64,000 nt of DNA from Candidatus Calditenuis fumarioli (GTDB taxonomy: Archaea > Thermoproteota > Nitrososphaeria_A > Caldarchaeales > Calditenuaceae), in the NCBI GenBank assembly GCA_030059665.1, contig JANVYR010000002.1, positions 185,261 through 249,260 of the forward strand. Reading direction: 5' to 3'. The position numbers and the translations under genes are program-made. Shown here in pieces: positions 1-64,000 of the stretch. The notes beneath the pieces are model-generated. The model did no database searches, was not told the origin of the DNA, and was given only the letters and a program-made list of their open reading frames with translations. Each line of letters opens with the position of its first letter. The first letter of the stretch is position 1.

Positions 1-2143
1 CCTCCGACTGCCTGACCTGAACGCCCTTGAATTCTATGGTGACACGGACCGTCCCGCCCGGGACCAGCCTGACCGTGGCGTTCCCGCGATCGTCCAGCTC
101 TCCCTCGGCGCTGAACTCCCCTATCTCGAGCCTGTACCTCCCACCCGGCAGCGGCGACCTCTCCCCGTCGAGCGCGGTTATGTGCACCCTGAAGACCCTC
201 GTCCCCGAGATCTCGAACCCCTTGTCCTCGATCCGGTACTCGACCTCGGCTCCGTAGACCTCGACTCCCATGTACCGCACCGTGACGTTGGCCTTGGAGT
301 AGGGCACGTCCGGGAACAGCACCTTTCCGGTGGCGTTGGCCGTCCTCGTGTCCCGGTAGCCTCCCACCTGGAGCGTCACCAGCGCTCCCTCCAGAGGCAC
401 CTCACCGTCGTGGTCGAGCACCCTCACCACCAAGTCCAGCACCCTGACCCTGATAGCGAGCTGACCCTGCCTGACGGTATTCTCGGCGAGCTCTCCCTCG
501 GCCACCTGCACGTTCCTGTAGACGACCCTGTAGCCGTACTTCAGTGGGACCAGACCCTTCACCGCTCCGCCCTCGGCCGACAGCTGGACCGAGCCGATCT
601 CCGAGTTGCCGACGCTCAGGATCAGCGTGCCGGGAACTGGTCTGCCGTCGAGGGAGACCGCTTTGACGTTGAGGTCCAGCACCTCGGGCCTGACGGTCAG
701 GAGGTCTCCGTTCCTCTGGGGCCTGATGGTATCCTCCCCGATGACCGAGCCCAGGTAGAGCAGCCTGTATCGGTAGGGCACGAGGGGTTGGTCCTTTGCT
801 AGGAAGACTTCGTTCTCTCGGGTCGGCGTCATCTTGTAGCTCCCGCCATCGACGGTCAGCTCAAGAACCACCGCATCCCTAAGCAGCTGAGGGAGCCTGC
901 CGAAGAGGCCCTCGAGGTTCAGGGAGATCCCGAAGTTGCCGAAGTTCAGCGTTAGCGTCACGCCCGTCCGTATGTCGTCGCCCCTCAGCGTCCCCTCGTA
1001 GACCTTCTGACCATCGAATAGGACCTGTACGACGTAGTCCCTGTCGGCCCTGACGTACCCGAAGTCGACGGAGTCGACTGAAGTCGTCCTGGACCTGTAC
1101 TCGGAGTTGTCGTCCGTTCTGATCAGCTTCACCACGAGCTGGAACCCGGTTACAGGCCTGTTGTTCTGCGAGACCAGGCTGAACGCGAGCTTTTTGACCG
1201 GTAACGTCAGGTCGCCCAAGTTGACGTCTCCCGCTACGACGAGGTCCCGCCTCTCGTCCACCAGCTCGTTGTCTATCTTGAAACGGAGCGAGTAAGTTCC
1301 TCCGGGCAGCAGCTTGAAGGTCACCAAGCCGTTGGAGTCGGAGGTCGTCGTGAGCAAAGGCGTCGCGCTGTCTTCTTTCAGGAGCTCTACCGTGACCCCC
1401 TGAATCGAGTTGCCTTCCATGTCCTGCACCTTCGCCGAGATACTGTACAGGTCGAGTCTGACCTCCACGGAGGTTCTGTCGCTGCTTAGCGTGTGGGTAA
1501 CGCTCTTCGTCAGCTTGACGTTCCCGACGGCCGTGTAGGAGACGTCGATGGTGTACTCCACATCGAGTTCGCCTGAGTCGGTGAGGTATTTTGCGGGCAG
1601 GTTCCTAACCACGAGGTTGCCGCTGCTGTCGGTCTGCGCATTCCTGGCGATCTCCTGAGGATCGATTAGTGAGGAGGTGACGTTGACTCTGGCGCCTGGC
1701 ACCGGAACCCCCGAGCTGCTGAGGACCCTGATGGTGAGGTGGTAAACGTCAAGCTTCACGGAGAAGGAAGTCCGAGGGCACTCTGTGCTGCAATCAAACT
1801 CGTTTTGAGTCTCGTTGACGAGCAGGCCTCTGAAGTAAACCTTTATTACATATTTGGCGTCGGTGGTTCCGCTCATCAGCTGCAGGACCGCCCGTCCGCT
1901 CGAGTTAGTGATTGCCGAGCCTCTCATTCCTCCCGTGTTCGGCACCTTGGTCTCGTTGGTGTAATACGCGGTGACGTTAGCTCCCTGCAGTACCTCGTTG
2001 TGGCCGTTGAGGACGGTGACCGTGATGCTGACTATGTTCCCCTCCGCGCGGACCGGTTGGACCCAGAGCAGCAGGACCAGCGCGGCCGTTAACGCCAGCA
2101 AGAGCGCGAGGTGAGCCGCGGCCGGTCCCGGCCTTCGCCACAT
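1..2143 (-). CDS. Secreted multi-repeat surface protein, C-terminus cut by window edge
   Basis: The minus-strand frame is open from an ATG at 2143 to the left edge, giving at least 714 residues with no stop. The N-terminus is a classical signal peptide (basic start, about 20 hydrophobic residues, Val-Arg-Ala-Glu near the likely cleavage site). The rest is a series of roughly 90-120-residue beta-rich units with phrases such as 'VPVPGARVNVTS', 'GNSIQGVTVELL' and 'EVPLEGALVTL', each followed by 'DSSG' or 'DSNG'. That is the pattern of carboxypeptidase-regulatory-like or Ig-like domains of cell-surface proteins. A TATA-like run (ttttaagc, about 2171-2178 on the complement) lies about 30 bases upstream. 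The specific role is unknown; it may be a surface or S-layer-associated protein related to the nearby export cluster. Confidence 0.8.
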   Translation of the reverse strand, partial: MWRRPGPAAAHLALLLALTAALVLLLWVQPVRAEGNIVSITVTVLNGHNEVLQGANVTAYYTNETKVPNTGGMRGSAITNSSGRAVLQLMSGTTDAKYVIKVYFRGLLVNETQNEFDCSTECPRTSFSVKLDVYHLTIRVLSSSGVPVPGARVNVTSSLIDPQEIARNAQTDSSGNLVVRNLPAKYLTDSGELDVEYTIDVSYTAVGNVKLTKSVTHTLSSDRTSVEVRLDLYSISAKVQDMEGNSIQGVTVELLKEDSATPLLTTTSDSNGLVTFKLLPGGTYSLRFKIDNELVDERRDLVVAGDVNLGDLTLPVKKLAFSLVSQNNRPVTGFQLVVKLIRTDDNSEYRSRTTSVDSVDFGYVRADRDYVVQVLFDGQKVYEGTLRGDDIRTGVTLTLNFGNFGISLNLEGLFGRLPQLLRDAVVLELTVDGGSYKMTPTRENEVFLAKDQPLVPYRYRLLYLGSVIGEDTIRPQRNGDLLTVRPEVLDLNVKAVSLDGRPVPGTLILSVGNSEIGSVQLSAEGGAVKGLVPLKYGYRVVYRNVQVAEGELAENTVRQGQLAIRVRVLDLVVRVLDHDGEVPLEGALVTLQVGGYRDTRTANATGKVLFPDVPYSKANVTVRYMGVEVYGAEVEYRIEDKGFEISGTRVFRVHITALDGERSPLPGGRYRLEIGEFSAEGELDDRGNATVRLVPGGTVRVTIEFKGVQVRQSE

Positions 2144-2213
2144 GCCTGAGGGTATGGCTAATCCGGTTGCTTAAAACTGGTTCCTCAAGGATGTGGGGGT
2201 GCGCCTCCGTCCA

Positions 2214-2516
2214 CTACGGGGACGATCGGATCGCCAGTCCTCCGGCTATCGCGGGGAGCAGCAGTATCCGGTCGTTCTCCCGGACCCTCGCCTCGAGCCC
2301 TCCCAGCTCGTTCACGTTCCGGTCGTTGAGGAAGACGTTGACGTGCCTCCTGACCCTCCCCTGCTCGTCGAGGAGCTGCGTCCTCAGCTGGGGATACCTC
2401 TCCACGAGGGCCCTGATCGCGTCTCCCACCGTCTCCGCCTCCAGCGACACCTTGTCGGCGTTGCCCACGTAGGGCCTCAGCGGCGCTGGGATGTAGACCT
2501 CGACCTTCTGCTTCAA
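2214..2516 (-). CDS. MoaD/CysO-like beta-grasp sulfur-carrier or protein modifier with a C-terminal tail after Gly-Gly
   Basis: This 100-residue protein starts at a TTG. Its length and pattern fit the MoaD/ThiS/CysO ubiquitin-fold family: an N-terminal strand with 'IPAPLRPY', a central 'RRHVNVFLNDRNV' and the closing 'LLLPAIAGG'. The LPA(I/V)AGG ending is typical of CysO-type carriers. Mature carriers end in Gly-Gly, but here Gly92-Gly93 is followed by seven more residues (LAIRSSP), so cleavage would be needed before activation. In the family the exposed Gly-Gly is adenylated by an E1-like enzyme and then carries sulfur or is conjugated to protein. A JAMM protease (8800-9270) and an E1-like enzyme (25173-26018) are in the same region. 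Which pathway it serves is not shown here. Confidence 0.85.
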   Translation of the reverse strand: MKQKVEVYIPAPLRPYVGNADKVSLEAETVGDAIRALVERYPQLRTQLLDEQGRVRRHVNVFLNDRNVNELGGLEARVRENDRILLLPAIAGGLAIRSSP

Positions 2517-2679
2517 TCCCTCATTGACGGGCCGGCCGCTTGATCATAACCCTAAGCGTCACGTCCGAGGCTTGTGCCTGCGCTGCTGGTGGACCTTCGG
2601 CCCGGTCACATACTACCCTGGTATTACGGACTGTCGGCTTGACCGGTTCGGTCCGCAAACCCTTTACGTGGAGGTGGTT

Positions 2680-2691
2680 GACAAATTTGTC
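2680..2691. promoter_or_regulatory. 12-bp perfect palindrome upstream of HTH gene
   Basis: GACAAATTTGTC is an exact palindrome ending 18 bases before the ATG of the HTH gene at 2710. Its AT-rich core stands out in GC-rich surroundings. The position suits an operator, possibly bound by the product of the downstream gene (inference). Confidence 0.5.
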
Positions 2692-2709
2692 TAACGCGGA
2701 GGCGGGCGG

Positions 2710-3141
2710 ATGGAGCGGAGTTCCCTCGCGATCCAGCGGCTTCAGGAGGCGCAGCAGGTCCACGCGGACCGGGACCCGGTGCTGCTCTATTTGGCCAGGA
2801 GGGGGGCGCTGACGGAGCGGCAGCTCCAGGTGCTGCTGGCGGAGATGGACCCGGCGAACAGGGGGAAGAAGATGTCGGAGCGCGCGGCGAAACTCGGCGT
2901 CACGAAGGGGACCTACGCCAAGGTGTTGCAGCAGGCCCTGAGAAACGTGACGCAGAGCGTCTTCACCGTCCTCCTGATCAGCTACCTCGGTCTGGCGGGC
3001 GAGGAGGGCTGCAGCTGGCTCGTCGAGGTGGGTCAGCTCCTGAGGGAGGGGAGGTTCGAAGAGGCCGCAGAGGTGCTCGATGGCGTGCAACGGAGCCTCA
3101 GGAAGGCCCTTCGGGACCCCGGTTCCACCGCTTCTCCCTGA
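2710..3141 (+). CDS. Small helix-turn-helix protein
   Basis: This 143-residue protein starts at an ATG. Residues about 34-80 look like a sigma-region-4/HTH-type fold: 'LTERQLQVL' followed after a short basic linker by 'MSERAAKLGVTKGTYAKVL', a plausible recognition helix. The C-terminal half is helical and partly hydrophobic ('FTVLLISYLGLAG'), perhaps for dimerisation. It is probably a DNA-binding regulator. The perfect palindrome at 2680-2691 directly upstream would suit autoregulation. Its 3' end overlaps the convergent membrane-protein gene by 44 bases. No characterised homologue is recognised. Confidence 0.7.
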   Translation: MERSSLAIQRLQEAQQVHADRDPVLLYLARRGALTERQLQVLLAEMDPANRGKKMSERAAKLGVTKGTYAKVLQQALRNVTQSVFTVLLISYLGLAGEEGCSWLVEVGQLLREGRFEEAAEVLDGVQRSLRKALRDPGSTASP

Positions 3142-3472
3142 ACGCCGCCGCGAAGACTGCAGCCAAGGCTATCATCCCCCCGTGGGCCGCCCTGAAGGCA
3201 AGGTCTCTCGAGGCGTCCAAGACGGCTCCAGACATCCTGTATCCGACTAGAATCAGTAGAATCATTGCTAGAACGTGACCGAACTTGCCCTTCCAAATCA
3301 TTAGAATCGAGGCGAGAAATCCTGCGAGAAACAGGAAGTTTGAAACGGCGAGGGTGGTCTGCCCTTCTAATAGCGTTCTAATCCCTTGGAATCCGTATAG
3401 AATCACGTTGAGCGCGCCGAGAGCGGTGGAAGCGGCCGGGATTCTAATTCCCACTGAGCGGTTGCGCGCCAT
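3098..3472 (-). CDS. Small integral membrane protein
   Basis: The best start is the ATG at 3472, preceded by a GGGGAAGA ribosome-binding-like sequence; the longer open frame upstream has no membrane-protein character. The 124-residue product has about four hydrophobic segments (near residues 10-28, 40-60, 68-88 and 95-115), with a basic, polar C-terminus. No catalytic motif is visible and the family is not recognised. It is convergent with the HTH gene and overlaps it by 44 bases. Many Ile and Leu codons here are ATT and CTA, which is unusual for the GC-rich neighbourhood. Confidence 0.6.
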   Translation of the reverse strand: MARNRSVGIRIPAASTALGALNVILYGFQGIRTLLEGQTTLAVSNFLFLAGFLASILMIWKGKFGHVLAMILLILVGYRMSGAVLDASRDLAFRAAHGGMIALAAVFAAAFREKRWNRGPEGPS

Positions 3473-3652
3473 TCTTCCCCAGCTGCACCTACTCGGTAGG
3501 ACGTAGAAATATACGCTATCTTCAGCCACGACCCGAATGGCCAACCCTTTGCGGACCTCGTCTGCGGGTTGAGGTTCCGGGGTCTGGAACGGGCTTCCAC
3601 TTCCTGTGCAAAGGGCACGCTTTATCGACGGCGCAGATGTCGACCTGGTGGG

Positions 3653-4036
3653 TTGCCGAGGAAGAGGCTCAAGCTCGAGATGGTGGACGAGGACGGCGAC
3701 AAGATCACGCTGGTGGTGGAGGGAAACATAACCCGTGAGAAGATACTCCAGCTGGCGGACCTGATGGAGCTGTACTCCGGGCACCCGGATCGCAGCTCGA
3801 CCATCGAGAACAAGCTGGTCCGGCTCGCAAGGGCTCTTGAGCGGAGGTTCCCGAGCGGTGACTTCAGCTCCCGGGAGGCCCTCGAGGCGTACGTTGAGGA
3901 GTACGGAGAGGAGATCCCCCTCAGCACCGTCTCGACCTATCTGGCCCGGCTCACCGAGAGGGGCTTCCTGGAGCGGGTCAGGGGGCCCGGATACATCAGG
4001 TACCGGCTAGCCAGGTCCGCCGAGGCCCAGGGGTAG
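3653..4036 (+). CDS. Winged-helix regulator
   Basis: The start is taken at a TTG (3653). The open frame continues upstream to 3569, but those residues are Arg/Cys-rich and not protein-like, and a TATA-like ctttat lies about 30 bases before 3653. The 127-residue product has an N-terminal beta strand pair ('KITLVVEG'), a helical region ('REKILQLADLMELY') and a C-terminal winged helix at about residues 60-120, with 'PLSTVSTYLARLTERGFLERV' as recognition helix and wing. This resembles small archaeal conserved wHTH proteins. Its targets are unknown. Confidence 0.65.
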   Translation: MPRKRLKLEMVDEDGDKITLVVEGNITREKILQLADLMELYSGHPDRSSTIENKLVRLARALERRFPSGDFSSREALEAYVEEYGEEIPLSTVSTYLARLTERGFLERVRGPGYIRYRLARSAEAQG

Positions 4037-4321
4037 CGGAGCGCCCGGGAGGGCTATGCTCTGCTGACGATACTCAGACCGGCTGAGCTCCATCCAGCGG
4101 TGAGGGGGGGCCTCTCGGAGAAGTCGCTGCCACACTACGGTCCGGAATGGGCGCCGGAGGTGTAGAGGGCGAAGGGCCAGGGCCTGGATACGGACCCACG
4201 ACATCCACGTCTCCCCATCAGCCCGGATTACGGGCAAGGCCCTCTGGCCGCGTGCCTCCGCCAGCTGAGATGAAACCCTCAGGCCCTCAGCTCCCGCGCA
4301 AATCGCTGCCGACCGGAAAGG

Positions 4322-4771
4322 TCATCCCCTGCTGACCGCGAGGATCGCCACCTTGTCGTTGGCGCACGACAGCGAGATCGTCCCCGCTGAGTAGGAACGG
4401 CTCGGGTCGAACGCTCCCCACACGACGGAGAAGAGCCTGTGGTCCACCTCCACTGAACCGTCGCTGCTCCGCATCAGCTTGACCACGGTGAAGTTCACAG
4501 CTATTCCACGAGGTGCCACAGAGGCAATGATGCCCAGCGCTTCATCCGGTGATGTGTACTCTTCTCTGCAGATGAGCTCGTCGAGGTCGCCCCTCTCGTT
4601 GAGGGCCCCCAGCATTTTGTTGGCAATCTCCTCCAGGTCTCCCCTGTGCTCGGAGGTCGAGGCCGTCTTCAGCGAGACTATCTGGATGTACAGCATCAGC
4701 CCGATCACTATTATCGAGGCCGCAAGTATCGCCTCGACGGTCCACGCTATCCCGGCCCTGCGCCTCCTCAC
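4322..4771 (-). CDS. Pilin-like protein with class III-type N-terminus
   Basis: The start is a GTG at 4771 overlapping the stop of the upstream gene (GTGA), which indicates translational coupling. The 149-residue product opens with a short basic leader (VRRRRAG) followed by about 22 hydrophobic residues ('TVEAILAASIIVIGLMLYIQ') and then a soluble domain with two Cys residues. This is the layout of archaeal type IV pilin-like subunits, in which a prepilin peptidase cuts before the hydrophobic helix. It is likely a minor pilin or pseudopilin for the export cluster at 10.6-28.8 kb. No peptidase gene is visible in the window. Confidence 0.7.
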   Translation of the reverse strand: MRRRRAGIAWTVEAILAASIIVIGLMLYIQIVSLKTASTSEHRGDLEEIANKMLGALNERGDLDELICREEYTSPDEALGIIASVAPRGIAVNFTVVKLMRSSDGSVEVDHRLFSVVWGAFDPSRSYSAGTISLSCANDKVAILAVSRG

Positions 4772-5565
4772 ATCGCCCCACCCGACCAGGCCCAGACCTC
4801 GATCGTTATCGAGACGCCGTTCTCCATGATCGTGGAGTCTGAGACGTAGACCGCATCGCTCGGCACCCTGACGCTCGACGGATCGACGGATCTGCCCTTG
4901 ACGAAGGCCAGCACCGCCTCTGGATACGCAGACGGGACGACGACGTATGAGCCGCCATCGGTGTAGAAAACGATCGGCGACTCGTGTGTGAAGACGCTCG
5001 TCAGCGCACCGGGTTCTATTGTGTCGCTGTACGTGAAGGAGCACACCTTAAGCTGAGCGTTCGCCCTGATGGTTCCATCGCTCTCGATTTTCACGAGGTT
5101 CGGATCCGGCCTCATCCCGGTGATTCCGACGCCGTACCTGGAGACCGCAACGCCCTTCCCCGGACCAGTGGGGCAGGCGAAGACCTGCGAGGGGAAGGAC
5201 GGCGATGCACCGGCTTGGGAGATGGCGATACGCTGGGGGAAACTGATCCTCGCCACGAAGTCGACCCGGAACCCCGTTAGGTCCATCGCAGGCCGACCGA
5301 CGTAGCTCGGGTTCAGCTCGAGGAGGTTCTTGGACGACCTCGAGATGTAGCCCTTCAGGAAGTTGGTGACGGCCCTGGCCTCTGCCCTCACCATCGCGTC
5401 CTCCGTGTAGCTCAGGTACATCGATCCGCCGCTCAGCGCGAAGACCACCACGACCCCGACCGCAAGGGCGAAGACGCCCGCAGCGATCGCGGCGTCGACG
5501 ACCGCCTCCAACGAGGGACGACCAGAGTGCTGGGCTAAAAGCGTTGTTTCCGGGACGATCCTCAA
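4768..5565 (-). CDS. Pilin-like or membrane-anchored extracellular protein
   Basis: This 265-residue product starts at a TTG (5565). Residues about 20-45 form one hydrophobic helix ('VDAAIAAGVFALAVGVVVVFALS'), and the rest is a beta-rich ectodomain with paired Cys. There is a short polar leader and no other membrane segment, so it looks pilin-like. It is the first gene of a two-gene unit; its stop overlaps the start of the next pilin-like gene by 4 bases. The divergent RING-like gene shares the promoter region, and a single AT box at 5585-5593 is correctly placed for both directions. It probably belongs to the nearby type IV pilus-like machine. Confidence 0.65.
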   Translation of the reverse strand: MRIVPETTLLAQHSGRPSLEAVVDAAIAAGVFALAVGVVVVFALSGGSMYLSYTEDAMVRAEARAVTNFLKGYISRSSKNLLELNPSYVGRPAMDLTGFRVDFVARISFPQRIAISQAGASPSFPSQVFACPTGPGKGVAVSRYGVGITGMRPDPNLVKIESDGTIRANAQLKVCSFTYSDTIEPGALTSVFTHESPIVFYTDGGSYVVVPSAYPEAVLAFVKGRSVDPSSVRVPSDAVYVSDSTIMENGVSITIEVWAWSGGAM

Positions 5566-5584
5566 ACGCGCCGATGCCCACCAG

Positions 5585-5593
5585 ATTTTAATA
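5585..5593. promoter_or_regulatory. Shared AT box between pilin-like gene and RING-like gene
   Basis: The run ttttaatat is the only AT-rich element in the short divergent gap. It lies about 24 bases from the minus-strand start at 5565 and about 31 bases from the plus-strand start at 5620, so it could act as a TATA element in both directions. That would tie pilin-like and ubiquitin-system transcription together (inference). Confidence 0.5.
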
Positions 5594-5619
5594 TCGTTGC
5601 GTTATGCCGGAGGCGGATC

Positions 5620-5919
5620 ATGGAGGAGCTGCTGAGGCGGATCAAGGTCGAGATCGTGGGCAATTACAGGAACTTCGTCCCGAGCCTCGGCGTCACGACA
5701 GACGGCACGTGGGAGATCCAGATCCTGGACAAGTTCGAGAGCTTCATGGGGCCGCTCGAGTGCCCCATCGACAGGGAGGAGGTTAAGCTGGAGGAGGCCG
5801 TTCTCTGTCCCATCTGCATGACGCCCTACCACCTGGACTGCGCCAGACTGCTCGCCAGCAGGAGGGAGAAGTGCTGGAAGTGCGACAAGTTCGAGAGGTT
5901 CGATCTGCTGGTGACGTGA
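5620..5919 (+). CDS. Small RING-like zinc protein, candidate ubiquitin ligase
   Basis: This 99-residue protein starts at an ATG with a GGAGG-type site just upstream. The C-terminal half holds a zinc-binding cluster: Cys48 with Asp51 (ECPID), Cys63-Cys66 (CPIC), His71, Cys74, then Cys85-Cys88 (CWKC). The order and spacing resemble a compact RING/treble-clef module like the small RING finger protein of the Caldiarchaeum ubiquitin operon; Asp51 may stand in for a ligand, as Asp does in some RINGs. Such proteins bind a charged E2 and promote transfer to substrate. It begins the ubiquitin-like block: a coiled-coil protein follows after 1 base, and the Ubl-E2 fusion is 2 kb downstream. Activity is inferred. 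Confidence 0.75.
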   Translation: MEELLRRIKVEIVGNYRNFVPSLGVTTDGTWEIQILDKFESFMGPLECPIDREEVKLEEAVLCPICMTPYHLDCARLLASRREKCWKCDKFERFDLLVT

Positions 5920-5920
5920 G

Positions 5921-6763
5921 GTGGAGCCCGCGGAGACGAGGAAGGTTCTGCTCACACTGGTGACCGATCCACGACGGTTCGGCAGCTCACTCTACTTCAA
6001 CCCCGACGTGCTCGGCTTCAGGCTCGGCACGGATTCGTGGACGGCCCTCGAGGCGCTCGTCTCGCTGGAGGACGCGGGGATCCTGAAGCTCTCGGCCCCA
6101 CCGGAGCTGGAGCTCCTGTATCAGGTCGAGCTGACCAAGGTGCGCGTCGCCAACTTCCTCGAATTGAAGGGTTACCAGGAGATCACCTCCGACTTCAAGA
6201 GGGTCTGGCTTCTGGGGAGGGTGCTGAAGCTAGAGTCGCCTCAGCAGCTCGGTCTCCGTCTAACGGACTACTCTCCGAGGCTCTCCGCCCTTTCGGGGAA
6301 CCTGACTAAGATGTTGAAGCTCTTCGAGAGCAAGTCGCTGGTCAGCAAGGAGGTCTACATGAGGGTCGCGTCCTCGGTGATGCGCGAGACGGCCTCTGCC
6401 GCGAGGGACGCGAAGGAGATACTGTCGGAGCTGAGCGACTTGGTCCGCACGATATCCCAGCTGATATCCAGGCTCAGGGAGGCGCGATCGTCCATCGAGG
6501 AGACGTCCGCCAAGCTGGGTATCAAGCTGGAGGAGAACGAGAGCCTGATCAGGGCCTACCGCGAATCGGAGCGCGAGCTGCTGGAGCTCCTCGGGCTCGT
6601 CAAGTCCAAGCTGCTCGAATCCTTCCCCAACTGGAGCGCCGTCCTTACCTCGTACGACAAGCTCAGGAGCGAGTTCGGTGCGACAGGGCAAGATTTCATC
6701 TCGGCGCTGGAGACCATGAAGTCCATAAACGACAAATTCGTGCTGGTCACGCAGATCGGTTGA
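5921..6763 (+). CDS. Coiled-coil protein co-transcribed with the RING-like protein
   Basis: A GTG start one base after the RING-like stop gives a 280-residue product. Residues 1-110 are a globular part containing 'LEALVSLEDAGILKL' and 'VANFLELKGYQEIT', possibly winged-helix-like. Residues about 120-250 are long amphipathic helices ('SELSDLVRTISQLISRLREARSSIEE', given here only as a region) with heptad pattern. No enzyme motif is seen. The tight spacing suggests it works with the RING-like protein, for example as substrate adaptor or scaffold, but this is inference. Its 3' end overlaps the convergent gene by 17 bases. Family not recognised. Confidence 0.7.
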   Translation: MEPAETRKVLLTLVTDPRRFGSSLYFNPDVLGFRLGTDSWTALEALVSLEDAGILKLSAPPELELLYQVELTKVRVANFLELKGYQEITSDFKRVWLLGRVLKLESPQQLGLRLTDYSPRLSALSGNLTKMLKLFESKSLVSKEVYMRVASSVMRETASAARDAKEILSELSDLVRTISQLISRLREARSSIEETSAKLGIKLEENESLIRAYRESERELLELLGLVKSKLLESFPNWSAVLTSYDKLRSEFGATGQDFISALETMKSINDKFVLVTQIG

Positions 6764-7832
6764 TCTGGTCCAGCAACCTCTTCAGCAGCTTGATCTCGTC
6801 GCTTATCTGGCCCAGCAGGTCCACGGCCTTGTTCGTCCGGACCTCCATCGCGTCGAGCAGCGCCTTCTCGACCCGCTGACCCCGCGACCTTATCCCCCTG
6901 ATCGCGTCCAGCTGCTCCCTGAGCTGCGCTATCCCGGCCTCGATCACCCTCAGGTAACCTTCCAGGTCGCCACCGGAACCAACGCCGAACTTCCGCAGCA
7001 ACTCGTTGTAGAGGTACTCGTACTCCTCCTTCGAGATCTCGCCCAGGTTAAGCCTGGTCCTGAGGAGCTCTATCTCCACCTCGACGAACGGTGGCAGCGT
7101 CACGGCCTCGTCCTGCTGGAAGTACTTGCCCAGGGCCTGAACGATCTCATCCAGGCGCTCCGTGACCTCGGCCTTCGTGGCCTCGAGTTGCTTCGGATCT
7201 AGGTCGCCGATGGTGGTCCGTAGGAAGTCCTCCTCCAACCGCTCGCGGAGGTGCCTGAGACCGCTCAGCATCTCAGACCAGATGCCTCCCCCTCCACCCT
7301 CTATCTGATCGATCGTCGCCTCTATCTCCTGAAGCCCCCTCACCACCTCGTTCACGAGCTTCTGGTCCTGCTCCTTTGATGAGGTTAGGTTCAGCAGCGA
7401 GGTCACCAGCTGAGACCTCCTCCTGATGAGCCCGCCGAGGATTATCGGGGACGGAGGAAGGTCGTTAAGGTTCACGGACTCGAGGCCGAGGGCGAGCTCG
7501 ACAGCGGCCCTCCTGAGGCTTTCGTACTCGGTCTCGGTCATCCTCCCGGCGAGGAACCTGAAATCGATGGTCCTGATCAGCTGGATGAGCTTGGACCTCA
7601 GCGCCGGGTCGTTCGGGACGGACGCGATCGATATCAGTCCCGTTGCCTGGAGGTTCAGAAGCCGCTCGATGACGCGCTCCTCAGTGGTTTGCAGGCTCGC
7701 GGCCAGATCGGACACGTTCACGCTGACCCTCCCCGACCTCCTCGGCAATTCGGCCAGGTAGCGCACCAGCGCCATGTCCTCGGCTGTGAGGTGCAACTCC
7801 CACGCACTTGGCTTGCCATGGTTATTAAGCAT
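6747..7832 (-). CDS. Winged-helix plus coiled-coil protein
   Basis: The 361-residue product has a possible ATG start at 7832; a later start is possible because the bases just upstream of 7832 are AT-rich and promoter-like. Residues about 18-75 resemble a winged helix ('VNVSDLAASLQTTEERVIERL' then 'LQATGLISI'). The remainder is almost wholly helical with heptads, including repeated short helical hairpins around 'LNLGEISKEEYEYLYNELL' and a C-terminal coiled coil. It is convergent to, and similar in style to, the coiled-coil protein at 5921-6763, and divergent from the Ubl-E2 gene. It could be a regulator or scaffold of the modification system; no function is established. Confidence 0.65.
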   Translation of the reverse strand: MLNNHGKPSAWELHLTAEDMALVRYLAELPRRSGRVSVNVSDLAASLQTTEERVIERLLNLQATGLISIASVPNDPALRSKLIQLIRTIDFRFLAGRMTETEYESLRRAAVELALGLESVNLNDLPPSPIILGGLIRRRSQLVTSLLNLTSSKEQDQKLVNEVVRGLQEIEATIDQIEGGGGGIWSEMLSGLRHLRERLEEDFLRTTIGDLDPKQLEATKAEVTERLDEIVQALGKYFQQDEAVTLPPFVEVEIELLRTRLNLGEISKEEYEYLYNELLRKFGVGSGGDLEGYLRVIEAGIAQLREQLDAIRGIRSRGQRVEKALLDAMEVRTNKAVDLLGQISDEIKLLKRLLDQINRSA

Positions 7833-7970
7833 TGAACCAAGGGAGACGGAGCGGGTTTTCCGGTCGCATCGAGCCGGCCATCGCCAACCCGCGTTGTTCT
7901 AAGCGGTTGACGCCCTTTGGAACGACTTATTAACAGGCTTTTGCCTCTTCTGAGTTCGAGGTAGGACGTT

Positions 7971-8789
7971 GTGATCATAACCGTGAACGAGCTGACCACG
8001 AGAAGGAGCGTGAAGCTAGAGGTCGAGCCGGGACACACCGTGCGTGTGGTGGTCGAGGAGGTTATGAAGGCCCTCAAGATACCGCCGACAACGACGTACC
8101 GGCTCGTGCTCGGCGGCAAGGAGATCGGCCCTGAGCTCTTCGACAAGACGCTCGGCGAGCTGGGCATCTCGGACGGCGCCATCATGGACCTGGTACCGAG
8201 GCCGGTGGGTGGAGCGATGCTGCCGCAGGACAAGCTGCTGAAGAGGCTCGAGCGGGAGGAGCAGGAGATGAGGCAGCAGGGGTACGAGTTCGTCCGGGAG
8301 GAGGTCTGGAGGCAGATGAGCTTCCCGATGGTTTACAGCGCCGGGCTCGAGACCCTCGACGTAGCGCTGAGGTACGTCGTCACCTTTCAGGCACGCGGTT
8401 TCGTGCTGACCAAGAAGGGCGTGGAGGAGCAGCTCACCCACACCGCCAGCATCTACGTGCTCCGGTACTACCCATACCCCGATCCGAAGCACGGTGCGCC
8501 GATGAGGATCTTCTGGGAGAGCAACATCTTCCATCCGAACATCTGCCCCGGGCCCAGATACGGCGGAAACGGGCTCGTCTGCTGGAAGATGATCAGGGAG
8601 TGGGGGAAGAACTTCTCGCTGTCGACGCTGGTGAGGGGCCTCCAGCTTCTCGTTGAGAACCCGAACCCCGAGGACCCGCTCAGCAAGATCCCCATCTGCA
8701 TGCAAGCGACCGCCTTCTTCAAGGAGAACCCGCACCTCATGGGATCCATGCAGGCTCCTGCCGGGGGCAGGCCGCGCGTCGTCGAATAG
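7971..8789 (+). CDS. Ubiquitin-like domain fused to an E2 conjugating enzyme
   Basis: GTG start with a GAGGTAGG site; TATA-like cttattaac is about 45 bases upstream. The product is 272 residues. Residues 1-79 form a ubiquitin-like beta-grasp domain ending in Pro-Val-Gly80-Gly81. Residues 84-260 form a UBC/E2 domain: His188-Pro-Asn190 (HPN), candidate catalytic Cys204 in 'GNGLVCW', Trp211, and 'NPNPEDPL' at 230-237, all in standard E2 order. In the family, E1 passes the Ubl C-terminal Gly to the E2 Cys as a thioester. Here the modifier is fused in front of its own E2, so release after Gly81 would give a mature Ubl and free E2. The JAMM protease gene follows 10 bases downstream. Confidence 0.92.
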   Translation: MIITVNELTTRRSVKLEVEPGHTVRVVVEEVMKALKIPPTTTYRLVLGGKEIGPELFDKTLGELGISDGAIMDLVPRPVGGAMLPQDKLLKRLEREEQEMRQQGYEFVREEVWRQMSFPMVYSAGLETLDVALRYVVTFQARGFVLTKKGVEEQLTHTASIYVLRYYPYPDPKHGAPMRIFWESNIFHPNICPGPRYGGNGLVCWKMIREWGKNFSLSTLVRGLQLLVENPNPEDPLSKIPICMQATAFFKENPHLMGSMQAPAGGRPRVVE

Positions 8790-8799
8790 CACGCCGATC

Positions 8800-9270
8800 A
8801 TGTGCGCCGAAGAGAGGCCGGTTTACCCAGTTTACATCGACCTAGAGGTTTTGCTGGACGTGACGAAGCACGCACTGGAGGAGCTGCCGCGTGAGGTGAT
8901 TGGGTTTCTGCTGGGGAGGGCCTACACGTGGAACGGCGAGACGTATGTCCACGTGACCGGTTCGATAAGAGGTCGGTCCATCGCCTCCGAGACCTCAGTC
9001 GCCTTCGCTCCCGATTCACTGGCCGAGGTGGCCGAGTCTCTCAGGCGAGATCATCCCGACAAGGAGATCGTCGGATGGTACCACTCGCACCCGGGATACG
9101 GATGCTTTCTGTCACCGACCGACATAACGTCGCACAAATCTTGCTTCGCGATGCCGCATCACGTCGCGCTGGTGGTGGATCCGGTGAGGAAGGAGGCAGC
9201 CTTCTTTCGCGTCTCGGAGGGATTCGGCTACGAGGGCGTGAGGTCGGCCATCGTGAGGAGGCGGGTGTGA
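8800..9270 (+). CDS. Rpn11-like JAMM metalloprotease (deubiquitinase-type)
   Basis: This 156-residue MPN+/JAMM domain protein starts at an ATG. The motif is complete: Glu32 in 'LPREVIGFLLG', His95 and His97 in 'GWYHSHPGYGCFLS', Ser105 and Asp108, so a catalytic zinc site is expected. The 'GWYHSHPG.GC.LS..D' form is close to eukaryotic Rpn11 and to the archaeal Rpn11 homologue of Caldiarchaeum. These enzymes cut the isopeptide or peptide bond after a Ubl Gly-Gly. Likely tasks are maturation of the upstream Ubl-E2 fusion, perhaps of the CysO-like protein at 2214-2516, and removal of Ubl from substrates (inference). It sits between the Ubl-E2 gene and a tiny acidic-protein gene, with 10- and 1-base gaps. 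Confidence 0.92.
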   Translation: MCAEERPVYPVYIDLEVLLDVTKHALEELPREVIGFLLGRAYTWNGETYVHVTGSIRGRSIASETSVAFAPDSLAEVAESLRRDHPDKEIVGWYHSHPGYGCFLSPTDITSHKSCFAMPHHVALVVDPVRKEAAFFRVSEGFGYEGVRSAIVRRRV

Positions 9271-9271
9271 A

Positions 9272-9445
9272 ATGGTCAGGGTGTTGGACGTCACGGAGCC
9301 GCAGCCCGAGCAGAGGCCTCCCCCTGACATAACGGACGAGTACGAGGTGATATCGCGCGATGAGGAGGGAGACGGTTACGACATCTCGGAGATCGTGGAC
9401 ATGTTGAAAGGCATGGAAAGCGGCGAGGGGGACGCTCAGCCCTGA
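9272..9445 (+). CDS. Small acidic protein of the ubiquitin-like operon
   Basis: A 57-residue open frame with an ATG one base after the JAMM stop. It is strongly acidic and proline-rich in the first half ('EPQPEQRPPPD'), followed by 'EYEVISRDEEGDGYDISEIVDMLKG', of which the last part could form one amphipathic helix. The composition suits a disordered peptide that binds a partner, for example a cofactor for the JAMM protease or a substrate tag, but no family is recognised. The tight spacing argues for co-translation. Its end overlaps the convergent gene 9436-10170 by 10 bases. Confidence 0.65.
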   Translation: MVRVLDVTEPQPEQRPPPDITDEYEVISRDEEGDGYDISEIVDMLKGMESGEGDAQP

Positions 9446-10170
9446 ATCCTCTCCAGAACCTCCCTTCTCAGCACCGCTTCGCTCTCCTCGATCGCCCTCA
9501 TGACGCTCTGGACCCTCGAGGCCGGCTTGATGCCGCCCAGCGCGCGCTTTGATAACTCGATCTCCTGTTGCATCAGCAAAGCCACCTCCAGTATTATGTC
9601 CGAGAGGCCGGTCGAACCGCCCTCGTATTCCCTCATGAGGATGGCTAGGTCGTCACCGACGTACGAGGAGAGCCAGATCCACCTGTCCAGACCCTCATAG
9701 GCTCTCCTGGCGTTCTGCAGGTCCTCGATCTCCAGCTGCGCTAGCCTCAGAAGGTGAAGCCCCTCCTCCTTCTTGCCCAGCTGGTGTAGTATGCCGGCGG
9801 CAGCTGCGAGCCTCAGCAGCAACTTCAGCGATGCGCCCGCCTCCACGACGTTCCTCGGCATCCTCTTGCTCAGGAGACGGTACGACATGTCGGCGGCGCT
9901 CAAGGTGAGCAGGAATTCCGCCGCCAGGCGATTCAGTTCCTCCAACACCTCCTCGTTTCCCGACTTTTCAGCCGCAACGCGGTTCAGCACCAGCGAGAGT
10001 GACGTCCTGAGCTGTTCCAGCCTCGAGACCTTCTCCAGCAGGCTGCCGAGCGACGCCTCACCGAGTAAGGGCGAATCGAAGACCTGAAGGACTACGGGGG
10101 GACGCAGGCTGTACTCCGCGACGCTCACGACCCTAGGGTTTTTCCCCCGCCTCCTGCCTCTCCTGACCAT
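9436..10170 (-). CDS. Helical protein of unknown function
   Basis: ATG start at 10170, with a strong TATA-like element (ctatatattatc on the complement, near 10190-10200) about 25 bases upstream, so a leaderless transcript is likely. The 244-residue protein has a very basic N-terminus (VRRGRRRGK) and a mostly alpha-helical body with Leu/Ala-rich repeats resembling TPR-like or four-helix arrangements ('LLRLAAAAGILHQLGKKEEG'). It has no signal peptide, membrane helix or enzyme motif. It lies between the ubiquitin-like block and the secretion ATPase and could act in either. Not recognised. Confidence 0.65.
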   Translation of the reverse strand: MVRRGRRRGKNPRVVSVAEYSLRPPVVLQVFDSPLLGEASLGSLLEKVSRLEQLRTSLSLVLNRVAAEKSGNEEVLEELNRLAAEFLLTLSAADMSYRLLSKRMPRNVVEAGASLKLLLRLAAAAGILHQLGKKEEGLHLLRLAQLEIEDLQNARRAYEGLDRWIWLSSYVGDDLAILMREYEGGSTGLSDIILEVALLMQQEIELSKRALGGIKPASRVQSVMRAIEESEAVLRREVLERIQG

Positions 10171-10590
10171 TTGATTGCTTATTATGGTGATAATATATAG
10201 GTCTTTTCAAGGACGGGGTTTCCGGTCACGGAGTGGGTGTTGCTGGCGCTTTCGTCGTCCTCCTGTGACGGACCGCATCGAGCCTTTCCTGTTATCCTCC
10301 GGTGCATGCCGCTTTGGTCGAAACTCCGTTCCGCAGCGATCACCGACCATCGCGAGGACTCCTATCAGACACCCGGGTTACGCTCGAAACGGCCGAAGCC
10401 ATACCGGGCGAGGTGCGGCGTTCTGACAGCCTCTAACGCCACTCCTTTCTCTCTACTGTTTGTATCACAGTAGAACTCAACGGGCCGGAGACTCCTCGCA
10501 CGTCAGTTGGCCGGGCTCGGACGTCTCTAGTCCCGCTCGATTAGCGTCCGGAATTTCTTAAATAATGGATGGCATCAATCATCAAGCCCC
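10171..10590. promoter_or_regulatory. Divergent promoter region ahead of the secretion cluster
   Basis: No gene is seen in these 420 bases. The left end has the AT-rich promoter of the minus-strand gene. The right end has cttaaataa (10557-10565), about 30 bases before the GTG of the ATPase gene, fitting a leaderless transcript. An inverted repeat (10452-10474) lies between them. Confidence 0.55.
10452..10474. promoter_or_regulatory. 8-bp perfect inverted repeat upstream of secretion ATPase
   Basis: TCTACTGT and ACAGTAGA are exact inverse copies separated by 7 bases (ttgtatc). The element lies about 80-105 bases upstream of the TATA-like box of the ATPase gene. It may be an operator or a small hairpin; no U-run follows, so a terminator is less likely. 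Confidence 0.45.
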
Positions 10591-12444
10591 GTGGCAACAT
10601 TTAACAGTCAGCACATTTGTGTACCATCAATGGGTAAGGGCGATTCCTCCGATAAATCTAGGCGCATCGTTCCGATAAAATTCAAGCGCTGGGATGTGCC
10701 CCCGAACGTTGAGGTCTTCGACCGGTACAAGTCCGCGATGAGCGAGATCGTCATCGGCAGGGAACCCGGCTCACCGGTTCTGAAGTACTTCGTCCAGGAC
10801 CCGCCGGTGAGCGAAAAGGAGCTCGAGCAGCTGGGCGAGCTGGCGGGTGAGCTGATCTACACCGCTCGCGGGCAGCAGGACTTCACCCGGGAGAAGTTCG
10901 AGGAAGTGCTGAAGAAGCGTAACTTGTACAACCCGATCCTGATGCACTACATCGAGAGGGAGCTTTGGGGATACGGCCCGCTCACCGCGGTAATGGCGGA
11001 TCCTAAGATAGAGAACGTGGAGTGCAACAAGGCCGACTCACCGGTGACCGTGACCCACACGGATTACGGGAGGATCGAGACCAACATGGCCTTCGCTGCG
11101 GACGAGCTCGACCGGCTGGTGATGCGGCTTGCCCATCTGGCGGGAAAGAGCGTGTCGGTGTTCAAGCCCTTCCTGGACGGCGTAACCATTCCCGGTGGTC
11201 ACAGGTACACCTGCACCTACCGGACCGAGATATCGTCCAGCAGCACCTTCGCCATCAGGAAGTTCCCGGAGAAGCCCTGGACGATCGGAAAGCTGCTGTT
11301 GAACGAAACCATAACGCCGGAGATGGCTGCGTGGATCTGGCTGATGATCGAGACGAGGCAGGCGATACTCGTGGCAGGGGTGATGGGATCGGGCAAGACT
11401 TCGCTGATAAACGCCTTGGCCTCATTCACGCCTCCTCACATGAAGATCGGGACCGCGGAGGACGTGCCGGAGTTCAGGCTGCCCCACACGTACTGGCTGA
11501 GGTACGTGATCAGGGAGGCGCAGACGATAGAGGGGACAGGGGCTGTGACGATCTTCGATTTGCTCAAGCTGCTCCTGAGGAGCAACGTGGACTACATCAT
11601 GGTCAACGAGATCAGGGGAGAGGACGCCAAGGTCTGGATGCAGGCCGTTGCCACCGGACACGGAGGCGTCACGAGCATCCACGCGGAGGACCCGGACACG
11701 GTGTTCGCCAGGCTGGAACAGCTCGGCATACCGACCGCCCACCTTTCGGCGCTGAGGGGAATAGCCTTCATTGGCTTCATCTTCCAGGACATCGGCAAGG
11801 GTTACTTCAAGCGGATCAGGAAGGTTAAGGAGTTCTTCGAGGTGAAGATCGACGAGTCCGGCAGGGAGGTCCGCAGGCTTTTCTGGTACGAGACAGGACC
11901 CAACGGAGGTCCCAGGTCGCTCAGCCTCGAGGAGCTGCTCGAGAGCAACTCCGCCCAGCTGATGATGCAGTACCTCGGCCTCTCGAAGGAGAGGCTGGCG
12001 GAGGAGTACAGGACGAGGGTCGACTTCCTCAGGTGGGTCGCTGGCATGTCACGGGCTAACCCGGAGGTGGCCGAGATGGATAGCATCAAGCAGCTGATGG
12101 CAAACTTCTACCTCGACAAGAACTTCTTCAGGTCGATACCGGTTCCAGCGCCGGCGAGGCCGAAGGAGCAGGAGAAGGCCGAGGTGCGGCCCGTCAAGCC
12201 TAAGGTGACCATACCGGTAGCCGTCAGGGAGGCGACGGCGAAGGAGCAGAAGGAGGGGGAGCAGAAGGAGGCGAAGGAGGTCGAGGCGAAGAGGCTCGGC
12301 GACGTGAGACTGGTGGGAATGGGCGACATGGTCCTGAGACCGCCGCGCGTGGTGAAGAAGGGCAAGATGAAGTCTCAGGAGGAGAAAGAGAGGAAGGTGA
12401 TGGGCGCACTGGCGTCCAAGCTCCGCAGGTCGGGTGAGGGGTGA
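10591..12444 (+). CDS. Type II/IV secretion (TadA/FlaI-like) hexameric ATPase
   Basis: A leaderless GTG at 10591 fits the TATA-like box; an ATG at 10630 is an alternative. The 617-residue protein has the N-terminal domain and C-terminal RecA-like core of VirB11/TadA/ArlI ATPases. Walker A is 'GVMGSGKT' with Lys269; an Asp/Glu-rich box ('GTAEDVPEFRLPH') follows; Walker B is 'VDYIMVNEIRGED' at about 333-345, then the His box 'GHGGVTSIHAED'. Residues after about 530 form a Lys/Glu-rich tail not typical of the family. It powers pilus-like assembly at the cytoplasmic face with the membrane platform encoded by the next gene, whose start overlaps its stop (ATGA). Confidence 0.92.
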   Translation: MATFNSQHICVPSMGKGDSSDKSRRIVPIKFKRWDVPPNVEVFDRYKSAMSEIVIGREPGSPVLKYFVQDPPVSEKELEQLGELAGELIYTARGQQDFTREKFEEVLKKRNLYNPILMHYIERELWGYGPLTAVMADPKIENVECNKADSPVTVTHTDYGRIETNMAFAADELDRLVMRLAHLAGKSVSVFKPFLDGVTIPGGHRYTCTYRTEISSSSTFAIRKFPEKPWTIGKLLLNETITPEMAAWIWLMIETRQAILVAGVMGSGKTSLINALASFTPPHMKIGTAEDVPEFRLPHTYWLRYVIREAQTIEGTGAVTIFDLLKLLLRSNVDYIMVNEIRGEDAKVWMQAVATGHGGVTSIHAEDPDTVFARLEQLGIPTAHLSALRGIAFIGFIFQDIGKGYFKRIRKVKEFFEVKIDESGREVRRLFWYETGPNGGPRSLSLEELLESNSAQLMMQYLGLSKERLAEEYRTRVDFLRWVAGMSRANPEVAEMDSIKQLMANFYLDKNFFRSIPVPAPARPKEQEKAEVRPVKPKVTIPVAVREATAKEQKEGEQKEAKEVEAKRLGDVRLVGMGDMVLRPPRVVKKGKMKSQEEKERKVMGALASKLRRSGEG

Positions 12445-14108
12445 TGGCGTCGATCACAGAAGCGCTGGAGCGCTCCCTGGCCAACTACATCTACCTGAGC
12501 GGGATACCCACCACGCCCCGCGATTACATCCGAAGGGTGTTCAATCTGCTCGTCGCTTCGGCCGTCGTGACCGCTGTGGTAACGTACCTCGCCCTGGCGG
12601 TGGCACGCGTTCCTGCCATGCTGATAGTGGGCGTCATGCCGTTGGCCTACTCCCTGTACCTCCTCTTCAGACCGATGGTCAAGGCCAGGTCGTTCGAGTC
12701 CCAGTGCATGCGCGAGCTGCCGTACGTTGCGGCGTTCATGACGTCGTACGCCGCGGTCGGGATACCGCCCCACAGGTCAATGGCCTCCGTCTCCCTGAAG
12801 GAGCGGATATTCCCTGCGTTCGCGAGGCTGGTGAAGCGGATGGAGGCGGTACGCATGATCACGGTGAAGGACCCCCTGGAGACGATAGAGGAGGAGGCGG
12901 ACAAGATCAGCAGCCTGCCGCTGAAGGACTTCCTCCAGTCCGCGGTCGGAGCGGAGAGGGGAGGCGGCGGGATGTACAACGTATTGAAGGACAAGATGCG
13001 CAGCCTGTTCAACGAGCTGAAGGAGAGGTACAAGGCGCTCGGGGATCAGTTGAAGCTCTTCGGGGACCTGCTGCTGGTCTTCTTCGGCGTGCTGCCGCTG
13101 CTCCTCTACACGATGCTCACCGTCTTCGCGAGCGACATGGCCATCACGACCTCCAGGCTCTTCACGTTCATGGTGACGCCGTTGCTGGTGGTGACGCTGG
13201 CCGTGATGATAGACACCGGATATCCCTCTACGCCGCAGTCCTTTAACAGGTACTACGTCAGGGCGCTCATGCTGGGCCTTCCGATCGGCGCGGCTGTGGC
13301 CTCGGTCTTCTACCTCTCACCGGTCCTCGTTGAGACGCTGCTGGGCGCTAGGTTCGTCCAGTACAAGCTCGCCATCTCGCTGGGTGCGGGCCTGGTTGCG
13401 TTCTCGCTGGTCGCGACCTGGGTCTTTTACAGAGACTACAAGTTCATGAACGACGTGGACTACGCTCTCCCAAGCTTCGTGAGGGACCTGACCGAGGAGG
13501 TGAAGAAGGGGAAGAGCCCGACGCAGGCGACCATCTACCTCTCGGAGGTCCGAAGCTACAACAGAGCGTTCAACTTCGTCCTTCAGCAGATCGCCGCCCA
13601 GCTCAGGGTCGGGAGGAGCCTGAGGGAGGCCCTGGAGCCCTTCAGGGGGAAGGTCTCCTGGAGGTCCGAGCTGATACTGGACCTCGTGGCCGACGCGGAG
13701 GAGCTGGGAGCCCAGAAGGAGATCTTCGAGGAGGTGACCGAGATAAGCAGGGAGACGCGTGACGCGATCAGGGTCGCCAAGGCCAAGACGACCGGCATCA
13801 AGTACTTCGGGTTCATGGTGGCGCTGCTGATGATCTTCATCGCCTCGCTACTGATCAAGCAGATCATCGTCCCGCTGGCGAACATGGCCGTAACCGTGCC
13901 CCAGAGCATCGGTCTCGGCAACATAAGGCTCCTCAGGCCCGAGCAGCTTCCGGAGCTGATCGACACCATCTCGGCCGGGATCGTCCTGAACGCGACGTTC
14001 CTCGGCGTGCTGACGGGGAAGATGAGCGACGGCATAACTGCGGCCGGGTTCCTCTACGCCTTCGTCTACACGCTGGCGGCGCTGGTGGCCATGGTGTTCC
14101 TCTTCTGA
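12444..14108 (+). CDS. TadC/FlaJ-like membrane platform of the pilus-like secretion system
   Basis: The ATG at 12444 overlaps the ATPase stop (ATGA). The 555-residue polytopic protein carries two type II secretion F-type domains: cytoplasmic helical parts around residues 60-190 and 330-450, each followed by membrane helices, with about eight or nine hydrophobic segments in all and a hydrophobic C-terminus. Phrases such as 'LPYVAAFMTSYAAVG' and 'LPSFVRDLTEEVKKGKSPTQA' are typical of archaeal TadC/ArlJ platforms. It anchors the ATPase and moves pilin subunits from the membrane. The length (about 550) fits archaeal double-domain forms. Confidence 0.9.
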   Translation: MASITEALERSLANYIYLSGIPTTPRDYIRRVFNLLVASAVVTAVVTYLALAVARVPAMLIVGVMPLAYSLYLLFRPMVKARSFESQCMRELPYVAAFMTSYAAVGIPPHRSMASVSLKERIFPAFARLVKRMEAVRMITVKDPLETIEEEADKISSLPLKDFLQSAVGAERGGGGMYNVLKDKMRSLFNELKERYKALGDQLKLFGDLLLVFFGVLPLLLYTMLTVFASDMAITTSRLFTFMVTPLLVVTLAVMIDTGYPSTPQSFNRYYVRALMLGLPIGAAVASVFYLSPVLVETLLGARFVQYKLAISLGAGLVAFSLVATWVFYRDYKFMNDVDYALPSFVRDLTEEVKKGKSPTQATIYLSEVRSYNRAFNFVLQQIAAQLRVGRSLREALEPFRGKVSWRSELILDLVADAEELGAQKEIFEEVTEISRETRDAIRVAKAKTTGIKYFGFMVALLMIFIASLLIKQIIVPLANMAVTVPQSIGLGNIRLLRPEQLPELIDTISAGIVLNATFLGVLTGKMSDGITAAGFLYAFVYTLAALVAMVFLF

Positions 14109-14114
14109 GGTGGG

Positions 14115-15671
14115 ATGATGAGGCGCTCCTCTTCGGGTCAGGTCCTGATCGGCTCCGCGACCGTGATGCTCGTGATACTGCTGGTGATGGCAGCATCGCT
14201 TCCGGTGATGAACACCAGCGTCGATCCATCGAGCGAGGTGTATAACGTTATGGAAGCCATCTCCCAGACCCTCGCAAAGCACTTCTTCCGAAAATTTGGA
14301 GCCCAACAGTGCGTTTTTCAAATGGCTTACGGTAAGGCTAAACCCTCTTACATAAAGTATGATGAAACAATTGAAAACGTCCTCAAGAAAACGTTAGAAA
14401 GTTATTATAAAATGCCAATAAAAGATTTTAAGGTTGACCTTCGCTATGTAGATTTCGAAATCAAGCTTCCGAAGTACGGCGGTCCAGCCATAATTAGCGG
14501 AGAAACAGGAAAAGTTGAGCAACAACCTCTTGGTGACATCTCAGCCAGCGTTTCCATAGAGGTCAGCGTGTCCTATAAAGTCGTTAAAACCACAAGGCAA
14601 GGTCCAACGGAAGTTTTTAAGAAGTTTATTTATAGAGAATCCTTCGGAGTAAGAACCCAGACGATAGAACCGACATTGATATATAATCATGTCAAGGAAT
14701 TCGTGCAAGCGATGCCTGGATGGGTACAATTTAGCATAGGCTTTATTCCTGTTGTGGGCGACGTTGTACAAATAGAGAATGCGAGAACATATTACAAGTA
14801 TTATTGGTATTTCAATGCAGGCGCCCGAAAAGAAATTGTACAGTACGATGGTAATGGCAACGAGGTCGCTAGGGTCTCGAAGGAATGGGGTTATATGAAT
14901 TATGAAATAGACCCGAAATTCAACGAAAAGCTAGTCGTTTTGTTCTTCAATAGACCAGCCTATAAGGTCCAACTAAATAAAATTCCTCTTACAATTACTT
15001 ATGGTCTAGTATATGTTGAATTGACCGAATACTATAACATAGATTGGGTAGCCGTAGTACTGGGTCTGTTGGGTCTTATCTCAGTTGGTGATCTAGCTAA
15101 AGTGATTCGTATAGTCAAGTCGGATGCCCTAGACGATGAGGGGGCCGAAGAGACACTTAAGTTCTTCAAAATTCCCGAAGGAGGATTCTGGGATTGGAAA
15201 TTTTTTAAGAAGGAGGAGCCACCATGGGCCGTAAAGAAGCCTAAGGAAACACAAGCAAGTAATATGCATAATGAGGGTGCGTTTACGTTTGGAAATGCTG
15301 ACCGTTTTATGACACTTTCCGAGCAGGAGGGTTCCTGGGAAAAAATAATGCGTACCGTTAGGGAGTATGCGGAGAAAAAATTGACAGATCAAGAGTTTAA
15401 GGCTGCTGCCGATGAAATTAATAAGGCTGCAAGGGATCAGTTTCTTCAAGAAGCTGAAGATATAGATGCCACAGATTACCTTTACTCGAATGAACTCGGT
15501 CAGGGCCTCTTCCAGTCAACAGGTTCTAAGTGGTGGAAGTTCTTCGATCCTAACGAACAGGACCCATTCATGTACATTATTTATCCACGCAACGGTGGCG
15601 GCGTTTACCATATGTGCGTTTGGCTTGAAGGCTTCCATCCAAGAATCGAGTACGTAGAGGAGGGACAATAA
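14115..15671 (+). CDS. Chimeric pilin-like protein with AT-rich variable body
   Basis: Start at ATG 14115 or 14118 with a GAGGTGGG site. The first ~40 residues are GC-rich in DNA and pilin-like: a basic leader (MMRRSSS), then 'GQVLIGSATVMLVILLVMAA', the class III pattern with Gln after Gly. From about 14,250 to 15,660 the DNA turns sharply AT-rich with different codon choice, then returns to GC-rich at the next gene. The 518-residue product has two hydrophobic hairpin-like stretches ('FSIGFIPVVGDVVQI' and 'VVLGLLGLISVGDLAKVI') reminiscent of pre-toxin regions in polymorphic toxins, then a charged C-terminal domain. It may be an exported effector or a variable surface subunit carried by a pilin leader. 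No family recognised for the body. Confidence 0.75.
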   Translation: MMRRSSSGQVLIGSATVMLVILLVMAASLPVMNTSVDPSSEVYNVMEAISQTLAKHFFRKFGAQQCVFQMAYGKAKPSYIKYDETIENVLKKTLESYYKMPIKDFKVDLRYVDFEIKLPKYGGPAIISGETGKVEQQPLGDISASVSIEVSVSYKVVKTTRQGPTEVFKKFIYRESFGVRTQTIEPTLIYNHVKEFVQAMPGWVQFSIGFIPVVGDVVQIENARTYYKYYWYFNAGARKEIVQYDGNGNEVARVSKEWGYMNYEIDPKFNEKLVVLFFNRPAYKVQLNKIPLTITYGLVYVELTEYYNIDWVAVVLGLLGLISVGDLAKVIRIVKSDALDDEGAEETLKFFKIPEGGFWDWKFFKKEEPPWAVKKPKETQASNMHNEGAFTFGNADRFMTLSEQEGSWEKIMRTVREYAEKKLTDQEFKAAADEINKAARDQFLQEAEDIDATDYLYSNELGQGLFQSTGSKWWKFFDPNEQDPFMYIIYPRNGGGVYHMCVWLEGFHPRIEYVEEGQ

Positions 15672-16252
15672 TGAGGGACAGCAATTACCCCTCTGCTCTC
15701 AGCGCCAAAACCTTAGCGAGGTCATCCGTGAAGAGCGTGGGACAGGCCTCCGTCACCTTCGTCGTCCTCGTGGTGCTGCTGGGACTGATAGGCACCGCCT
15801 TCTACATGGCAAACCAGTACATGGGGATCTTCGAGCCGTCGGTCTGGGACGCGGTCGAGGCGTTCAACAGGGCCGTCCAGAGGGTCTACGGTCTGCCCGA
15901 GAGGTCGGCCACCATATCGATCTACATTCCCTCCCACGCGTCGCTGAAAATATCCAGGTCGGGCTCAGGCGACGGCCTAGTCCTGGAAGCGACCGGCGCC
16001 TTCGGCGACAGGAGGTACCGGCTGATCGAGCAGGACGGATGGGAGCTGATAAACGAGGGCTCCACCACGCTCTCCACCGACGGCCGGCTCAGGGTCGTCT
16101 ACGGATCGCAGGATAGGCCCCTGAGGCTGGGCTCGGTCGATCTCACCCTCGGCCCCGGAAGGCACACGCTCGTGATCAGGAACCTGAACGGCGTCACCGT
16201 GGCTGTCCAGCCCGTTCCCCACGGGATCCCCACGGAGGTGATGAGCAGGTGA
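15671..16252 (+). CDS. Pilin-like subunit
   Basis: The start ATG shares one base with the upstream TAA. The 193-residue product has an extended leader ending 'SVKSVG' followed by 'QASVTFVVLVVLLGLIGTAFY', a class III signal-peptide layout with a hydrophobic helix, then a small extracellular domain. Composition is back to GC-rich, like the rest of the cluster. Its stop overlaps the GTG of the giant surface protein gene, so the two are probably co-translated. Likely a minor pilin of the machine; no specific family recognised. Confidence 0.7.
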   Translation: MRDSNYPSALSAKTLARSSVKSVGQASVTFVVLVVLLGLIGTAFYMANQYMGIFEPSVWDAVEAFNRAVQRVYGLPERSATISIYIPSHASLKISRSGSGDGLVLEATGAFGDRRYRLIEQDGWELINEGSTTLSTDGRLRVVYGSQDRPLRLGSVDLTLGPGRHTLVIRNLNGVTVAVQPVPHGIPTEVMSR

Positions 16253-19200
16253 GGCTGAAGGTCGCACTGCTCTTCGCGACGGTTCTCATCGCGATGCTGC
16301 TCCAGCCAGCGCACTCCCAGACGCAGCTCCCGCCAGGCGAATCGGAGGACCTCGGCGTCTCGGTCCTTCCAGATGGGACGCTGACGGTCTGGTACGCGGC
16401 CGCCTACCCGATAGGGGCCCTCAACCGCTCCGCCACGCTGCTCGAGGAGCTGGGAATGTCAGGAGCTACAATGACGGTCTACTACGACGGCTCGCAGGGG
16501 CCGTTCACCCTCCAGCTGGAAATCTACGGCGAATCGCTCAACGAGAAGAAATCGTCAGACCTGGCGATGACAATAGGCCGGGACCTCGGCATACCCCTCA
16601 GCCTGAACAGATCGACGGAGACCTCCCACATCTACACCGCAACGCTTTCCAGGAAGCAGCTTGAGGACCTGATATCCGAGCTCAGGCCGCTCACGAAATC
16701 CGGCGGGTTCTCCGCCAACTTGAACCTGGATTACCTCCGGAGGTTCAGGGGCTCCTACGTCGTGGTCGAGCTGGTCAGGATGGGCTGGGGGGTGTCCACG
16801 TCCTTCGAGGTCAGGGCCTTCGGGCCCACCCTCAACCAAACCGGAGGAACGTATGTTGTGGACGTCCTCGCAGCGTTGGGGGTCAGCGAGCTCAGGCCCT
16901 CCGAGCAGGCGCTGATGAACGTGATGTTCGTGCCGCCGATCGGATCCGACTCCGTCTCCTACTCGGTCTCACCTCCCTCTGCCAAGGTGAGGGACCTGGT
17001 GCCCGGACTGAACGTCCTGTACGTCCAGCTCAGCGGAGGCGAGGTCCTCAGGAGGTTCCAGGTGGAGTTCAGCTACAACGGCTCCTCCCTGACGGGCATA
17101 GCGGGGAAGCTCACCGACTTCATGGCCTTCGTCGAGGAACTGGAGAGCTCCGGCTCCCTGGTGAACAGGACGTCCCACATGGTACCCACATCTGGCGGAG
17201 GACGGGGGACGGCTTCAACCGAGACCGAGAGCACCACGACGGCCGAGACCGAGGCGCCTGCACCCGGTCAGCAGGGCGTAGAGACGCGGCAGACCACCAC
17301 GACCACCAGGAACAGGGTCGGCTCCCTGCCGCCGGTCACCAGCCCGGAGAGGGGCCAGGCGATCGATCCCCTGCTGGTCCTCGGAATCGCGGTCCTCGCG
17401 GTGGCCGTAATAGCCCTCGGGACGGTCTACGTGAACCGCGGGAGCAAGCTGACGGCCAAGGGGGCTGCGACCGTAGCCCTCTCGACGCTGATGATCGCCG
17501 CCGTGGTGCTTCCGGTCCTCACGATGGACGTCGCGAACGCGCAGCAGGGTCTGGGTCAGGGAGGTCTGGAGCCGCTAGTCGAGGTGAAGCAGTTCAGGCC
17601 CGGAGGAGCCCCGCCGGACCTGGAGGTACCGCTGCTCTTCCCGGGCTTCAAGCAGATAGACAAGATCAGCAAGACCTTCATCTCCTTCGAGGAGATCAAG
17701 CTCCTCGCCACGCCCTCCCTCTATGCCCCGTACACGCCCCAGGGATTCGCGAAGCTCCTGGCAACGCTCGGCATAGATCTCAGGCTGATACAGGCCGCCG
17801 GGCTGATAGTGGGAGGAGGCCTCAACCCCCTCGGGATGTTCAAGGGGTTGACCCTGGCCCACGGAGGCACATCGGCCTTCATCGCCGGAGAGGCGGTCGG
17901 TGCCAACGTCTACCTGGTCTTCAAGGCCAAGCCCTCCTCGACCCTCGAGTCGATGCTCGACGTCATAAACGCGGTCTACAAGATGGGCTACATCCTCTAC
18001 CACTCGACGATCTGCTTCCCCGGTGACGGCTGCCTCCACCCGATAGGTCAGGCCATGATGATAACCGCAATCCTCGCGTCCGTGTACCTCGCGATAACCG
18101 CTCCGGGCTTCATGGTCTACGCCTACGCCTCCTACCCCTCGCTGGTCAACGACCTCTACGTGACGTGGGGAGCGGTGGACGGTCCAGTTGTGAGGGACAA
18201 GGAACGGGTCTGGCTGGCCGAGAACCGGTACATGGTCTCCCTTCCGATCCTGATAATGATCCTCAGGGCTCCCACTTTGTCCGGTTGGAGGGGTTCCAAG
18301 GGCCTTGCCGAGACGCCGATGACCGCGTCCTTCCACGTCTCTTCCGACGCGGACTCCGGGTGGAAGCTCACGGGGTTCCTGGGAGTCTACTCTGGGGACA
18401 GAGGCCTCAAGGTCGGCATCGACTTCAGGGACGCGATGGGGATATGGCAGCTCTTCCAGGTCATCTCGGGTGCGTTCTCCAGCACCTGGTCCAGCATGGC
18501 AGGCATCATCGCCGGGTCTCTGGGCGAGGTAGAGGCCACGCTGCAGCAGGCGGAGTCGTCGCTTTCGGCCATCGGCGCTGAGAGGAGCCCCTACCTGAGC
18601 AGTGCCCTCTCCAAGGTGCGTAACGCCATACAGCTGGTGAGGGACGCTCGGACGAAGCTGATCAGCTACAACTGCGCCGGAGCGATTTCGAACGTAGAAG
18701 GCGCGAGGGAGAACGTCGAAGGCGCCATTCAGGACCTCCAGGAAGCAGCGGCCAGCAGCCCAGCGCTCGGGCTTATGGTCCAGCCCATCATCCAGCAGTT
18801 GGAGAGGACCCTCGGTTCGCTGCAGGAGTTCGACGAGAGGATAGCCGGCGTCTGCGCGCCCTTGAACTTCAAGGCCGACCCGCCGACTGACCCGGAGTCG
18901 CTTCCCGAGGAGCAGAAGTTGACGCTCACGTTCCTCGTGTTCACCGCAACCCCGCTCGTAACTGAGGCCGTCAACCAGAAGGGCTTCTCGGTCATCAGGC
19001 TCAGGGCCTACTACGGCTGGAACCCGTTCCCGGGGATCGTCCAGGGCGTTGCGGTCAAGGTGCGGTCCGTGTTCGAGACCGTCAGGTCGGTCGCCTACAA
19101 CGAGCTCGACATGCTCTCAGAGGCCACCTCCACGATCAGCGAGGTCACCGAATCCGGGTTCAACACGGCAGCTGAGGGGTTGCTGGGCAACCTGGGGAGC

Positions 19201-20697
19201 TCCTTCGCTGGCGAGCTCATCGGGTCATTGAGCCAGGTTTTCGGTCCCCTCGTGAACATGATCAACGACGTCAAGTCGGCCCTCACCTCGCTCAAGGACA
19301 GGCTCGTCAGCTTCCTTGACAGGATAGCCGAGCAGATAAGGGCGGTCTTCGACGCCATCAAGCGCACCATCCAGCAGATCGTCGGCCAGCTCGTCTCGGC
19401 CATCACCAACCTGATCAGCTCCTTCGTCGGGTCCATCGTCAATGCCATCCTCGGCCCCCTCATAAGCGGGCTGGTGCAGCCGCTCGTCAGCCAGTTCAAC
19501 TTCATCGGCCAGATGATCGGCCAGATCATCAAGGACATGATAGAGAACTACATCAAGGAGCTGATCAACGACGTCATCCAGGACATAATCAACGAGCTGA
19601 TGAAACCCATCAACCAGCTCCTTGGAGCAATAGACCAGCTGGTCGCGAAGATACTCGAACCGATCAACGCGATCAAGGAGAAGATTAACGAGTGGCGCCA
19701 GCAGATAATGGACGCGATCGACAAGTGGGCGGACCAGATTCTGGGTCCAATCTACAACGTCCTTTCGTTGGTCAAGGTGGACCTCAGCTCTCTCCCCGGA
19801 TCCGGAGGTACGAGCAATCTGGGCTCCTCGGTGAAGTCCGTCATCAACGAGTTCGCTGGAGCGGCGCTGACCAAGGTCCGCAAGACCGTTGAAGAGGGGG
19901 TTAGGAAGCTGAACGAGCAGGAGAGGAAGATCCTCGGAGCCCTCGTGAGGGTCAGGGACGCGATGACCTACGCCTCGAGCATGATCAGGATACCGATCAT
20001 AGGGAGAGGTGGGATGATGCAGGCCACACTGTTGGAGATCGGCGAGAGCGCTGTCTCCGACGACTACGGCTACCTGGGTGAGATAGCTGTGCCCCATGAC
20101 CTCGTCAAACCCGTGGCCGGATGGTACAACGAGTTCACGCTCGTGCTGCACCCCGTCGGAGGCCTGGTGCCCTTCATGGCGGACTACAGCTACGCGGCTC
20201 CCTTCATACAGGACCTGATGGATCTGGTCGATGCGCCCCCGCCATCCGTATTGTGGGTGAAGGTCAACGAGGTCGGCCCGGTCCTCAGAGGGTCGAGCAT
20301 CGACATCGCGATATTCGGTGACCCGGACAGGCCCTCTCTCCCCGGAGGCAAGGGCGTTTCGTCCACCTACTTCACGCTCCCCGACGGAACGACCGTCGAG
20401 CGTTCGATCGACGACGCACCGGTGATATCGCCGTATTTGCCCTTCCCGCCTGAAATCACGCCGCTCCTCTCGCCTTACCTCCCCTTCCCACCAGAGATCG
20501 GGCCGATGCTGTCACCTTACCTCCCGTTCCCCCCGGAGATCACGCCGACCGCTTCTGTCGACGTTTTCACCAGACCCTACCAGGACCCCTCGGCACGAGG
20601 AGTGCCTCAGGTCCTCGTTCCCGCCGACACGGCCACAGGAACGGTGCTTCTCTCTCCTTACCTGCCGTTCCCCCCTGAAATTACGCCCACGTCTTAG
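16249..20697 (+). CDS. Giant membrane-anchored extracellular protein with C-terminal PPEITP repeats
   Basis: GTG start overlapping the preceding stop; 1482 residues. Residues 1-24 are a signal peptide ('ALLFATVLIAMLLQPAHS'). A beta-rich ectodomain runs to about 300, then a Thr-rich linker, a transmembrane helix at about 375-395 ('LLVLGIAVLAVAVIALGTVYV') and a second hydrophobic segment at about 405-430 ending 'DVANAQQG', which looks like another membrane span or signal. Residues about 1000-1190 form a long amphipathic helical region rich in Ile, Leu, Asn and Gln. The C-terminus has four copies of SPYLPFPPEI(T/G)P. Located in the middle of the pilus-like operon, it is a candidate passenger or structural partner. 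No known family recognised. Confidence 0.75.
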   Translation: MRLKVALLFATVLIAMLLQPAHSQTQLPPGESEDLGVSVLPDGTLTVWYAAAYPIGALNRSATLLEELGMSGATMTVYYDGSQGPFTLQLEIYGESLNEKKSSDLAMTIGRDLGIPLSLNRSTETSHIYTATLSRKQLEDLISELRPLTKSGGFSANLNLDYLRRFRGSYVVVELVRMGWGVSTSFEVRAFGPTLNQTGGTYVVDVLAALGVSELRPSEQALMNVMFVPPIGSDSVSYSVSPPSAKVRDLVPGLNVLYVQLSGGEVLRRFQVEFSYNGSSLTGIAGKLTDFMAFVEELESSGSLVNRTSHMVPTSGGGRGTASTETESTTTAETEAPAPGQQGVETRQTTTTTRNRVGSLPPVTSPERGQAIDPLLVLGIAVLAVAVIALGTVYVNRGSKLTAKGAATVALSTLMIAAVVLPVLTMDVANAQQGLGQGGLEPLVEVKQFRPGGAPPDLEVPLLFPGFKQIDKISKTFISFEEIKLLATPSLYAPYTPQGFAKLLATLGIDLRLIQAAGLIVGGGLNPLGMFKGLTLAHGGTSAFIAGEAVGANVYLVFKAKPSSTLESMLDVINAVYKMGYILYHSTICFPGDGCLHPIGQAMMITAILASVYLAITAPGFMVYAYASYPSLVNDLYVTWGAVDGPVVRDKERVWLAENRYMVSLPILIMILRAPTLSGWRGSKGLAETPMTASFHVSSDADSGWKLTGFLGVYSGDRGLKVGIDFRDAMGIWQLFQVISGAFSSTWSSMAGIIAGSLGEVEATLQQAESSLSAIGAERSPYLSSALSKVRNAIQLVRDARTKLISYNCAGAISNVEGARENVEGAIQDLQEAAASSPALGLMVQPIIQQLERTLGSLQEFDERIAGVCAPLNFKADPPTDPESLPEEQKLTLTFLVFTATPLVTEAVNQKGFSVIRLRAYYGWNPFPGIVQGVAVKVRSVFETVRSVAYNELDMLSEATSTISEVTESGFNTAAEGLLGNLGSSFAGELIGSLSQVFGPLVNMINDVKSALTSLKDRLVSFLDRIAEQIRAVFDAIKRTIQQIVGQLVSAITNLISSFVGSIVNAILGPLISGLVQPLVSQFNFIGQMIGQIIKDMIENYIKELINDVIQDIINELMKPINQLLGAIDQLVAKILEPINAIKEKINEWRQQIMDAIDKWADQILGPIYNVLSLVKVDLSSLPGSGGTSNLGSSVKSVINEFAGAALTKVRKTVEEGVRKLNEQERKILGALVRVRDAMTYASSMIRIPIIGRGGMMQATLLEIGESAVSDDYGYLGEIAVPHDLVKPVAGWYNEFTLVLHPVGGLVPFMADYSYAAPFIQDLMDLVDAPPPSVLWVKVNEVGPVLRGSSIDIAIFGDPDRPSLPGGKGVSSTYFTLPDGTTVERSIDDAPVISPYLPFPPEITPLLSPYLPFPPEIGPMLSPYLPFPPEITPTASVDVFTRPYQDPSARGVPQVLVPADTATGTVLLSPYLPFPPEITPTS
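20428..20688 (+). repeat. Four protein-level repeats SPYLPFPPEI(T/G)P at the end of the giant protein
   Basis: Copies lie at 20428-20463, 20470-20505, 20512-20547 and 20653-20688; the last is almost the extreme C-terminus. The encoded 12-residue unit is nearly invariant, while synonymous codons differ between copies (tat/tac, ttg/ctc/ctg, ttc, ccg/cca/ccc), which suggests selection on the peptide rather than fresh duplication. A sorting, docking or ligase-recognition tag is possible (inference). Confidence 0.85.
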
Positions 20698-20711
20698 GAG
20701 GTCGCGATGGC

Positions 20712-21533
20712 TTGAGGCGTAGCGAATCCGGTCTGAGCGTGGCCGTACAGACTGCAGCGATGATAGTGATAACTGTGGCCATAGCAGGGGCCATCGTAGC
20801 CCTGTGGAGGCCATGGGAAACGGGAAGTCAGGTCCAAGCCGGAGACATATCCTACGTCATGCAGAACGTCCATGAGGCTGTCCTCAGGCGAGAGGGTTCG
20901 GTCCAGCCACATTTCTCGCTCACGGTTTACCCGCTCAAGGAGACCCACAAAGTGGAAATCGAATGGAACGGCAATAGAATGCCTGTTATGGTGTCAGTAA
21001 GCACTATAGAATATCATGGCGACAAGATGAGACTCCCAGGCGTGTACTTCCTCGACAAGGGGAGCGTCGACGTTCTCGGGACCTACATCGCGGACAGGAA
21101 AAGGAACTACACGGTCAATGGGGTGGATACGGTATCCTATGTCGAGTACGATGAAAAGGGGATGAAATACGTCGTCAAGGCCCTGCCATACGTTAACGTG
21201 GCCGTTGACAGAGTGTACCACGACGTTGTCGTTAACGTCATGATAAGGTTCGTGGTGCTCGCGCCCTATCCGCTGAACGCGATGGAGTTCCCAGACTCGG
21301 TTAAGCGAGGATACACCATCGGAGCGGGGCAGATGATCACCCTCAGGATGAACAACACCTACAGGTTCTACATGCAGCAGCCCGAGTCGGTGGGCGGAGG
21401 GACCCTCAGGCTCTACTTCGATGGCGAGCCAATCCTCAACGCGCAGAACGAGGCCCTGGAGGTCAGGACTACAGAGCACACCATAGTGAGGGTGTTCGTG
21501 GACATGGTCGTGCTGAACGTATGGGGGAGGTAG
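20712..21533 (+). CDS. Pilin-like protein with class III-type leader
   Basis: The in-frame start is a TTG at 20712. A GGAGG site precedes it, and an ATG five bases upstream (20707) opens only a two-codon frame ending in the TGA that overlaps this TTG. The 273-residue product begins 'MRRSESG' then 'LSVAVQTAAMIVITVAIAGAIVALW', a classic short-leader archaeal pilin N-terminus, followed by a beta-rich ectodomain of about 230 residues. It is downstream of the giant protein by 14 bases and 1 base before the next pilin-like gene. Likely a pilus or pseudopilus subunit. Confidence 0.75.
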   Translation: MRRSESGLSVAVQTAAMIVITVAIAGAIVALWRPWETGSQVQAGDISYVMQNVHEAVLRREGSVQPHFSLTVYPLKETHKVEIEWNGNRMPVMVSVSTIEYHGDKMRLPGVYFLDKGSVDVLGTYIADRKRNYTVNGVDTVSYVEYDEKGMKYVVKALPYVNVAVDRVYHDVVVNVMIRFVVLAPYPLNAMEFPDSVKRGYTIGAGQMITLRMNNTYRFYMQQPESVGGGTLRLYFDGEPILNAQNEALEVRTTEHTIVRVFVDMVVLNVWGR

Positions 21534-21534
21534 C

Positions 21535-22011
21535 TTGGCCTCGACCTACGTATACATCGTCACGATAGGCGTTCTGATGCTGATCGGCATGACTTCCGCA
21601 TACCTCCTCATGCAGCAGGTCGGATCGATGACGTACGTCGGCCAGAGGAACGCCCTCGCGGTAGCGGCCTCGCACGTCCTTTCGGGGATGTGGAGCGCGG
21701 TGGAGGAGGCCAAACTCGTTCCCGGCGGGGGAGTGGAGTACAAGGCCGTCTCGGTGGGGTTCTCGTTCAGGGCTGAGGTGGGGAACAGCCCGAGGACGGG
21801 CCAGCTCTCCCTCTGCGTCACGGCGTTCGGCATCGCCTATGAGAGGCCTCTCCCCACCATTCCCGGTGTCACGTACAGGCCCTCGGGTTCGGGAGGTGAG
21901 GTGGTTACGATCAGGGCCTCCGTATCGGAAGGGTCGATCGAAATAACGCTTGGAAACATGGACCAGAACAGTCAGTTCACAGAGGGCCAGCCAACGGAAT
22001 GCTTCAAATGA
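21535..22011 (+). CDS. Small pilin-like protein
   Basis: TTG start one base after the previous stop. The 158-residue protein has an N-terminal hydrophobic helix ('YVYIVTIGVLMLIGMTSAYLLM') with almost no leader, followed by a compact extracellular domain with a pair of Cys residues. This is like ArlF/G-type or minor pilin subunits. Its TGA overlaps the ATG of the following metalloprotease gene (ATGA), showing translational coupling. Exact family not recognised. Confidence 0.7.
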   Translation: MASTYVYIVTIGVLMLIGMTSAYLLMQQVGSMTYVGQRNALAVAASHVLSGMWSAVEEAKLVPGGGVEYKAVSVGFSFRAEVGNSPRTGQLSLCVTAFGIAYERPLPTIPGVTYRPSGSGGEVVTIRASVSEGSIEITLGNMDQNSQFTEGQPTECFK

Positions 22012-23486
22012 ACAGGACGCGCTGTTTTCTGCTTCTGCTGTCGTTGCTTATTTTGCAGCATATTGTCTATTCAACTGCGAACGCTTTAGAAGAGTCCCCC
22101 AACAACGGCCATGGGGTCAACTACGATTACCTGATCGAGTTCGGCCGGGACTGTGTGGCCGAGGTCAGGGTCCTGGTGAGGACATGGGACAGCGAGGCCA
22201 GGGCATGGATGCTCCTCCCGAGGCTCGAGAAGGGTTTCTCCACCAACGCGTCGTTGACAAAGGTGGAGGGTGCTAACCTGGAAGGCAGGAGGCTGGCGCT
22301 TTACGTGAACGTTTCGTTCCACCTTCCTCGTGGGACTACGGCCGCATTCAACTACTCGTTACCCCACGTCTGTCTGGTCCACCGCGGAAAGGCCGTCTTC
22401 CTCTCGCCGTTGATGGTGTTCTCACCCGGAGGCAGCGGAACGGTATCCGTTAACGTGAACTGGCCCGGGTCGTCCTTCGCAGGAGCCGATGCCGCGCTCT
22501 CATCTGTCAGGAGATCGGATGACGGGTTCGGCGTCACCAGGAGGCTGCCGCTGCTGTCGGGAAGGCTCTCGTTCGTCTTCTCGGTCCCAGAAGAGGAGCT
22601 GAGGGAATACGTGAACTGCTCCCTGACGTTCGTCCTGCCCGAGAGGTACAGCTGGATCGCCGAGAGGTTGATGGCGTTCAATTCGAAGGTGGACGGGAAG
22701 CTCGCGGAGCTTTTCCAGCGAAAACCCTCGAGGTTGACGGTTTCGTTCTTCCTGCCCGACAGATACGACGAGGGGCCAGAGGGGTTCGTAACTCCGCCGA
22801 ACGGCGACAGCACAGGAAGGATCTCGCTCAACCTCTACCTGTTGAGGATGGTCGACGGCATGCTCGAGGTCACCTTCCTCCACGAGCTCATCCACCAGTA
22901 CCTCTTCGCGAACGGCGTCGGGGCCGGCGCCACCTGGCTCCACGAGGGTCTAGCGACCTACCTCTCGGTGAGGCTGGCGATGGGTACGGGGCTGGAGGCA
23001 CCCGCGTACGTCCGTGAGCTGTTCGACTGGGAAAACGCGAGCCTTCAGGAACTCCGAGGCCTTCTCGGCTGGAGGCCGGGTGAGGAGAGGGGCAGGAGGT
23101 GGTACGCGATGGCCTACAGGGCCGTGGAGCTGCTCTTCTCGGCCGACAGCGACGGGATGAGGAAGGCCGTTTCCTCGCTCGGGGACGCAACGGTGAGGAC
23201 GCCGGAGGACGCCGCGGTGCACGTCTTCGATCACCTCAACGCAGAGGGGAGGAGTTTAATGATTGAGATGGGGCTGGTGAGCGCACAGGATCTCGCTCAG
23301 GAGATCGGCTCCGAGCCCATGACACCACGTAACGAGACGCCCGGGAGCGCTGTGATGAACGGCACCGCGCAGACGGTTCAGGGCATCCCACAAACCGTTA
23401 CGCACGAGCACCTCGTTCTCGTGTTAGCGACCGTCCTGACCGTATCGGTGATAGCGCTGATCCTGATCGACGTCAGGCGGACTTAG
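22008..23486 (+). CDS. Membrane-anchored extracellular zinc metalloprotease (peptidase MA-like)
   Basis: ATG at 22008, in ATGA overlap with the previous gene; an ATG nine bases earlier is possible. The product is 492 residues: signal peptide (residues about 5-27), a beta-rich domain to about 210, a catalytic domain with His292-Glu293-Leu-Ile-His296 and Glu313 in 'TWLHEGLATYLS' (the gluzincin pattern of peptidase MA/M1 relatives), and a C-terminal transmembrane helix with a basic end ('VLATVLTVSVIALILIDVRR'). It is therefore displayed outside the membrane. Position in the pilus operon suggests processing of exported subunits or of prey/host proteins (inference). Confidence 0.82.
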   Translation: MNRTRCFLLLLSLLILQHIVYSTANALEESPNNGHGVNYDYLIEFGRDCVAEVRVLVRTWDSEARAWMLLPRLEKGFSTNASLTKVEGANLEGRRLALYVNVSFHLPRGTTAAFNYSLPHVCLVHRGKAVFLSPLMVFSPGGSGTVSVNVNWPGSSFAGADAALSSVRRSDDGFGVTRRLPLLSGRLSFVFSVPEEELREYVNCSLTFVLPERYSWIAERLMAFNSKVDGKLAELFQRKPSRLTVSFFLPDRYDEGPEGFVTPPNGDSTGRISLNLYLLRMVDGMLEVTFLHELIHQYLFANGVGAGATWLHEGLATYLSVRLAMGTGLEAPAYVRELFDWENASLQELRGLLGWRPGEERGRRWYAMAYRAVELLFSADSDGMRKAVSSLGDATVRTPEDAAVHVFDHLNAEGRSLMIEMGLVSAQDLAQEIGSEPMTPRNETPGSAVMNGTAQTVQGIPQTVTHEHLVLVLATVLTVSVIALILIDVRRT

Positions 23487-24316
23487 CCCTGCTCCTCGAT
23501 CTTCGTGGTGTCGTATCCGAGCTCCTTCAGCCTCGTCACGTACTCCGATCTCAGCCTCTCGTACACCTCCTTCTTGACGCGACCGTCCTTGTACGCCAGC
23601 TCGAGGCTCGAGAGGAAGTTAAGGTATCTCGTGACCATGACGTTCCGGCCCTCATCGATGACCTCCTTGGAAACCGCCTCGCCGCCAACCCTCGCCTCAA
23701 CCCCTGCGGTCCCCTCCTCGACCTCAGCAGCTCCTTCATGGGGCTCAGTCACGGGGACGTATGTGGCCCTCTCCCACGTCGCACGCACCTTCATGCGTAG
23801 GACCTGGAAGCCCTCGCTCGGCCGCGTGAGGATCAGCTTCAACGTGAACGGAGATATCCTGCCCGACCACATCAACAGGCCGAGGAGTACCAGTGACGTG
23901 GAACCGATCGCAGCGATCGGGTAGTAGCCGGGAAGGAAAACATATGCCGCAGAGACGGCCGCGATCATCGCTGCCAGCGTCGCGATCGTCTTCCGGTCGA
24001 GCGTGAGGTTCACGATGCCCCTGCTTGCCAGAAAGGTCGTCACCAGCAGCGCGATCACCAGACCTGCGACCCCTGCGGCCACGAAGGAGATCGCCGTGAA
24101 GAACAACGCGAAGACCGTGTAGAAGATCAGAACGTCAGGTCCCTTAGCGAGCGAGACGAAGGCGGCCAGTATCGCCACCTCGATGACGATCAAGACCAGC
24201 CCCAGGACACCGCCGATCGTATAGGCAGCACCGACCGCGGTCAAGAGGAAGGAGACCATGGCTATGTCCGACCTCAGTGCGTTCTTGATCCTCGCTCCTC
24301 CCGTGATCTCCGCCAT
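23483..24316 (-). CDS. Polytopic membrane protein with cytoplasmic C-terminal helical domain
   Basis: The start at ATG 24316 fits a TATA-like ttttatttt about 25 bases upstream; the open frame further upstream crosses that promoter. The 277-residue protein has about six hydrophobic segments in residues 15-165, then a charged, Glu/Val-rich linker and a C-terminal helical hairpin ('ELAYKDGRVKKEVYERLRSEY') resembling short oligomerisation domains. No enzyme motif. It lies on the opposite strand within the secretion cluster and overlaps the metalloprotease gene by 4 bases at the 3' ends. Function unknown. Confidence 0.7.
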   Translation of the reverse strand: MAEITGGARIKNALRSDIAMVSFLLTAVGAAYTIGGVLGLVLIVIEVAILAAFVSLAKGPDVLIFYTVFALFFTAISFVAAGVAGLVIALLVTTFLASRGIVNLTLDRKTIATLAAMIAAVSAAYVFLPGYYPIAAIGSTSLVLLGLLMWSGRISPFTLKLILTRPSEGFQVLRMKVRATWERATYVPVTEPHEGAAEVEEGTAGVEARVGGEAVSKEVIDEGRNVMVTRYLNFLSSLELAYKDGRVKKEVYERLRSEYVTRLKELGYDTTKIEEQG

Positions 24317-24478
24317 CGAATGCGAAAGAACTCGCCAAAATAAAATTCTTTTTCTGAAAACAGTCCAAATCTGCCCATGCGGACAGCTCATCCCTCTCGT
24401 ATGAGCGTCGAGGATCGAACCGTCCGTGGCGGGCGCAACAGGGGAACGTTTTTGAAGGGCTCAGGGGCATGAGGTTCG

Positions 24479-25165
24479 ATGGAGGGAGCGGTCAGAATAG
24501 CAGCGTCGGCCGTGATCGCCTTCATTGCGGCACTGGGGCTCGTCATCGCTTTCCCGGGGATCGTTCCCGGAACGATGAGGGTGACCACTGTTCAGGTTCC
24601 CGTGGTGGTAACGCAGACGCTCAGGGTGAACGTCACCCATACCGCCTTCCAGACCGTCCTGAAGGACACCGCAGGACCTGTGTGGGAGCTGGTCTTCGTC
24701 GAGTTGCCCCGCGAGCCACGAGAAGGCTCGATAACGGTGTACAACGCGACGCTCGGCCTCGGACGCAGCGGTATAGCGGCGGCCATCGTGGTCAAGGCCC
24801 CTGACGGATACCAGTTCGCGCCGACGGTGAACGGGTTCGTGTTCAGGCTTGAGACCAACCTACCGGTAAAGGCTCTGGTGCTGTACTCCGACGTCTCGGT
24901 CCCCGTTGTGCCGGGGCTCGACAGGAGCAACTACAGGACGATGCTCGCCGAGAAGGCCTTCTCGCCCACCGCGCTCCTGCCGTACCAGAACCCGAGGAGG
25001 GCCGACGCTTCACCGGGCGCCTTCACGCTCCAGCGCGAGCGGGGCAACTTCCAGCCGTATTCGTGGCTCGCGATCTGGCCGCTTTCGGTCTACTTCCACG
25101 GCATCGAGGGCCACGAGACGAAGGTGCGGGTCGTGCTGACCTACAGCCTGGTGGAGGCGAGGTGA
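24479..25165 (+). CDS. Signal-anchored extracellular protein upstream of E1
   Basis: ATG start; 228 residues. Residues about 5-30 form a signal anchor ('IAASAVIAFIAALGLVIAFPGIV'), followed by a beta-rich ectodomain with no visible catalytic residues. The E1 gene begins a few bases after its stop, with its ribosome-binding site overlapping the end of this gene, so the pair is likely co-expressed. It probably faces outside the membrane, while E1 is cytoplasmic. Family not recognised. Confidence 0.65.
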   Translation: MEGAVRIAASAVIAFIAALGLVIAFPGIVPGTMRVTTVQVPVVVTQTLRVNVTHTAFQTVLKDTAGPVWELVFVELPREPREGSITVYNATLGLGRSGIAAAIVVKAPDGYQFAPTVNGFVFRLETNLPVKALVLYSDVSVPVVPGLDRSNYRTMLAEKAFSPTALLPYQNPRRADASPGAFTLQRERGNFQPYSWLAIWPLSVYFHGIEGHETKVRVVLTYSLVEAR

Positions 25166-25172
25166 GGTGTCA

Positions 25173-26018
25173 ATGTCATCCGGCACAGGTCTGAGGGGGC
25201 TCCCCGTCCTGCAGGTCTACAGGATGGACGACGACGTCTACGAGAGGCAGCGTCGTATCTGGAACCAGGACAGAATAGGCGCGATGCGGGTCCTGGTGGG
25301 AGGTGCGGGCGCGCTCGGGAACGAGATCGTCAAGAACCTCGTTCAGATCGGGGTCAAGCGCGTTTACGTAATCGACTTCGACCGTGTGGTCGCGTCCAAC
25401 CTTAACAGGTGCCTCTTCTTCCGGAGGAGCGATGCCCTCAGGAGGAGCAAAAAGGTGGAGGTGCTCGCGAGAAGGGCGAGTCAGATCAACAGCGACGTCG
25501 AGGTGGTCCCGATCCACGGCGACATCAGGGACCTGAGTGACGACGTCATCAGGGACGTGGACATCGCGCTAGGTGCCTTCGACAACTTCCACGCAAGGCT
25601 GGTCCTGAACCTGCGGTGCTACGAGAGGCAGGTCCCCCTCATCGACGGTGGCATCGAGGGACTGCTCGGGACGGTGCAGGTGGTGGTGCCTCCCTTCACG
25701 CCCTGCATCGAGTGCGGCATCACCGACATGGACCTCCAGCACCTTTGGGAGAGGTTCTCGTGCGGCGGCGAGGCCACCGGGCTGGAGGGGCCGAAAATCC
25801 CGTACGTTCCGATGACGGGGGCGGTCGTCGCAGGCATTCAGGTCGCCGAGTGCGTCAAGGTCCACCTCGGGCTGGAGCGCTTCAAACGGGAGGGGAACTG
25901 GAGCGACAGCGTTGGCGAGCCCATGGCGGGCAAATCCCTGCTGATAGACCTCAGAACGGGTTCGTTCTACGCGTATGACCTCCAGCGGAGGAGCGACTGC
26001 AACGTCTGCTCTCTTTGA
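25173..26018 (+). CDS. E1-like ubiquitin-activating enzyme (ThiF/MoeB/Uba superfamily)
   Basis: ATG at 25173 after a GAGGTG site (GTG 25167 is possible). The product is 281 residues: 'YERQRRIW' near residue 23, as in eukaryotic E1 subunits (YDRQIRLW); nucleotide-binding 'GGAGALG' at 43-49; 'VIDFDRVVASNLNR' with the conserved Asp and Arg finger; and two zinc-binding pairs, Cys178-Cys181 and Cys276-Cys279. Cys197 in 'FSCGGE' is a candidate catalytic thiol. E1 enzymes adenylate the Ubl C-terminal Gly with ATP and load the E2. This is the only E1 in the window, 16 kb from the Ubl-E2 gene, inside the secretion cluster. It probably activates the Ubl of 7971-8789 and perhaps the CysO-like protein. 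Confidence 0.92.
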   Translation: MSSGTGLRGLPVLQVYRMDDDVYERQRRIWNQDRIGAMRVLVGGAGALGNEIVKNLVQIGVKRVYVIDFDRVVASNLNRCLFFRRSDALRRSKKVEVLARRASQINSDVEVVPIHGDIRDLSDDVIRDVDIALGAFDNFHARLVLNLRCYERQVPLIDGGIEGLLGTVQVVVPPFTPCIECGITDMDLQHLWERFSCGGEATGLEGPKIPYVPMTGAVVAGIQVAECVKVHLGLERFKREGNWSDSVGEPMAGKSLLIDLRTGSFYAYDLQRRSDCNVCSL

Positions 26019-26057
26019 ACGGAGTAAGGTTATATGATCCAGTAAGGCACCACAATC

Positions 26058-28316
26058 ATGGGAAGAGACCCGCAAAGCACGAGCGAGATCGTTGCACGGA
26101 GCGTTCCGATCTTCCTCCTCCTGGTCCTCCTATTGACGCAGTCGGCACAGGTTCTGGTGGCGCACGCTCAACAGGACTCGTCACCTCCCATCAGTTTGCC
26201 GCTCAGGGCACCGCTTCCGGTGAACGTGATCACCGTTGGACTCAGGCCGGAGGTGCTGGGGCTGAGGACGATGGCGGAGCTTCAGCAGATACTCAGCACG
26301 CACGTCAGGTCAAAGGCCGCTTCCTACGTCGGCTTCAGCCTCGACGACCCGATCCTGATCGCCGAGTTCGACGTCCATCTCCAAGTTCTGGAGGCCCCCC
26401 AGCGGTTCGTGGCCGAGTTCGCCAACGATTTGTCCTTGGTCACATATGATCCGGCGAGGCTCCCGCTGGAGGCCAAGCAGGAGAACCAGAGGTACAGGGA
26501 CTTCGTCAGGTCGGCTTACGGCGGCACCGTGGCTGGCAGCCTGACGTTCACCCTGACCGACATGGAGGCTGTCGTTCAGCTCATGGCCTACTACACCGAG
26601 AAGTACATACCCGCGGTCCTGAACGACTACAACGTCTACCTCCTCTGCGGTAACTCTTTCTTCGATGGAAAGGTCCCGGTGTACTTCACGGTGGGCTACA
26701 CGCCAGAGAGGCAGGTGCCCAACGCGGTGGTGGGCCTCAACCTGTACGGAGGCATGTGGACCGGCCGGCACGTGGTGATCGACGTCTGCGCGGTGCCTAA
26801 CCCTTACGGCAACTTCGCGCCGAAGGGCCAGCAAGAGGTCCTCGAGTACCTGCCGGTATGGGTCTCCAACGACCCTGAATTCAGGATCGGGATGGTGGTG
26901 AAGTACGTGGACGAGGTCATCGACAACCTCTTCGTCAAGTCCCTGCTCTACCTGCCCCGGTATCAGGTGACCTACCTCTTCGACGTCGTGGTGATCGACC
27001 TGACCACCTCCGGTGGAGGGCCCTCCTTCTTGGTGAACAACTTCTCCCCTGAGCTCTTCGAGTACGCCATGAGGCAGCTGGCGCCCTACAACTACTACAC
27101 GAGCAGGTACAGCTACTACCACATAAGCGATGTGCCGCAGATGAGGCAGGTCATCCGCTCCTCTAGGGGATACCAGGTAATAGACGTGGAAGCGGCGCTC
27201 GACACAGCCCAGCGTCTCGGGATAATCAAGGAGACCGTGAAGGGTGTCGCTTACACGCCGATACTGATCTTCGTCTCGGACTCGGACATTTTCCCTGATG
27301 CGCCAGGCGTGCTCGGCATAGCATGGGCTGACAGGGAGGACCCCAGATATCCACGGGGGGTGGTGGTCGGGGCCGTGTTCAGCGCAATTCAGCGCGAGGG
27401 CCTCACGTTCACCGTCATCCACGAGGCAGGGCACACGCTTGGGCTGGCACACCCGTTCCAGGACCTCGACGAGTCGCAGATGGCCCCCGGCAGGTCCGGA
27501 AACCTCAGGCCGACGTTCGTGAACAGGTGGATCTACGCCTACGTCGACTCCGCGATGACCTACGCTAATGTGCTTCAGGTCACCGATTACCGGGACCTCT
27601 TCACATACAAGTACCCGATGAGGACCTTCTTCAGCACCTTCGACCTGGACGCGCTGGACAGGACCACGATCTCCCTCCTGCTGTACTACTACCTGCTCTA
27701 CAGACAGGAGGCTCTTGCGGAGCTCAACAAGCTCAACAGGCCGCTTGAGGCCTTCGAGAAGGGGAAGGAGCTTCTAAAGCTGGCTGACCAGGCCGCCGTC
27801 GATGCGGTCAGGCTATTCGAGCAGCATATGTACTTCGATCGGCTGGAGTTCGAGGGACTGGGATCGCAGCTGGTCTCCTCGTTCGATCACGCCTGGCTCG
27901 CATACGTCTCGGCTTACACCCTGTACAACCTGATCGTGGGCGTTCAGGACGCAGCGGCCTTTTACGAGCCCCAGATCGAGGAGCTGCAGCGCACGGTTGC
28001 GAATCTGAACGGCAGGATCAACGATCTGAGCTCCCAGCTCGAGGACTCGAGGAGGCAGACGGAGCAGCTGAGGACGGCGCTGGAATCGGAACGCCAGCAG
28101 AGGAATGCCATCCAGGCGGAGCTTGACCGGACGAAGGGCGAGCTGCAGCGGGCACAGCAGGATCTCGCGGCGAAGGAGAGGGAACTCTCCGACGCCAACG
28201 CCAGGGCAACGACCTACCTCTACGGCATGGTGGGGGTCGCCGTCGGCGCAGCGGTCGCGGTCGCGTCCGTGGTCGTCCTCAGCAGCAGGAGAAGGCCGAA
28301 ACCGACGGTAGCCTGA
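26058..28316 (+). CDS. Membrane-anchored metzincin-type metalloprotease with coiled coil
   Basis: The ATG at 26058 follows a TATA-like ttatatgat by about 25 bases. The 752-residue product has a signal peptide (about residues 15-38, ending 'AHAQQ'), a large ectodomain, a zinc motif His455-Glu-Ala-Gly-His459-Thr-Leu-Gly-Leu-Ala-His465 (metzincin HExxHxxGxxH), a coiled coil at about 635-720 ('LQRTVANLNGRINDLSSQLE' region), and a C-terminal transmembrane helix with a basic tail ('RRRPKPTVA'). So the catalytic domain stands outside on a stalk. It is the second surface protease in the cluster and may shave or mature surface or secreted proteins. Confidence 0.85.
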   Translation: MGRDPQSTSEIVARSVPIFLLLVLLLTQSAQVLVAHAQQDSSPPISLPLRAPLPVNVITVGLRPEVLGLRTMAELQQILSTHVRSKAASYVGFSLDDPILIAEFDVHLQVLEAPQRFVAEFANDLSLVTYDPARLPLEAKQENQRYRDFVRSAYGGTVAGSLTFTLTDMEAVVQLMAYYTEKYIPAVLNDYNVYLLCGNSFFDGKVPVYFTVGYTPERQVPNAVVGLNLYGGMWTGRHVVIDVCAVPNPYGNFAPKGQQEVLEYLPVWVSNDPEFRIGMVVKYVDEVIDNLFVKSLLYLPRYQVTYLFDVVVIDLTTSGGGPSFLVNNFSPELFEYAMRQLAPYNYYTSRYSYYHISDVPQMRQVIRSSRGYQVIDVEAALDTAQRLGIIKETVKGVAYTPILIFVSDSDIFPDAPGVLGIAWADREDPRYPRGVVVGAVFSAIQREGLTFTVIHEAGHTLGLAHPFQDLDESQMAPGRSGNLRPTFVNRWIYAYVDSAMTYANVLQVTDYRDLFTYKYPMRTFFSTFDLDALDRTTISLLLYYYLLYRQEALAELNKLNRPLEAFEKGKELLKLADQAAVDAVRLFEQHMYFDRLEFEGLGSQLVSSFDHAWLAYVSAYTLYNLIVGVQDAAAFYEPQIEELQRTVANLNGRINDLSSQLEDSRRQTEQLRTALESERQQRNAIQAELDRTKGELQRAQQDLAAKERELSDANARATTYLYGMVGVAVGAAVAVASVVVLSSRRRPKPTVA

Positions 28317-28425
28317 GAGCGATACTAACCTGCTTCTATTCTTTTTGCAGTGTTGGTCGGTGTTGCTGCGATCGGCCCGAATTTTTCGTATATGTTTAAT
28401 TATTGGACAATTGAAATGAGTTCGC

Positions 28426-28845
28426 ATGGGGAAGGGAAGCAGAAGGAACGAAGGGCTGAGCGAGGCCGTGACGACGATTCTGCTCGTCGTGATCGGGATA
28501 GCGATGGCGTTGATGATATGGCAGTTCTTTACGCCGCGACCCTCTGAGGAGCTCAGGATAGGGCCCATAGACGTCTCCGGCGGGACGGTCATCTTCACCG
28601 CCCAGAACGTGGGCAGCGTGGACGCCGAGATCGTCGGCGTGGCCTGCTATCCGCCGGGGAGCGCACCGCCTTCGACCGGGGGCGCAGTAACGCCGCTCGG
28701 CGGTGCGGACACAAAGCTGCAGCAGGGCGAGTCGAGCAGTTTCTCGGGCAGCTGTGCGGGTTCCGAGCCTGGCAAACCGATCAACGTGCTGGTCTTCACG
28801 AAGAACAAGGCCTACGGACCGTTCACGGTCATAGTCAGGAGCTGA
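28426..28845 (+). CDS. Archaeal type IV pilin (pilin N-terminal domain family)
   Basis: ATG start with a TATA-like run (gtatatgtttaatta) about 30 bases upstream. The 139-residue product shows the textbook archaeal pilin N-terminus: basic 'KGSRRNEG', then 'LSEAVTTILLVVIGIAMALMIW', as in the DUF1628/type IV pilin N-terminal family. A small beta-rich domain with paired Cys follows. The prepilin peptidase would cut after the Gly. It has its own promoter and could be the major subunit assembled by the ATPase and platform proteins encoded upstream. Confidence 0.85.
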   Translation: MGKGSRRNEGLSEAVTTILLVVIGIAMALMIWQFFTPRPSEELRIGPIDVSGGTVIFTAQNVGSVDAEIVGVACYPPGSAPPSTGGAVTPLGGADTKLQQGESSSFSGSCAGSEPGKPINVLVFTKNKAYGPFTVIVRS

Positions 28846-29282
28846 GAGCCGACTCGCGGTCCATATTTCGGTCCATATTTTGCTCCTCCATTTTCAACGT
28901 GATATGGTTCTCCAGGGCGCACGTCACCCGCCGTTTGGGAGGAGGTCAGTTGGCGACTGAAGCACCTCCGTGTAGGTTCGCGATGCGACGGGACGGATGG
29001 TGTTTGATGTCAAGCCCTGACTGTTAGGCAGTCGAGACGCAGGCTGGTTCACGGAGCGTCTGAAGGCCGGATTCATGCCCAGGAACTTCGTGTAGACGCT
29101 GGCGGTGCGTTGCCGGCCGTTTTCGTGGCGTCGCGGAGACCTCTCGACCGCACTTCGCGCCCCTTGAGCAGCCCTCCGGAGGACCAGAACTGGTGTAAAG
29201 GCTCGTGAAGGCGTTCCGGCGAAAAGTGATGGAACCTAGTAACTGGATCATTTTGATATATCAGATGGTATTTTGCTACCAC
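28846..29282. other. Intergenic stretch without a supported gene
   Basis: About 437 bases. A short tandem direct repeat (tccatattt, twice near 28860-28880) follows the pilin gene and may belong to its 3' end. The right end holds ttgatatatc at 29253-29262, the likely promoter of the pirin gene. No RNA gene is recognised. Confidence 0.5.
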
Positions 29283-30230
29283 GTGCCAATCCGTCCGGTC
29301 GCGTTCGTGCTGAGGGCTGTGGAGACGCGAGAGGGCGCGGGAGTGAAGGTCAGGAGGGCCTTCGGCGACCCGCTGGTGGCGCACGAGACCGACCCGTTCC
29401 TCCTCCTGGACGACTTCGGCTCGAGGTACCCGCACGAGTACCTCGCAGGGTTCCCCTGGCACCCCCACCGTGGCTTCGAGACCGTCACGTACGTCATCAA
29501 GGGCGAGGTTCACCACGAGGACAGCACCGGGATCAGGGGCGTCCTCAACAGCGGCGACGTCCAGTGGATGACCGCCGGAAGCGGGATCTTCCACTCCGAG
29601 ATGCCCAAACCAGCGAGGAGGGTGGTAGGCGACCGCGTCGAGAAGGACCCGGAGCACAGGGGAATCCAGCTCTGGATCAACCTGCCGCCGAGGCTTAAGA
29701 TGGTCAGGCCGCACTACCGGAACCTCCGCGGAGGCAACGTCCCCTCGGGTACCACGGACGACGGCATCGAGGTCAGGGTCATCGCGGGTCGCGTCAGCGG
29801 TCTGCCCGGAACCGGAACCATCGAGGGCCCGGTCGCGAACGTCTCGATCGAGGCTCAGGACGTCAGCTACCTCGAGCTCCTGATGCCGCCTGAGAGCAGG
29901 TTCGAGTATCCCGTGAGGGAGGGCTACACCGCCATAGCTTACGTGCTGGAGGGCGAGGTGCTGGTTCCGGAGTCTCCGGAGAAGTCGGTGAGGGTTCGGG
30001 AGAGGAGCGCCGTCCTCTTCGAGCGTGAGGGCGACAGGGTGGTCGTCACGGCAGGGGAATCTCCGGCGAGGCTGATCCTGCTGTCGGGCAGGCCCATCGG
30101 CGAGCCCATCGCCTGGTATGGCCCCATAGTGATGAACACGAGGGAGGAGCTGATCCAAGCCTTCAGGGAGCTGCGGGAAGGGACCTTCGTGAAGCACAAA
30201 GCCACCGAGGTCGACGACCTGAACCCGTGA
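29283..30230 (+). CDS. Pirin family protein
   Basis: The GTG at 29283 is preferred: TATA-like ttgatatatc lies about 26 bases upstream, and the extra N-terminal codons of the longer frame (from 29205) cross that promoter. The product is 315 residues. The N-terminal cupin carries pirin hallmarks, 'FPWHPHRGFETVTYVIKGEVHHEDSTG' as a region with metal-ligand His residues and a Glu, then 'GDVQWMTAGSGIFHSEM'; a second cupin forms the C-terminal half. Pirins are iron-binding cupins, some with quercetinase-like activity. The archaeal role is uncertain. It appears to be a single-gene transcript. Confidence 0.9.
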   Translation: MPIRPVAFVLRAVETREGAGVKVRRAFGDPLVAHETDPFLLLDDFGSRYPHEYLAGFPWHPHRGFETVTYVIKGEVHHEDSTGIRGVLNSGDVQWMTAGSGIFHSEMPKPARRVVGDRVEKDPEHRGIQLWINLPPRLKMVRPHYRNLRGGNVPSGTTDDGIEVRVIAGRVSGLPGTGTIEGPVANVSIEAQDVSYLELLMPPESRFEYPVREGYTAIAYVLEGEVLVPESPEKSVRVRERSAVLFEREGDRVVVTAGESPARLILLSGRPIGEPIAWYGPIVMNTREELIQAFRELREGTFVKHKATEVDDLNP

Positions 30231-30265
30231 ACCTTTTTCATCGAGTTTCGTGACGGGTTTGTTCT

Positions 30266-30703
30266 GTGAGGGCCTTCGTGATCGCTGCTGCAATGGTCCT
30301 CGTCGTCGCAACGTTGCTCTTCCTCCTCGTCTTGAGTTGGAACCCTGACAGCGGAGACCGTGGACAAGGGGTTCTGCTCAAGCTGGACAAGACCGAGCTT
30401 CGGGGTGAGCGGACACTCACCTACACGCTCGTTAACGGTGCTGGTTCCGAGGGGGACGTCTGCTTCGGCGAGCCTTACGACGTCCAGATCCTGAAGGACG
30501 ACTCGTGGGCCACGGCGGAGTGGATGAGGGACAGGGTATGGATTGCGATACTGTGGCGGCTGAAGCCAAACGAGTCCTTCAGTAGGCAGGTCCAGCTCCC
30601 GGACGACGTCAAGCCTGGGACATATCGGCTCGTGAAGGAGGTTCAGTTCTGCGATTCGGGACAGAGGCTCACGCTCACCGCCGAGTTCGTCGTGCTCGAA
30701 TGA
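30266..30703 (+). CDS. Secreted or membrane-anchored Ig-like small protein
   Basis: GTG start; 145 residues. Residues 4-25 are a hydrophobic signal anchor ('VIAAAMVLVVATLLFLLVLS'). The remaining ~115 residues look like one beta-sandwich ('TLTYTLVNGAG', 'SFSRQVQLPDDVKPGTYRLV'), similar to bacterial Ig-like lipoprotein domains, with two Cys residues (in 'DVCFG' and 'QFCDSG') that may form a disulfide. TATA-like aaccttttt lies about 30 bases upstream. No function can be assigned. Confidence 0.7.
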   Translation: MRAFVIAAAMVLVVATLLFLLVLSWNPDSGDRGQGVLLKLDKTELRGERTLTYTLVNGAGSEGDVCFGEPYDVQILKDDSWATAEWMRDRVWIAILWRLKPNESFSRQVQLPDDVKPGTYRLVKEVQFCDSGQRLTLTAEFVVLE

Positions 30704-30852
30704 CTTTCACGGGCCCTGCAGGTCTTCCTCGTTTTGCAGCCTTCCTCGCAACAGGATTGATGTCTCCCTTACTGCTTCTTCTTCACGCTCAGGCCTCTGA
30801 CATATGATGCAAACCAACCAACAATAAAACTGGAATATCCTTTCTTGGGAAC

Positions 30853-31029
30853 TCAGAAGTCCTCCTTGATGATGGTCTTCCTGCCGTTGGCCTGGCAACG
30901 CTTCACCGCCTTGTCGATCGCCTCCTTGACCAGCTCGTTCAGTCCCTCCAGCGCGTCGCTGCTGAGCCTGATTCCCTCCGGCAGCAGTTGCCTGACCTTG
31001 GACTCCACCACGAGCAGTTCCCTCGCCAA
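30853..31029 (-). CDS. Short histone-fold protein
   Basis: A 58-residue minus-strand frame starts at TTG 31029; a stop codon lies two codons upstream, fixing the start. The sequence follows the archaeal histone pattern: a helix with 'SKVRQLLPEG', then 'RLSSDALEGLNELVKEAIDK' matching the HMf-type 'RVSDDARITL' helix 2, and 'ANGRKTIIKEDF' matching loop 2 plus start of helix 3 ('HAGRKTIKAEDI'). It ends about 8-10 residues sooner than usual, so helix 3 is short. Such proteins dimerise and wrap or bridge DNA; this may instead be a specialised NF-Y-like subunit. It is a lone gene. Confidence 0.7.
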   Translation of the reverse strand: MARELLVVESKVRQLLPEGIRLSSDALEGLNELVKEAIDKAVKRCQANGRKTIIKEDF

Positions 31030-31142
31030 GGCTTCTCACGGATCGGTCCCAGGGGGCGCTATTTTGGCTTATTGAGCCAGGAGAGCACGGATCTCCCGAG
31101 TAATACCGGAAAATTGCTGGGAATGAGAAAAAGGGGTAGGGG

Positions 31143-31322
31143 TTACGGGACGGGCCTCAATACCTTCTCCAGCAGCTCCCTGTCCTCGAGGACTGCCCTC
31201 AGCAACCTGTCTGCGAGGTCGCGCATGGTCAGGTTCCGCTCGAGCGCCTCCCTCTTCAGCATCGCGTAAGTGGACCTCCTCACGTAAACGATCTCCCAGA
31301 ACTCGTCGCGTTCGGCGTCAGC
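31143..31322 (-). pseudogene. Ribbon-helix-helix protein, 5' end missing
   Basis: The minus-strand frame ending at 31143 encodes 'FWEIVYVRRSTYAMLKREAL' and 'LTMRDLADRLLRAVLED', a good ribbon-helix-helix DNA-binding domain of CopG type, followed by a short helix. No ATG, GTG or TTG precedes the predicted beta strand in frame; a GTG at 31283 would remove most of the strand. The upstream part runs into the divergent tape-measure remnant. It therefore looks like a gene cut at a recombination junction near 31.29 kb, although a rare start codon cannot be excluded. Confidence 0.5.
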
Positions 31323-31346
31323 TCGCTCGAGCTGGTTCCGAGGTTC

Positions 31347-32336
31347 ATGTCGGTCGTCAACGGCCTCTCCGCGCTGGTATCGCTCTCCCCCACGCTCTCG
31401 GGTGCCCTCGGTGCCGTCAGGGCAGGGTTCGCGGCGCTCTACGCATCGATGGGCCCGGTCGGTTTAGCGCTGCTCGGCATCGGCACAGCCGCAGCGCTCA
31501 TCGCGGCCAACTGGGAGAGTATCGAGCCACTCTTCGGACAGGTCGCCTCAACGGTCCAGTCGGCCCTCTCGCCGGCGCTGGACTGGTTGAGGGTTATGTC
31601 CTCGAGTCCCCTGGCGTCGCTGCTCGGCAACGTCCTCTCGTGGGCCCTCGGATACGTCGTGGAGCTGGTTCGGAGCTGGCACGCCGCGACCGCAGGGCTG
31701 GGAGATGCGCTCACCTGGTTCTGGAACGAGGTCCTCGTCCCCCTGCTGACCTACATCGCGGGCCAGGTCATCGGGACGTTCGACCTGGTCTCGAGGGCCG
31801 TCGGTTTCCTCGAGGCGGTGTGGCGTTCCCTCGGACGCGCGATCGAGGCGGTCTGGAAAAACGTCATAGTGCCTCTGGTCGAGTACCTGGTAGGTCAGGT
31901 GCTGGGGACGCTGAACGCGGTCTCCGAGGGCGCGAGGACGATGGCCGAGGTCCTGACGGGTGCCTTCAGGGCGATCTACGACGCCGCGGTCTCCTTCCTC
32001 GGGCCCGTCCTCGACCTAGTGAGGTCCATCGTCTCCGGCATCCAGGAGGCCTTCTCTTGGCTCCAGCGCCAGCTCGTGGGAGGCTCGATCGTCCCTGAGA
32101 CGTGGGAGGGCGTGGTCTCCTGGACCGAGTGGGGCGTCTCGGAGGTGGCGTCCAGCGTGGACCGGTTGGTCAGGGCCCTCGAGGGGGTTGGCGGCACACC
32201 GGCGCCGTCAGTGAGGAGCCTCTCGGTGAACGTCACGCTCCACGTCAGAGCGCCCGCGCAGGGAGGATACGGCTGGGAGGGGCTGGCCGAGGCGGTGAGC
32301 AGGGAGATCCTCCGGCGCCTGCGGCAGCACCTGTGA
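31347..32336 (+). CDS. Tail tape-measure-like protein fragment (viral remnant)
   Basis: The ATG gives 329 residues; the same frame stays open and protein-like for about 15 codons upstream ('FGVSSLELVPRF'), so the original gene was probably longer. The segment 'ALGAVRAGFAALYASMGPVGLALLGIG' and 'AALIAANWESI' is the signature of tail tape-measure proteins of tailed viruses. It is followed by repeated amphipathic helical units around Trp (e.g. 'WFWNEVLVPLLTYIAG', 'AVWKNVIVPLVEYLVG'). Tape-measure proteins are usually far longer, so this is likely the C-terminal part of a decayed provirus gene. No other head or tail genes adjoin it here. Confidence 0.65.
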   Translation: MSVVNGLSALVSLSPTLSGALGAVRAGFAALYASMGPVGLALLGIGTAAALIAANWESIEPLFGQVASTVQSALSPALDWLRVMSSSPLASLLGNVLSWALGYVVELVRSWHAATAGLGDALTWFWNEVLVPLLTYIAGQVIGTFDLVSRAVGFLEAVWRSLGRAIEAVWKNVIVPLVEYLVGQVLGTLNAVSEGARTMAEVLTGAFRAIYDAAVSFLGPVLDLVRSIVSGIQEAFSWLQRQLVGGSIVPETWEGVVSWTEWGVSEVASSVDRLVRALEGVGGTPAPSVRSLSVNVTLHVRAPAQGGYGWEGLAEAVSREILRRLRQHL

Positions 32337-32376
32337 CCCACAGGTTTTTTGGTCCGACCTCGGATTCGATAGCGGC

Positions 32377-32979
32377 TTGAGCGGCGAGCTGATCAGGTGC
32401 TTCGTGGCGATCGACGTCTTCACACCGGAGATCGTCAGGACCGTGACGGGTCTCGGGAGGGAGCTGGAGGAGGCGGGGCTTGTGGGGAAGGTCGTGGACC
32501 CCGAATCGCTGCACATCACGCTCCAGTTCCTCGGGGAGATAGGGAAGGACCTCGTTGAGCGGGTGAAGGAGGAGCTCTCCCGGATCGAGTTCAGGCCTTT
32601 CCCGATCAGGCTGGAGGGGGTCGGCTACTTCCCGGGCGGTGGGAGGATAAACGTCGTCTGGATCGGCGTCCGGGACCCTTCGGGCGAGCTCCACAGGCTC
32701 CAGGGCGAGGTCTCCAGTAGGCTCGGCGCTCTGGGGCTGAGGCCCGACAAGGAGTTCAGGCCCCACATCACCTTCTTCAGGGTCAAGTCGGTCCGGAACA
32801 AGCCGCAGGTCCTCGAGGCGATAACGCGTAGGGCGAACTTCGAGGTCGGCGAGCTCACGGTCGACCGCTTCAAGCTGAAGAGGAGCGTTCTGAGGCCCGA
32901 GGGGCCGCTGTACAGCGACCTCCTCGTGGTCAGGGCCAACAGGGGCGAGGAGACTTCAGGCCCGGGACTCACAGGCTGA
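32377..32979 (+). CDS. thpR: RNA 2',3'-cyclic phosphodiesterase (2'-5' RNA ligase family)
   Basis: TTG start; 200 residues. The two HxT motifs of the 2H phosphoesterase family are present: '[10 protein letters not shown]' near residue 48 and '[11 protein letters not shown]' near residue 130, with 'RCFVAIDV' at the N-terminus as in ThpR proteins. The family hydrolyses RNA 2',3'-cyclic phosphates or joins 2'-5' ends of tRNA halves in vitro. Length matches the family (about 180-200). It overlaps the convergent copper ATPase gene by 11 bases at the 3' end. Confidence 0.93.
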
Positions 32980-35074
32980 CCCGGTAGAGGGTCATCGAGT
33001 TCAGCGTCACCGAGATGGAGCTCATGGCCATAGCAACCGCCGAGAAGACGGGGTTCAGCAGCACCCCGAACGGGTAGAGGATGCCGGCGGCTATCGGTAT
33101 GAGGGCCACGTTGTACGCGAAGGCCCAGAAGAGGTTCTGCTTGATCTTCGCGGTGGTGACCTTGCTCAGCTCTATCGCCCTGACCACGTCCCTCAGGTCG
33201 TTCCTGAGCAGGACGATGCTCCCCGCCTGCTTCGCGATGTCCGTGCCGGAGCCTATTGCTATCCCCACGTCGGCGGCCGTCAGGGCAGGAGCGTCGTTGA
33301 TGCCGTCCCCCACCATCGCAACCACCTCACCCCTCTCCCTCAATTCCCTCACAACTTCCGCCTTCTCCTCGGGCATGAGGGAGGCCCTGAACCCGTCGAC
33401 CCCGACCTCCTCGGCGATCGCCCTCGCGGTCACCTCGTTGTCGCCCGTCAACATGACCGTCCTGATCCCGCGCCTCCTCAGCTCCGAGATCACCTCCCTC
33501 GCCTCCTCCCGCGGCCTGTCCATGAGGGCAACAACTCCCGCCAGAACCCCGTCGACGGCCACCAGGACCGTCGTCATGCCAGATCCCTGGAGCTCCAGCA
33601 CCGGATCGAGGAGCTGGCCGTCACCGATCTGCGAGGCGGAGCCGCTGACCGACGAGGGTTTTCCGACGAGGACCCTCCTCCCTTCCACCTCAGCCTCCAC
33701 CCCCACACCGGGCCTCGTGACCGCGTTCCTCGGCTCGGCCACCTCTATCCCCGACCTCCTGGCGTGGTCGAGTATCGCCGATGCTATGGGGTGGTTCGAG
33801 GAGCGCTCGGCCGAGGCGGCGTAGAAGAGCACGTCCCGCTCGGTGAAGCCGTTGAAGGCGATCACCCTCACCACCTCGGGCCTGCCGCGAGTGATGGTTC
33901 CGGTCTTGTCGAGGGCCACCGTGGTAACCCTCCTCAGGAGGTCCAGGGCCTCGCCGGACCTGATCAGTATCCCCCGCCTCGCGGCCCTCCCCGCGCTTAT
34001 CATGATGGCTGCTGGTGTGGCGATCCCGAGGGCGCAGGGACACGCTATGATCAGGACTGAGACCGCGATCAGCACGGCGAAGCTCGCAGGCATACCCATC
34101 GCGAGACTCCAGAAGAGGGAGGCTCCCAACGCGACCGAGACTACCACCGGCACGAAGACCGATGCCACTTTATCCGCGAGCCTCTGGAGCGGGACCCTCG
34201 AGAGTATCGCCTCCTGAACCGTTCGGATCACCTGGGAGAACGTGGTCTCGTGACCGGTCCTGACGGCCCTCACCTTGATCAGTCCCGTTAGGTTGACGGT
34301 GCCCGCGATCACCTCGTCGCCGACCGACTTCTCGACGGGGACGCTCTCCCCTGTCATGGCCGACTGGTCTACGCTGGTGAAGCCCTCCTCCACCACGCCG
34401 TCAACTGGGATCCTCTCTCCGGGCCTGACCAGCACCAGCTCCCCCGGCTGCACCTCCTCCGCGGGGACCTCGACCTCCTCTCCGTCCCTGATCACCGTCG
34501 CCTTGTCCGGGTGCATCTCGTAGAGGGACCTCACCGCCTCCTCTGCCCTGACCCTGACGGTGTGCTCGAGCGTCCTGCCCAGTAGTATGAGGCCGATGAT
34601 CAGGGTCGACTCCATGAAGTAGTAACGGTGCGGGCCGGGCGGCGCCGGTATCAGGACAGGGACGATGCCGAGGTCCTGCAGGACGAGGAGCGCGCTGTAG
34701 GCCCAGGCGGTCGTGGTGCCTATGGCTATGAGGCTGTCCATGTTGGCCTGTCTCGCCCTGATCGCGTCGATCAGCCCCCTGTAGAAGCGGAGGCCGGCCG
34801 TGAACTGGACCGCCGTGGCGAGCGCCATCAGCAGCAGGCCGCTGGGGTGGAGTCCCAGGAGGACCGGGAGGAGGAACTCGGAGACGGTGATGATGGCACC
34901 GGCGGCGAGCGCGAAGGCCACGAGGTACCTGAGCCTCCTCAGCTCGATCTCAGGTTGCATGAACTGGAGCATGCACGATTGGCTGCAGAAGTAGTAGAGG
35001 ACGCCGTTTCTGGAGACCTTGAACTCGGCCGTCGACTCGTCCACGTACATGCCGCAGACTACGTCCCTCGCCAT
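32969..35074 (-). CDS. Copper-type P1B ATPase with N-terminal YHS domain
   Basis: ATG at 35074; 701 residues. An N-terminal YHS-type metal-binding domain ('[10 protein letters not shown]' and '[11 protein letters not shown]') replaces the usual HMA domains. Then come the P1B core: membrane helices, actuator 'TGESVPV', the metal-path '[11 protein letters not shown]', phosphorylation site 'DKTGTITRG', nucleotide-domain 'HPIASAI', and hinge '[12 protein letters not shown]'. CPC marks Cu(I)/Ag(I) exporters. It would move copper out across the membrane using ATP. YHS-fused ATPases are known in copper handling. Transcription is divergent from the DUF420 gene, with only about 64 bases between starts. 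Confidence 0.92.
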
Positions 35075-35138
35075 CCTTCCAGTAGAGTTCCGGTTCCCCT
35101 GATATAATTATCGAGTGGACAAGGCTTCGTTAGATGCG

Positions 35139-35696
35139 ATGGGCCAGGTCAGGTCCCGCGTCGGCGTGAGGCGTCAGGCTGCGGTCACGGCGCTACTCAC
35201 CGCGCTCTCGTACTCGTTGCTCGCATACCTGCTCACCTACCACAGGCCCGATCACGCGGAGAGCCCTCTGCTCGGGGTCCTCCCCCACGCGATAGCGCTC
35301 GTCAACGCGGCGGGCGTCGTCTCGCTCCAGCTCGGTTACAGGGCCATAAGAAGGGGCGACGTGAGGGGACACAGGAACTTCATGGGCCTCAGCTTCGCGC
35401 TGATAGCGGCGTTCCTCACGATGTACGTCACGAGGCTCGTCCTGGGAGGCACGGAGGTCTACCGGGGCCCTCAGGTGATCAGGGACTTCGTCTACCTCCC
35501 GGTGCTTGCTGTACACCTGGGCCTCTCGATCGTCTCGGTTCCTATGGTCCTCTTCAACGTCCTCACGGGTCTTACGATCCCCTACGGCTCGATCGGTGAT
35601 ACCCCCCATCCACGTGTCGGAAAGGCGGCGTACGTCTGCTGGTCCCTCAGCCTCGCGCTGGGGATAGTCGTGTACGTTTTGCTGAGGTGGACGTGA
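35139..35696 (+). CDS. DUF420 family membrane protein
   Basis: ATG 35139 fits TATA-like gatataatta (35101-35110) by about 30 bases; an in-frame GTG at 35115 is the longer option. The 185-residue product has about five transmembrane helices with conserved-looking His in 'VLPHAIALVNAAG', 'RGHRNFMGL' and 'VLAVHLGLS', and 'HPRVGKAAY' before the last helix. This is the DUF420 pattern, a family often near cytochrome oxidase and copper genes; here it lies beside the copper ATPase. Biochemical role unknown. Confidence 0.85.
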   Translation: MGQVRSRVGVRRQAAVTALLTALSYSLLAYLLTYHRPDHAESPLLGVLPHAIALVNAAGVVSLQLGYRAIRRGDVRGHRNFMGLSFALIAAFLTMYVTRLVLGGTEVYRGPQVIRDFVYLPVLAVHLGLSIVSVPMVLFNVLTGLTIPYGSIGDTPHPRVGKAAYVCWSLSLALGIVVYVLLRWT

Positions 35697-35709
35697 GCGT
35701 TGAGGGCCG

Positions 35710-38226
35710 CTAACCCTTCGCCTCGACGGGCCTGGAGAGCGCCGCTATCCTCTCCATCATCCTCCTGTTCTCCTCCCTCAGCCTCTCGAGCTCCTCTCTC
35801 AGCGCCTTGTACTCGGTTCCCCGCTCCAGCGCCTTCCTCACCTTCTCCGCAGCATCCCTCGCGGCCCTCCTCACCATCTCGTACGGGTCCGACTCGGCCA
35901 TCTGGTTGAGGATGCCGATGACCTGAGGTGTGATCAGCTCCGCGCAGGCAGCGACCACCGCCCTCCTGACCCTGTAGCTCTCGTCGCGTGAGAGCTCCCT
36001 GAGCCTCTCGATCACCTCCCTCCTCCCGGGGAACCTGCCGAGGAGCGATGCCGCAACGGCCCTTACGTGGCTCGGCCTGTCGTCCTCGGTGTAGCGCATT
36101 ATGACCCGCAGCGTCTCCTCGTCTCCGATCTCGGCAAGCCCCCTAAGGCACCCTGCGGTGATCGCGTTGTTGTGCGACGGGTCGTCGATGTGCCTCAGCA
36201 GCAGCCCCCTCACCGACTCGCCGCCGACCTTGCCCAGCGAGCTCGCAGCGGCCTGCCTCGTGTAGTACCCCTCCTTCGGGTCCTCGAGGACGGAGGTGAG
36301 GGCCTCGATCACCTCCCTGTCGCCCTTGAAGGCCGAGAGGGCCTCGCAGATCGCGGTCCGCACCTTCTTGTTGTTGACGGTCCTCAGGGCCTCGAGCAGC
36401 TCCCTCCGGGCCGACTCGGTCCTCGCGTTACCGAGGGCCTTGGCCGCCTCCACCGCGACCCCCCAGAAGGTCTTCGGAGACCTCAGCACCTCTCCAAGCG
36501 CCTCCACCGCCCTCTGGCTGCCGCTTTTACCCAGCGCCCTCGCCGCGAGAACCCTGCAGTACGTGTGCACGTCCTCCTTGAGGATCCTGATCCAGACCTC
36601 GTCGCCGAGTTTGCGCTCGATGACCGCGAAGGCCTCGAACCTCGGGTCGACGCAGACCCACCTCGGCCTCTCCTCGACCGGGAGGACGAAGACCTCCTCC
36701 CTCGACCTCAGCTCGACCCTGAACTCCCTTCTGCCGGAGGGGAGGTTGACCTCGATCGCGAGCGGCACCCAGTACTCCGGAAGCGAGTCGTCGCCCTGCG
36801 TCTGCCTGAACCTGAGCCTGAGGGTTCTGGAGGCCTCGTCGTACTCCTCCTCCACCGATATCACGGGATGGCCGGCGTTGTAGAGGTACTGCTCGAAGAA
36901 GAGCTCGAGGTTCCTGCCGCTCACCTCCTCCAGCACCTTCCTCAGGTCCTCCGTGTCCGCGGTCCTCCGGGCGAACCTCCTCAGGAACTCGCTGAGGCCC
37001 TTCCTGAAGGTCTCGTCGCCGAGGAGGGACCTCAGGGCGTTCAGCACCAGCGCTCCCTTCGGGTAGGCGTGGGAGTCGAAGAGCTCCGCCGCGTACTTGT
37101 AGACCCTCGTGACGATGGGCCTCGCGTACCTCTCCCTGTACTCGCTCAGGTAGGAGTCGAGGTCCCTGATCATCTCGTAGACGAACTCGTCCTCGCCCTT
37201 GTCGTGGAGCACGAAGAGGTTCTCGAGGTAGGTGGCGAAGCTCTCGTTCAGCCATATGTGGGGCCAGTCACGGCACGTCACGAGGTCCCCGAACCACTGG
37301 TGGACCAGCTCGTGCGCCACCAGCGGGTCGCTCGTGAACTCCTCGTGCGCCAGCTCGTCGTGCAGGGTCAGGTCCGTGAGCGTGGTGGCCGTTGTGTTCT
37401 CCATGCCTCCGAAGATGAACTCGTGCACCACCACCTGCGCGTACTTCCTGTAGGGGTACGGGTAGCTGAGGTACGAGCTGAGGAAGTCGATCACCTTGGG
37501 CGTCTTCGAGAAGCTCAGGTGCGCTTTCTCCCTCCACCCCCTCGGAACGTAGTACTGGAGCAGGACGCCGTTGTGTCTCTCCTCGATCAGCTCGAACTCG
37601 CCGGCGGCCACGCTGATCAGGTACGGCGCGTGCGGAACGTCCATCAGCCAGTGCCAGACCTCCTCGTCGCCGATCACCTCGTGCCTCACCAGGTCTCCGT
37701 TGGAGACCGCGACTAAACCGCGGGGGACGTGGATCACCAGCTCGGAGGTGTGCTTGACGGATGGGTGGTCGAGCAGCACCATCCAGTACCGGTTGTACTC
37801 CGTCTCTCCCTGGCTCCAGCACTGCAACCCCCTCTCCGGGTTGGCCCTGTCGGGTCCGACGAAGTGGAACCCCTTCCTCGGCGCGGCCCTGTACTCCACC
37901 TCTACGACCGGCTCCCTTCCCCTCACCCTCACCGAGAGGAGCTGGCCGTCGTAGTGCCACTCCGTTTGAGAGCCGTTGGCGGTGACCCGCGAGATCTCCA
38001 GCTCGCACGCGTCGAGCCTCACCCATCCATCCCCGTCCTCGGGCCTGCTCAGCCTGATCTCCTCGCGTCCCCTGATGCTCCTCGAGCGGAAGTCGATCCA
38101 GAGCTCCAGCTTCAGGTGCCTGACCGAGAAGCCCCTGTCCGGCGGGTAAACCGCTGCGTACTCCGGGTAAGCGAAGTCCCTTCCGGGCTTGAGGTAGGGA
38201 TGGACCTTCAACTCCTTCGGCCGCAC
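35710..38226 (-). CDS. M1 family aminopeptidase with C-terminal HEAT repeats
   Basis: GTG 38226 is the likely start: a TATA-like gtatttt lies about 25 bases upstream, and the longer frame to 38457 is Arg/Pro-rich and not family-like. The product is 838 residues: M1 N-terminal beta domain, the exopeptidase motif 'FGGMENT', zinc motif 'HELVHQWFGDLVT' with 'LNESFATYLE', a helical domain, then about 280 residues of HEAT repeats ('VRTAICEALSAFKGDREVIEAL' style units), and a short coiled coil. M1 enzymes remove N-terminal amino acids from peptides in the cytoplasm. The M1-plus-HEAT arrangement resembles that of TAF2, but here the zinc site is intact, so it is probably an active enzyme. Confidence 0.92.
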   Translation of the reverse strand: MRPKELKVHPYLKPGRDFAYPEYAAVYPPDRGFSVRHLKLELWIDFRSRSIRGREEIRLSRPEDGDGWVRLDACELEISRVTANGSQTEWHYDGQLLSVRVRGREPVVEVEYRAAPRKGFHFVGPDRANPERGLQCWSQGETEYNRYWMVLLDHPSVKHTSELVIHVPRGLVAVSNGDLVRHEVIGDEEVWHWLMDVPHAPYLISVAAGEFELIEERHNGVLLQYYVPRGWREKAHLSFSKTPKVIDFLSSYLSYPYPYRKYAQVVVHEFIFGGMENTTATTLTDLTLHDELAHEEFTSDPLVAHELVHQWFGDLVTCRDWPHIWLNESFATYLENLFVLHDKGEDEFVYEMIRDLDSYLSEYRERYARPIVTRVYKYAAELFDSHAYPKGALVLNALRSLLGDETFRKGLSEFLRRFARRTADTEDLRKVLEEVSGRNLELFFEQYLYNAGHPVISVEEEYDEASRTLRLRFRQTQGDDSLPEYWVPLAIEVNLPSGRREFRVELRSREEVFVLPVEERPRWVCVDPRFEAFAVIERKLGDEVWIRILKEDVHTYCRVLAARALGKSGSQRAVEALGEVLRSPKTFWGVAVEAAKALGNARTESARRELLEALRTVNNKKVRTAICEALSAFKGDREVIEALTSVLEDPKEGYYTRQAAASSLGKVGGESVRGLLLRHIDDPSHNNAITAGCLRGLAEIGDEETLRVIMRYTEDDRPSHVRAVAASLLGRFPGRREVIERLRELSRDESYRVRRAVVAACAELITPQVIGILNQMAESDPYEMVRRAARDAAEKVRKALERGTEYKALREELERLREENRRMMERIAALSRPVEAKG

Positions 38227-38537
38227 ATCATCTCCGGAGTTGCAAAATACCTTTGCCGCGCGTCCCTCCTCGGAGCCGTTGGTCGAGCGAAGGTCCTGCG
38301 GTCGGCAGCAACCGGTTCGCTGCACGTGGACGTCGTTTCCGGGCTGAGAGGGGTCTCTGCGAAGGGCGGGTCGGTCACGGCTCCAAGCGGAGGGGGTCGG
38401 CGACGCGTCGGGCTGGCGTGGTTCCGGAGCGTCCTCGAGCGACCATAGGTGGGTCATCGGGAGGGATTATGACGGTATTGGGACCCCCTCTCCCCGAGGT
38501 GTGGATATAGGTCAGAGGATGATACTGCAGTATCAGG
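38227..38537. promoter_or_regulatory. Divergent promoter region between aminopeptidase and replication operon
   Basis: No gene is supported in these 311 bases. The left part carries the aminopeptidase promoter on the minus strand. The right part carries gatata at 38504-38509 and the palindrome at 38520-38535 in front of the GINS gene. Confidence 0.5.
38520..38535. promoter_or_regulatory. 16-bp perfect palindrome at the start site of the GINS-MCM-Hel308 operon
   Basis: TGATACTGCAGTATCA is an exact 16-base palindrome ending two bases before the TTG start of the GINS gene. TATA-like gatata lies 11-16 bases upstream of it, so the palindrome should cover the transcription start. A bound dimer would block initiation of the whole replication operon (inference). 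Confidence 0.65.
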
Positions 38538-39023
38538 TTGCTGGACGAGCTGGTGACGCTGAGGGTGAGGTTCACGACCGACGTCCAGAGGATCGCCTTC
38601 GGAGGGAGGAGACTCGAGGGCATCAGGGCCGGGTCCGTGCTGGAGGTTCCGGCCTGGGTCGCGGACGTCCTCGGTGAGGCGAGGCTGGCCGAGGTGGTCG
38701 ATGAGGTCGGGCTCCAGCAGCTCTACCAGCTCCTCGTAAGGGAGCGGAGGGGCGCGGAGCCGGTCCAGCTTCCGGAGGGTTTCTACCCGAAGGTGAGGAG
38801 GGCCCTCTCGAGGGCTCAGAGGGAGGAGGCACAGCGGATCGAGAACGTCCTGAGGGACGTGGTCAACCTCCGGCTCAGCAAGCTCATCCCCGCAGCGCTG
38901 AAGTCGCCCGATCCCGAGTGGATCAGGAACCTCACCCCCGAGGAGCGCCTCCTCTTCGAGGACCTGAAGGCCCGCATCAGGGAGTTCTACTCCTCGGTTC
39001 TGGAGGTGAGGGGACGTGGGTGA
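38538..39023 (+). CDS. GINS complex subunit (Gins23-like)
   Basis: TTG start directly after a 16-base palindrome; 161 residues. The sequence has the GINS A-domain pattern: an N-terminal small beta domain ('VTLRVRFTTDVQRIAFGGRRL') and a helical domain with 'LPEGFYPKVRRALSRAQREE'. In many archaea a gins gene directly precedes mcm, as here, with an 8-base overlap. GINS binds MCM and Cdc45/RecJ to form the CMG replicative helicase at forks. The Gins23 versus Gins51 assignment rests on order and the N-terminal B-like domain, so it is tentative. Confidence 0.85.
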   Translation: MLDELVTLRVRFTTDVQRIAFGGRRLEGIRAGSVLEVPAWVADVLGEARLAEVVDEVGLQQLYQLLVRERRGAEPVQLPEGFYPKVRRALSRAQREEAQRIENVLRDVVNLRLSKLIPAALKSPDPEWIRNLTPEERLLFEDLKARIREFYSSVLEVRGRG

Positions 39024-41013
39024 GCTCCCGGTCGAGGAGAGGCTCGCCGAGTTCTTCAAGCAGGAGAAGTACAGGGACCTGATAGCCCGGGCCGTTCTGA
39101 GCAACCGGAGGTCGGTTCCCGTCGACTTCGGCGATCTCCTGGTCTTCGACAGCGAGTTCGCCAACTCGCTCCTCGAGTCGCCTGACAAGGGCCTGCCCAT
39201 CCTGAACGCAGCGCTTAACGAGCAGGTCAGGATCGAGTTCCCCGACCAGACCACGAGGAGGTACGTCGCCAGGGTCAGGAACCTTCCGGAGACGCTCAGC
39301 ATCAGGTCGATCAGGGCCCAGCACCTGAGGAAGCTCGTCTCGGTCGACGGGATCGTGGTCAGGGCCTCATCGGTCAGGCCGATGCTGGTGAGGGCGACGT
39401 ACAGGTGCAGGTACTGCGGCAAGCTCTACTCCGTCGAGCGCCAGAGGCCGCCGCCGAGGTGCGAGAGCCCGAGGTGCGCCGACAAGAGGCCGAGCTTCGA
39501 GTTCCTCGAGGAGGACTCGGAGTACGTGGACTTCCAGCTGATCGGCCTCCAGGAGAAGCCGGAGGAGCTCCCACCCGGTCAGCTCCCCAGGACGATCGAG
39601 GTCTCCCTGACGGAGGACCTGGTGGACACCGTCGCTCCGGGAGACAGGGTTACCGTCTGCGGTGTCGTGAGGGCGATCTCCGACGCGAGGGAGCAGTCTG
39701 CGGGCCCCCTGAGGCTCAGGATAGAGGGCATCTCGGTCGAGACGAGGGGGAAGGAGATGGAGTCGCTCGCGATAACGCCCCAGGAGGAGAGGGAGTTCCT
39801 GAGGATGGCCTCCCAGCCGGGGTTCTACGAGACCCTCATCGAGTCTATCGCGCCGTCGATACAGGGCCACACCCACATCAAGGAAGCGATACTCCTGGCC
39901 CTCGTAGGCAGCCGCCAGAAGGTCTTCCCCGACGGCGTCAGGGTCAGGGGAGACATCCACCTGCTGCTGGTGGGAGATCCGGGAACCGCGAAGTCGACGC
40001 TCCTCCTCTACGCCGCCCAGATAGCTCCGAGGGGGGTGTACACAACCGGGAGGGGTTCGACCGCGGCTGGCCTCACGGCGGCCGTCATCCGGGAGCAGGG
40101 AGGAGGGATGGTCCTCGAGGCCGGTGCCACGGTTCTGGCGGACATGGGGGTGTGCGTCGTCGACGAGATCGACAAGATGAGGCCGGAGGACAGGGTCGCC
40201 ATGCACGAGGTCATGGCCAACCAGACCGTGAGCATCGCGAAGGGAGGGATCGTTGCGACGCTGAACGCCCGCTGCAGCATCCTCGCGGCCGCCAACCCCG
40301 AGCTGGGCCGTTACGACCCCTACAGGCCCTTCAACGAGAACGTCAACCTCCCCGTGACGCTGCTGAGCAGGTTCGACCTGATCTTCGTCCTGCGCGACGA
40401 ACCGAACCCCGAGATGGACAGGAGGATCTCGAGCCACATGCTGGAGCTCCACATGCACGGTAGGGCTCCCGAGAGCAAGGCCCTGCCACCGGAGACGCTG
40501 AAGAAGTACATTGCGTTCGCGAAGAGGTTCACGCCGGTCCTGAGCAGGGAGGCTGCCGAGGAGCTGCAGCGGTTCTACCTCCAGATGAGGTCGGTCTACG
40601 AGAGGACCTCGACGGTGGCGATCACCGCGCGGCAGCTCGAGTCCCTCGTCAGGCTGGCGGAGGCAAGGGCGAGGGCGCTGCTGAGGGATGTGGTCACGAA
40701 GGAGGACGCGGAGGTGGCCATCAGGCTGATGAAGAGGAGCCTCTCCGAGGTGGGGATCGACGTGGAGACCGGGAAGCCCGACATCGACGTGATAATGTCC
40801 GGGAAGCCGAGGAGCGTGAGGGAGAAGCTCACGCTGGTCATCGACACCATCAGGAAACTCGAGCAGGCCCACGGCTACGCCGACGACGCTGCCCTCCGGC
40901 AGGAGCTCGAGGGTAAGGGCCTCACCAAGGCCGAGATCGACAGGATCCTGAACAGGATGATCTCCGAGGGGAGGATCTACTCGCCGAAGCCCGGCGCCTA
41001 CCGGGTCACATGA
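39016..41013 (+). CDS. mcm: MCM replicative DNA helicase
   Basis: GTG start overlapping the GINS gene by 8 bases; 665 residues, normal for archaeal MCM. The N-terminal domain includes a zinc-binding site ('CRYCGKLYS' and 'CESPRCADKR'). The AAA+ core has Walker A 'GDPGTAKST', Walker B 'VCVVDEIDKM', sensor 1 'AAANPELGRYDP' and arginine finger 'LLSRFDLIF'; a C-terminal winged helix follows ('LTKAEIDRILNRMISEGRIY'). It unwinds DNA ahead of the fork as a hexamer. No intein is present in this gene, although archaeal mcm genes often carry them. The hel308 gene starts one base after its stop. Confidence 0.96.
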   Translation: MGELPVEERLAEFFKQEKYRDLIARAVLSNRRSVPVDFGDLLVFDSEFANSLLESPDKGLPILNAALNEQVRIEFPDQTTRRYVARVRNLPETLSIRSIRAQHLRKLVSVDGIVVRASSVRPMLVRATYRCRYCGKLYSVERQRPPPRCESPRCADKRPSFEFLEEDSEYVDFQLIGLQEKPEELPPGQLPRTIEVSLTEDLVDTVAPGDRVTVCGVVRAISDAREQSAGPLRLRIEGISVETRGKEMESLAITPQEEREFLRMASQPGFYETLIESIAPSIQGHTHIKEAILLALVGSRQKVFPDGVRVRGDIHLLLVGDPGTAKSTLLLYAAQIAPRGVYTTGRGSTAAGLTAAVIREQGGGMVLEAGATVLADMGVCVVDEIDKMRPEDRVAMHEVMANQTVSIAKGGIVATLNARCSILAAANPELGRYDPYRPFNENVNLPVTLLSRFDLIFVLRDEPNPEMDRRISSHMLELHMHGRAPESKALPPETLKKYIAFAKRFTPVLSREAAEELQRFYLQMRSVYERTSTVAITARQLESLVRLAEARARALLRDVVTKEDAEVAIRLMKRSLSEVGIDVETGKPDIDVIMSGKPRSVREKLTLVIDTIRKLEQAHGYADDAALRQELEGKGLTKAEIDRILNRMISEGRIYSPKPGAYRVT

Positions 41014-41014
41014 G

Positions 41015-43162
41015 ATGATCAGGATAGAGGACCTGGGCCTTCCGGAGGGGCTGACGAGGGCCCTCCGCAACGAGGGCGTTCAGGTGCTCTACCCGCATCA
41101 GGAGGAGGCGATCAGGAGGGGTCTACTTGAGGGGAGGAACATGGTGGTCACCGCGCCCACCGCATCCGGCAAGACGCTCCTTGCGATGCTGGCGGCCCAC
41201 AGGGCGATCTCCTCGGGCAGGAAGGTCCTCTACCTGACCCCTTTGAGGGCGCTCACGTCCGAGAAGCTGGAGGAGTTCTCGAAGGTCTTCAGGGAGTCGG
41301 GGCTCGGGGTGAGGGTGAGGGCCGTCTCGGGGGACTACGACGATCCCGGCGAGTGGCTGGCGGAGTACGACCTGATCGTATCGACGTACGAGAAGGCCGA
41401 CAGCCTGGTCAGGCACGGAGCCAGCTGGCTCGGCAGTGTAGGGCTGGTGGTGGTCGACGAGGTCCACATGATCGGCGACCGGGACAGGGGACCGACGCTC
41501 GAGATGACGGTTGCGAAGCTCCAGGAGGCCTGTAGCGAGCCGAGCTTCCTCTGCCTCAGCGCGACCGTGAGGAACGGTGAGGAGCTCGCCGGGTGGCTCG
41601 ACGCGGAGCTGATCAGGTCCGACTTCAGGCCGGTGCCGCTGATCGAGGGCGTCTTCGCGGGCGGAAGGCTGCTGCTCTCCGATGGCACCACGAGGACCCT
41701 CGAGGGCCCTGACCCTCTGATGGAGCTCGTGGCCGAGTCGCTCCGGGACGGAGGTCAGGTGCTGGTCTTCGCGATGACGAGGAAGAGGGCCGAGGAGTAC
41801 GCCGCGAGGATCGCGGGGTCGCTCCTGGAGACCGGTGACGACCCGAGGCTCGAGGAGTACGCCAGGGAGGTCCTGGAGGAGAGGGAGTCGCCCTTCAGCG
41901 AGAGGCTCTCCTTGCTGATTCGGAGGGGAGTAGCCTTCCATCACGCGGGCCTCAGCTACCACCACAGGCGGACCGTCGAGGAGGCCTTCCGGTCGAGGGC
42001 ATTAAGGGTCCTCTGCTCGACCACCACGCTCGCAGCGGGCGTCAACCTACCGGCCAGAACGGTGATCATACCGGAGTACAGGAAGTTCAGGGGTCCGGGG
42101 TACGTGGAGGAGCTGACGGTGATGGAGTACAAGCAGCTCTCCGGGAGGGCCGGGAGGCCCCAGTTCGACAGGGTCGGGTACGCCATCCTCATGGCCCGGC
42201 ACGTAACAGACCTCCACTACCTCTTCGAGAAGTACGTGAGGGGGCTTCCGGAGCGGATCGTCTCCTCCCTCGCAAGCGACAGGCACCTGAGGTCGCACGT
42301 CCTCTCCCTGATCGCTTCGGGCATCGCGAGGACCGAGACGTCCCTCTTCAGGGTCCTCTCTCGGACCTTCTTCGCCCATCAGTTCGGCGCCAGGGTCCTG
42401 CTGGCCAAGACGGAGCCCGTGCTGGAGTTCCTCGAGTCGCACGGCATGATAACCAGGTCCGGAACGCTCGAGGTCACACCGCTCGGCAGGAGGGTCTCGG
42501 AGCTGTACATCGATCCGCTGACCGCTGTGAGGTTGCTCGAGATCGTACAGGAGCAGGAGAGCCTGACGGAGCTCGGCGCTCTCCTCGCGGTCTCCCTGAC
42601 GCCAGACATGAGGGACGTGACCTACCCCGCGATACACAGGTCCAAGGTCGAGTCGATGCTCGACGAGCACGCCGACCAGCTCCCCGTCCAGCCACCCGAC
42701 CCCTTCGACGACCCTGAGGGCTACGAGCTGTTCCTCGACGCGTTCGCGCTGTCGCTGCTGCTCCGCGACTGGATCAACGAGGTCCCCGAGCGAGAGATCT
42801 ACGAGCGGTACCGCATCGAGCCCGGCGACTTCGCAGCCCTCAGGGAGCGCGCAGAGTGGATCTCGTACGCAGCAGGACAGGTCATGAGGGTCGTGGGCAG
42901 GAAGGGGCTTGCGGGGGTCTTCGCGGTCATGAGCGATCGGATCAGGCACGGCGTAAGGTCCGAGCTGCTGGAGCTGGTCACGCTTCCGGAGATAGGCAGG
43001 GTTAGGGCGAGGGCTCTCTGGAGCCACGGGATAAGGTCGGTGAGGGACGTGGCTGAGGCTCCGCTCGAACGTCTCACGTCGGTGCCCGGGATCGGTCAGA
43101 GGATAGCCGAGAGGATCAAGGAGCATTCCCTCCGGCTCCTCGGCCCTTCACCGCGTTCCTGA
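41015..43162 (+). CDS. hel308: Hel308 family superfamily-2 DNA helicase
   Basis: ATG one base after the mcm stop; 715 residues, full length. Motif I is 'APTASGKT', motif II 'VVDEVHM' (DEVH), motif III 'LCLSATVRN', motif VI 'QLSGRAGRPQFD'; the ratchet and a C-terminal helix-hairpin-helix ('LTSVPGIGQRIAERIKEH') complete the Hel308 layout. The family acts 3'-5' at stalled forks and in recombination. Co-transcription with GINS and MCM supports a replication-restart job. Its 3' end overlaps the viral fibre gene on the other strand by 47 bases. Confidence 0.95.
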   Translation: MIRIEDLGLPEGLTRALRNEGVQVLYPHQEEAIRRGLLEGRNMVVTAPTASGKTLLAMLAAHRAISSGRKVLYLTPLRALTSEKLEEFSKVFRESGLGVRVRAVSGDYDDPGEWLAEYDLIVSTYEKADSLVRHGASWLGSVGLVVVDEVHMIGDRDRGPTLEMTVAKLQEACSEPSFLCLSATVRNGEELAGWLDAELIRSDFRPVPLIEGVFAGGRLLLSDGTTRTLEGPDPLMELVAESLRDGGQVLVFAMTRKRAEEYAARIAGSLLETGDDPRLEEYAREVLEERESPFSERLSLLIRRGVAFHHAGLSYHHRRTVEEAFRSRALRVLCSTTTLAAGVNLPARTVIIPEYRKFRGPGYVEELTVMEYKQLSGRAGRPQFDRVGYAILMARHVTDLHYLFEKYVRGLPERIVSSLASDRHLRSHVLSLIASGIARTETSLFRVLSRTFFAHQFGARVLLAKTEPVLEFLESHGMITRSGTLEVTPLGRRVSELYIDPLTAVRLLEIVQEQESLTELGALLAVSLTPDMRDVTYPAIHRSKVESMLDEHADQLPVQPPDPFDDPEGYELFLDAFALSLLLRDWINEVPEREIYERYRIEPGDFAALRERAEWISYAAGQVMRVVGRKGLAGVFAVMSDRIRHGVRSELLELVTLPEIGRVRARALWSHGIRSVRDVAEAPLERLTSVPGIGQRIAERIKEHSLRLLGPSPRS

Positions 43163-43664
43163 GTTCAGCTACCTCGTGCTCCAATGCCTGTACCCTCAGG
43201 ACCAGCAACGCCACCAGCGCCTTCAGGTCAATTCCTCCCTCAGCTTTGATGACGTCGGGAGCGGTCTCCAGCTCGAACCCCATCTCCTCCCTCTGTCGGC
43301 CGATTTTCCTGCGATACTTGATCACGCGTGGTAACGGGGCCTGCCTGGCCTCGTCCTCGGAGACCTCGCGCACGTTCTCCTTATCGTCCTTCCTCGAGGG
43401 GATCGTGACGTTGGCGGTCACCACCTCGTGAACGTAGCTCTCAGATGTGCCTATCCTGAGCACGTTGGGCTCGATCGGCTTCAGAACTCCGTCGGACGTC
43501 AGCTCCGCGATGGGTTCGCCGGCCGGCGCAAGCCCTATCCTCGCGCCGCTCTCGTCAACCGTTCTTCTGACTCCTAACTCGATCGACGTTCTCTCGAGAA
43601 GGGCCTTCAGCTCCTCCTCCGTCAGGCCCGTCCGGGCATCCGTGACGCGGATCCTCGGCGCCAT
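43116..43664 (-). CDS. Viral fibre-associated protein with S74-like intramolecular chaperone end
   Basis: The ATG at 43664 overlaps the preceding stop (ATGA); 182 residues. The C-terminal ~55 residues ('MGFELETAPDVIKAEGGIDL' then 'LVALLVLRVQALEHEVAEL') match the layout of the peptidase S74/endosialidase chaperone module that trimerises tail fibres: an RxxGFxxE-type start, a 'GIDL' strand and a terminal coiled coil. The N-terminal part is strand-rich. In tailed viruses such modules sit at the end of fibre or spike proteins. It is the last gene of a three-gene viral tail unit and overlaps hel308 on the opposite strand by 47 bases. Confidence 0.7.
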   Translation of the reverse strand: MAPRIRVTDARTGLTEEELKALLERTSIELGVRRTVDESGARIGLAPAGEPIAELTSDGVLKPIEPNVLRIGTSESYVHEVVTANVTIPSRKDDKENVREVSEDEARQAPLPRVIKYRRKIGRQREEMGFELETAPDVIKAEGGIDLKALVALLVLRVQALEHEVAELRNAVKGRGAGGNAP

Positions 43665-44800
43665 CACTCGAACACCAAGGCCGTCATCCTTACCCGGCCG
43701 GAAAGGACCTCGGCCTTCCACCAGAGCACCGGGGGATCGAAGGCCAGCGACGTTCCGCCCGATCCGGAGAACTCCTGCTCGTAGCTGTCGTTGAGCCTAA
43801 CCCTATTGGTTACCGTTGTGTCGAGGAACTCTATCTTCTGCAGGTACGCTTCGCTCGCGTAGAACTTATCGATTGTTATGGGGTTGATGTCGTATTTCCA
43901 CTTGATGTTGGCCACATCCGTCTGCGTGAACGCGGATACATCCGCCGTGGTGTAGAAGGTCATGGAGTGCGTGTAGGCGTCGTCAAACTTTACCTCCGTT
44001 CCTGCGGTGAGGTTCGTCACGTTGTTTATGCTCTCCCGCCATATGGTGAACCCGCTCGGCAAGTTTCTGCTCGTCCATCCGTTGAAATAGCTCCTGAAGG
44101 CCTCACTTGATTTCGCTACGGGAACCGTCACGTCGGGAGGTGTATAATACCACGCATAGGCGATCGTCAAATAATTATATCCATAACTCGTCCAGAATTC
44201 ACCATCTTGAATAGTCCAATTGGTCCCATTATAATATCCTCTTTTACAGACGACGAGGAAATCGGAGCCACTACCACAAGCACTCGTATCAATACGGGCG
44301 TAATTAGAAGAGTTGGCGGAAGTAGGCACAAGGACGAGGGCATATAGCTTATTCCACTCGAGCTGATATCCGTTGGTGAAAGCGTTGGGCGGATCGCCGA
44401 AATCGATGTAAACTATATCACTACCGATCGACGGTGTGAAGCTCGTAATATATGTCGTAGGTATATAACTGGTCGGATCAACATAATAGAGGTCGATGCG
44501 GAATTGTGGATTTCCGGTTCGGTAACTAAGATAAAATATACTCTTGTAGAGATAAGGTCTTGACGCCGTTGCTCCTGAAATAGTTGGTTGCGGAGGAGTT
44601 CCGAAGATCCTCGCAACGCGCTTAGAAGTTGAATCGAGATAGTATGAACTATCTATTGAGGCAGCCGACGCTCGCCTGAGATTTGATTTAGGTAGGTTAC
44701 TATAACTCCGCGAGAACGTGACGTCAAAGGTGATCTCCCTATTGTATTCCCAGACGAGCGGAACGGCCCTGTTCAGGCTCAGGACGAGGTACTCGGTCAC
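43664..44800 (-). CDS. Viral tail/fibre protein with AT-rich central region
   Basis: GTG start overlapping the upstream stop by 4 bases; 378 residues. It is beta-rich and heavy in Tyr, Ser, Thr and Asn ('TNGYQLEWNKLYALVLVP'), like tail-fibre or receptor-binding proteins. The DNA from about 44.1 to 44.75 kb is far more AT-rich than both ends of the gene, implying exchange of the central receptor-binding-like domain. It is set between a baseplate-hub-like gene and the chaperone-domain gene, which fits a tail-tip module. No strict family match can be claimed. Confidence 0.65.
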   Translation of the reverse strand: MTEYLVLSLNRAVPLVWEYNREITFDVTFSRSYSNLPKSNLRRASAASIDSSYYLDSTSKRVARIFGTPPQPTISGATASRPYLYKSIFYLSYRTGNPQFRIDLYYVDPTSYIPTTYITSFTPSIGSDIVYIDFGDPPNAFTNGYQLEWNKLYALVLVPTSANSSNYARIDTSACGSGSDFLVVCKRGYYNGTNWTIQDGEFWTSYGYNYLTIAYAWYYTPPDVTVPVAKSSEAFRSYFNGWTSRNLPSGFTIWRESINNVTNLTAGTEVKFDDAYTHSMTFYTTADVSAFTQTDVANIKWKYDINPITIDKFYASEAYLQKIEFLDTTVTNRVRLNDSYEQEFSGSGGTSLAFDPPVLWWKAEVLSGRVRMTALVFE

Positions 44801-46707
44801 CTGCTGACCACCTCCTCATACGTTATCCGGAGGTCTGAGATTTTTGGGGACTGTGATGAGGCGGAGGGCCGCGATAGCGTGAAGCGAACCACCAGTTCTC
44901 CGCGGTGATACTGATGGAAGAGGTAATCGCTGTCAACGAGAATCGGGCCGTTTGTGACGATTCCGATGCGCGTGACGCTCCCGAGGTTAGGATTGCCGGA
45001 CCTGCTGAAGGTCGAGACGTCAAGCAGGTACTCTCTCCAGACGCTCGCGTCGTTTGCCGTCATCACGCCCTCATAATAATCGCCACCGGAGGAATAGAGC
45101 CGGAGCCTGACGGATGTGTTGGGCGCGAAGGCGTAGAGGAAGATATCCGCGAACCGCGCCCAGCCCAGATCGATGGGCTGCGGCAGAGTATAGACCGCCT
45201 CACCGGGATTCGTCCCAGTTAGCCTGATCCCCAGACAGGAGCCCGAGACTATGCCGGCGCTCGCCCTGAAGACCACGGCGTTCACTCCGACCCATTGACG
45301 GTAGGCGAGTCCGCGCGTGAGCTCCTGCGCCCTTCCGGGCCACCTCTTCAAACGCAACCTCTTCGTCAGGTGCCAGCCGCCCATCTTCGGGTCGGTTTTG
45401 CCCACGAGCACTCTCCCCTGCGGGTCCCTCACCTCGACGGCTATGGCACCATCCCCCGGGTAACTGATCCACTCGATGTAGCCCCATTTCCTGAAGGTCT
45501 CCGTCGGCGGGTTGAACCTGATCTCGGCCCAGCCGGACGTGAACCCCGAGGCCAGAACGAGCTGTCCGGTGCTCGGGTCGAGGGTCACGTTCTCCCCCGC
45601 GTGTATCGTGAGGGGTCTCCTGTTCCAGTAGGTGACGTAACGGTACGCGGACGCCGTGGTCACGCTCTTCACGAGGTAGAGCGTGCTCCTGAGGCCGGCG
45701 AGCTCTCCAATGACCGAGGGTCGAGGGCCGAACCGAGCGGTGGTATCACCGCCAATCGCTTCGTTCAGCAGGTCCTCGAGGAGCTCGAGCCTTCCACCGA
45801 GCGTTAATCGGCATCTCTTATTCCTCGGATCATATTCTATCTCAACGATAAACATATTTACGTTGTTCAGCCCGAGGTCCGGGAGGTTAACCGTGACCGT
45901 GTCGAAGAGGTCGATGCCAAGTGTGTTGAAGGCGTTCTCTGCCATCTCCACGCGAAGCTCCCTCCCGTACTCCCTGTTCAGTGCGAGCCTGATCCTGGCC
46001 CTCCTGAGGGCCTCGTTGGCGTCTGTGAGGAACGGGTCGTGGACTACGACGGGAAGGTCTCCCGGCGGATCGGAGACGTCCGCAAGAACCTCACCGTTGG
46101 CGCCGACGTAGATCACCCGGTTCTTCAGTTTCCATCTGTCTTCGGAGTACTCGGCGGAGAGGACCTTCGAGCCGTCGATCGTCGCCTTCGGTGTTCCCTC
46201 GCTCTTCGGGCGGAAGCGGAGGACCCTGCCAGGGAGCATTCGGAGGTAGTGGTTCGTTCCTTTCGCCACGTCCAGCATCACCTTCAGAGCCGTCGAGTTC
46301 TCTATCGACCACGGCGACGTGATTGATGGGCCTTCAGCAACGTCGGTTACGTCGACTCCTGGCTCGAGCGAGGCAAGGTCACGGATTATGGCGCCGGCCG
46401 TCGTGCCAGTGTCGTAGACGCGAAAGACGATGTATCGGTCGTAGAGGATTAAGTCAGAATAGGCCCTGCATTCCACCTCATTCACGTGTCCGTTATCCCT
46501 CCTGCGCCTGACCTCCGTGACGACGCCCTCAAAAATGACCGATGTGCCGACCGAGAACCTGCACCGCCACCCGACCGATGCGTTACGGTCGATGAGGGTG
46601 AAGCTAAGGCTCTCGAGGCTCCGCGCGCCAACCTCGTGCCTCACACTCACCGCATTTCGCGTGACGTCATTCCACGCTGTGCCGTCGCCGAGCTCGAGTT
46701 TGATCAC
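44797..46707 (-). CDS. Baseplate hub-like tail protein
   Basis: GTG start; 636 residues. The first ~330 residues resemble baseplate-hub/tail-tip proteins of tailed viruses (gp27/gp44-like): an N-terminal strand-rich part with 'SLSFTLIDRNASVGW' and 'VEVRRRRDNG'-like turns, 'SALKVMLDVAKGTNHYLRM'-type helix, and 'LALNREYGRELRVEMAENAFNTLGI', typical of the 'phage tail protein' superfamily. The C-terminal half holds carbohydrate-binding-like beta sandwiches with discoidin-like phrases. It heads the three-gene tail module and has no head, portal or terminase genes nearby, so it belongs to a provirus remnant or a domesticated tail device. Confidence 0.7.
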   Translation of the reverse strand: MIKLELGDGTAWNDVTRNAVSVRHEVGARSLESLSFTLIDRNASVGWRCRFSVGTSVIFEGVVTEVRRRRDNGHVNEVECRAYSDLILYDRYIVFRVYDTGTTAGAIIRDLASLEPGVDVTDVAEGPSITSPWSIENSTALKVMLDVAKGTNHYLRMLPGRVLRFRPKSEGTPKATIDGSKVLSAEYSEDRWKLKNRVIYVGANGEVLADVSDPPGDLPVVVHDPFLTDANEALRRARIRLALNREYGRELRVEMAENAFNTLGIDLFDTVTVNLPDLGLNNVNMFIVEIEYDPRNKRCRLTLGGRLELLEDLLNEAIGGDTTARFGPRPSVIGELAGLRSTLYLVKSVTTASAYRYVTYWNRRPLTIHAGENVTLDPSTGQLVLASGFTSGWAEIRFNPPTETFRKWGYIEWISYPGDGAIAVEVRDPQGRVLVGKTDPKMGGWHLTKRLRLKRWPGRAQELTRGLAYRQWVGVNAVVFRASAGIVSGSCLGIRLTGTNPGEAVYTLPQPIDLGWARFADIFLYAFAPNTSVRLRLYSSGGDYYEGVMTANDASVWREYLLDVSTFSRSGNPNLGSVTRIGIVTNGPILVDSDYLFHQYHRGELVVRFTLSRPSASSQSPKISDLRITYEEVVSR

Positions 46708-47134
46708 GTTTTCATCACCTCTGAGCGGAACCGTGAGACTCCGTAGACGATAGCTCGGGTGGGCCTGGACGAATGGCCCGTCACGCTGCGGACGTCCCCG
46801 GACTGATATTTCGGTAGAGGGTCCCCCACCGGATCGAAGGTGAAAGTGGACCCAACTGAGAACGGTCTCGTAACCGTGTCACTACACGTGGAGCACGGCC
46901 GGGTGGGTGCCCTGAAAACTGCGCCTCATCAGACGTCGTGGACGGATTGCCTGAAGCCGGTCGTGCCAGAGTGAACGCGATGAGGAGGGCGAACCGCGCA
47001 TCGTCCCAGACCGACCTACCGCGGGTCGTCGAGAACGGCCCGAATAGCCGATCTCTCGGTTGCAACGTCCTCCCGAGCGCTCTTGGACCCAGGCCTATCA
47101 CGTACAGCAATCCTGCTCCAACGGCGACATGCCG
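46708..47134. other. Intergenic stretch upstream of the viral tail module
   Basis: About 427 bases between the hub gene and the EamA gene. Short open frames exist but none has plausible protein character or a start site. It probably contains the tail-module promoter and may be a leftover of deleted viral genes; no attachment-site repeats or tRNA are visible. Confidence 0.4.
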
Positions 47135-47554
47135 TCAGTCCCCCATCGAGAACAGCACCAGAGCGACAACCGCCAGAGCCATGGCCAGGAGCTGCCTGAG
47201 CTCTAAGGTCTCTCCGAGGAGAAGGAAAGACAGGAGCACGGTGACAGCAGGGTAAAGCGAGGTCACGACCACCACGATCGACGACGGGTTGAGCTCCAGA
47301 GCCCAGTAGAAGAGCAGAGCTCCCAGGAATCCCAGCGCGCCTGCGACGAGTGCGGCGATTCCGTGTCCGGTCCCGAGCGAGAGCTCCGGTCTGAGGAGCA
47401 AAATGAAAGAGATGCTCGCTGCCATCTGCCCTATCGCGGCCAGGGCCGTCACCTCGCGCCAGGAGAGGTTCTGCGAGGCGAACCTGCCCAGCACTCCCCA
47501 GATGCCCCAGCTGAGGAGGGACATGACCGCCACGAGGAACCACTTGACCTCCAT
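47135..47554 (-). CDS. EamA-type single-domain drug/metabolite transporter
   Basis: ATG at 47554; 139 residues with four to five transmembrane helices. The N-terminal 'WGIWGVLGRFASQNLSW' and the C-terminal 'LYPAVTVLLSFLLLGETLELRQ' with final helix are the EamA repeat. Standard family members carry two repeats (about 300 residues), so this half-size form must dimerise, as small EamA proteins are thought to do. Substrate unknown. The CBS-domain gene lies 40 bases upstream on the same strand, so the two may share a transcript. Confidence 0.88.
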   Translation of the reverse strand: MEVKWFLVAVMSLLSWGIWGVLGRFASQNLSWREVTALAAIGQMAASISFILLLRPELSLGTGHGIAALVAGALGFLGALLFYWALELNPSSIVVVVTSLYPAVTVLLSFLLLGETLELRQLLAMALAVVALVLFSMGD

Positions 47555-47594
47555 CAAGCACCACGCCGCAAGAACGAGGAAGCGCCGGGCCCGC

Positions 47595-48131
47595 TCACCA
47601 CTTGGTTGCCTCTCCCCTCAGCATCTCGCCGATGTGCACCCTGTCGATGTGCCTGGATAGCTCCCTGGCGTCCCTTAACGTGGCCCCGCAGTAGGGACAC
47701 GTGAGGCCCTTCTCCTCCTCCAGCTCCGGCAGCAGCGACTTCTCCACCAGGTCCCCCGCAAGCGATAGCATCGTCAAGATCCCCACAACCTTCTCGCCCT
47801 CCGTCACCACCACCCTCCTGATCCCCTTCTGGGACATCAGGGCTATCGCGTCGCTCACCTTCGTCTGCGGCGAGACCGTCACAAGCGGCGATGACTTGAT
47901 CTCCCTGAGCCTCACCGACCTCGGGTCTCGTCCCTCCGCAACGACCCTGTAGAGGACGTCCCTCTCGGTGACTATGCCCGTGATACGGCCGTCCTTGGAG
48001 ACGAGGACGCTCGTCACGCCTTTCTCCCGCATCTTCCGCACCGCCTCGGTAACGGTGGTCTCCTCGTCCAGCACGACGAAGTCCTTCCTCATGTGGGCGG
48101 ATACCGGGTCCGAGAGCACCTCGGGCTTCAA
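47595..48131 (-). CDS. CBS-domain pair with C-terminal zinc finger
   Basis: TTG start with a GAGGTAGG site; 178 residues. Two CBS motifs occupy residues about 8-130 ('TSVLVSKDGRITGIVTERDV' and 'RRVVVTEGEKVVGILTM' mark each). A C2H2-like zinc finger follows: 'CPYCGATLRDARELSRHIDRVH'-type region with Cys-x2-Cys and His-x4-His. CBS pairs bind adenosine nucleotides and sense energy state; the finger could bind nucleic acid or protein. CBS-plus-zinc-finger proteins are common in archaea and their targets are mostly unknown. Confidence 0.9.
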   Translation of the reverse strand: MKPEVLSDPVSAHMRKDFVVLDEETTVTEAVRKMREKGVTSVLVSKDGRITGIVTERDVLYRVVAEGRDPRSVRLREIKSSPLVTVSPQTKVSDAIALMSQKGIRRVVVTEGEKVVGILTMLSLAGDLVEKSLLPELEEEKGLTCPYCGATLRDARELSRHIDRVHIGEMLRGEATKW

Positions 48132-48231
48132 CGGGTCCTACCTCGTTCCCACGGGCTCGGAGCAATTAATCTGCTTTCCCCGCCGGAGAATTGCGCTCGG
48201 GTGATCCCATGCGTTGGGGATGTCAGATGTG

Positions 48232-48328
48232 TGGGGCCGGTGGGATTTGAACCCACGTCCTCCAGCGATCCGTGCCGGACGCGCCAGCACCCCAGGCTGG
48301 CGTCCACTCCAAGCTGGACCACGGCCCC
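48232..48328 (-). tRNA. tRNA-Pro (GGG anticodon) with 22-nt intron
   Basis: Minus strand, 5' end at 48328. Acceptor GGGGCCG pairs with CGGCCCC, then A73; D arm GTCC/GGAC; anticodon stem CCAGC/GCTGG with loop CTGGGG-C giving anticodon GGG; variable loop AGGAC; T arm GTGGG-TTCAAAT-CCCAC. The cloverleaf closes only if 22 bases (48268-48289) are removed after position 37, the canonical archaeal intron site cut by the splicing endonuclease. CCA is not encoded. A TATA-like tttatta lies about 29 bases upstream (near 48357). Confidence 0.93.
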
Positions 48329-48478
48329 TGCCATCCGATGGGGCTGGTTTCCCGGTAATAAACGAAATCGGCCTGGTCGGGCACGCCTCAACCTTCGACT
48401 CCGCGGGCCTTCAGATCCCACAGCTATCGCGCTCTCACGCTTATCTTCTCCGTGAGACCTGTGCCACGCTGAAGGGGC

Positions 48479-48889
48479 TTGAGGGTCTCCGTGGGTCAGA
48501 AGGCCTCCTACACCAGGGAGATCACCGCGGACATGATCAGGGCCTTCTCCGACCTCTCAGGCGACAGGAACCCGCTTCACCACGACGAGGAGTACGCCAA
48601 GTCGACGGTCTTCGGCAGAGTGGTGGCTCAGGGCATGCTGACCGCCAGCCTCATCTCCACCGTTCTGGGAACGGTGCTTCCGGGCCCGGGGTCAGTCTAC
48701 CTGGAACAGTACCTCAAGTTCACCAGGCCCGTTTACCCGGGAGACGTGGTCACCGCGGAGGTCGAGGTCACCGAGGTGTCCGAGAGGGGGAACAGGGCCT
48801 TCGTCACCCTCAGGACCACCTGCACCAACCAGAGGGGAGAGGTCGTGATCGACGGCTGGGCTAAGGTCCTCGTGCCGATAGGCGATTAG
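48479..48889 (+). CDS. MaoC-like (R)-specific enoyl-CoA hydratase
   Basis: TTG start; 136 residues, the usual single hot-dog domain length. The hydratase motif with catalytic Asp and His is present: 'FSDLSGDRNPLHHDEEYA', followed by 'FGRVVAQGMLTASLIS'. PhaJ-type enzymes add water to trans-2-enoyl-CoA to give (R)-3-hydroxyacyl-CoA. It could serve fatty-acid or hydroxyalkanoate metabolism; no pathway partner adjoins it, but CoA transferases occur at 54.5 and 57 kb. Likely its own transcript, with a TATA-like cttatctt near 48,440. Confidence 0.9.
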   Translation: MRVSVGQKASYTREITADMIRAFSDLSGDRNPLHHDEEYAKSTVFGRVVAQGMLTASLISTVLGTVLPGPGSVYLEQYLKFTRPVYPGDVVTAEVEVTEVSERGNRAFVTLRTTCTNQRGEVVIDGWAKVLVPIGD

Positions 48890-48930
48890 AACGGAAAGGC
48901 TTTCTCCCTCCGCGCGAACTCAGCTGGGAC

Positions 48931-49098
48931 ATGGCTTCGAAGGGGTGCGCCCATGAGGACCTCGAGTTCCTGGGTTCCCAGCGGACCGAGGACGGCGAGA
49001 ACAAGTACTTCAGGTGTAGGAGGTGCGGCGGCGTTCTGGTGGTCACGCCCCAGATGAAGGCGTACTACGTCCCCGGAAGGGAGGGCTCTACCGGGTGA
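48931..49098 (+). CDS. Small zinc-ribbon-like protein
   Basis: ATG start; 55 residues. 'GCAHEDLEFLG' near the N-terminus and 'FRCRRCGGVLVV' in the middle give one Cys, one His and a Cys-x2-Cys, enough for a single zinc site in a ribbon. Archaeal genomes encode many such tiny ribbons, often partners of RNA or DNA enzymes. It ends with 'YYVPGREGSTG'. The 3' end overlaps the convergent homoserine kinase gene by 11 bases. Specific role unknown. Confidence 0.75.
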   Translation: MASKGCAHEDLEFLGSQRTEDGENKYFRCRRCGGVLVVTPQMKAYYVPGREGSTG

Positions 49099-50089
49099 CC
49101 GCGACCGCGCCGCTGTTTTCTGGCTCCGTCCAGATCACCTCCAGCACCCTGTGGCCTTTCGACTCGAGCGTTGACACCACGTCCGCGAGGGCTCCGTCTA
49201 TGGGCCTCCTCCCCTCCTCCTGCGCGTTCCTCCGCAGGTCGTACCAGAGCAGCCTTGATGGTCCTGCGCCGCTGATGGTCATGGCCACGCCGTACCTCCG
49301 GAGCAGCCGCGTCTTCTCCCCGAGGAGCTCCTTCCAGTTGTACCTCCCGTAGAGGCCAGCCTCGGCCCTCGACCTCTCCACCACCGGATCGAAAGGCACA
49401 AGGCTGAAGAGCGTTCTCAGGTCGCCGCGCTCGAGCGAGAGGCAGATCGCCGCCAGCCTCGATGCGACCGTTATGTGGTCTTCCATCCCGACGCTCTCGG
49501 GGATCACCCTCCTGCTCGCACCGGTCGACTCCTTCCGGACGTCCGGAATCACCACCACGAAGGCCAGGTTCCTGGGAGCGACGATCCGCATCACGTCGAT
49601 GCCGTTATGGAGCCTGTAGGCTATGGTGAAGCCTCCCAAGGTCGCTGCGGCCACGTTGTCGGCGTGTCCACCGGGCTCCACCAACGATGCGAGCCGCACG
49701 ATCTTCCTTCGGTCGATCCTCAACCCCAACGCCAAGTGGGCCGCCAGCAGGGCTCCCACCGCCTCCGCAGCTGAGGACCCGAGGCCCTTCCTCACGGGTA
49801 TCCCCGCCTCTATCCTCACCCTCCATCCCATCCTGATGCCGAGGCTCGAGTTGAGGATCTTCAATGCCCTGCAAGCCGAGTTCAGACCTACGCTCCTCTC
49901 GACGTCTGCCGCGTACTTGCCGGAGACGGTGAGCTCGATCTCCTCACCTTCACCCTTCGACTCCACCTCGACCTCGAGGTACGGCGTTTTGAGGGCGACC
50001 GACATGACGTCGAAACCAGGCCCGAGGTTCGCCGAGGTCGCTGGCACCCTCACCCGCACAGCTCCTCGCGTCATCCGCCACATCATCAT
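49088..50089 (-). CDS. thrB: Homoserine kinase
   Basis: Several ATG codons open the frame (50089 and next two; 50074 is a later option); up to 333 residues. GHMP-kinase motifs are in place: 'VPATSANLGPGFDVM' near the N-terminus, the ATP loop 'VRKGLGSSAAEAVGA', and the C-terminal 'AMTISGAGPSRL'. ThrB phosphorylates homoserine with ATP on the route to threonine. Other threonine genes are not in the window. It is divergent from the archease gene. Confidence 0.93.
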   Translation of the reverse strand: MMMWRMTRGAVRVRVPATSANLGPGFDVMSVALKTPYLEVEVESKGEGEEIELTVSGKYAADVERSVGLNSACRALKILNSSLGIRMGWRVRIEAGIPVRKGLGSSAAEAVGALLAAHLALGLRIDRRKIVRLASLVEPGGHADNVAAATLGGFTIAYRLHNGIDVMRIVAPRNLAFVVVIPDVRKESTGASRRVIPESVGMEDHITVASRLAAICLSLERGDLRTLFSLVPFDPVVERSRAEAGLYGRYNWKELLGEKTRLLRRYGVAMTISGAGPSRLLWYDLRRNAQEEGRRPIDGALADVVSTLESKGHRVLEVIWTEPENSGAVAVTR

Positions 50090-50193
50090 GTGCAGCTGCG
50101 GTATTTCTATGGACCGCCCGGTGCGTCGATCAGAAGGCCCTTCCCTCTGCAGTTACGTTGATCCGTTGGGCATCAGGCCCTCTGTGATGGGAG

Positions 50194-50646
50194 ATGTCCG
50201 GAAGCCATCAAGGGTCGAGGGGCTTCGAGTTCCTGGAGCACACGAGCGACGTCTACGTCAGGGCCTACGGCAGGGACCTCGCGGAGGCCTTCGAGGAGGC
50301 GGGGAAGGCCCTCTTCTCGGTCCTCGTCAGGAACGCAGGCGCCGCGGAGAGGAGGAGGGAGGTCGAGGTGACCGCGAGGGGATACGACCGCATGTCGCTG
50401 CTCTACGACTGGCTCGAGCGGTTGCTGCTGGTCTTCCAGCTTGAGAAGCTCGTGGCCTCCGACGTGAGGGTCAAGGAGATCTCGGAGGAGTCCGGCGAGC
50501 TCGTGATCAGGGGCAGGGCCATCGGCGAGGACTACGATCCGGAGAAGCACGTCCCCGGGATCGACGTGAAGGCCCCGACTTATTGGCTGATGGAGGTGAA
50601 CGAGACCAGCGACGGCGTGGAGCTGAAGTTCGTGCTGGACATCTGA
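50194..50646 (+). CDS. Archease
   Basis: ATG start; 150 residues, normal for archease. 'GFEFLEHTSDVYVRAYGRDL' near the N-terminus carries the metal-ligand Asp region, and 'VPGIDVKAPTYWLMEV' near the C-terminus is the conserved closing motif. Archease helps guanylylation of the RNA ligase RtcB, so it belongs to tRNA splicing; this fits the intron-bearing tRNA in the window. RtcB itself is not seen here. The downstream SPOUT methyltransferase gene starts 10 bases later, suggesting an RNA-processing operon. Confidence 0.93.
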   Translation: MSGSHQGSRGFEFLEHTSDVYVRAYGRDLAEAFEEAGKALFSVLVRNAGAAERRREVEVTARGYDRMSLLYDWLERLLLVFQLEKLVASDVRVKEISEESGELVIRGRAIGEDYDPEKHVPGIDVKAPTYWLMEVNETSDGVELKFVLDI

Positions 50647-50656
50647 GGGTCGAGCG

Positions 50657-51547
50657 GTGACGGGTCAGGAGGGTTCGCCGGAGTTCTTCGCGCCTCCCCT
50701 CCCCAGCCCGAGGGTTCACGTCTTCATACCGAGCGCCTTCGGCACCGAGACCAGCTCGCTCCTCGAGCGGACGATGAGGGTGGGCGTTCTGGCGAGGGCC
50801 CTTGCGGTGTTCAGGGTGGAGAAGGTCGTGATCTTCCACGAGGACCCCAAGAGACCCGATCCCAACGCGAGGTTCCTGAAGACCGTCATCGATTACATGA
50901 ACACCGCGCCCTACCTCCGGAAGGAGCTCTTCCCCATCAGGCCGGAGCTGAGGTACGTTGGCGTGCTGCCGCCGCTGAACATACCCACGCATCCCGAGAG
51001 CAGAACGATCCCCGTGGGAGGCATGGAGCTGAGGGAGGGGCTGGTGATGCGTAGGGGGGAGGGCTACTACGTCGAGGCCGGGCTCGAGAGGCCCCTCAGG
51101 CTCAGGTCTCCGAGGAGGCCCATGAGCCGGGTCCACCTGCTGGTGAGGAGGAAGAAGGGAGGCCTGAGCTTCCGCCTCGTCTCGCGCACGAAATCTCCCT
51201 ACTTCCTCGGGACCACTGCCGAGGTCAGGGACGGCCCTCTGGACAGGCTGATGGAGGGTTATGCCCTGAGGATCGGTGCCAGCAGGGTCGGGGAGCTGGT
51301 GACCGACGGCTGGAGCAGGCTGGGGGAGGCGCTGAGGGGCGCCAACGGGAACGTCTGCGTCGTCTTCGGCTCCTACAGGAGGGGTCTGAGGGAGATAGCG
51401 GAGGTCCAGGGCCTCAGGCTCGACCGCCTCTTCGACTTCGTGGTGAACTTCATCCCCGACCAGGGCGTCAGGACCGTCAGGACCGAGGAGGCCGTTTACG
51501 CGGTACTCTCGATCGTCAACCTGCTCATCTCGATGAGGAACCGGTGA
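50657..51547 (+). CDS. SPOUT-class RNA methyltransferase
   Basis: GTG start 10 bases after archease; 296 residues. 'VFIPSAFGTETSSLLERTMRVGVLARAL' as a region and the C-terminal 'DFVVNFIPDQGVRTVRTEEAVYAVLSIVNLL' (the knotted SAM-binding end) match the archaeal/eukaryotic SPOUT family related to C9orf114/CENP-32 (DUF171). A beta-barrel OB-like insert lies in the middle. These proteins are thought to methylate RNA; the exact nucleotide is not established. It overlaps the convergent eIF2B-like gene by 23 bases. Confidence 0.88.
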   Translation: MTGQEGSPEFFAPPLPSPRVHVFIPSAFGTETSSLLERTMRVGVLARALAVFRVEKVVIFHEDPKRPDPNARFLKTVIDYMNTAPYLRKELFPIRPELRYVGVLPPLNIPTHPESRTIPVGGMELREGLVMRRGEGYYVEAGLERPLRLRSPRRPMSRVHLLVRRKKGGLSFRLVSRTKSPYFLGTTAEVRDGPLDRLMEGYALRIGASRVGELVTDGWSRLGEALRGANGNVCVVFGSYRRGLREIAEVQGLRLDRLFDFVVNFIPDQGVRTVRTEEAVYAVLSIVNLLISMRNR

Positions 51548-52397
51548 GGAACGTCGAGGCCCTCTCCGCGAACTCCTCAGGTCTGAGGACTCCGAACGAC
51601 GAGACCGTGAGGACGTTCTCCAGCGGCTCTGTCAGGTCGAAGAGCTCGAAGGCCACACCTTCCAGCTCGATCGTCTCGTTCCTCCACAGTCCTTTGAGGT
51701 CGAGCTTGAGTGGGTCGGTGAGGAAGAGGCATGGGAGGCCCAGCTCCGATGCCCGCTCGACGAGGGAGGAGGTGCCGCTCCTGTTGACGATCCTTCCGTC
51801 CCTGAGGACCGCGTCCGATCCCAGCAGAACCGCATCGCATCCCCTCAGCCTCCTCAGGAACTCGAGGTCCTGGCTGACGCTGCACCTCACGCCCGCTCTC
51901 CTCAGCTCGGCTGATGCCCTGATTCCCTCGTTGAGGGGCGAGCAGAAGGGGAGCTCGACGGATGCCGGCTCCAGTGCCTTGATTGCCCGGAGCGCGTGGG
52001 AGCTGTAGCTGTAGGTCGCAACCCTGACGCCCTTCCCGAGGTGCCCCACCAGGCGGGTCACCGATTCGTCGATCCTCTCGCCGATGCCTGCTATCACGCT
52101 CTCCGCCGCCCTCTCAGCGTCCATCCCCTCAGCCAAGAGCCTACGCATCTCCCTCAGCGCGTTCGCTATGACGGGCATCGAGCTCCTCCGGTGCGCCACC
52201 TCCATGACCTTCGCCAGAGCTGCTTCCAGCTCCTCGCCGCTCATGCCCCTCACGAGCTCCGCCGTTTTCCTCAGCACCGCAAAGGCGATCTGCGTGGATC
52301 CCATCTCTCGGTCCATCACGATCCTGTTCAGCTCCTCCAGCGCATCCACCATATCCACCAACGCTCCACCATCACCTCCACCTGCACGCGAATCCAT
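51525..52397 (-). CDS. eIF2B-alpha-like/ribose-1,5-bisphosphate isomerase-fold protein
   Basis: ATG at 52397; 290 residues. An N-terminal helical domain and a Rossmann-like C-terminal domain fit the IF2B family. 'VATYSYSSHALRAIKAL' corresponds to the 'THSYS' form of eIF2B-alpha rather than the 'THCN' form that holds the catalytic Cys of ribose-1,5-bisphosphate isomerase, while the Asp in 'GSDAVLRDGRIVNRSGT' is kept. So isomerase activity is doubtful. It may be a regulatory homologue. Divergent from speD with a short shared promoter region. Confidence 0.82.
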   Translation of the reverse strand: MDSRAGGGDGGALVDMVDALEELNRIVMDREMGSTQIAFAVLRKTAELVRGMSGEELEAALAKVMEVAHRRSSMPVIANALREMRRLLAEGMDAERAAESVIAGIGERIDESVTRLVGHLGKGVRVATYSYSSHALRAIKALEPASVELPFCSPLNEGIRASAELRRAGVRCSVSQDLEFLRRLRGCDAVLLGSDAVLRDGRIVNRSGTSSLVERASELGLPCLFLTDPLKLDLKGLWRNETIELEGVAFELFDLTEPLENVLTVSSFGVLRPEEFAERASTFLTGSSSR

Positions 52398-52442
52398 AAC
52401 TCGATAAGTATATTAGAGTGGTTTTTAGCAGATTACCGGAAA

Positions 52443-52877
52443 ATGGGGGCTGGGAGCCGGGGGACTCCTGTAAGGAACCTGGACGGGCTCGGGCGTCACG
52501 TGATCGGTGAACTGTACGGATGCGACCCAGCCTCCCTCAAGGACCTCGACGGGATCATCGACGCGGTAAGGAGGGCTGCGAAGGAGGCAGGAGCGACGAT
52601 CGTTGGCGACTTCGCGAACAAGTACGACAAGGGCGAGGGCGTCTCGTACATACTGGTGGTGAAGGAGAGCCACCTCTCGGTGCACACGTGGCCCGAGCTC
52701 GGGTACGCCTCGGTGGACATCTACACCTGCGGCGACCACGTCGATCCCTGGAGGGCCTTCGACGTCATAGCAGAGGCGCTGAAGCCGAGGACCGTCAGCG
52801 TGATGGAGATCAAGAGGGGCCTGATGGTGAAGGAGGCCGAGCAACGGGCGAGCATCGCGCTCGAGGAGCTGAGATGA
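52443..52877 (+). CDS. speD: S-adenosylmethionine decarboxylase proenzyme
   Basis: ATG at 52443, with TATA-like agtatatta (52406-52414) about 30 bases upstream; the longer frame upstream is antisense to the eIF2B-like gene. The 144-residue proenzyme has the self-cleavage site Glu75-Ser76 in 'KESHLSVHTWPELGYASVDI', where Ser becomes the pyruvoyl cofactor, and 'TCGDHVDPWRAF' with the catalytic Cys. It makes decarboxylated SAM, the aminopropyl donor for spermidine. Its stop overlaps the speE start (ATGA). Prokaryotic class 1B length. Confidence 0.95.
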   Translation: MGAGSRGTPVRNLDGLGRHVIGELYGCDPASLKDLDGIIDAVRRAAKEAGATIVGDFANKYDKGEGVSYILVVKESHLSVHTWPELGYASVDIYTCGDHVDPWRAFDVIAEALKPRTVSVMEIKRGLMVKEAEQRASIALEELR

Positions 52878-53782
52878 CCGAGTACCTCTGGATCTCGGAG
52901 AACGTCGCCGAGGGGCTCAGGGAGTACTACGCGGTCAGGGAGGTGCTGGTCAGGACCAGGACGAGGTACCAGGACGTCTCCGTGGTCGACACCGTTCCCT
53001 TCGGCAGGTGCCTGGTCATCGACGGCAAGCTCCAGTCGTCGCTGCTGGACGAGCACGTGTACCACGAGGTTCTGGTCCACCCCGCGATGGTGACCCACGG
53101 ATCGCCGAGGAGGGTTCTGGTGATAGGCGGAGGAGAGGGGGCCACGGCGAGGGAGGTCCTCAGGTGGAGGACGGTGGAGGAGCTGACGATGGTAGAGATC
53201 GACGAGGAGGTCGTGAGCTTCTGCAGGAAGCACATGCCCGAGCTGAGCGCGGGAGCCTTCGATGACCGGCGGATGAGGCTCGTGTTCGCGGAGGGGAGGA
53301 GCTACCTCGAGAAGGCCCCGGACGGCTCCTTCGACGTCATCGTCGTGGACGCCACCGATCCGACGGAGGGCGCTGCATCGCTTCCCCTCTACTCGCAGGA
53401 GTTCTACCGGATGGCCTCGGAGAAGCTGAGGGATGGCGGAGTTCTCGTGACGCAGGCGACGTCGATAGTCCACAACCCGTTCGCCTTCAGATCGATCATG
53501 GAGACCGTCAGGACAGCGTTCAGCCACGTCACGCCGCTCGCGGTCTTCGTGGTCTCGTTCTCCTCCGTCTGGGGGTTCGTCGTCGCGTCCGACTCTAGGT
53601 CTCCGGAGGAGGTGAGCGGGGAAGAGGTGGACAGGGTACTGAGGGAACGCGTCTCCGGCGGCCTCAGGTTCTACTCCGGCAGAGTTCATCACGCGTTGAT
53701 CGAGCTGGCGAGGAGGTACCTCGAGCTCTCGCGGCCGGATTACCGCATCATTAGAGACGGCGAGCCGGTTCTGATCCCCTAA
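52874..53782 (+). CDS. speE: Spermidine synthase (polyamine aminopropyltransferase)
   Basis: ATG at 52874 overlapping speD; 302 residues. '[18 protein letters not shown]' and the SAM-type '[18 protein letters not shown]' motif are diagnostic, with '[22 protein letters not shown]' holding the catalytic Asp and gatekeeper loop. It transfers aminopropyl groups from decarboxylated SAM to putrescine, agmatine or longer polyamines; in hyperthermophiles it often makes long polyamines. Direct coupling with SpeD fits. The 3' end overlaps the Nudix gene by 4 bases. Confidence 0.96.
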
Positions 53783-54222
53783 AGTTCACCCTGACCCCTG
53801 GAGCCCGACCCGAATCTTCCGAGGAAGTGCCTTTCGAGGAACTCCTTCGTCGAGTCGGTCATCTCGATGCCCTCCAGCTCCTCCGGCGAGAACCAGCGCG
53901 CGTCGATGGCGTCGTCCGATGCCCTCAGCTCGCCGCCGACCACCTCGGCCTCGAAGTCGACGATGACGAAGTGCTCGAGCAGCTCTCCCTCCGGGCCCCT
54001 CCAGAAGACGTCCACCACGTCCACCACCCTCCTCAGCCTCACCTCGAGGCCGGTCTCCTCCCGCATCTCCCTGACGGCCGCGTCCTCGCTCCGCTCCCCG
54101 AACCTTACCCTGCCTCCCGGGAGCGACCACTTACCCCTCCCGGGCTCGTTCCCGCGCCGGACGAGCAGCACCCTCCCGTCCTTGACGACGAACAGGCCCA
54201 CCGCTGGGATCGGCCACCTCAC
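53779..54222 (-). CDS. Nudix hydrolase
   Basis: GTG at 54222; 147 residues. The complete Nudix box, '[24 protein letters not shown]', spans about residues 36-59 with the metal-binding REMREE. The N-terminal '[18 protein letters not shown]' is standard. Substrates may be ADP-ribose, oxidised nucleotides or other nucleoside diphosphate derivatives; it is not resolved by sequence. It is divergent from a tiny membrane-protein frame and convergent with speE. Confidence 0.93.
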
Positions 54223-54282
54223 ACCCCACCACCCCCTCCGTTGTCGGAAACGCTTTTACGGGTAATCTGAGCTCGAAAGCCC

Positions 54283-54489
54283 GTGAGGTCCCTTGCCTTA
54301 ACGCTCATGCCCGTCCTACTCGTGCCTCACCTCCTCGTCATATACTCGGTACTGGGGACTGAGGAGCCGGGCTGGAGCCACCAGGTCAGGGAGATGCCGG
54401 TGCCACCGAGACCGGAGGGAGACCGCGTTCCGACTCCGGTGCCCGCTGACGGACGCAGCGGTATGGTGGTCCGCCTTCGCTCTCTGTGA
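54283..54489 (+). CDS. Possible small signal-anchored peptide
   Basis: GTG start after a possible TATA-like cttttacgg about 30 bases upstream; 68 residues. The N-terminus is hydrophobic ('LALTLMPVLLVPHLLVIYSVLG'), the rest is polar and proline-rich. It could be a small membrane peptide. There is no homology that can be recognised and the codon signal is weak, so this is a tentative gene. Its stop lies 6 bases before the end of the convergent CoA transferase gene. Confidence 0.35.
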   Translation: MRSLALTLMPVLLVPHLLVIYSVLGTEEPGWSHQVREMPVPPRPEGDRVPTPVPADGRSGMVVRLRSL

Positions 54490-54495
54490 GGACGC

Positions 54496-55251
54496 TCAGC
54501 CGCTGACGAGCTCCCAGCAGGCCTCGAAGTCTGCGGGGTAGAGCCCGTACATTCCCGTGGGCTTGGCGCCTCCGGGGGCGTGAACGACAGCGGTGACGTG
54601 CTCCGAGTGTATGCTGGGCCTCTTCCCCCTGAAGTAGTCCTCGTCGACGATCTCCTCCGCGGTGATTATCGTGACCTTCGCGGCCCTCGCCTTGAACTCG
54701 TCCTCGTACACGGGGCCGAGGATCTCGGCGTTGCCCGAAGGATCGGCCCGATGGCAGTGGATCACTGCAACGTCAGGGACGATGGCCCTCACGAGCACCA
54801 CGTCCTCTCCTGTGAATGGATCGCTGACCACCTTCCACGTCCCAGCCCTCTCGTGAAGGGCCACCAGGTCTGACCCGAGCACCCCCCTCACGGGCATGAA
54901 GGGTATCCCGAAGGCTCCGGCCCTGATGCCGGCCATGAAGGCCCCGCAGGTGTCCTCGAGGAACTCGATTTCTCCCCTCTCGACCGACCTCCTGAAGTTG
55001 ACGGGTATCCCGAACCACTCGAGCGAGACCATGGCCGCCCTCACGCGCCTCACCATCCCCCTCTTCACCATGTACTCCAGGCCCACCCCCGGTTCCCGGT
55101 CGACGAAGCCGAGGCCCCTCACTCCGGCCTTCTCGAGCGCGAAGACGAAAGCCATCGGGTTCCGGTAGAAGGAGATGCCGCTGATGGTGATCGTCTGCCC
55201 CTCCTTGACGAGGGAGACGGCCTCCTCTATGCTGACCAGCTTGTCCGGCAT
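54496..55251 (-). CDS. Family I CoA transferase, alpha (A) subunit
   Basis: ATG at 55251; 251 residues. 'SIEEAVSLVKEGQTITISGI' and 'LGSDLVALHERAGTWKVVSDPFTGEDVVLVRAIVPDVAVIHCHRADPSGNAEILGP' as regions match GctA-type alpha subunits ('HVQRADPEGN'-like motif). The catalytic Glu lies in the beta subunit, which normally follows the alpha gene; none is present downstream here. The subunit is therefore orphaned within the window or pairs with a distant beta gene. The valS fragment and CRISPR array lie just upstream. Confidence 0.88.
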   Translation of the reverse strand: MPDKLVSIEEAVSLVKEGQTITISGISFYRNPMAFVFALEKAGVRGLGFVDREPGVGLEYMVKRGMVRRVRAAMVSLEWFGIPVNFRRSVERGEIEFLEDTCGAFMAGIRAGAFGIPFMPVRGVLGSDLVALHERAGTWKVVSDPFTGEDVVLVRAIVPDVAVIHCHRADPSGNAEILGPVYEDEFKARAAKVTIITAEEIVDEDYFRGKRPSIHSEHVTAVVHAPGGAKPTGMYGLYPADFEACWELVSG

Positions 55252-55282
55252 CGTCAGATATTGCGCCTTCAGGCCATAAAAA

Positions 55283-55459
55283 AGTTCTCGGCTCTGGAGG
55301 ACGGCGTCGGAGGCGCTTGAGGGCTACAGGCAGTTCAACTCCTTCGTTCCAACAACCAGGATCAGGGACTTCGACTGGGGTCTCTTCGCAAGCCACTACG
55401 TCGAGATGATGGCGCCGACGCAAACCCGCTCCACGTCTGCCAGCACGCGTGACCAATGA
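55283..55459 (+). pseudogene. valS: Fragment of valyl-tRNA synthetase anticodon-binding domain
   Basis: A plus-strand frame encodes 'SRLWRTASEALEGYRQFNSF' and then 'DWGLFASHYVEMM' before running into a stop. This is the anticodon-binding domain signature of archaeal ValRS-type class I synthetases. It has no start, no catalytic domain and a scrambled end after 'VEMM'. It lies between the CoA transferase start and the first CRISPR repeat. It is most likely a relic left by recombination. A functional valS would have to be elsewhere. Confidence 0.55.
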
Positions 55460-55521
55460 GGGTAAAAGAAGATGTGGATGGAGGGCAAAACCCTGTTCTC
55501 CCTTTAAGAACGACGTCGAGC

Positions 55522-56633
55522 CTTTCAACTCTCTTCGCGAGATTCCATCCATCTATCCATAGCTCCGCAACCTCTGGGTCATCCTTTCAACTCTCTTCGC
55601 GAGATTCGTTCCGGAGGCACCAAAACGTGCCGATCCCTGTGCTGACTTTCAACTCTCTTCGCGAGATTCCAAGGATACCAGCAGGAGTGCGGCGAGGAGC
55701 GCCGTGAGGAACCCTTTCAACTCTCTTCGCGAGATTCCGTGGAGCACCTTCGTGGAGTGGCTGTCTAAAGTGGGTACTTTCAACTCTCTTCGCGAGATTC
55801 AGTCATAGATCCGGACGAGCGTCTTATTGCGGGATGGGCTAATGTTGCTTTCAACTCTCTTCGCGAGATTCGGTGATCACAGCCATGAGCGCGGTCTGTC
55901 CCGAGTGCTTTCAACTCTCTTCGCGAGATTCTGTATCCGTACTTGACGATATCCTCGGCACATTTGATCCTTTCAACTCTCTTCGCGAGATTCAAAAGCC
56001 ACCACAGTCCCGGCCCAACACAAGAAACCTAACTTTCAACTCTCTTCGCGAGATTCCGCGGAGGTTGAGGATGGTATGAGTGCGGTAATAGAGATCTCTT
56101 TCAACTCTCTTCGCGAGATTCGCCCGAAGGAGTCCTAAAGATCCGCGTCCACGCGCCCACGCCTTTCAACTCTCTTCGCGAGATTCTTTGTGGCGAAAAT
56201 TGGTCGGGGTGATAACGAATGATTAGCGCTTTCAACTCTCTTCGCGAGATTCAACTTTCCTGCAAGGGCCACTGCGACTGGGATAATAATGCTTTCAACT
56301 CTCTTCGCGAGATTCTGAGCGGATGAGTAGCAGTCTGCCACCTGATATGCGGAAGCTTTCAACTCTCTTCGCGAGATTCATTGAGCGAGATGGCTGACGG
56401 ATCTACGGCGATCAGCGGTACTTTCAACTCTCTTCGCGAGATTCGAGCAAGGGTCCACAGTTGGCGAAGGATGTGATAAACTTTCAACTCTCTTCGCGAG
56501 ATTCCGTCGAGGTTCTGGATAGCCACGGTGACATAATACCTATCGCTTTCAACTCTCTTCGCGAGATTCCCGGATACGGCTGGGCGGGGAGCCTCGGCGT
56601 TTATTGGAACTTTCAACTCTCTTCGCGAGATTC
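55522..56633 (-). CRISPR. CRISPR array, 18 identical 24-bp repeats and 17 spacers
   Basis: The plus-strand unit is CTTTCAAC-TCTCTTCGCGAGATTC. Repeats start at 55522, 55584, 55646, 55714, 55777, 55848, 55908, 55970, 56033, 56098, 56163, 56229, 56292, 56356, 56421, 56481, 56546 and 56610. Spacers are 36-47 bases. On the minus strand the repeat reads GAATCTCG...GTTGAAAG, matching crenarchaeal type I/III repeats that leave a GTTGAAAG 5' handle, so transcription should run right to left. All repeats look identical, with no decayed end repeat. No cas genes are in the window, so processing proteins must be encoded elsewhere. Confidence 0.97.
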
Positions 56634-56947
56634 CGACCCCAATTTCCGGGAATCTCGCCTTAATTTTAGGATATTTTCAGCTCACCTCCGCCTGCCCCCG
56701 TTTTTGCAAGTGGGTATATAAAGAGCAGACGGACCAGCTTCATCGCAGTTAAGTATTCCTGTAAAAGCTAATTATGCAGAACAAACGATTTCCGCGCGCT
56801 GAGAGCCGTCTTGAGAAGGCACGCAGGGTTCCCATAAGTTCATGTAAAGGCTCCCTTCAACCGGAGAACTGCACTGAAAATCGCCTCTTCAATGCCTAGA
56901 GAGCGGAAATAGCCGATGAATTAAGCCACAAGGCAGAGAACGCGGGT
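56634..56947 (-). promoter_or_regulatory. Probable CRISPR leader
   Basis: No gene is seen in 314 bases right of the last repeat. The sequence is AT-rich compared with flanks, with TATA-like tttatatac on the minus strand (56713-56721, about 80 bases before the first transcribed repeat), suiting a leader promoter. A GAATCTCGC echo of the repeat occurs at about 56650 in the opposite orientation to the array. Confidence 0.6.
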
Positions 56948-58129
56948 TCAGACGATGACGCCCTTCGCCCGCAGCTCCCTGATCTCCTCAAGGGTGTAGC
57001 CGAGGCCGAGCAGGACCTCCTCCGTGTGCTGCCCCAGGAGCGGTGGCGGTGACCTTACGGGAGGCCTCTCGCCGCTGAAGAGCGCCGGGAACGCGAGAAG
57101 TGGTATCCGGCCGGCCCTCGGGTGCTGAACCGTCTGGAGCATCCCGCGCTCGATGACGTACGGATCGCTCAGGGCCTGCCTCACGGTCTTGACCGGAGCC
57201 ACCGGGACGTCGGCCGCCTCCAGCACCGCCACCCACTCCTCGACGGTTCTCCTCAGGAAGATCGGCTCCAGCAGCGCGAGCAGCTCGGATCTGTTCCTGA
57301 CCCTGTCGGCGTTGGTCCTGAAGCGCTGGTCCTCCGCGATCTCGGGGTGCCCGATCGCCTCGCAGAGCTTCCTGAACTGGTTGTCGTTCGCGACGGCCAC
57401 GATGACGTAGCCGTTGGAGGCCCTGAAGGCCTGGTACGGCACGATCGACGGGTGCGCCGACCCCATCCGCTTCGGCTCCTCGCCGCCGATGAGGTACGCC
57501 GAGGCCTGATGCGTGAGCAGGTACAGCTGGACGTCCAGCATCGAGACATCGATGTACCTGCCCTTCCCGGTTCTGGAACGTTCCATCAGGGCCGAGAGTA
57601 TCGAGATGGCTGCGAACATGCCGGCCGTTATGTCGGCTATGGGAACCGCGAACTTCACAGGCCCTCCCTCCGGCTCTCCCGTCAGGTCCATCATGCCGCT
57701 CATGGCCAGGGCTATCAGGTCGTAACCGGGCTTCTGGGAGTAGGAACCGGTCTGACCGAAGCCGCTGATGCTGCAGTAGATCAGGGATGGGTTGACCTTG
57801 GATAGCGACGCGTAATCCACGCCGAGCCTGCTGGCGACGCCAGGCCTGAAGTTCTCCACGACGACGTCCGAGACCGCCGCGAGTCTTTTGACGATCTCCA
57901 CCCCTTCCGGCTTCTTCAGGTCCACCGCGACGCTCTTCTTGTTACGGTTGACGCTGAGGAAGTACGTGCTCTCGCCGTTGACTGTGACCGCGAACTTCCG
58001 CGAGTCGTCGCCCTCCGGAGGCTCGATCTTGATCACCTCGGCACCGAGGTCACCCAGCAGCATCGTGCAGAAGGGCCCCGCCATGACCCTCGACAGGTCG
58101 AGTACCCTCACTCCCTCGAGCGGCAGCAC
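56948..58129 (-). CDS. Family III CoA transferase (CaiB/BaiF)
   Basis: GTG at 58129; 393 residues, standard for the family. 'VRVLDLSRVMAGPFCTMLLGDLGAEVIKIE' as a region opens the protein; 'NRNKKSVAVDLK', 'VVVENFRPGVASRLG' and 'SISGFGQTGSYS' follow; the catalytic Asp is in 'YIDVSMLDVQLYL'. Family III enzymes move CoA between carboxylic acids through an Asp-CoA anhydride. Substrate not determined. The gene is next to the CRISPR leader and 62 bases from the DUF355 gene on the same strand. Confidence 0.94.
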   Translation of the reverse strand: MLPLEGVRVLDLSRVMAGPFCTMLLGDLGAEVIKIEPPEGDDSRKFAVTVNGESTYFLSVNRNKKSVAVDLKKPEGVEIVKRLAAVSDVVVENFRPGVASRLGVDYASLSKVNPSLIYCSISGFGQTGSYSQKPGYDLIALAMSGMMDLTGEPEGGPVKFAVPIADITAGMFAAISILSALMERSRTGKGRYIDVSMLDVQLYLLTHQASAYLIGGEEPKRMGSAHPSIVPYQAFRASNGYVIVAVANDNQFRKLCEAIGHPEIAEDQRFRTNADRVRNRSELLALLEPIFLRRTVEEWVAVLEAADVPVAPVKTVRQALSDPYVIERGMLQTVQHPRAGRIPLLAFPALFSGERPPVRSPPPLLGQHTEEVLLGLGYTLEEIRELRAKGVIV

Positions 58130-58191
58130 GCTGGACGCCGTTCATTCCCTCTGAAAACGTTGACGCGGCAGGTCTCCGGGTCGGCCCTCTC

Positions 58192-58674
58192 TCAGAACTT
58201 GTAGCCTATCTTCCTCAGGAAAGCCTTCCTCTCGGCGACGTCCTCCTCTCCCTCTATCCCCAGCGGCTTCATCCCGTCGACCACGCCGAGGACCGATCTG
58301 CCCTGCTCCGTCTCTGCGACAATGACCTCGACCGGGTTGCCCGTGGCGCAGTAGAACCCGACTATCTCCGGAACCTCCCTCAGCCTCGGCAGGACGTTGA
58401 TAGGATACGCGTTGCGCAGCAGTATCACCAGCAGGTGACCGCAGCCGATCTTGAGCGCCGTCTCCGCCGCCAGCCGCTCCAGCTCCTCGTCCGTGCCCGA
58501 GTGCCTCACCAGCCTCTTCCCTGATGCCTCGCAGAACCCTATTCCGAACCTGATCCCCGGAACTGTGGTCACGAGGGCCTCGTGGACGTCCTCGACGGTC
58601 TTGATGAAGTGGCTCTGTGCGAGAATTACCTGTACTCCCTCGGGAACCTCGACCTTTACGGTCTCGAGCTTCAC
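58192..58674 (-). CDS. Adenosine-specific kinase family protein (DUF355)
   Basis: GTG 58674 gives 160 residues, the usual length, starting 'VKLETVKVEVPEG'. The longer frame would overlap dph2. Typical family phrases are 'VILAQSHFIKTVEDVHEAL', 'IRFGIGFCEASGKRLVR' and 'GFYCATGNPVEVIVAETEQG'. The family is annotated as adenosine-specific kinase from structural work, but the physiological role is unsettled. It follows dph2 after 26 bases on the same strand and may be co-transcribed. Confidence 0.9.
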   Translation of the reverse strand: MKLETVKVEVPEGVQVILAQSHFIKTVEDVHEALVTTVPGIRFGIGFCEASGKRLVRHSGTDEELERLAAETALKIGCGHLLVILLRNAYPINVLPRLREVPEIVGFYCATGNPVEVIVAETEQGRSVLGVVDGMKPLGIEGEEDVAERKAFLRKIGYKF

Positions 58675-58700
58675 GGCTTCTCTCCTATCTGGGACGCTTA

Positions 58701-59768
58701 TCAAACTTCCGAGGGCGAGGGACTCTCGGGGAGGGCCGAGGAAGTCCAGCTCTCCATTACCCAGCTCTGCGGATAGCTCGAGAGGAAGCCCCTTCGCAGC
58801 AGCTCCTCCCACGACGTTAGGCCCAGAGCCACCATGACCTCTCCCGGCAGCAGCACCGGCACCCTGAACCTGTCCTGGTCCTCGACGCTCAGGCGCGGAC
58901 AGGCCGTGTTCACCAACGCCTCGTACCTCCCCTCGAGGTCCTCTGCCCTCACCTCGTCCACCACCACCAGCTCCGCATCAAGCCCCCTCCCTCTCAGTAG
59001 GCCCACCAGCCACCGGGCCAGACCGAAGTACCTCTGGCCGGGCTTGACAGAGACCACGACGCCAACCCTCCTGCACGATCTGAACGCGAGGATCTGCGCG
59101 TACCTCTTCCTGAGCACCTTCTCGGCGGTCTCCCTCAGCGGCACAACCTTCTGAGAGTGGGGGTCGGCCGCGAAGACCTCCTTCCTCGAGATCAGCGCCA
59201 GCCCGAGCCCGTGGAAGACCGAGCCGAGGACCAGGTGCGCGTCCACCTCCCCGTCCAGCGAGGTCATCGTCGAGTAGTCGCATCCCAGCACCTGTCCGCT
59301 GTACCTCAGGTGGTTCGACGGCCTGCCGATCATGACAACATGCCCTGCTCTCCTCAGGTCCTCCGCGAGCCGCCCGAGGAGATCGAGGTACTGGACCGTC
59401 GCTCCCAGCCCCACCCTCCGATAACCCTCAAGCGCTTTAAGCATCTCCGGCAGCAGGGAGGCCACCGGCTCATAATTCTGGTACCTGTGCTCCAAATAGA
59501 ATACTGGAATGGACGGTGACCTGACGAACTCGGCGTGACCCACGTGAACGATCGCGTCGCATCCCAACTCAGCAGCCTCTCGGAGGGCGAGATCGCACCC
59601 TCCCCAGCACATCCCACCTGAGACGACCACCTCGACCCCCATTTCGCCGAGGGCCCTCGCGGCCTCCCGTGCGACCTCCGTCAGACCGGGTGGGGCCTGC
59701 AGCAGAACCCTCCGCGGTGACCTCTCCCTGACCCAAGCCAACAGCCTCTCCAGCTCGTCGGACGGCAT
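58701..59768 (-). CDS. dph2: Diphthamide synthase Dph2 (radical SAM-like)
   Basis: ATG at 59768; 355 residues. Three Cys residues that bind the 4Fe-4S cluster are in 'GGMCWGGCDLA', 'VLGCDYSTM' and 'NTACPRLS', and 'LQAPPGL' is at the N-terminus. Archaeal Dph2 transfers the 3-amino-3-carboxypropyl group of SAM to a histidine of elongation factor 2, the first step of diphthamide formation. Length is in the usual range. It heads a minus-strand unit with the DUF355 gene. Confidence 0.95.
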   Translation of the reverse strand: MPSDELERLLAWVRERSPRRVLLQAPPGLTEVAREAARALGEMGVEVVVSGGMCWGGCDLALREAAELGCDAIVHVGHAEFVRSPSIPVFYLEHRYQNYEPVASLLPEMLKALEGYRRVGLGATVQYLDLLGRLAEDLRRAGHVVMIGRPSNHLRYSGQVLGCDYSTMTSLDGEVDAHLVLGSVFHGLGLALISRKEVFAADPHSQKVVPLRETAEKVLRKRYAQILAFRSCRRVGVVVSVKPGQRYFGLARWLVGLLRGRGLDAELVVVDEVRAEDLEGRYEALVNTACPRLSVEDQDRFRVPVLLPGEVMVALGLTSWEELLRRGFLSSYPQSWVMESWTSSALPESPSPSEV

Positions 59769-59978
59769 CCTTTCACCCTCGTCCTACGGTGCGCTCAGAT
59801 AACCTCGGGTCGGTCACTGGCTCACCACTCGGCAATCTCATCATCGCGCACTATTACCTCGCCGAGACGGGATTTCAAGGTGACGTCCGTTGGGGATCCC
59901 GCCTTCCAGTGCAGTTCGCGACGGCCGGGTCGGCGCTGGACCGTGGGCACGTTATTTCTTTATGAGCTGCCGTGGTTT

Positions 59979-62015
59979 GTGGGAAACGGGTTGCCGACGC
60001 TGAAGGAGGTCCTGGGACCGCTGATCTCCGCGGCGAGGCACGTCTTCATGAAGCCCTACACGATCAAGTACCCCTACGAGAAGGTCCCGGGGATGCTGCA
60101 GGAGAACTACCGCTACGACCCCAAGGCGGGCATCGCTTACCCAGGGACGAAGGGCAGGCATCTGCTCAGGATGGACAAGTGCACCGGGTGCAGCCTCTGC
60201 GACATAGCCTGCCAGAACATCGCCGAGGCGATCACGATGGTCTACGCTTATGACGTCTTCCTAGACGTCCCTGAAGATGTCTTCAAGGAGTACGGCGACC
60301 CGTCCTCGCCCGTGACAGGGGTTGCGGCGGCGCTTGCGGAGGGCCTCGCGGAGGTGGCAGAGCTCGGAGAGGTCAAGTACGGGTTCTCTCATCCCGTGGT
60401 CCCGGTGCTCCCGGACCTGAAGACCGTGACGAAGCACGACGGCTACAGCTCGATCAGGCTCGTCAGCGGTCCGGTCTGGGCGAGGGGCATCGACTACCTC
60501 GTCTACAACTACCTCGAGGGCGCCTTCGGGGCCCTCCAGCGTTCGGGATACACGGTCTCCCTCGTCGAGGACCAGTCGCCCGACAGGGTGGTTTACGAGG
60601 TTGCCAAGGACGTGAAGGCGGTCCGGATCAGGATCGAGAAGCGGAACATGAACATCCCCGTCAACAAGAAGTCCTACTTCCCCTCGGTCGATTACGGGAG
60701 GTGCGTTTTTTGCGGTTTCTGTGTCGATCCCATGACCCCCGTTATAGTGAATCCAGGGTTAAAGCCGATAGCGGAGATCGGAATAGGTGATAAGGTTTTG
60801 ACTCATACCGGAGAATACAGACCTGTTACCAAGATATGGGAATTGAGCTACACTGGATATCTCTACAAGATCGAGGTCTATGGTCATCCGGACCCGTTGA
60901 TATGCACTGCAGACCATCCGATACTCGCCGTATGTAGACCGTTTTCGTCGAGAAAAGACAGAAGGTTGCTGCGTGTTAAAGAACCACTCGGGTTCGTTCT
61001 ACCAGACCAATTGAAGCGCGGTGACTATGTCGTCCTGCCAATTCCAAAGAAGGTCGTGGAATCGCCCCTCTATACTCAACCTGTAAGGCTTTACAGAAAC
61101 GGTCGGGTTGAGGAAGTACTCAAGCTTCCCAACGAACCCGATCTGTACAGACTGATAGGATACTACCTAGCTGAGGGATTTTGCGATGGCGATAGGGAGG
61201 TGAACTTTACGTTCGGGGCATACGAAACCGAAGTTATAGAGGATTGCAAAGCACTCATTTCGAGATACTTCAATAAACAGGTGAAAGAGGAGAAGAACAC
61301 CGGAAGAGGGATCAGACTAGCTTTGCATAGTGTGAGGGCGTTCCATTTCTTCAAACAGTTCGGACAGGGCGCTCATAATAAGAGAATCCCCGATTGGGTG
61401 TTTTTCGCGGACTTCAGCAAACAGGTCCAGCTAGTCAAAGGGCTCTGGCTCGGTGACGGCTGCTTAGTCAACCAGCCGCGTCAACGATATTTAAATATTA
61501 CAACCACATCAAAAACGCTTGCTTACCAGACGCAGCTGGTCTTGGCAAGATTAGGCGTAGTGGGAGTCGTTGAGCGTCAAAATTGCGCGGGCAAGAAAAC
61601 CGTTTATAGGGTCAACGTTTTCGGCAAATATGCCCTCGAGCTCGCTAACAAGATGGGCATAGACATGGTATATGCTCCGACGAAATTCGTCGATAAGTTC
61701 CAAATAACAGAGAACTACGTTTACTATCCGATACGAAGCATTGATCGGCAATTCGTCGCGAATTACAAGGTGATGGATGTGACTGTGGCGGACGATCACA
61801 CGTTCGTTCCTGCAGGAGTGACCACCTCCAACTGCGTGGACGCCTGTCCCTTCTACGCCCTCGAGATGACTCCAGACTTCGAGCTCTCATCGCTTTCAAG
61901 GCAGGGCCTGGTTTACTTCCCTACGGCCCTCGCGGCGCCCAAGTTCTCCTCTCCTCCCCCCTCGATCAACCCGATAGACGCGATCATGGGCTGGCTGAGG
62001 CGCAAGCTCCTCTGA
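59979..62015 (+). CDS. nuoI: NuoI-like 2[4Fe-4S] protein interrupted by an intein
   Basis: GTG 59979 is chosen: TATA-like tatttcttta is about 26 bases upstream and the protein then starts like NuoI ('LPTLKEVLGPLISAARHVFM'). An upstream GTG at 59880 is possible. Extein residues include a first cluster Cys68-x2-Cys71-x2-Cys74-x3-Cys78 and a second cluster 'CVFCGF' joined after splicing to 'CVDACPFYALEM'. A 371-residue intein (60720-61832) splits the second motif. Without it the protein is about 307 residues, longer than usual NuoI because about 160 residues separate the two clusters. It likely passes electrons in a complex I-like or ferredoxin-linked complex; other nuo genes are not adjacent. 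Confidence 0.88.
   Translation: MGNGLPTLKEVLGPLISAARHVFMKPYTIKYPYEKVPGMLQENYRYDPKAGIAYPGTKGRHLLRMDKCTGCSLCDIACQNIAEAITMVYAYDVFLDVPEDVFKEYGDPSSPVTGVAAALAEGLAEVAELGEVKYGFSHPVVPVLPDLKTVTKHDGYSSIRLVSGPVWARGIDYLVYNYLEGAFGALQRSGYTVSLVEDQSPDRVVYEVAKDVKAVRIRIEKRNMNIPVNKKSYFPSVDYGRCVFCGFCVDPMTPVIVNPGLKPIAEIGIGDKVLTHTGEYRPVTKIWELSYTGYLYKIEVYGHPDPLICTADHPILAVCRPFSSRKDRRLLRVKEPLGFVLPDQLKRGDYVVLPIPKKVVESPLYTQPVRLYRNGRVEEVLKLPNEPDLYRLIGYYLAEGFCDGDREVNFTFGAYETEVIEDCKALISRYFNKQVKEEKNTGRGIRLALHSVRAFHFFKQFGQGAHNKRIPDWVFFADFSKQVQLVKGLWLGDGCLVNQPRQRYLNITTTSKTLAYQTQLVLARLGVVGVVERQNCAGKKTVYRVNVFGKYALELANKMGIDMVYAPTKFVDKFQITENYVYYPIRSIDRQFVANYKVMDVTVADDHTFVPAGVTTSNCVDACPFYALEMTPDFELSSLSRQGLVYFPTALAAPKFSSPPPSINPIDAIMGWLRRKLL
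60720..61832 (+). mobile_element. Intein with LAGLIDADG homing endonuclease domain
   Basis: 371 residues in frame. It starts at a Cys ('CVDPMTPVIVNPGLKPIAEI', block A) and ends '...VADDHTFVPAGVTTSN' before extein Cys. Block B is 'CTADHPIL'. Two dodecapeptide motifs, 'LIGYYLAEGFCDG' and 'LVKGLWLGDGCL', show a homing endonuclease. The penultimate residue is Ser, not the usual His; Asn and the +1 Cys are present. The DNA is clearly more AT-rich than the extein. The insertion lies exactly inside the Cys-x2-Cys-x2-Cys-x3-Cys-Pro motif. Confidence 0.93.
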
Positions 62016-62019
62016 AGGT

Positions 62020-62871
62020 TTGAGGGCCTTCAACCCCTTCGTCGGCTGGGTCGAGTTCAAGGACCTTCCTGATCGCATAGTCTCGCTCAACCCCTCCATC
62101 ACGGAGACGCTCTTCGAGCTCGGCGCAGGCGACAGGGTCGTCGGTGTATCCAGCTGGTGCCACAGGCCGAGGGAGGCGCTGAGCAGGCCTAAGGTCGGTA
62201 GCTACACGCACCTCCTCGAGGAGAAGCTGATCTCCCTGAAGCCCGATGTCGTCTTCACGACGACCGGTGCGCAGCGCGGCGTCCTCGAGCGCCTCGTCCA
62301 GCTCGGCATACCCACCTATCCAATTCCCTATCCGAGGGACCTCTACGCGATACTCTCGATGGTCTCGGAGGTCGGAGGGCTCATCGGCGAGAAGGAGTCG
62401 GCGCTCAAGCTGTGCTCTGAGCTCTTCGCAGAGCTCAACAGGCTCCGTTCGCTCGCGAGGGACGACGTGATGCCGGACGTTTACGTGGAGATCGACCTGG
62501 GAGGCCCCACCATACCCGGTTACTTCAACCACATAACCCACGCGCTACACCTCGCAGGCCTCAGGAACGCCTTCGGAGACCGCGGGGTCGACTACCTGTA
62601 CGGAATGGAGGTGAAGGGGTATGAGGTGCTGGACGTGGTGAGCGGGCTGAGGGAGAAGGACCCCGACGTCATCGTCTTCGAGTCGAAGAGCTTCCATCCG
62701 AGGGAGAGCGAGGGCCTTGAGGTGATGGTCTCGAGGGGCCTCTCGGACCTGAGGGCGGTTAGGGAGGGAAGGGTCCTGACGGTGCCAGCCGACACGCTGG
62801 CGCATTACGGGCCTTCCTTTGTGAGGGAAGTGAGGAAGGTTTTGGAGAGGGTCTGGAGTCTCATCTCTTAA
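62020..62871 (+). CDS. Cytoplasmic BtuF-like cobalamin/metal-chelate binding protein
   Basis: TTG start; 283 residues. 'DRIVSLNPSITETLFELGAGDRVVGVSSWCHRP' as a region and 'LISLKPDVVFTTTGAQ' match the BtuF/FhuD substrate-binding fold of ABC importers. There is no signal peptide, lipobox or anchor, and no permease or ATPase genes nearby, so this is a soluble relative; such signal-less proteins are common in archaea near cobalamin functions. Its ligand is unknown. It starts a few bases after the NuoI-like stop. Confidence 0.88.
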   Translation: MRAFNPFVGWVEFKDLPDRIVSLNPSITETLFELGAGDRVVGVSSWCHRPREALSRPKVGSYTHLLEEKLISLKPDVVFTTTGAQRGVLERLVQLGIPTYPIPYPRDLYAILSMVSEVGGLIGEKESALKLCSELFAELNRLRSLARDDVMPDVYVEIDLGGPTIPGYFNHITHALHLAGLRNAFGDRGVDYLYGMEVKGYEVLDVVSGLREKDPDVIVFESKSFHPRESEGLEVMVSRGLSDLRAVREGRVLTVPADTLAHYGPSFVREVRKVLERVWSLIS

Positions 62872-63000
62872 CGGTTCACAGCCTTTGGGTGAAGCGCTTC
62901 ACCGATCATCCCGGGGTTGAGAACGGTGAAGGGCGAAACGTTGATAGTTGAGCGGTTCTGAGACCGGGGATCTCCATATCAATTATTCACCCACTCTTCA

Positions 63001-63023
63001 CACCCCTACGCTTCCTGTGGAGG
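63001..63023 (-). other. Origin recognition box (ORB) 1
   Basis: On the minus strand it reads CCTCCACAGGAAGCGTAGGG followed by GTG, matching the archaeal ORB form TCCAnnGGAAACnnAGGGGT with one substitution in the GGAAAC core. Confidence 0.7.
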
Positions 63024-63043
63024 AAGTGGAGCCTTCCAATCGA

Positions 63044-63064
63044 TCCACCGGAAACAGAGGGGTC
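63044..63064 (+). other. Origin recognition box (ORB) 2
   Basis: Plus strand TCCACCGGAAACAGAGGGGT then C: a full match to the ORB core with the G-string. It faces opposite to ORB 1 and ORB 3. Confidence 0.75.
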
Positions 63065-63116
63065 CTGTGACCGCTTTCACGGGCTTCACGGGTGTGAAGC
63101 GAAGTGAAACGACCCG

Positions 63117-63139
63117 CACCCCTCGTTTTCCTCTGGAGA
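63117..63139 (-). other. Origin recognition box (ORB) 3
   Basis: Minus strand TCTCCAGAGGAAAACGAGGG then GTG: the ORB core GGAAAAC plus G-string, in the same orientation as ORB 1. Confidence 0.72.
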
Positions 63140-63316
63140 CCTGATCTTCACTGGTTTTCCGGGCCCTTCGAGTTGTTAAGAGTTAAGTTATAGTTGCGAA
63201 ATTCGATTCGTTTGACCTACTCCTGAGGGCCTGTCAGAGGTATTCACTGCATAGTGACTTCGTCCGTTCGAACGGTTGCTAACTTATCTGCTGCAGTGGA
63301 AGCAGGACACGCGGAC

Positions 63317-64000
63317 ATGGAGGAGCTCCAGCGGAAGACGGGGGGTGAGGAGGACCCTCTGACCGACCTGATCCGGAGGAGCCTAAACAGATCGTCCGTC
63401 TTCAAGAACAGGGACGTCCTCAGGGCGGACTACATACCCGGGAACCTGCCGCACAGGTGGGAGCACGTCAGGAGGCTGGGAGAGATCTTGGCGCCGAGCC
63501 TTAGGGGCACGAGACCCAGCAACGTCTTCATCTACGGCAAGACCGGCACGGGTAAGACCGCGGTCGTCAAGCACGTCTTCAAGCGGTTCGAGGAGGAGGC
63601 GATGCGGATGAACCTGCCTCTGAAGTTCGTCTATGTCAACTGCAGGGTAGCAGGGACGGAGTACAGGGTTCTCTCGGAGCTCTGCGCGTCGCTGGGCGTC
63701 AAGGTCCCCTTCACCGGCCTCTCGAAGGCTGAGGTGATGAACCGGTTCAGGAACGCCCTCCACAGGTCAGAGGTCCTCATGGTCACGTGCCTCGACGAGA
63801 TAGACCACCTGGTGAAGTCCAGCGGCGACGAGTCCCTCTACCAGCTCACGAGGATCAACGAGGGCTCCCAGGGAGGGCAGATGTCGATCGTCGGCGTCTC
63901 AAATGACCTGATGTTCAAGGAGATGCTGGATCCGAGGGTCCTGAGCAGCCTCAGCGAGGAGGAGATTGTCTTCCACCCCTACACCGCGGTCGAGCTGGTC
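63317..64000 (+). CDS. cdc6: Orc1/Cdc6 replication initiator, C-terminus cut by window edge
   Basis: ATG at 63317; 228 residues are inside the window. 'SSVFKNRDVLRADYIPGNLPHR' as a region is the Orc1/Cdc6 initiator-specific start; Walker A is 'YGKTGTGKTAVVKHV'; Walker B is 'VTCLDEIDHL'; sensor 1 is 'IVGVSNDLMF'. The family recognises ORB sequences through its C-terminal winged helix (outside the window) and loads MCM. Position right next to three ORB elements supports the origin call. Confidence 0.95.
   Translation, partial: MEELQRKTGGEEDPLTDLIRRSLNRSSVFKNRDVLRADYIPGNLPHRWEHVRRLGEILAPSLRGTRPSNVFIYGKTGTGKTAVVKHVFKRFEEEAMRMNLPLKFVYVNCRVAGTEYRVLSELCASLGVKVPFTGLSKAEVMNRFRNALHRSEVLMVTCLDEIDHLVKSSGDESLYQLTRINEGSQGGQMSIVGVSNDLMFKEMLDPRVLSSLSEEEIVFHPYTAVELV

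Follow-up and report, generated by a model that had tools for sequence, protein, structure and literature searches.

Gene content of the locus

The window analyzed here is a 64,000 nt stretch of contig JANVYR010000002.1 (GCA_030059665.1; positions 185,261-249,260, forward strand) from Candidatus Calditenuis fumarioli. At window positions 4322-28845, genes for ubiquitin-like (Ubl) conjugation are interleaved with type IV pilus (T4P)-like genes. The cluster codes for a RING-like protein, a Ubl-E2 fusion, an Rpn11-like JAMM protease, and an E1, and also for a pilus-type ATPase and platform, 6-7 pilin-like proteins, and two surface metalloproteases. An earlier sequence-only reading of this DNA had listed these proteins, and all of them lie where it had placed them; its count of at least five pilin-like proteins becomes 6-7 when N-termini are judged by eye and hydropathy. 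It had also included a second beta-grasp protein (2214-2516), which does not belong: this protein is SAMP1/MoaD (NCBIfam SAMP1, 70.1 bits, cut-off 60), and it was rejected as part of the set as it is missing from the clusters of three other genomes of the genus (hereafter the relatives). The conserved unit begins at about 4.3 kb in the window.

The Ubl-E2 fusion (7971..8789, + strand) consists of a Ubl (residues 1-81, ending in RPVGG) and an E2 (residues about 83-272). The E2 part matches UQ_con above the Pfam cut-off (3.4e-7), and the N-terminal Ubl matches Rad60-SLD (6.9e-5) and ubiquitin (2.4e-4), both just under the cut-off, and weakly YukD (0.0032). In the alignment, the E2 residues HPN188-190, Cys204, and ENPNPEDPL are invariant, as are G80-G81 at the Ubl/E2 junction, while the residues past the GG vary. 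Identity within the genus is 88-90% for the Ubl and 77-78% for the E2, falling to 50-56% at the joint. The structure model is poor (pLDDT 59), and the fold search with it supports the Ubl part only. An independent Ubl-GG-E2 fusion is present in genome G342, from another family. Because the junction Gly-Gly is invariant and such a fusion occurs independently elsewhere, Ubl-E2 is read as a polyprotein that is likely cut by the JAMM protease; Rpn11 of Caldiarchaeum cleaves linear ubiquitin fusions behind GG (PMC6043591, PMC5654768). The recurring fusion suggests a simple route to equal amounts of modifier and E2, with the protease that undoes conjugation possibly also setting the two free.

The JAMM protease (8800..9270, + strand; Pfam JAB, 2.3e-16) has as its best PDB match 6fjv, the Caldiarchaeum Rpn11 structure (1.2e-22), with E32, H95, H97, S105, and D108 invariant. 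Directly 3' of its gene is that of a small acidic protein of 57 aa (9272..9445, + strand), which keeps this position in 4/4 genomes at 35-41% identity. The E1-like activating enzyme (25167..26018, + strand; Pfam ThiF, 5e-46; 64-67% identity in the genus) is short, with 283 aa and no C-terminal UFD, whereas the canonical E1 of the same genome has 394 aa and a UFD. Its candidate catalytic cysteine lies in RFSC and aligns across all short E1s. A membrane-anchored protein (24479..25165, + strand; 52-54% identity) is encoded directly upstream of E1 and is E1-adjacent in every case.

The RING-like zinc protein (5620..5919, + strand) is a candidate E3, with a match to Prok-RING_1 below the Pfam cut-off (1.7e-5) and the pattern C-x2-D...C-x2-C-x4-H-x2-C...C-x2-C, in which C48, D51, C63, C66, H71, C74, C85, and C88 are invariant. 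Most hits of its fold search were RING/U-box E3s (best probability 0.99, E 0.04). The coiled-coil protein CC1 (5921..6763, + strand) starts one base past the RING stop and adjoins RING in 4/4 genomes. Another protein, CC2 (6747..7832, - strand), combines an HTH (weak HTH_Crp_2 match) with a coiled coil and is kept in the cluster of the three relatives at 36-39% identity; its homology to the coiled-coil proteins of G342 and of a more distant archaeon, G158, was not significant. A conserved helical protein with no assigned fold, hel (9436..10170, - strand; 35-38% identity), occupies the same neighborhood in 4/4 genomes.

The secretion ATPase of the T4P/archaellum type (10591..12444, + strand; T2SSE 2e-23) and the TadC-like membrane platform (12441..14108, + strand; T2SSF 2.4e-11) both pass their Pfam cut-offs, with identities in the genus of 73-79% and 72-75%, respectively. 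Against NCBIfam, the pair scored 219 bits for BasE, 90 bits for BasF, and 79 bits for UpsF, all under the curated cut-offs. The ATPase carries a lysine-rich C-terminal tail with the conserved blocks VKPKVTI and LGDV.LVG.GD.VL.PP.VVKKG, whereas among the order's other T4P ATPases, most of those with inspected C-termini have a different domain at this end.

N-termini fitting class III signal peptides were recognized in 6-7 proteins, again by eye and hydropathy, and none of these has a Pfam pilin match. Pil1 (4322..4768, - strand; N-terminus RRRAG followed by IAWTVEAILAASIIVIGLML) and the pilin/TadE-like pil2 (4768..5565, - strand) each have a single hydrophobic N-terminal segment and are kept in three relatives, pil1 in the same cluster at 62-64% identity and pil2 at 49-53%. 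Behind the platform gene, a large pilin-like protein of 518 aa (14115..15671, + strand; SSSG followed by QVLIGSATVMLVILLVM) is encoded in an AT-rich segment (GC 0.455-0.50) and was not found in the incomplete assemblies of the relatives. Further pilin-like proteins have 193 aa (15671..16252, + strand; KSVG followed by QASVTFVVLVVLLGLIG and a hydrophobic N-terminal segment), 273 aa (20712..21533, + strand; ESG followed by LSVAVQTAAMIVITVAIAG; 45-47% identity in two relatives), and 139 aa (28426..28845, + strand; RRNEG followed by LSEAVTTILLVVIGIAMALMIWQF; 80-83% identity), the last being encoded between E1 and Ubl-E2 in three relatives. A membrane or pilin-like protein of 158 aa (21535..22011, + strand; 49-52% identity in two relatives) has a hydrophobic N-terminal segment less typical of pilins. 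No prepilin peptidase was found within the locus.

The locus also encodes several surface proteins. A large secreted or membrane protein of 1482 aa (16249..20697, + strand) has a signal peptide-like start, several hydrophobic segments, and LSPYLPFPPEI repeats, and its C-terminal part was found in two relatives. Both surface proteases were assigned from HExxH motifs in the sequence. The metalloprotease-like protein (21999..23486, + strand; 33-36% identity in two relatives) contains HELIHQYL along with signal and C-terminal hydrophobic segments, and the metzincin-like protease (26058..28316, + strand; 47-48% identity in two relatives) contains the HEAGHTLGLAHPF motif (HEAGHTLGLAH), terminal hydrophobic segments, and a C-terminal coiled coil with a TM segment. 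A polytopic membrane protein with six hydrophobic segments (23483..24322, - strand) is 38-41% identical in two relatives.

Conservation of the cluster

The three relatives, all MAGs of Calditenuaceae, carry E1, Ubl-E2, JAMM, and RING together with the ATPase and platform on one contig per genome, so the cluster is not a contig artifact, and the mis-assembled join that the sequence-only reading had named as a danger is ruled out. The neighborhood comparison that it had proposed thus places the ATPase and platform next to E1, E2, JAMM, and RING in all four genomes. Its remark that E1 lies 16 kb from E2 holds for this genome but not elsewhere, as the relatives have E1 one gene from Ubl-E2. The second half of the relatives' locus sits on another contig in these three incomplete and mutually similar assemblies, so their locus is only putatively continuous.

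The gene set is kept while the block order differs (D-C-F-A-G-B in the window versus A-B-C-D-F-G in the relatives), and orthologues have diverged to 32-83% identity. Across the 84 kb compared, every relative ORF with a homologue maps only to window positions 4325-28845, and no flanking gene is common to the window and the relatives. Because the blocks have been reordered yet remain together while all flanking genes differ, the gene order points to the Ubl and pilus genes being a selected unit. The expectation of a functional unit conserved over several lineages was borne out for the genus, with linkage in 4/4 genomes, but not beyond it, as pilus linkage outside this genus was not found among 398 sampled genomes of the phylum. 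A mobile origin was rejected, as no relative was found in viral contigs.

A second ubiquitin-like system

A canonical Caldiarchaeum-type ubiquitin operon is also present elsewhere in the same genome. In phylogenetic trees, the window E1, E2, and JAMM each stand apart from the order's canonical system (99-100% support) and share a separate clade with the distant archaeon G158 (same phylum, another class). The E1 clade is separate from both canonical E1 and MoeB; this tree was built without G081, whose branch was very long. An origin by duplication of the canonical operon recently within the genus was rejected, because the clades are separate and also contain a distant archaeon.

Proposed function and alternative explanations

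The genes present, their intact catalytic motifs, their conserved linkage and separate ancestry, and the invariant GG junction form the observed basis for reading the locus as a dedicated, reversible Ubl-conjugation module of one T4P-like surface-assembly machine, distinct from the ordinary ubiquitin system. We consider this probable, at roughly 60%. From these features we infer a possible course of cleavage and conjugation, with its targets and outcome. The Ubl-E2 precursor would be cut behind Gly-Gly by the neighboring JAMM, yielding free modifier and free E2. The short E1 would activate the Ubl and pass it to Cys204 of the E2, and the RING-like protein and CC1 may steer it onto cytosol-facing lysines of the machine. 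The best candidate target is the lysine-rich ATPase tail, followed by the platform, the prepilin N-termini, or CC2/hel. The JAMM could later strip the Ubl off again, and the modification may set the timing or amount of pilus-like apparatus that is built. The sequence-only reading had proposed that the modifier controls how the export machine is assembled, what cargo it takes, or how it is turned over, which stays an inference.

The module could instead tag the exported proteins (the pilins, the 1482-aa protein, and the proteases) before export or in its course, for sorting or quality control, rather than the machine. In the relatives, pilin genes lie interspersed with those of E1 and Ubl-E2, E1 follows directly behind the gene of a membrane-anchored protein, and related systems have secreted vWA/dockerin and cohesin proteins, but no pilus genes, next to them. 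However, most of the exported domains are extracellular and would be in the cytosol only before export, and a conserved cytosolic lysine site was not identified in the exported proteins, which leaves this explanation rather unlikely.

An antiviral role, in which viral structural proteins are modified as by bacterial Bil/Bub and the pilus genes are coincidental, pili being common virus receptors, is improbable. The enzyme set (Ubl, E2, JAMM, and E1) is the same in outline, and the window E1 matches PADLOC E1-E2 models (1.6e-11) and BilD (2.1e-4), but the canonical E1 of the genome outscores it on the same models. Defense models miss Ubl-E2, RING, CC2, and hel and match CC1 weakly, and the cluster shows a vertical, genus-wide presence alongside pilus genes, with no relative on viral contigs. 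Assignment to a defense system was rejected, as there was no specific model match, the E1 had only generic ThiF-domain matches, and the JAB matches were weak.

It is slightly less probable still that no conjugation occurs and that Ubl-E2 remains uncut and assists the secretion machine as its scaffold or chaperone, in the manner of YukD/EsaB in type VII secretion. The fusion of the Ubl to its E2 and its weak YukD match would fit such a role, although the catalytic residues of E1, JAMM, and E2 are intact, the GG is invariant while the following residues vary, and G158 encodes its Ubl on its own, as a precursor in which a tail follows the GG. Mere neighborhood, with the two sets kept in place because their ancestry is recent or gene order changes slowly, draws on the restriction to one genus and on a sample of four genomes, of which three are incomplete and resemble each other, but is very improbable given the divergence of the orthologues, the reordered blocks, and the unshared flanks, as a neutral region would be expected to lose cohesion as its flanks did.

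That a second, complete ubiquitin-like system is kept with a pilus-like machine in this genus of heat-loving archaea suggests that such tagging can serve archaeal cell-surface assembly. For archaeal ubiquitin systems, reconstitution in vitro has relied on an artificial substrate (PMC5654768, PMC6043591). The gene order described here points to one specific process and to a few candidate targets, and therefore the purpose of archaeal ubiquitin-like tagging becomes testable. If the proposed role is real, membrane machines were under ubiquitin-type control beyond the eukaryotes as well. It is conceivable, though somewhat less than probable, that the phylum holds an envelope-specialized branch of Ubl conjugation, with a pilus-locus form and a form whose JAMM bears a fused membrane anchor plus ectodomain, and that the Ubl regulates surface-machine assembly, comparable to the sorting of eukaryotic membrane proteins by ubiquitin.

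Comparison with known systems

Type VII secretion with YukD/EsaB likewise has a ubiquitin-like protein within a secretion locus, but neither a WXG100 protein nor an FtsK-type ATPase was recognized in the window locus, and we know of no type VII secretion system described with an E1/E2/JAMM set. The SAMP system is represented by its SAMP1/MoaD modifier, which passes its model but falls outside the conserved cluster. Archaeal T4P, Bas, and Ups pili share with the locus the ATPase/platform superfamily, pilin-like proteins, and extra surface proteins. For the bindosome assembly system (Bas), the window genes remain under the NCBIfam cut-offs (BasE 219 of 1000 bits, BasF 90 of 1300 bits). The text of a 2016 survey of archaeal T4P makes no mention of ubiquitin (PMC4858521).

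Systems of a third type (G081, G160, G229, and G342) also have Ubl, E2, E1, and JAMM near large surface proteins, but their JAMM carries a fused TM segment and ectodomain, their E1 has an N-terminal Ubl-like part, and no T4P ATPase was recognized near them. The G158 system is closer, with a short E1 (35-41% identity), JAMM (39-41%), a shared E2 tail RPRV(I/V), and a coiled-coil protein with a terminal RING-like cysteine cluster. The RING half of that protein resembles the window RING weakly (P 0.005), so a RING fusion is suggestive only. The G158 system differs in its unfused Ubl and in its neighbors, a vWA-dockerin protein and a cohesin protein. Its 12 kb contig lacks pilus genes, and adjoining T4P genes were rejected, as the pilus ATPases of G158 lie on other contigs.

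The operon of Caldiarchaeum subterraneum (Ub, E2, E1, srfp, and Rpn11) resembles the window system in its GG-bearing Ubl, its E2 with an HPN motif and catalytic cysteine, its ThiF E1-like protein, its Rpn11-like JAMM, and, less certainly, its RING-like protein. Unlike that operon, the window system has its Ubl fused to E2 and an E1 without UFD, falls into separate clades, and is embedded in a pilus-like locus.

Domain Content and Gene Order of the Cluster

The genome around the window is archaeal (1.57 Mb, 3 contigs), and the Ubl-E2 of the window is also present in the MAGs 'Candidatus Calditenuaceae archaeon' SKYB91, SKYB46, and SKYB45; Calditenuaceae is a family within the order Caldarchaeales (PMC10547907). 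The E2, JAMM protease, E1, secretion ATPase, and platform named in the sequence-only reading each scored above the curated Pfam cut-offs, and the Ubl and RING-like domains scored below them. That reading had counted at least five pilin-like proteins, and seven in the cluster (4322-28845) have an N-terminal pilin-like hydrophobic segment, one of them less typical. Gene ends overlap or almost overlap in an operon-like manner in E2-JAMM-small protein, ATPase-platform, the genes for proteins of 518, 193, and 1482 aa, and 228 aa-E1.

A single contig in each of three other genomes of the genus (G001, G002, and G003) has the order p228-E1-pilin139-UblE2-JAMM-small-hel-pil1-pil2-RING-CC1-CC2-(ABC transporter)-ATPase-platform, where p228 and pilin139 are named by length in aa, hel is a helical protein, pil1 and pil2 are pilin-like, and CC1 and CC2 are coiled-coil proteins. 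The ABC transporter genes, read in G001 and G003, are likely a passenger; in relatives the genes for a permease and an ATPase separate CC2 from the pilus ATPase (L037, a relative's contig, 14524-16778), an arrangement that the window lacks. All three contigs stop within the platform gene or shortly past it. For G002 and G003 there is also a second contig, which starts inside the C-terminal end of the 1482-aa protein and runs on as p273-p158-protease-m302-protease. Compared with the relatives, the window has an equal gene set (32-83% protein identity) and a changed block order with all orientations retained.

A search with the ORFs on the relatives' contigs (≥150 aa), taking the window and the 20 kb upstream of it as target, placed all matches within 4325-28845 and showed no shared flanking gene; the cohesion of the cluster thus exceeds background gene order. 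The proposed functional unit of ubiquitin-like and pilus genes gains support from this linkage, retained despite reordered blocks and unshared flanks, within one genus, whose three other genomes are incomplete MAGs with a two-contig gap in the locus. A misassembled contig join, feared beforehand, is excluded by the same gene association in three other MAGs. The cluster is real, conserved within the genus, and no artefact.

GC content falls to 0.455-0.50 at 14000-16000, over the 518-aa pilin-like gene, versus ~0.61 in the surroundings. This gene was not found in the relatives, whose contigs break at that region, which is possibly a variable surface cassette. Elsewhere in the window, a Ferredoxin-like/NuoI-like ORF (59880-62015) has an apparent intein interruption (CGFC-VDPMTPVIVNPG...FVPAGVTTSN-CVDAC). 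Tape-measure-like and phage tail-like proteins (31347-32336 and 43664-46707), ~11 kb apart with housekeeping genes in the gap, are possible provirus or tail-like remnants.

The Ubl-E2 Fusion and Candidate Targets

Identity between the Ubl-E2 of the relatives and that of the window is highest in the Ubl (88-90%), lower in the E2 (77-78%), and lowest in the joint (50-56%), where Gly80-Gly81 is invariant and the residues directly after it are variable. Caldiarchaeum Rpn11 cleaves after GG in a Ub precursor and in Ub-GFP fusions (PMC6043591, PMC5654768), and Ubl-E2 is likeliest a polyprotein that would be processed by the linked JAMM. A SAMP1/MoaD-family protein (2214-2516, minus strand; above its NCBIfam cut-off) has Gly-Gly followed by a seven-residue tail (AIAGGLAIRSSP), so trimming would be needed there too. 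An independent Ubl-GG-E2 fusion occurs in G342, from another family of the phylum (L157 9568-10443, minus strand; junction YLIGG-IDVARL; profile match probability 95.8%).

Across the genus, the pilus ATPase carries a lysine-rich tail at its C-terminus, with 14-16% lysine and two conserved blocks. Most C-termini read in other T4P ATPases of the order carry another domain instead. The lysine-rich tail is the first-ranked candidate target for Ubl attachment. RING and CC1 are adjacent in 4/4 genomes, so CC1 may be a substrate adaptor. A regulatory role of the Ubl module is plausible and open to experiment.

Relation to Other Ubiquitin-Like Systems

Another contig of the same genome encodes a canonical operon of Ubl (78 aa, GG end), E2, and an E1 of 394 aa that carries a Ubl-like domain at its C-terminus, together with a second Rpn11-like JAMM; a third ThiF protein of the genome is a MoeB-like E1. 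In three trees, the window-type E1, JAMM, and E2 of the four genus members and G158, which belongs to a different class of the phylum, form a clade apart from the canonical enzymes (support 99-100%), in which G158 is a long branch of unsure exact placement. The G158 system pairs Ubl (VVGG plus tail)-E1-E2-JAMM with a coiled-coil protein that has RING-like cysteines at its end, the G158 E2 shares a C-terminal RPRV(I/V) motif with the window-type E2, and the GC content of the system's contig agrees with other G158 contigs. An archaeal vWA-dockerin protein and its neighbor, a membrane-anchored cohesin protein, lie beside the operon (391-4559 of L123, from G158).

Across 398 genomes of the phylum, profile searches returned high-scoring window-type E2 in this genus and G158 only. 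Weaker matches led to another system type in G081, G160, G180, G229, and G342, in which a zinc-ribbon protein and large surface proteins accompany Ubl, E2, and E1 with an N-terminal Ubl. Three of these genomes (G081, G229, and G342) encode a JAMM joined to a membrane segment and ectodomain, and in G160 a contig end carries the C-terminal portion of a fusion of this kind. Ub-like operons of several archaeal families encode such JAMM fusions, with a transmembrane segment and large ectodomain (loci L079, L156, and L157; in L154 the C-terminal portion, at a contig end).

A 2016 survey of archaeal T4P systems makes no mention of ubiquitin (PMC4858521), and the literature searched, covering few subscription papers, preprints, or supplements, held no report linking archaeal ubiquitin to pili or secretion. 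The cluster is a new variant among archaeal ubiquitin-like systems. Given the surface genes in the G158 and G081-type loci, such genes recur near non-canonical archaeal Ub-like systems, most specifically in the pilus association.
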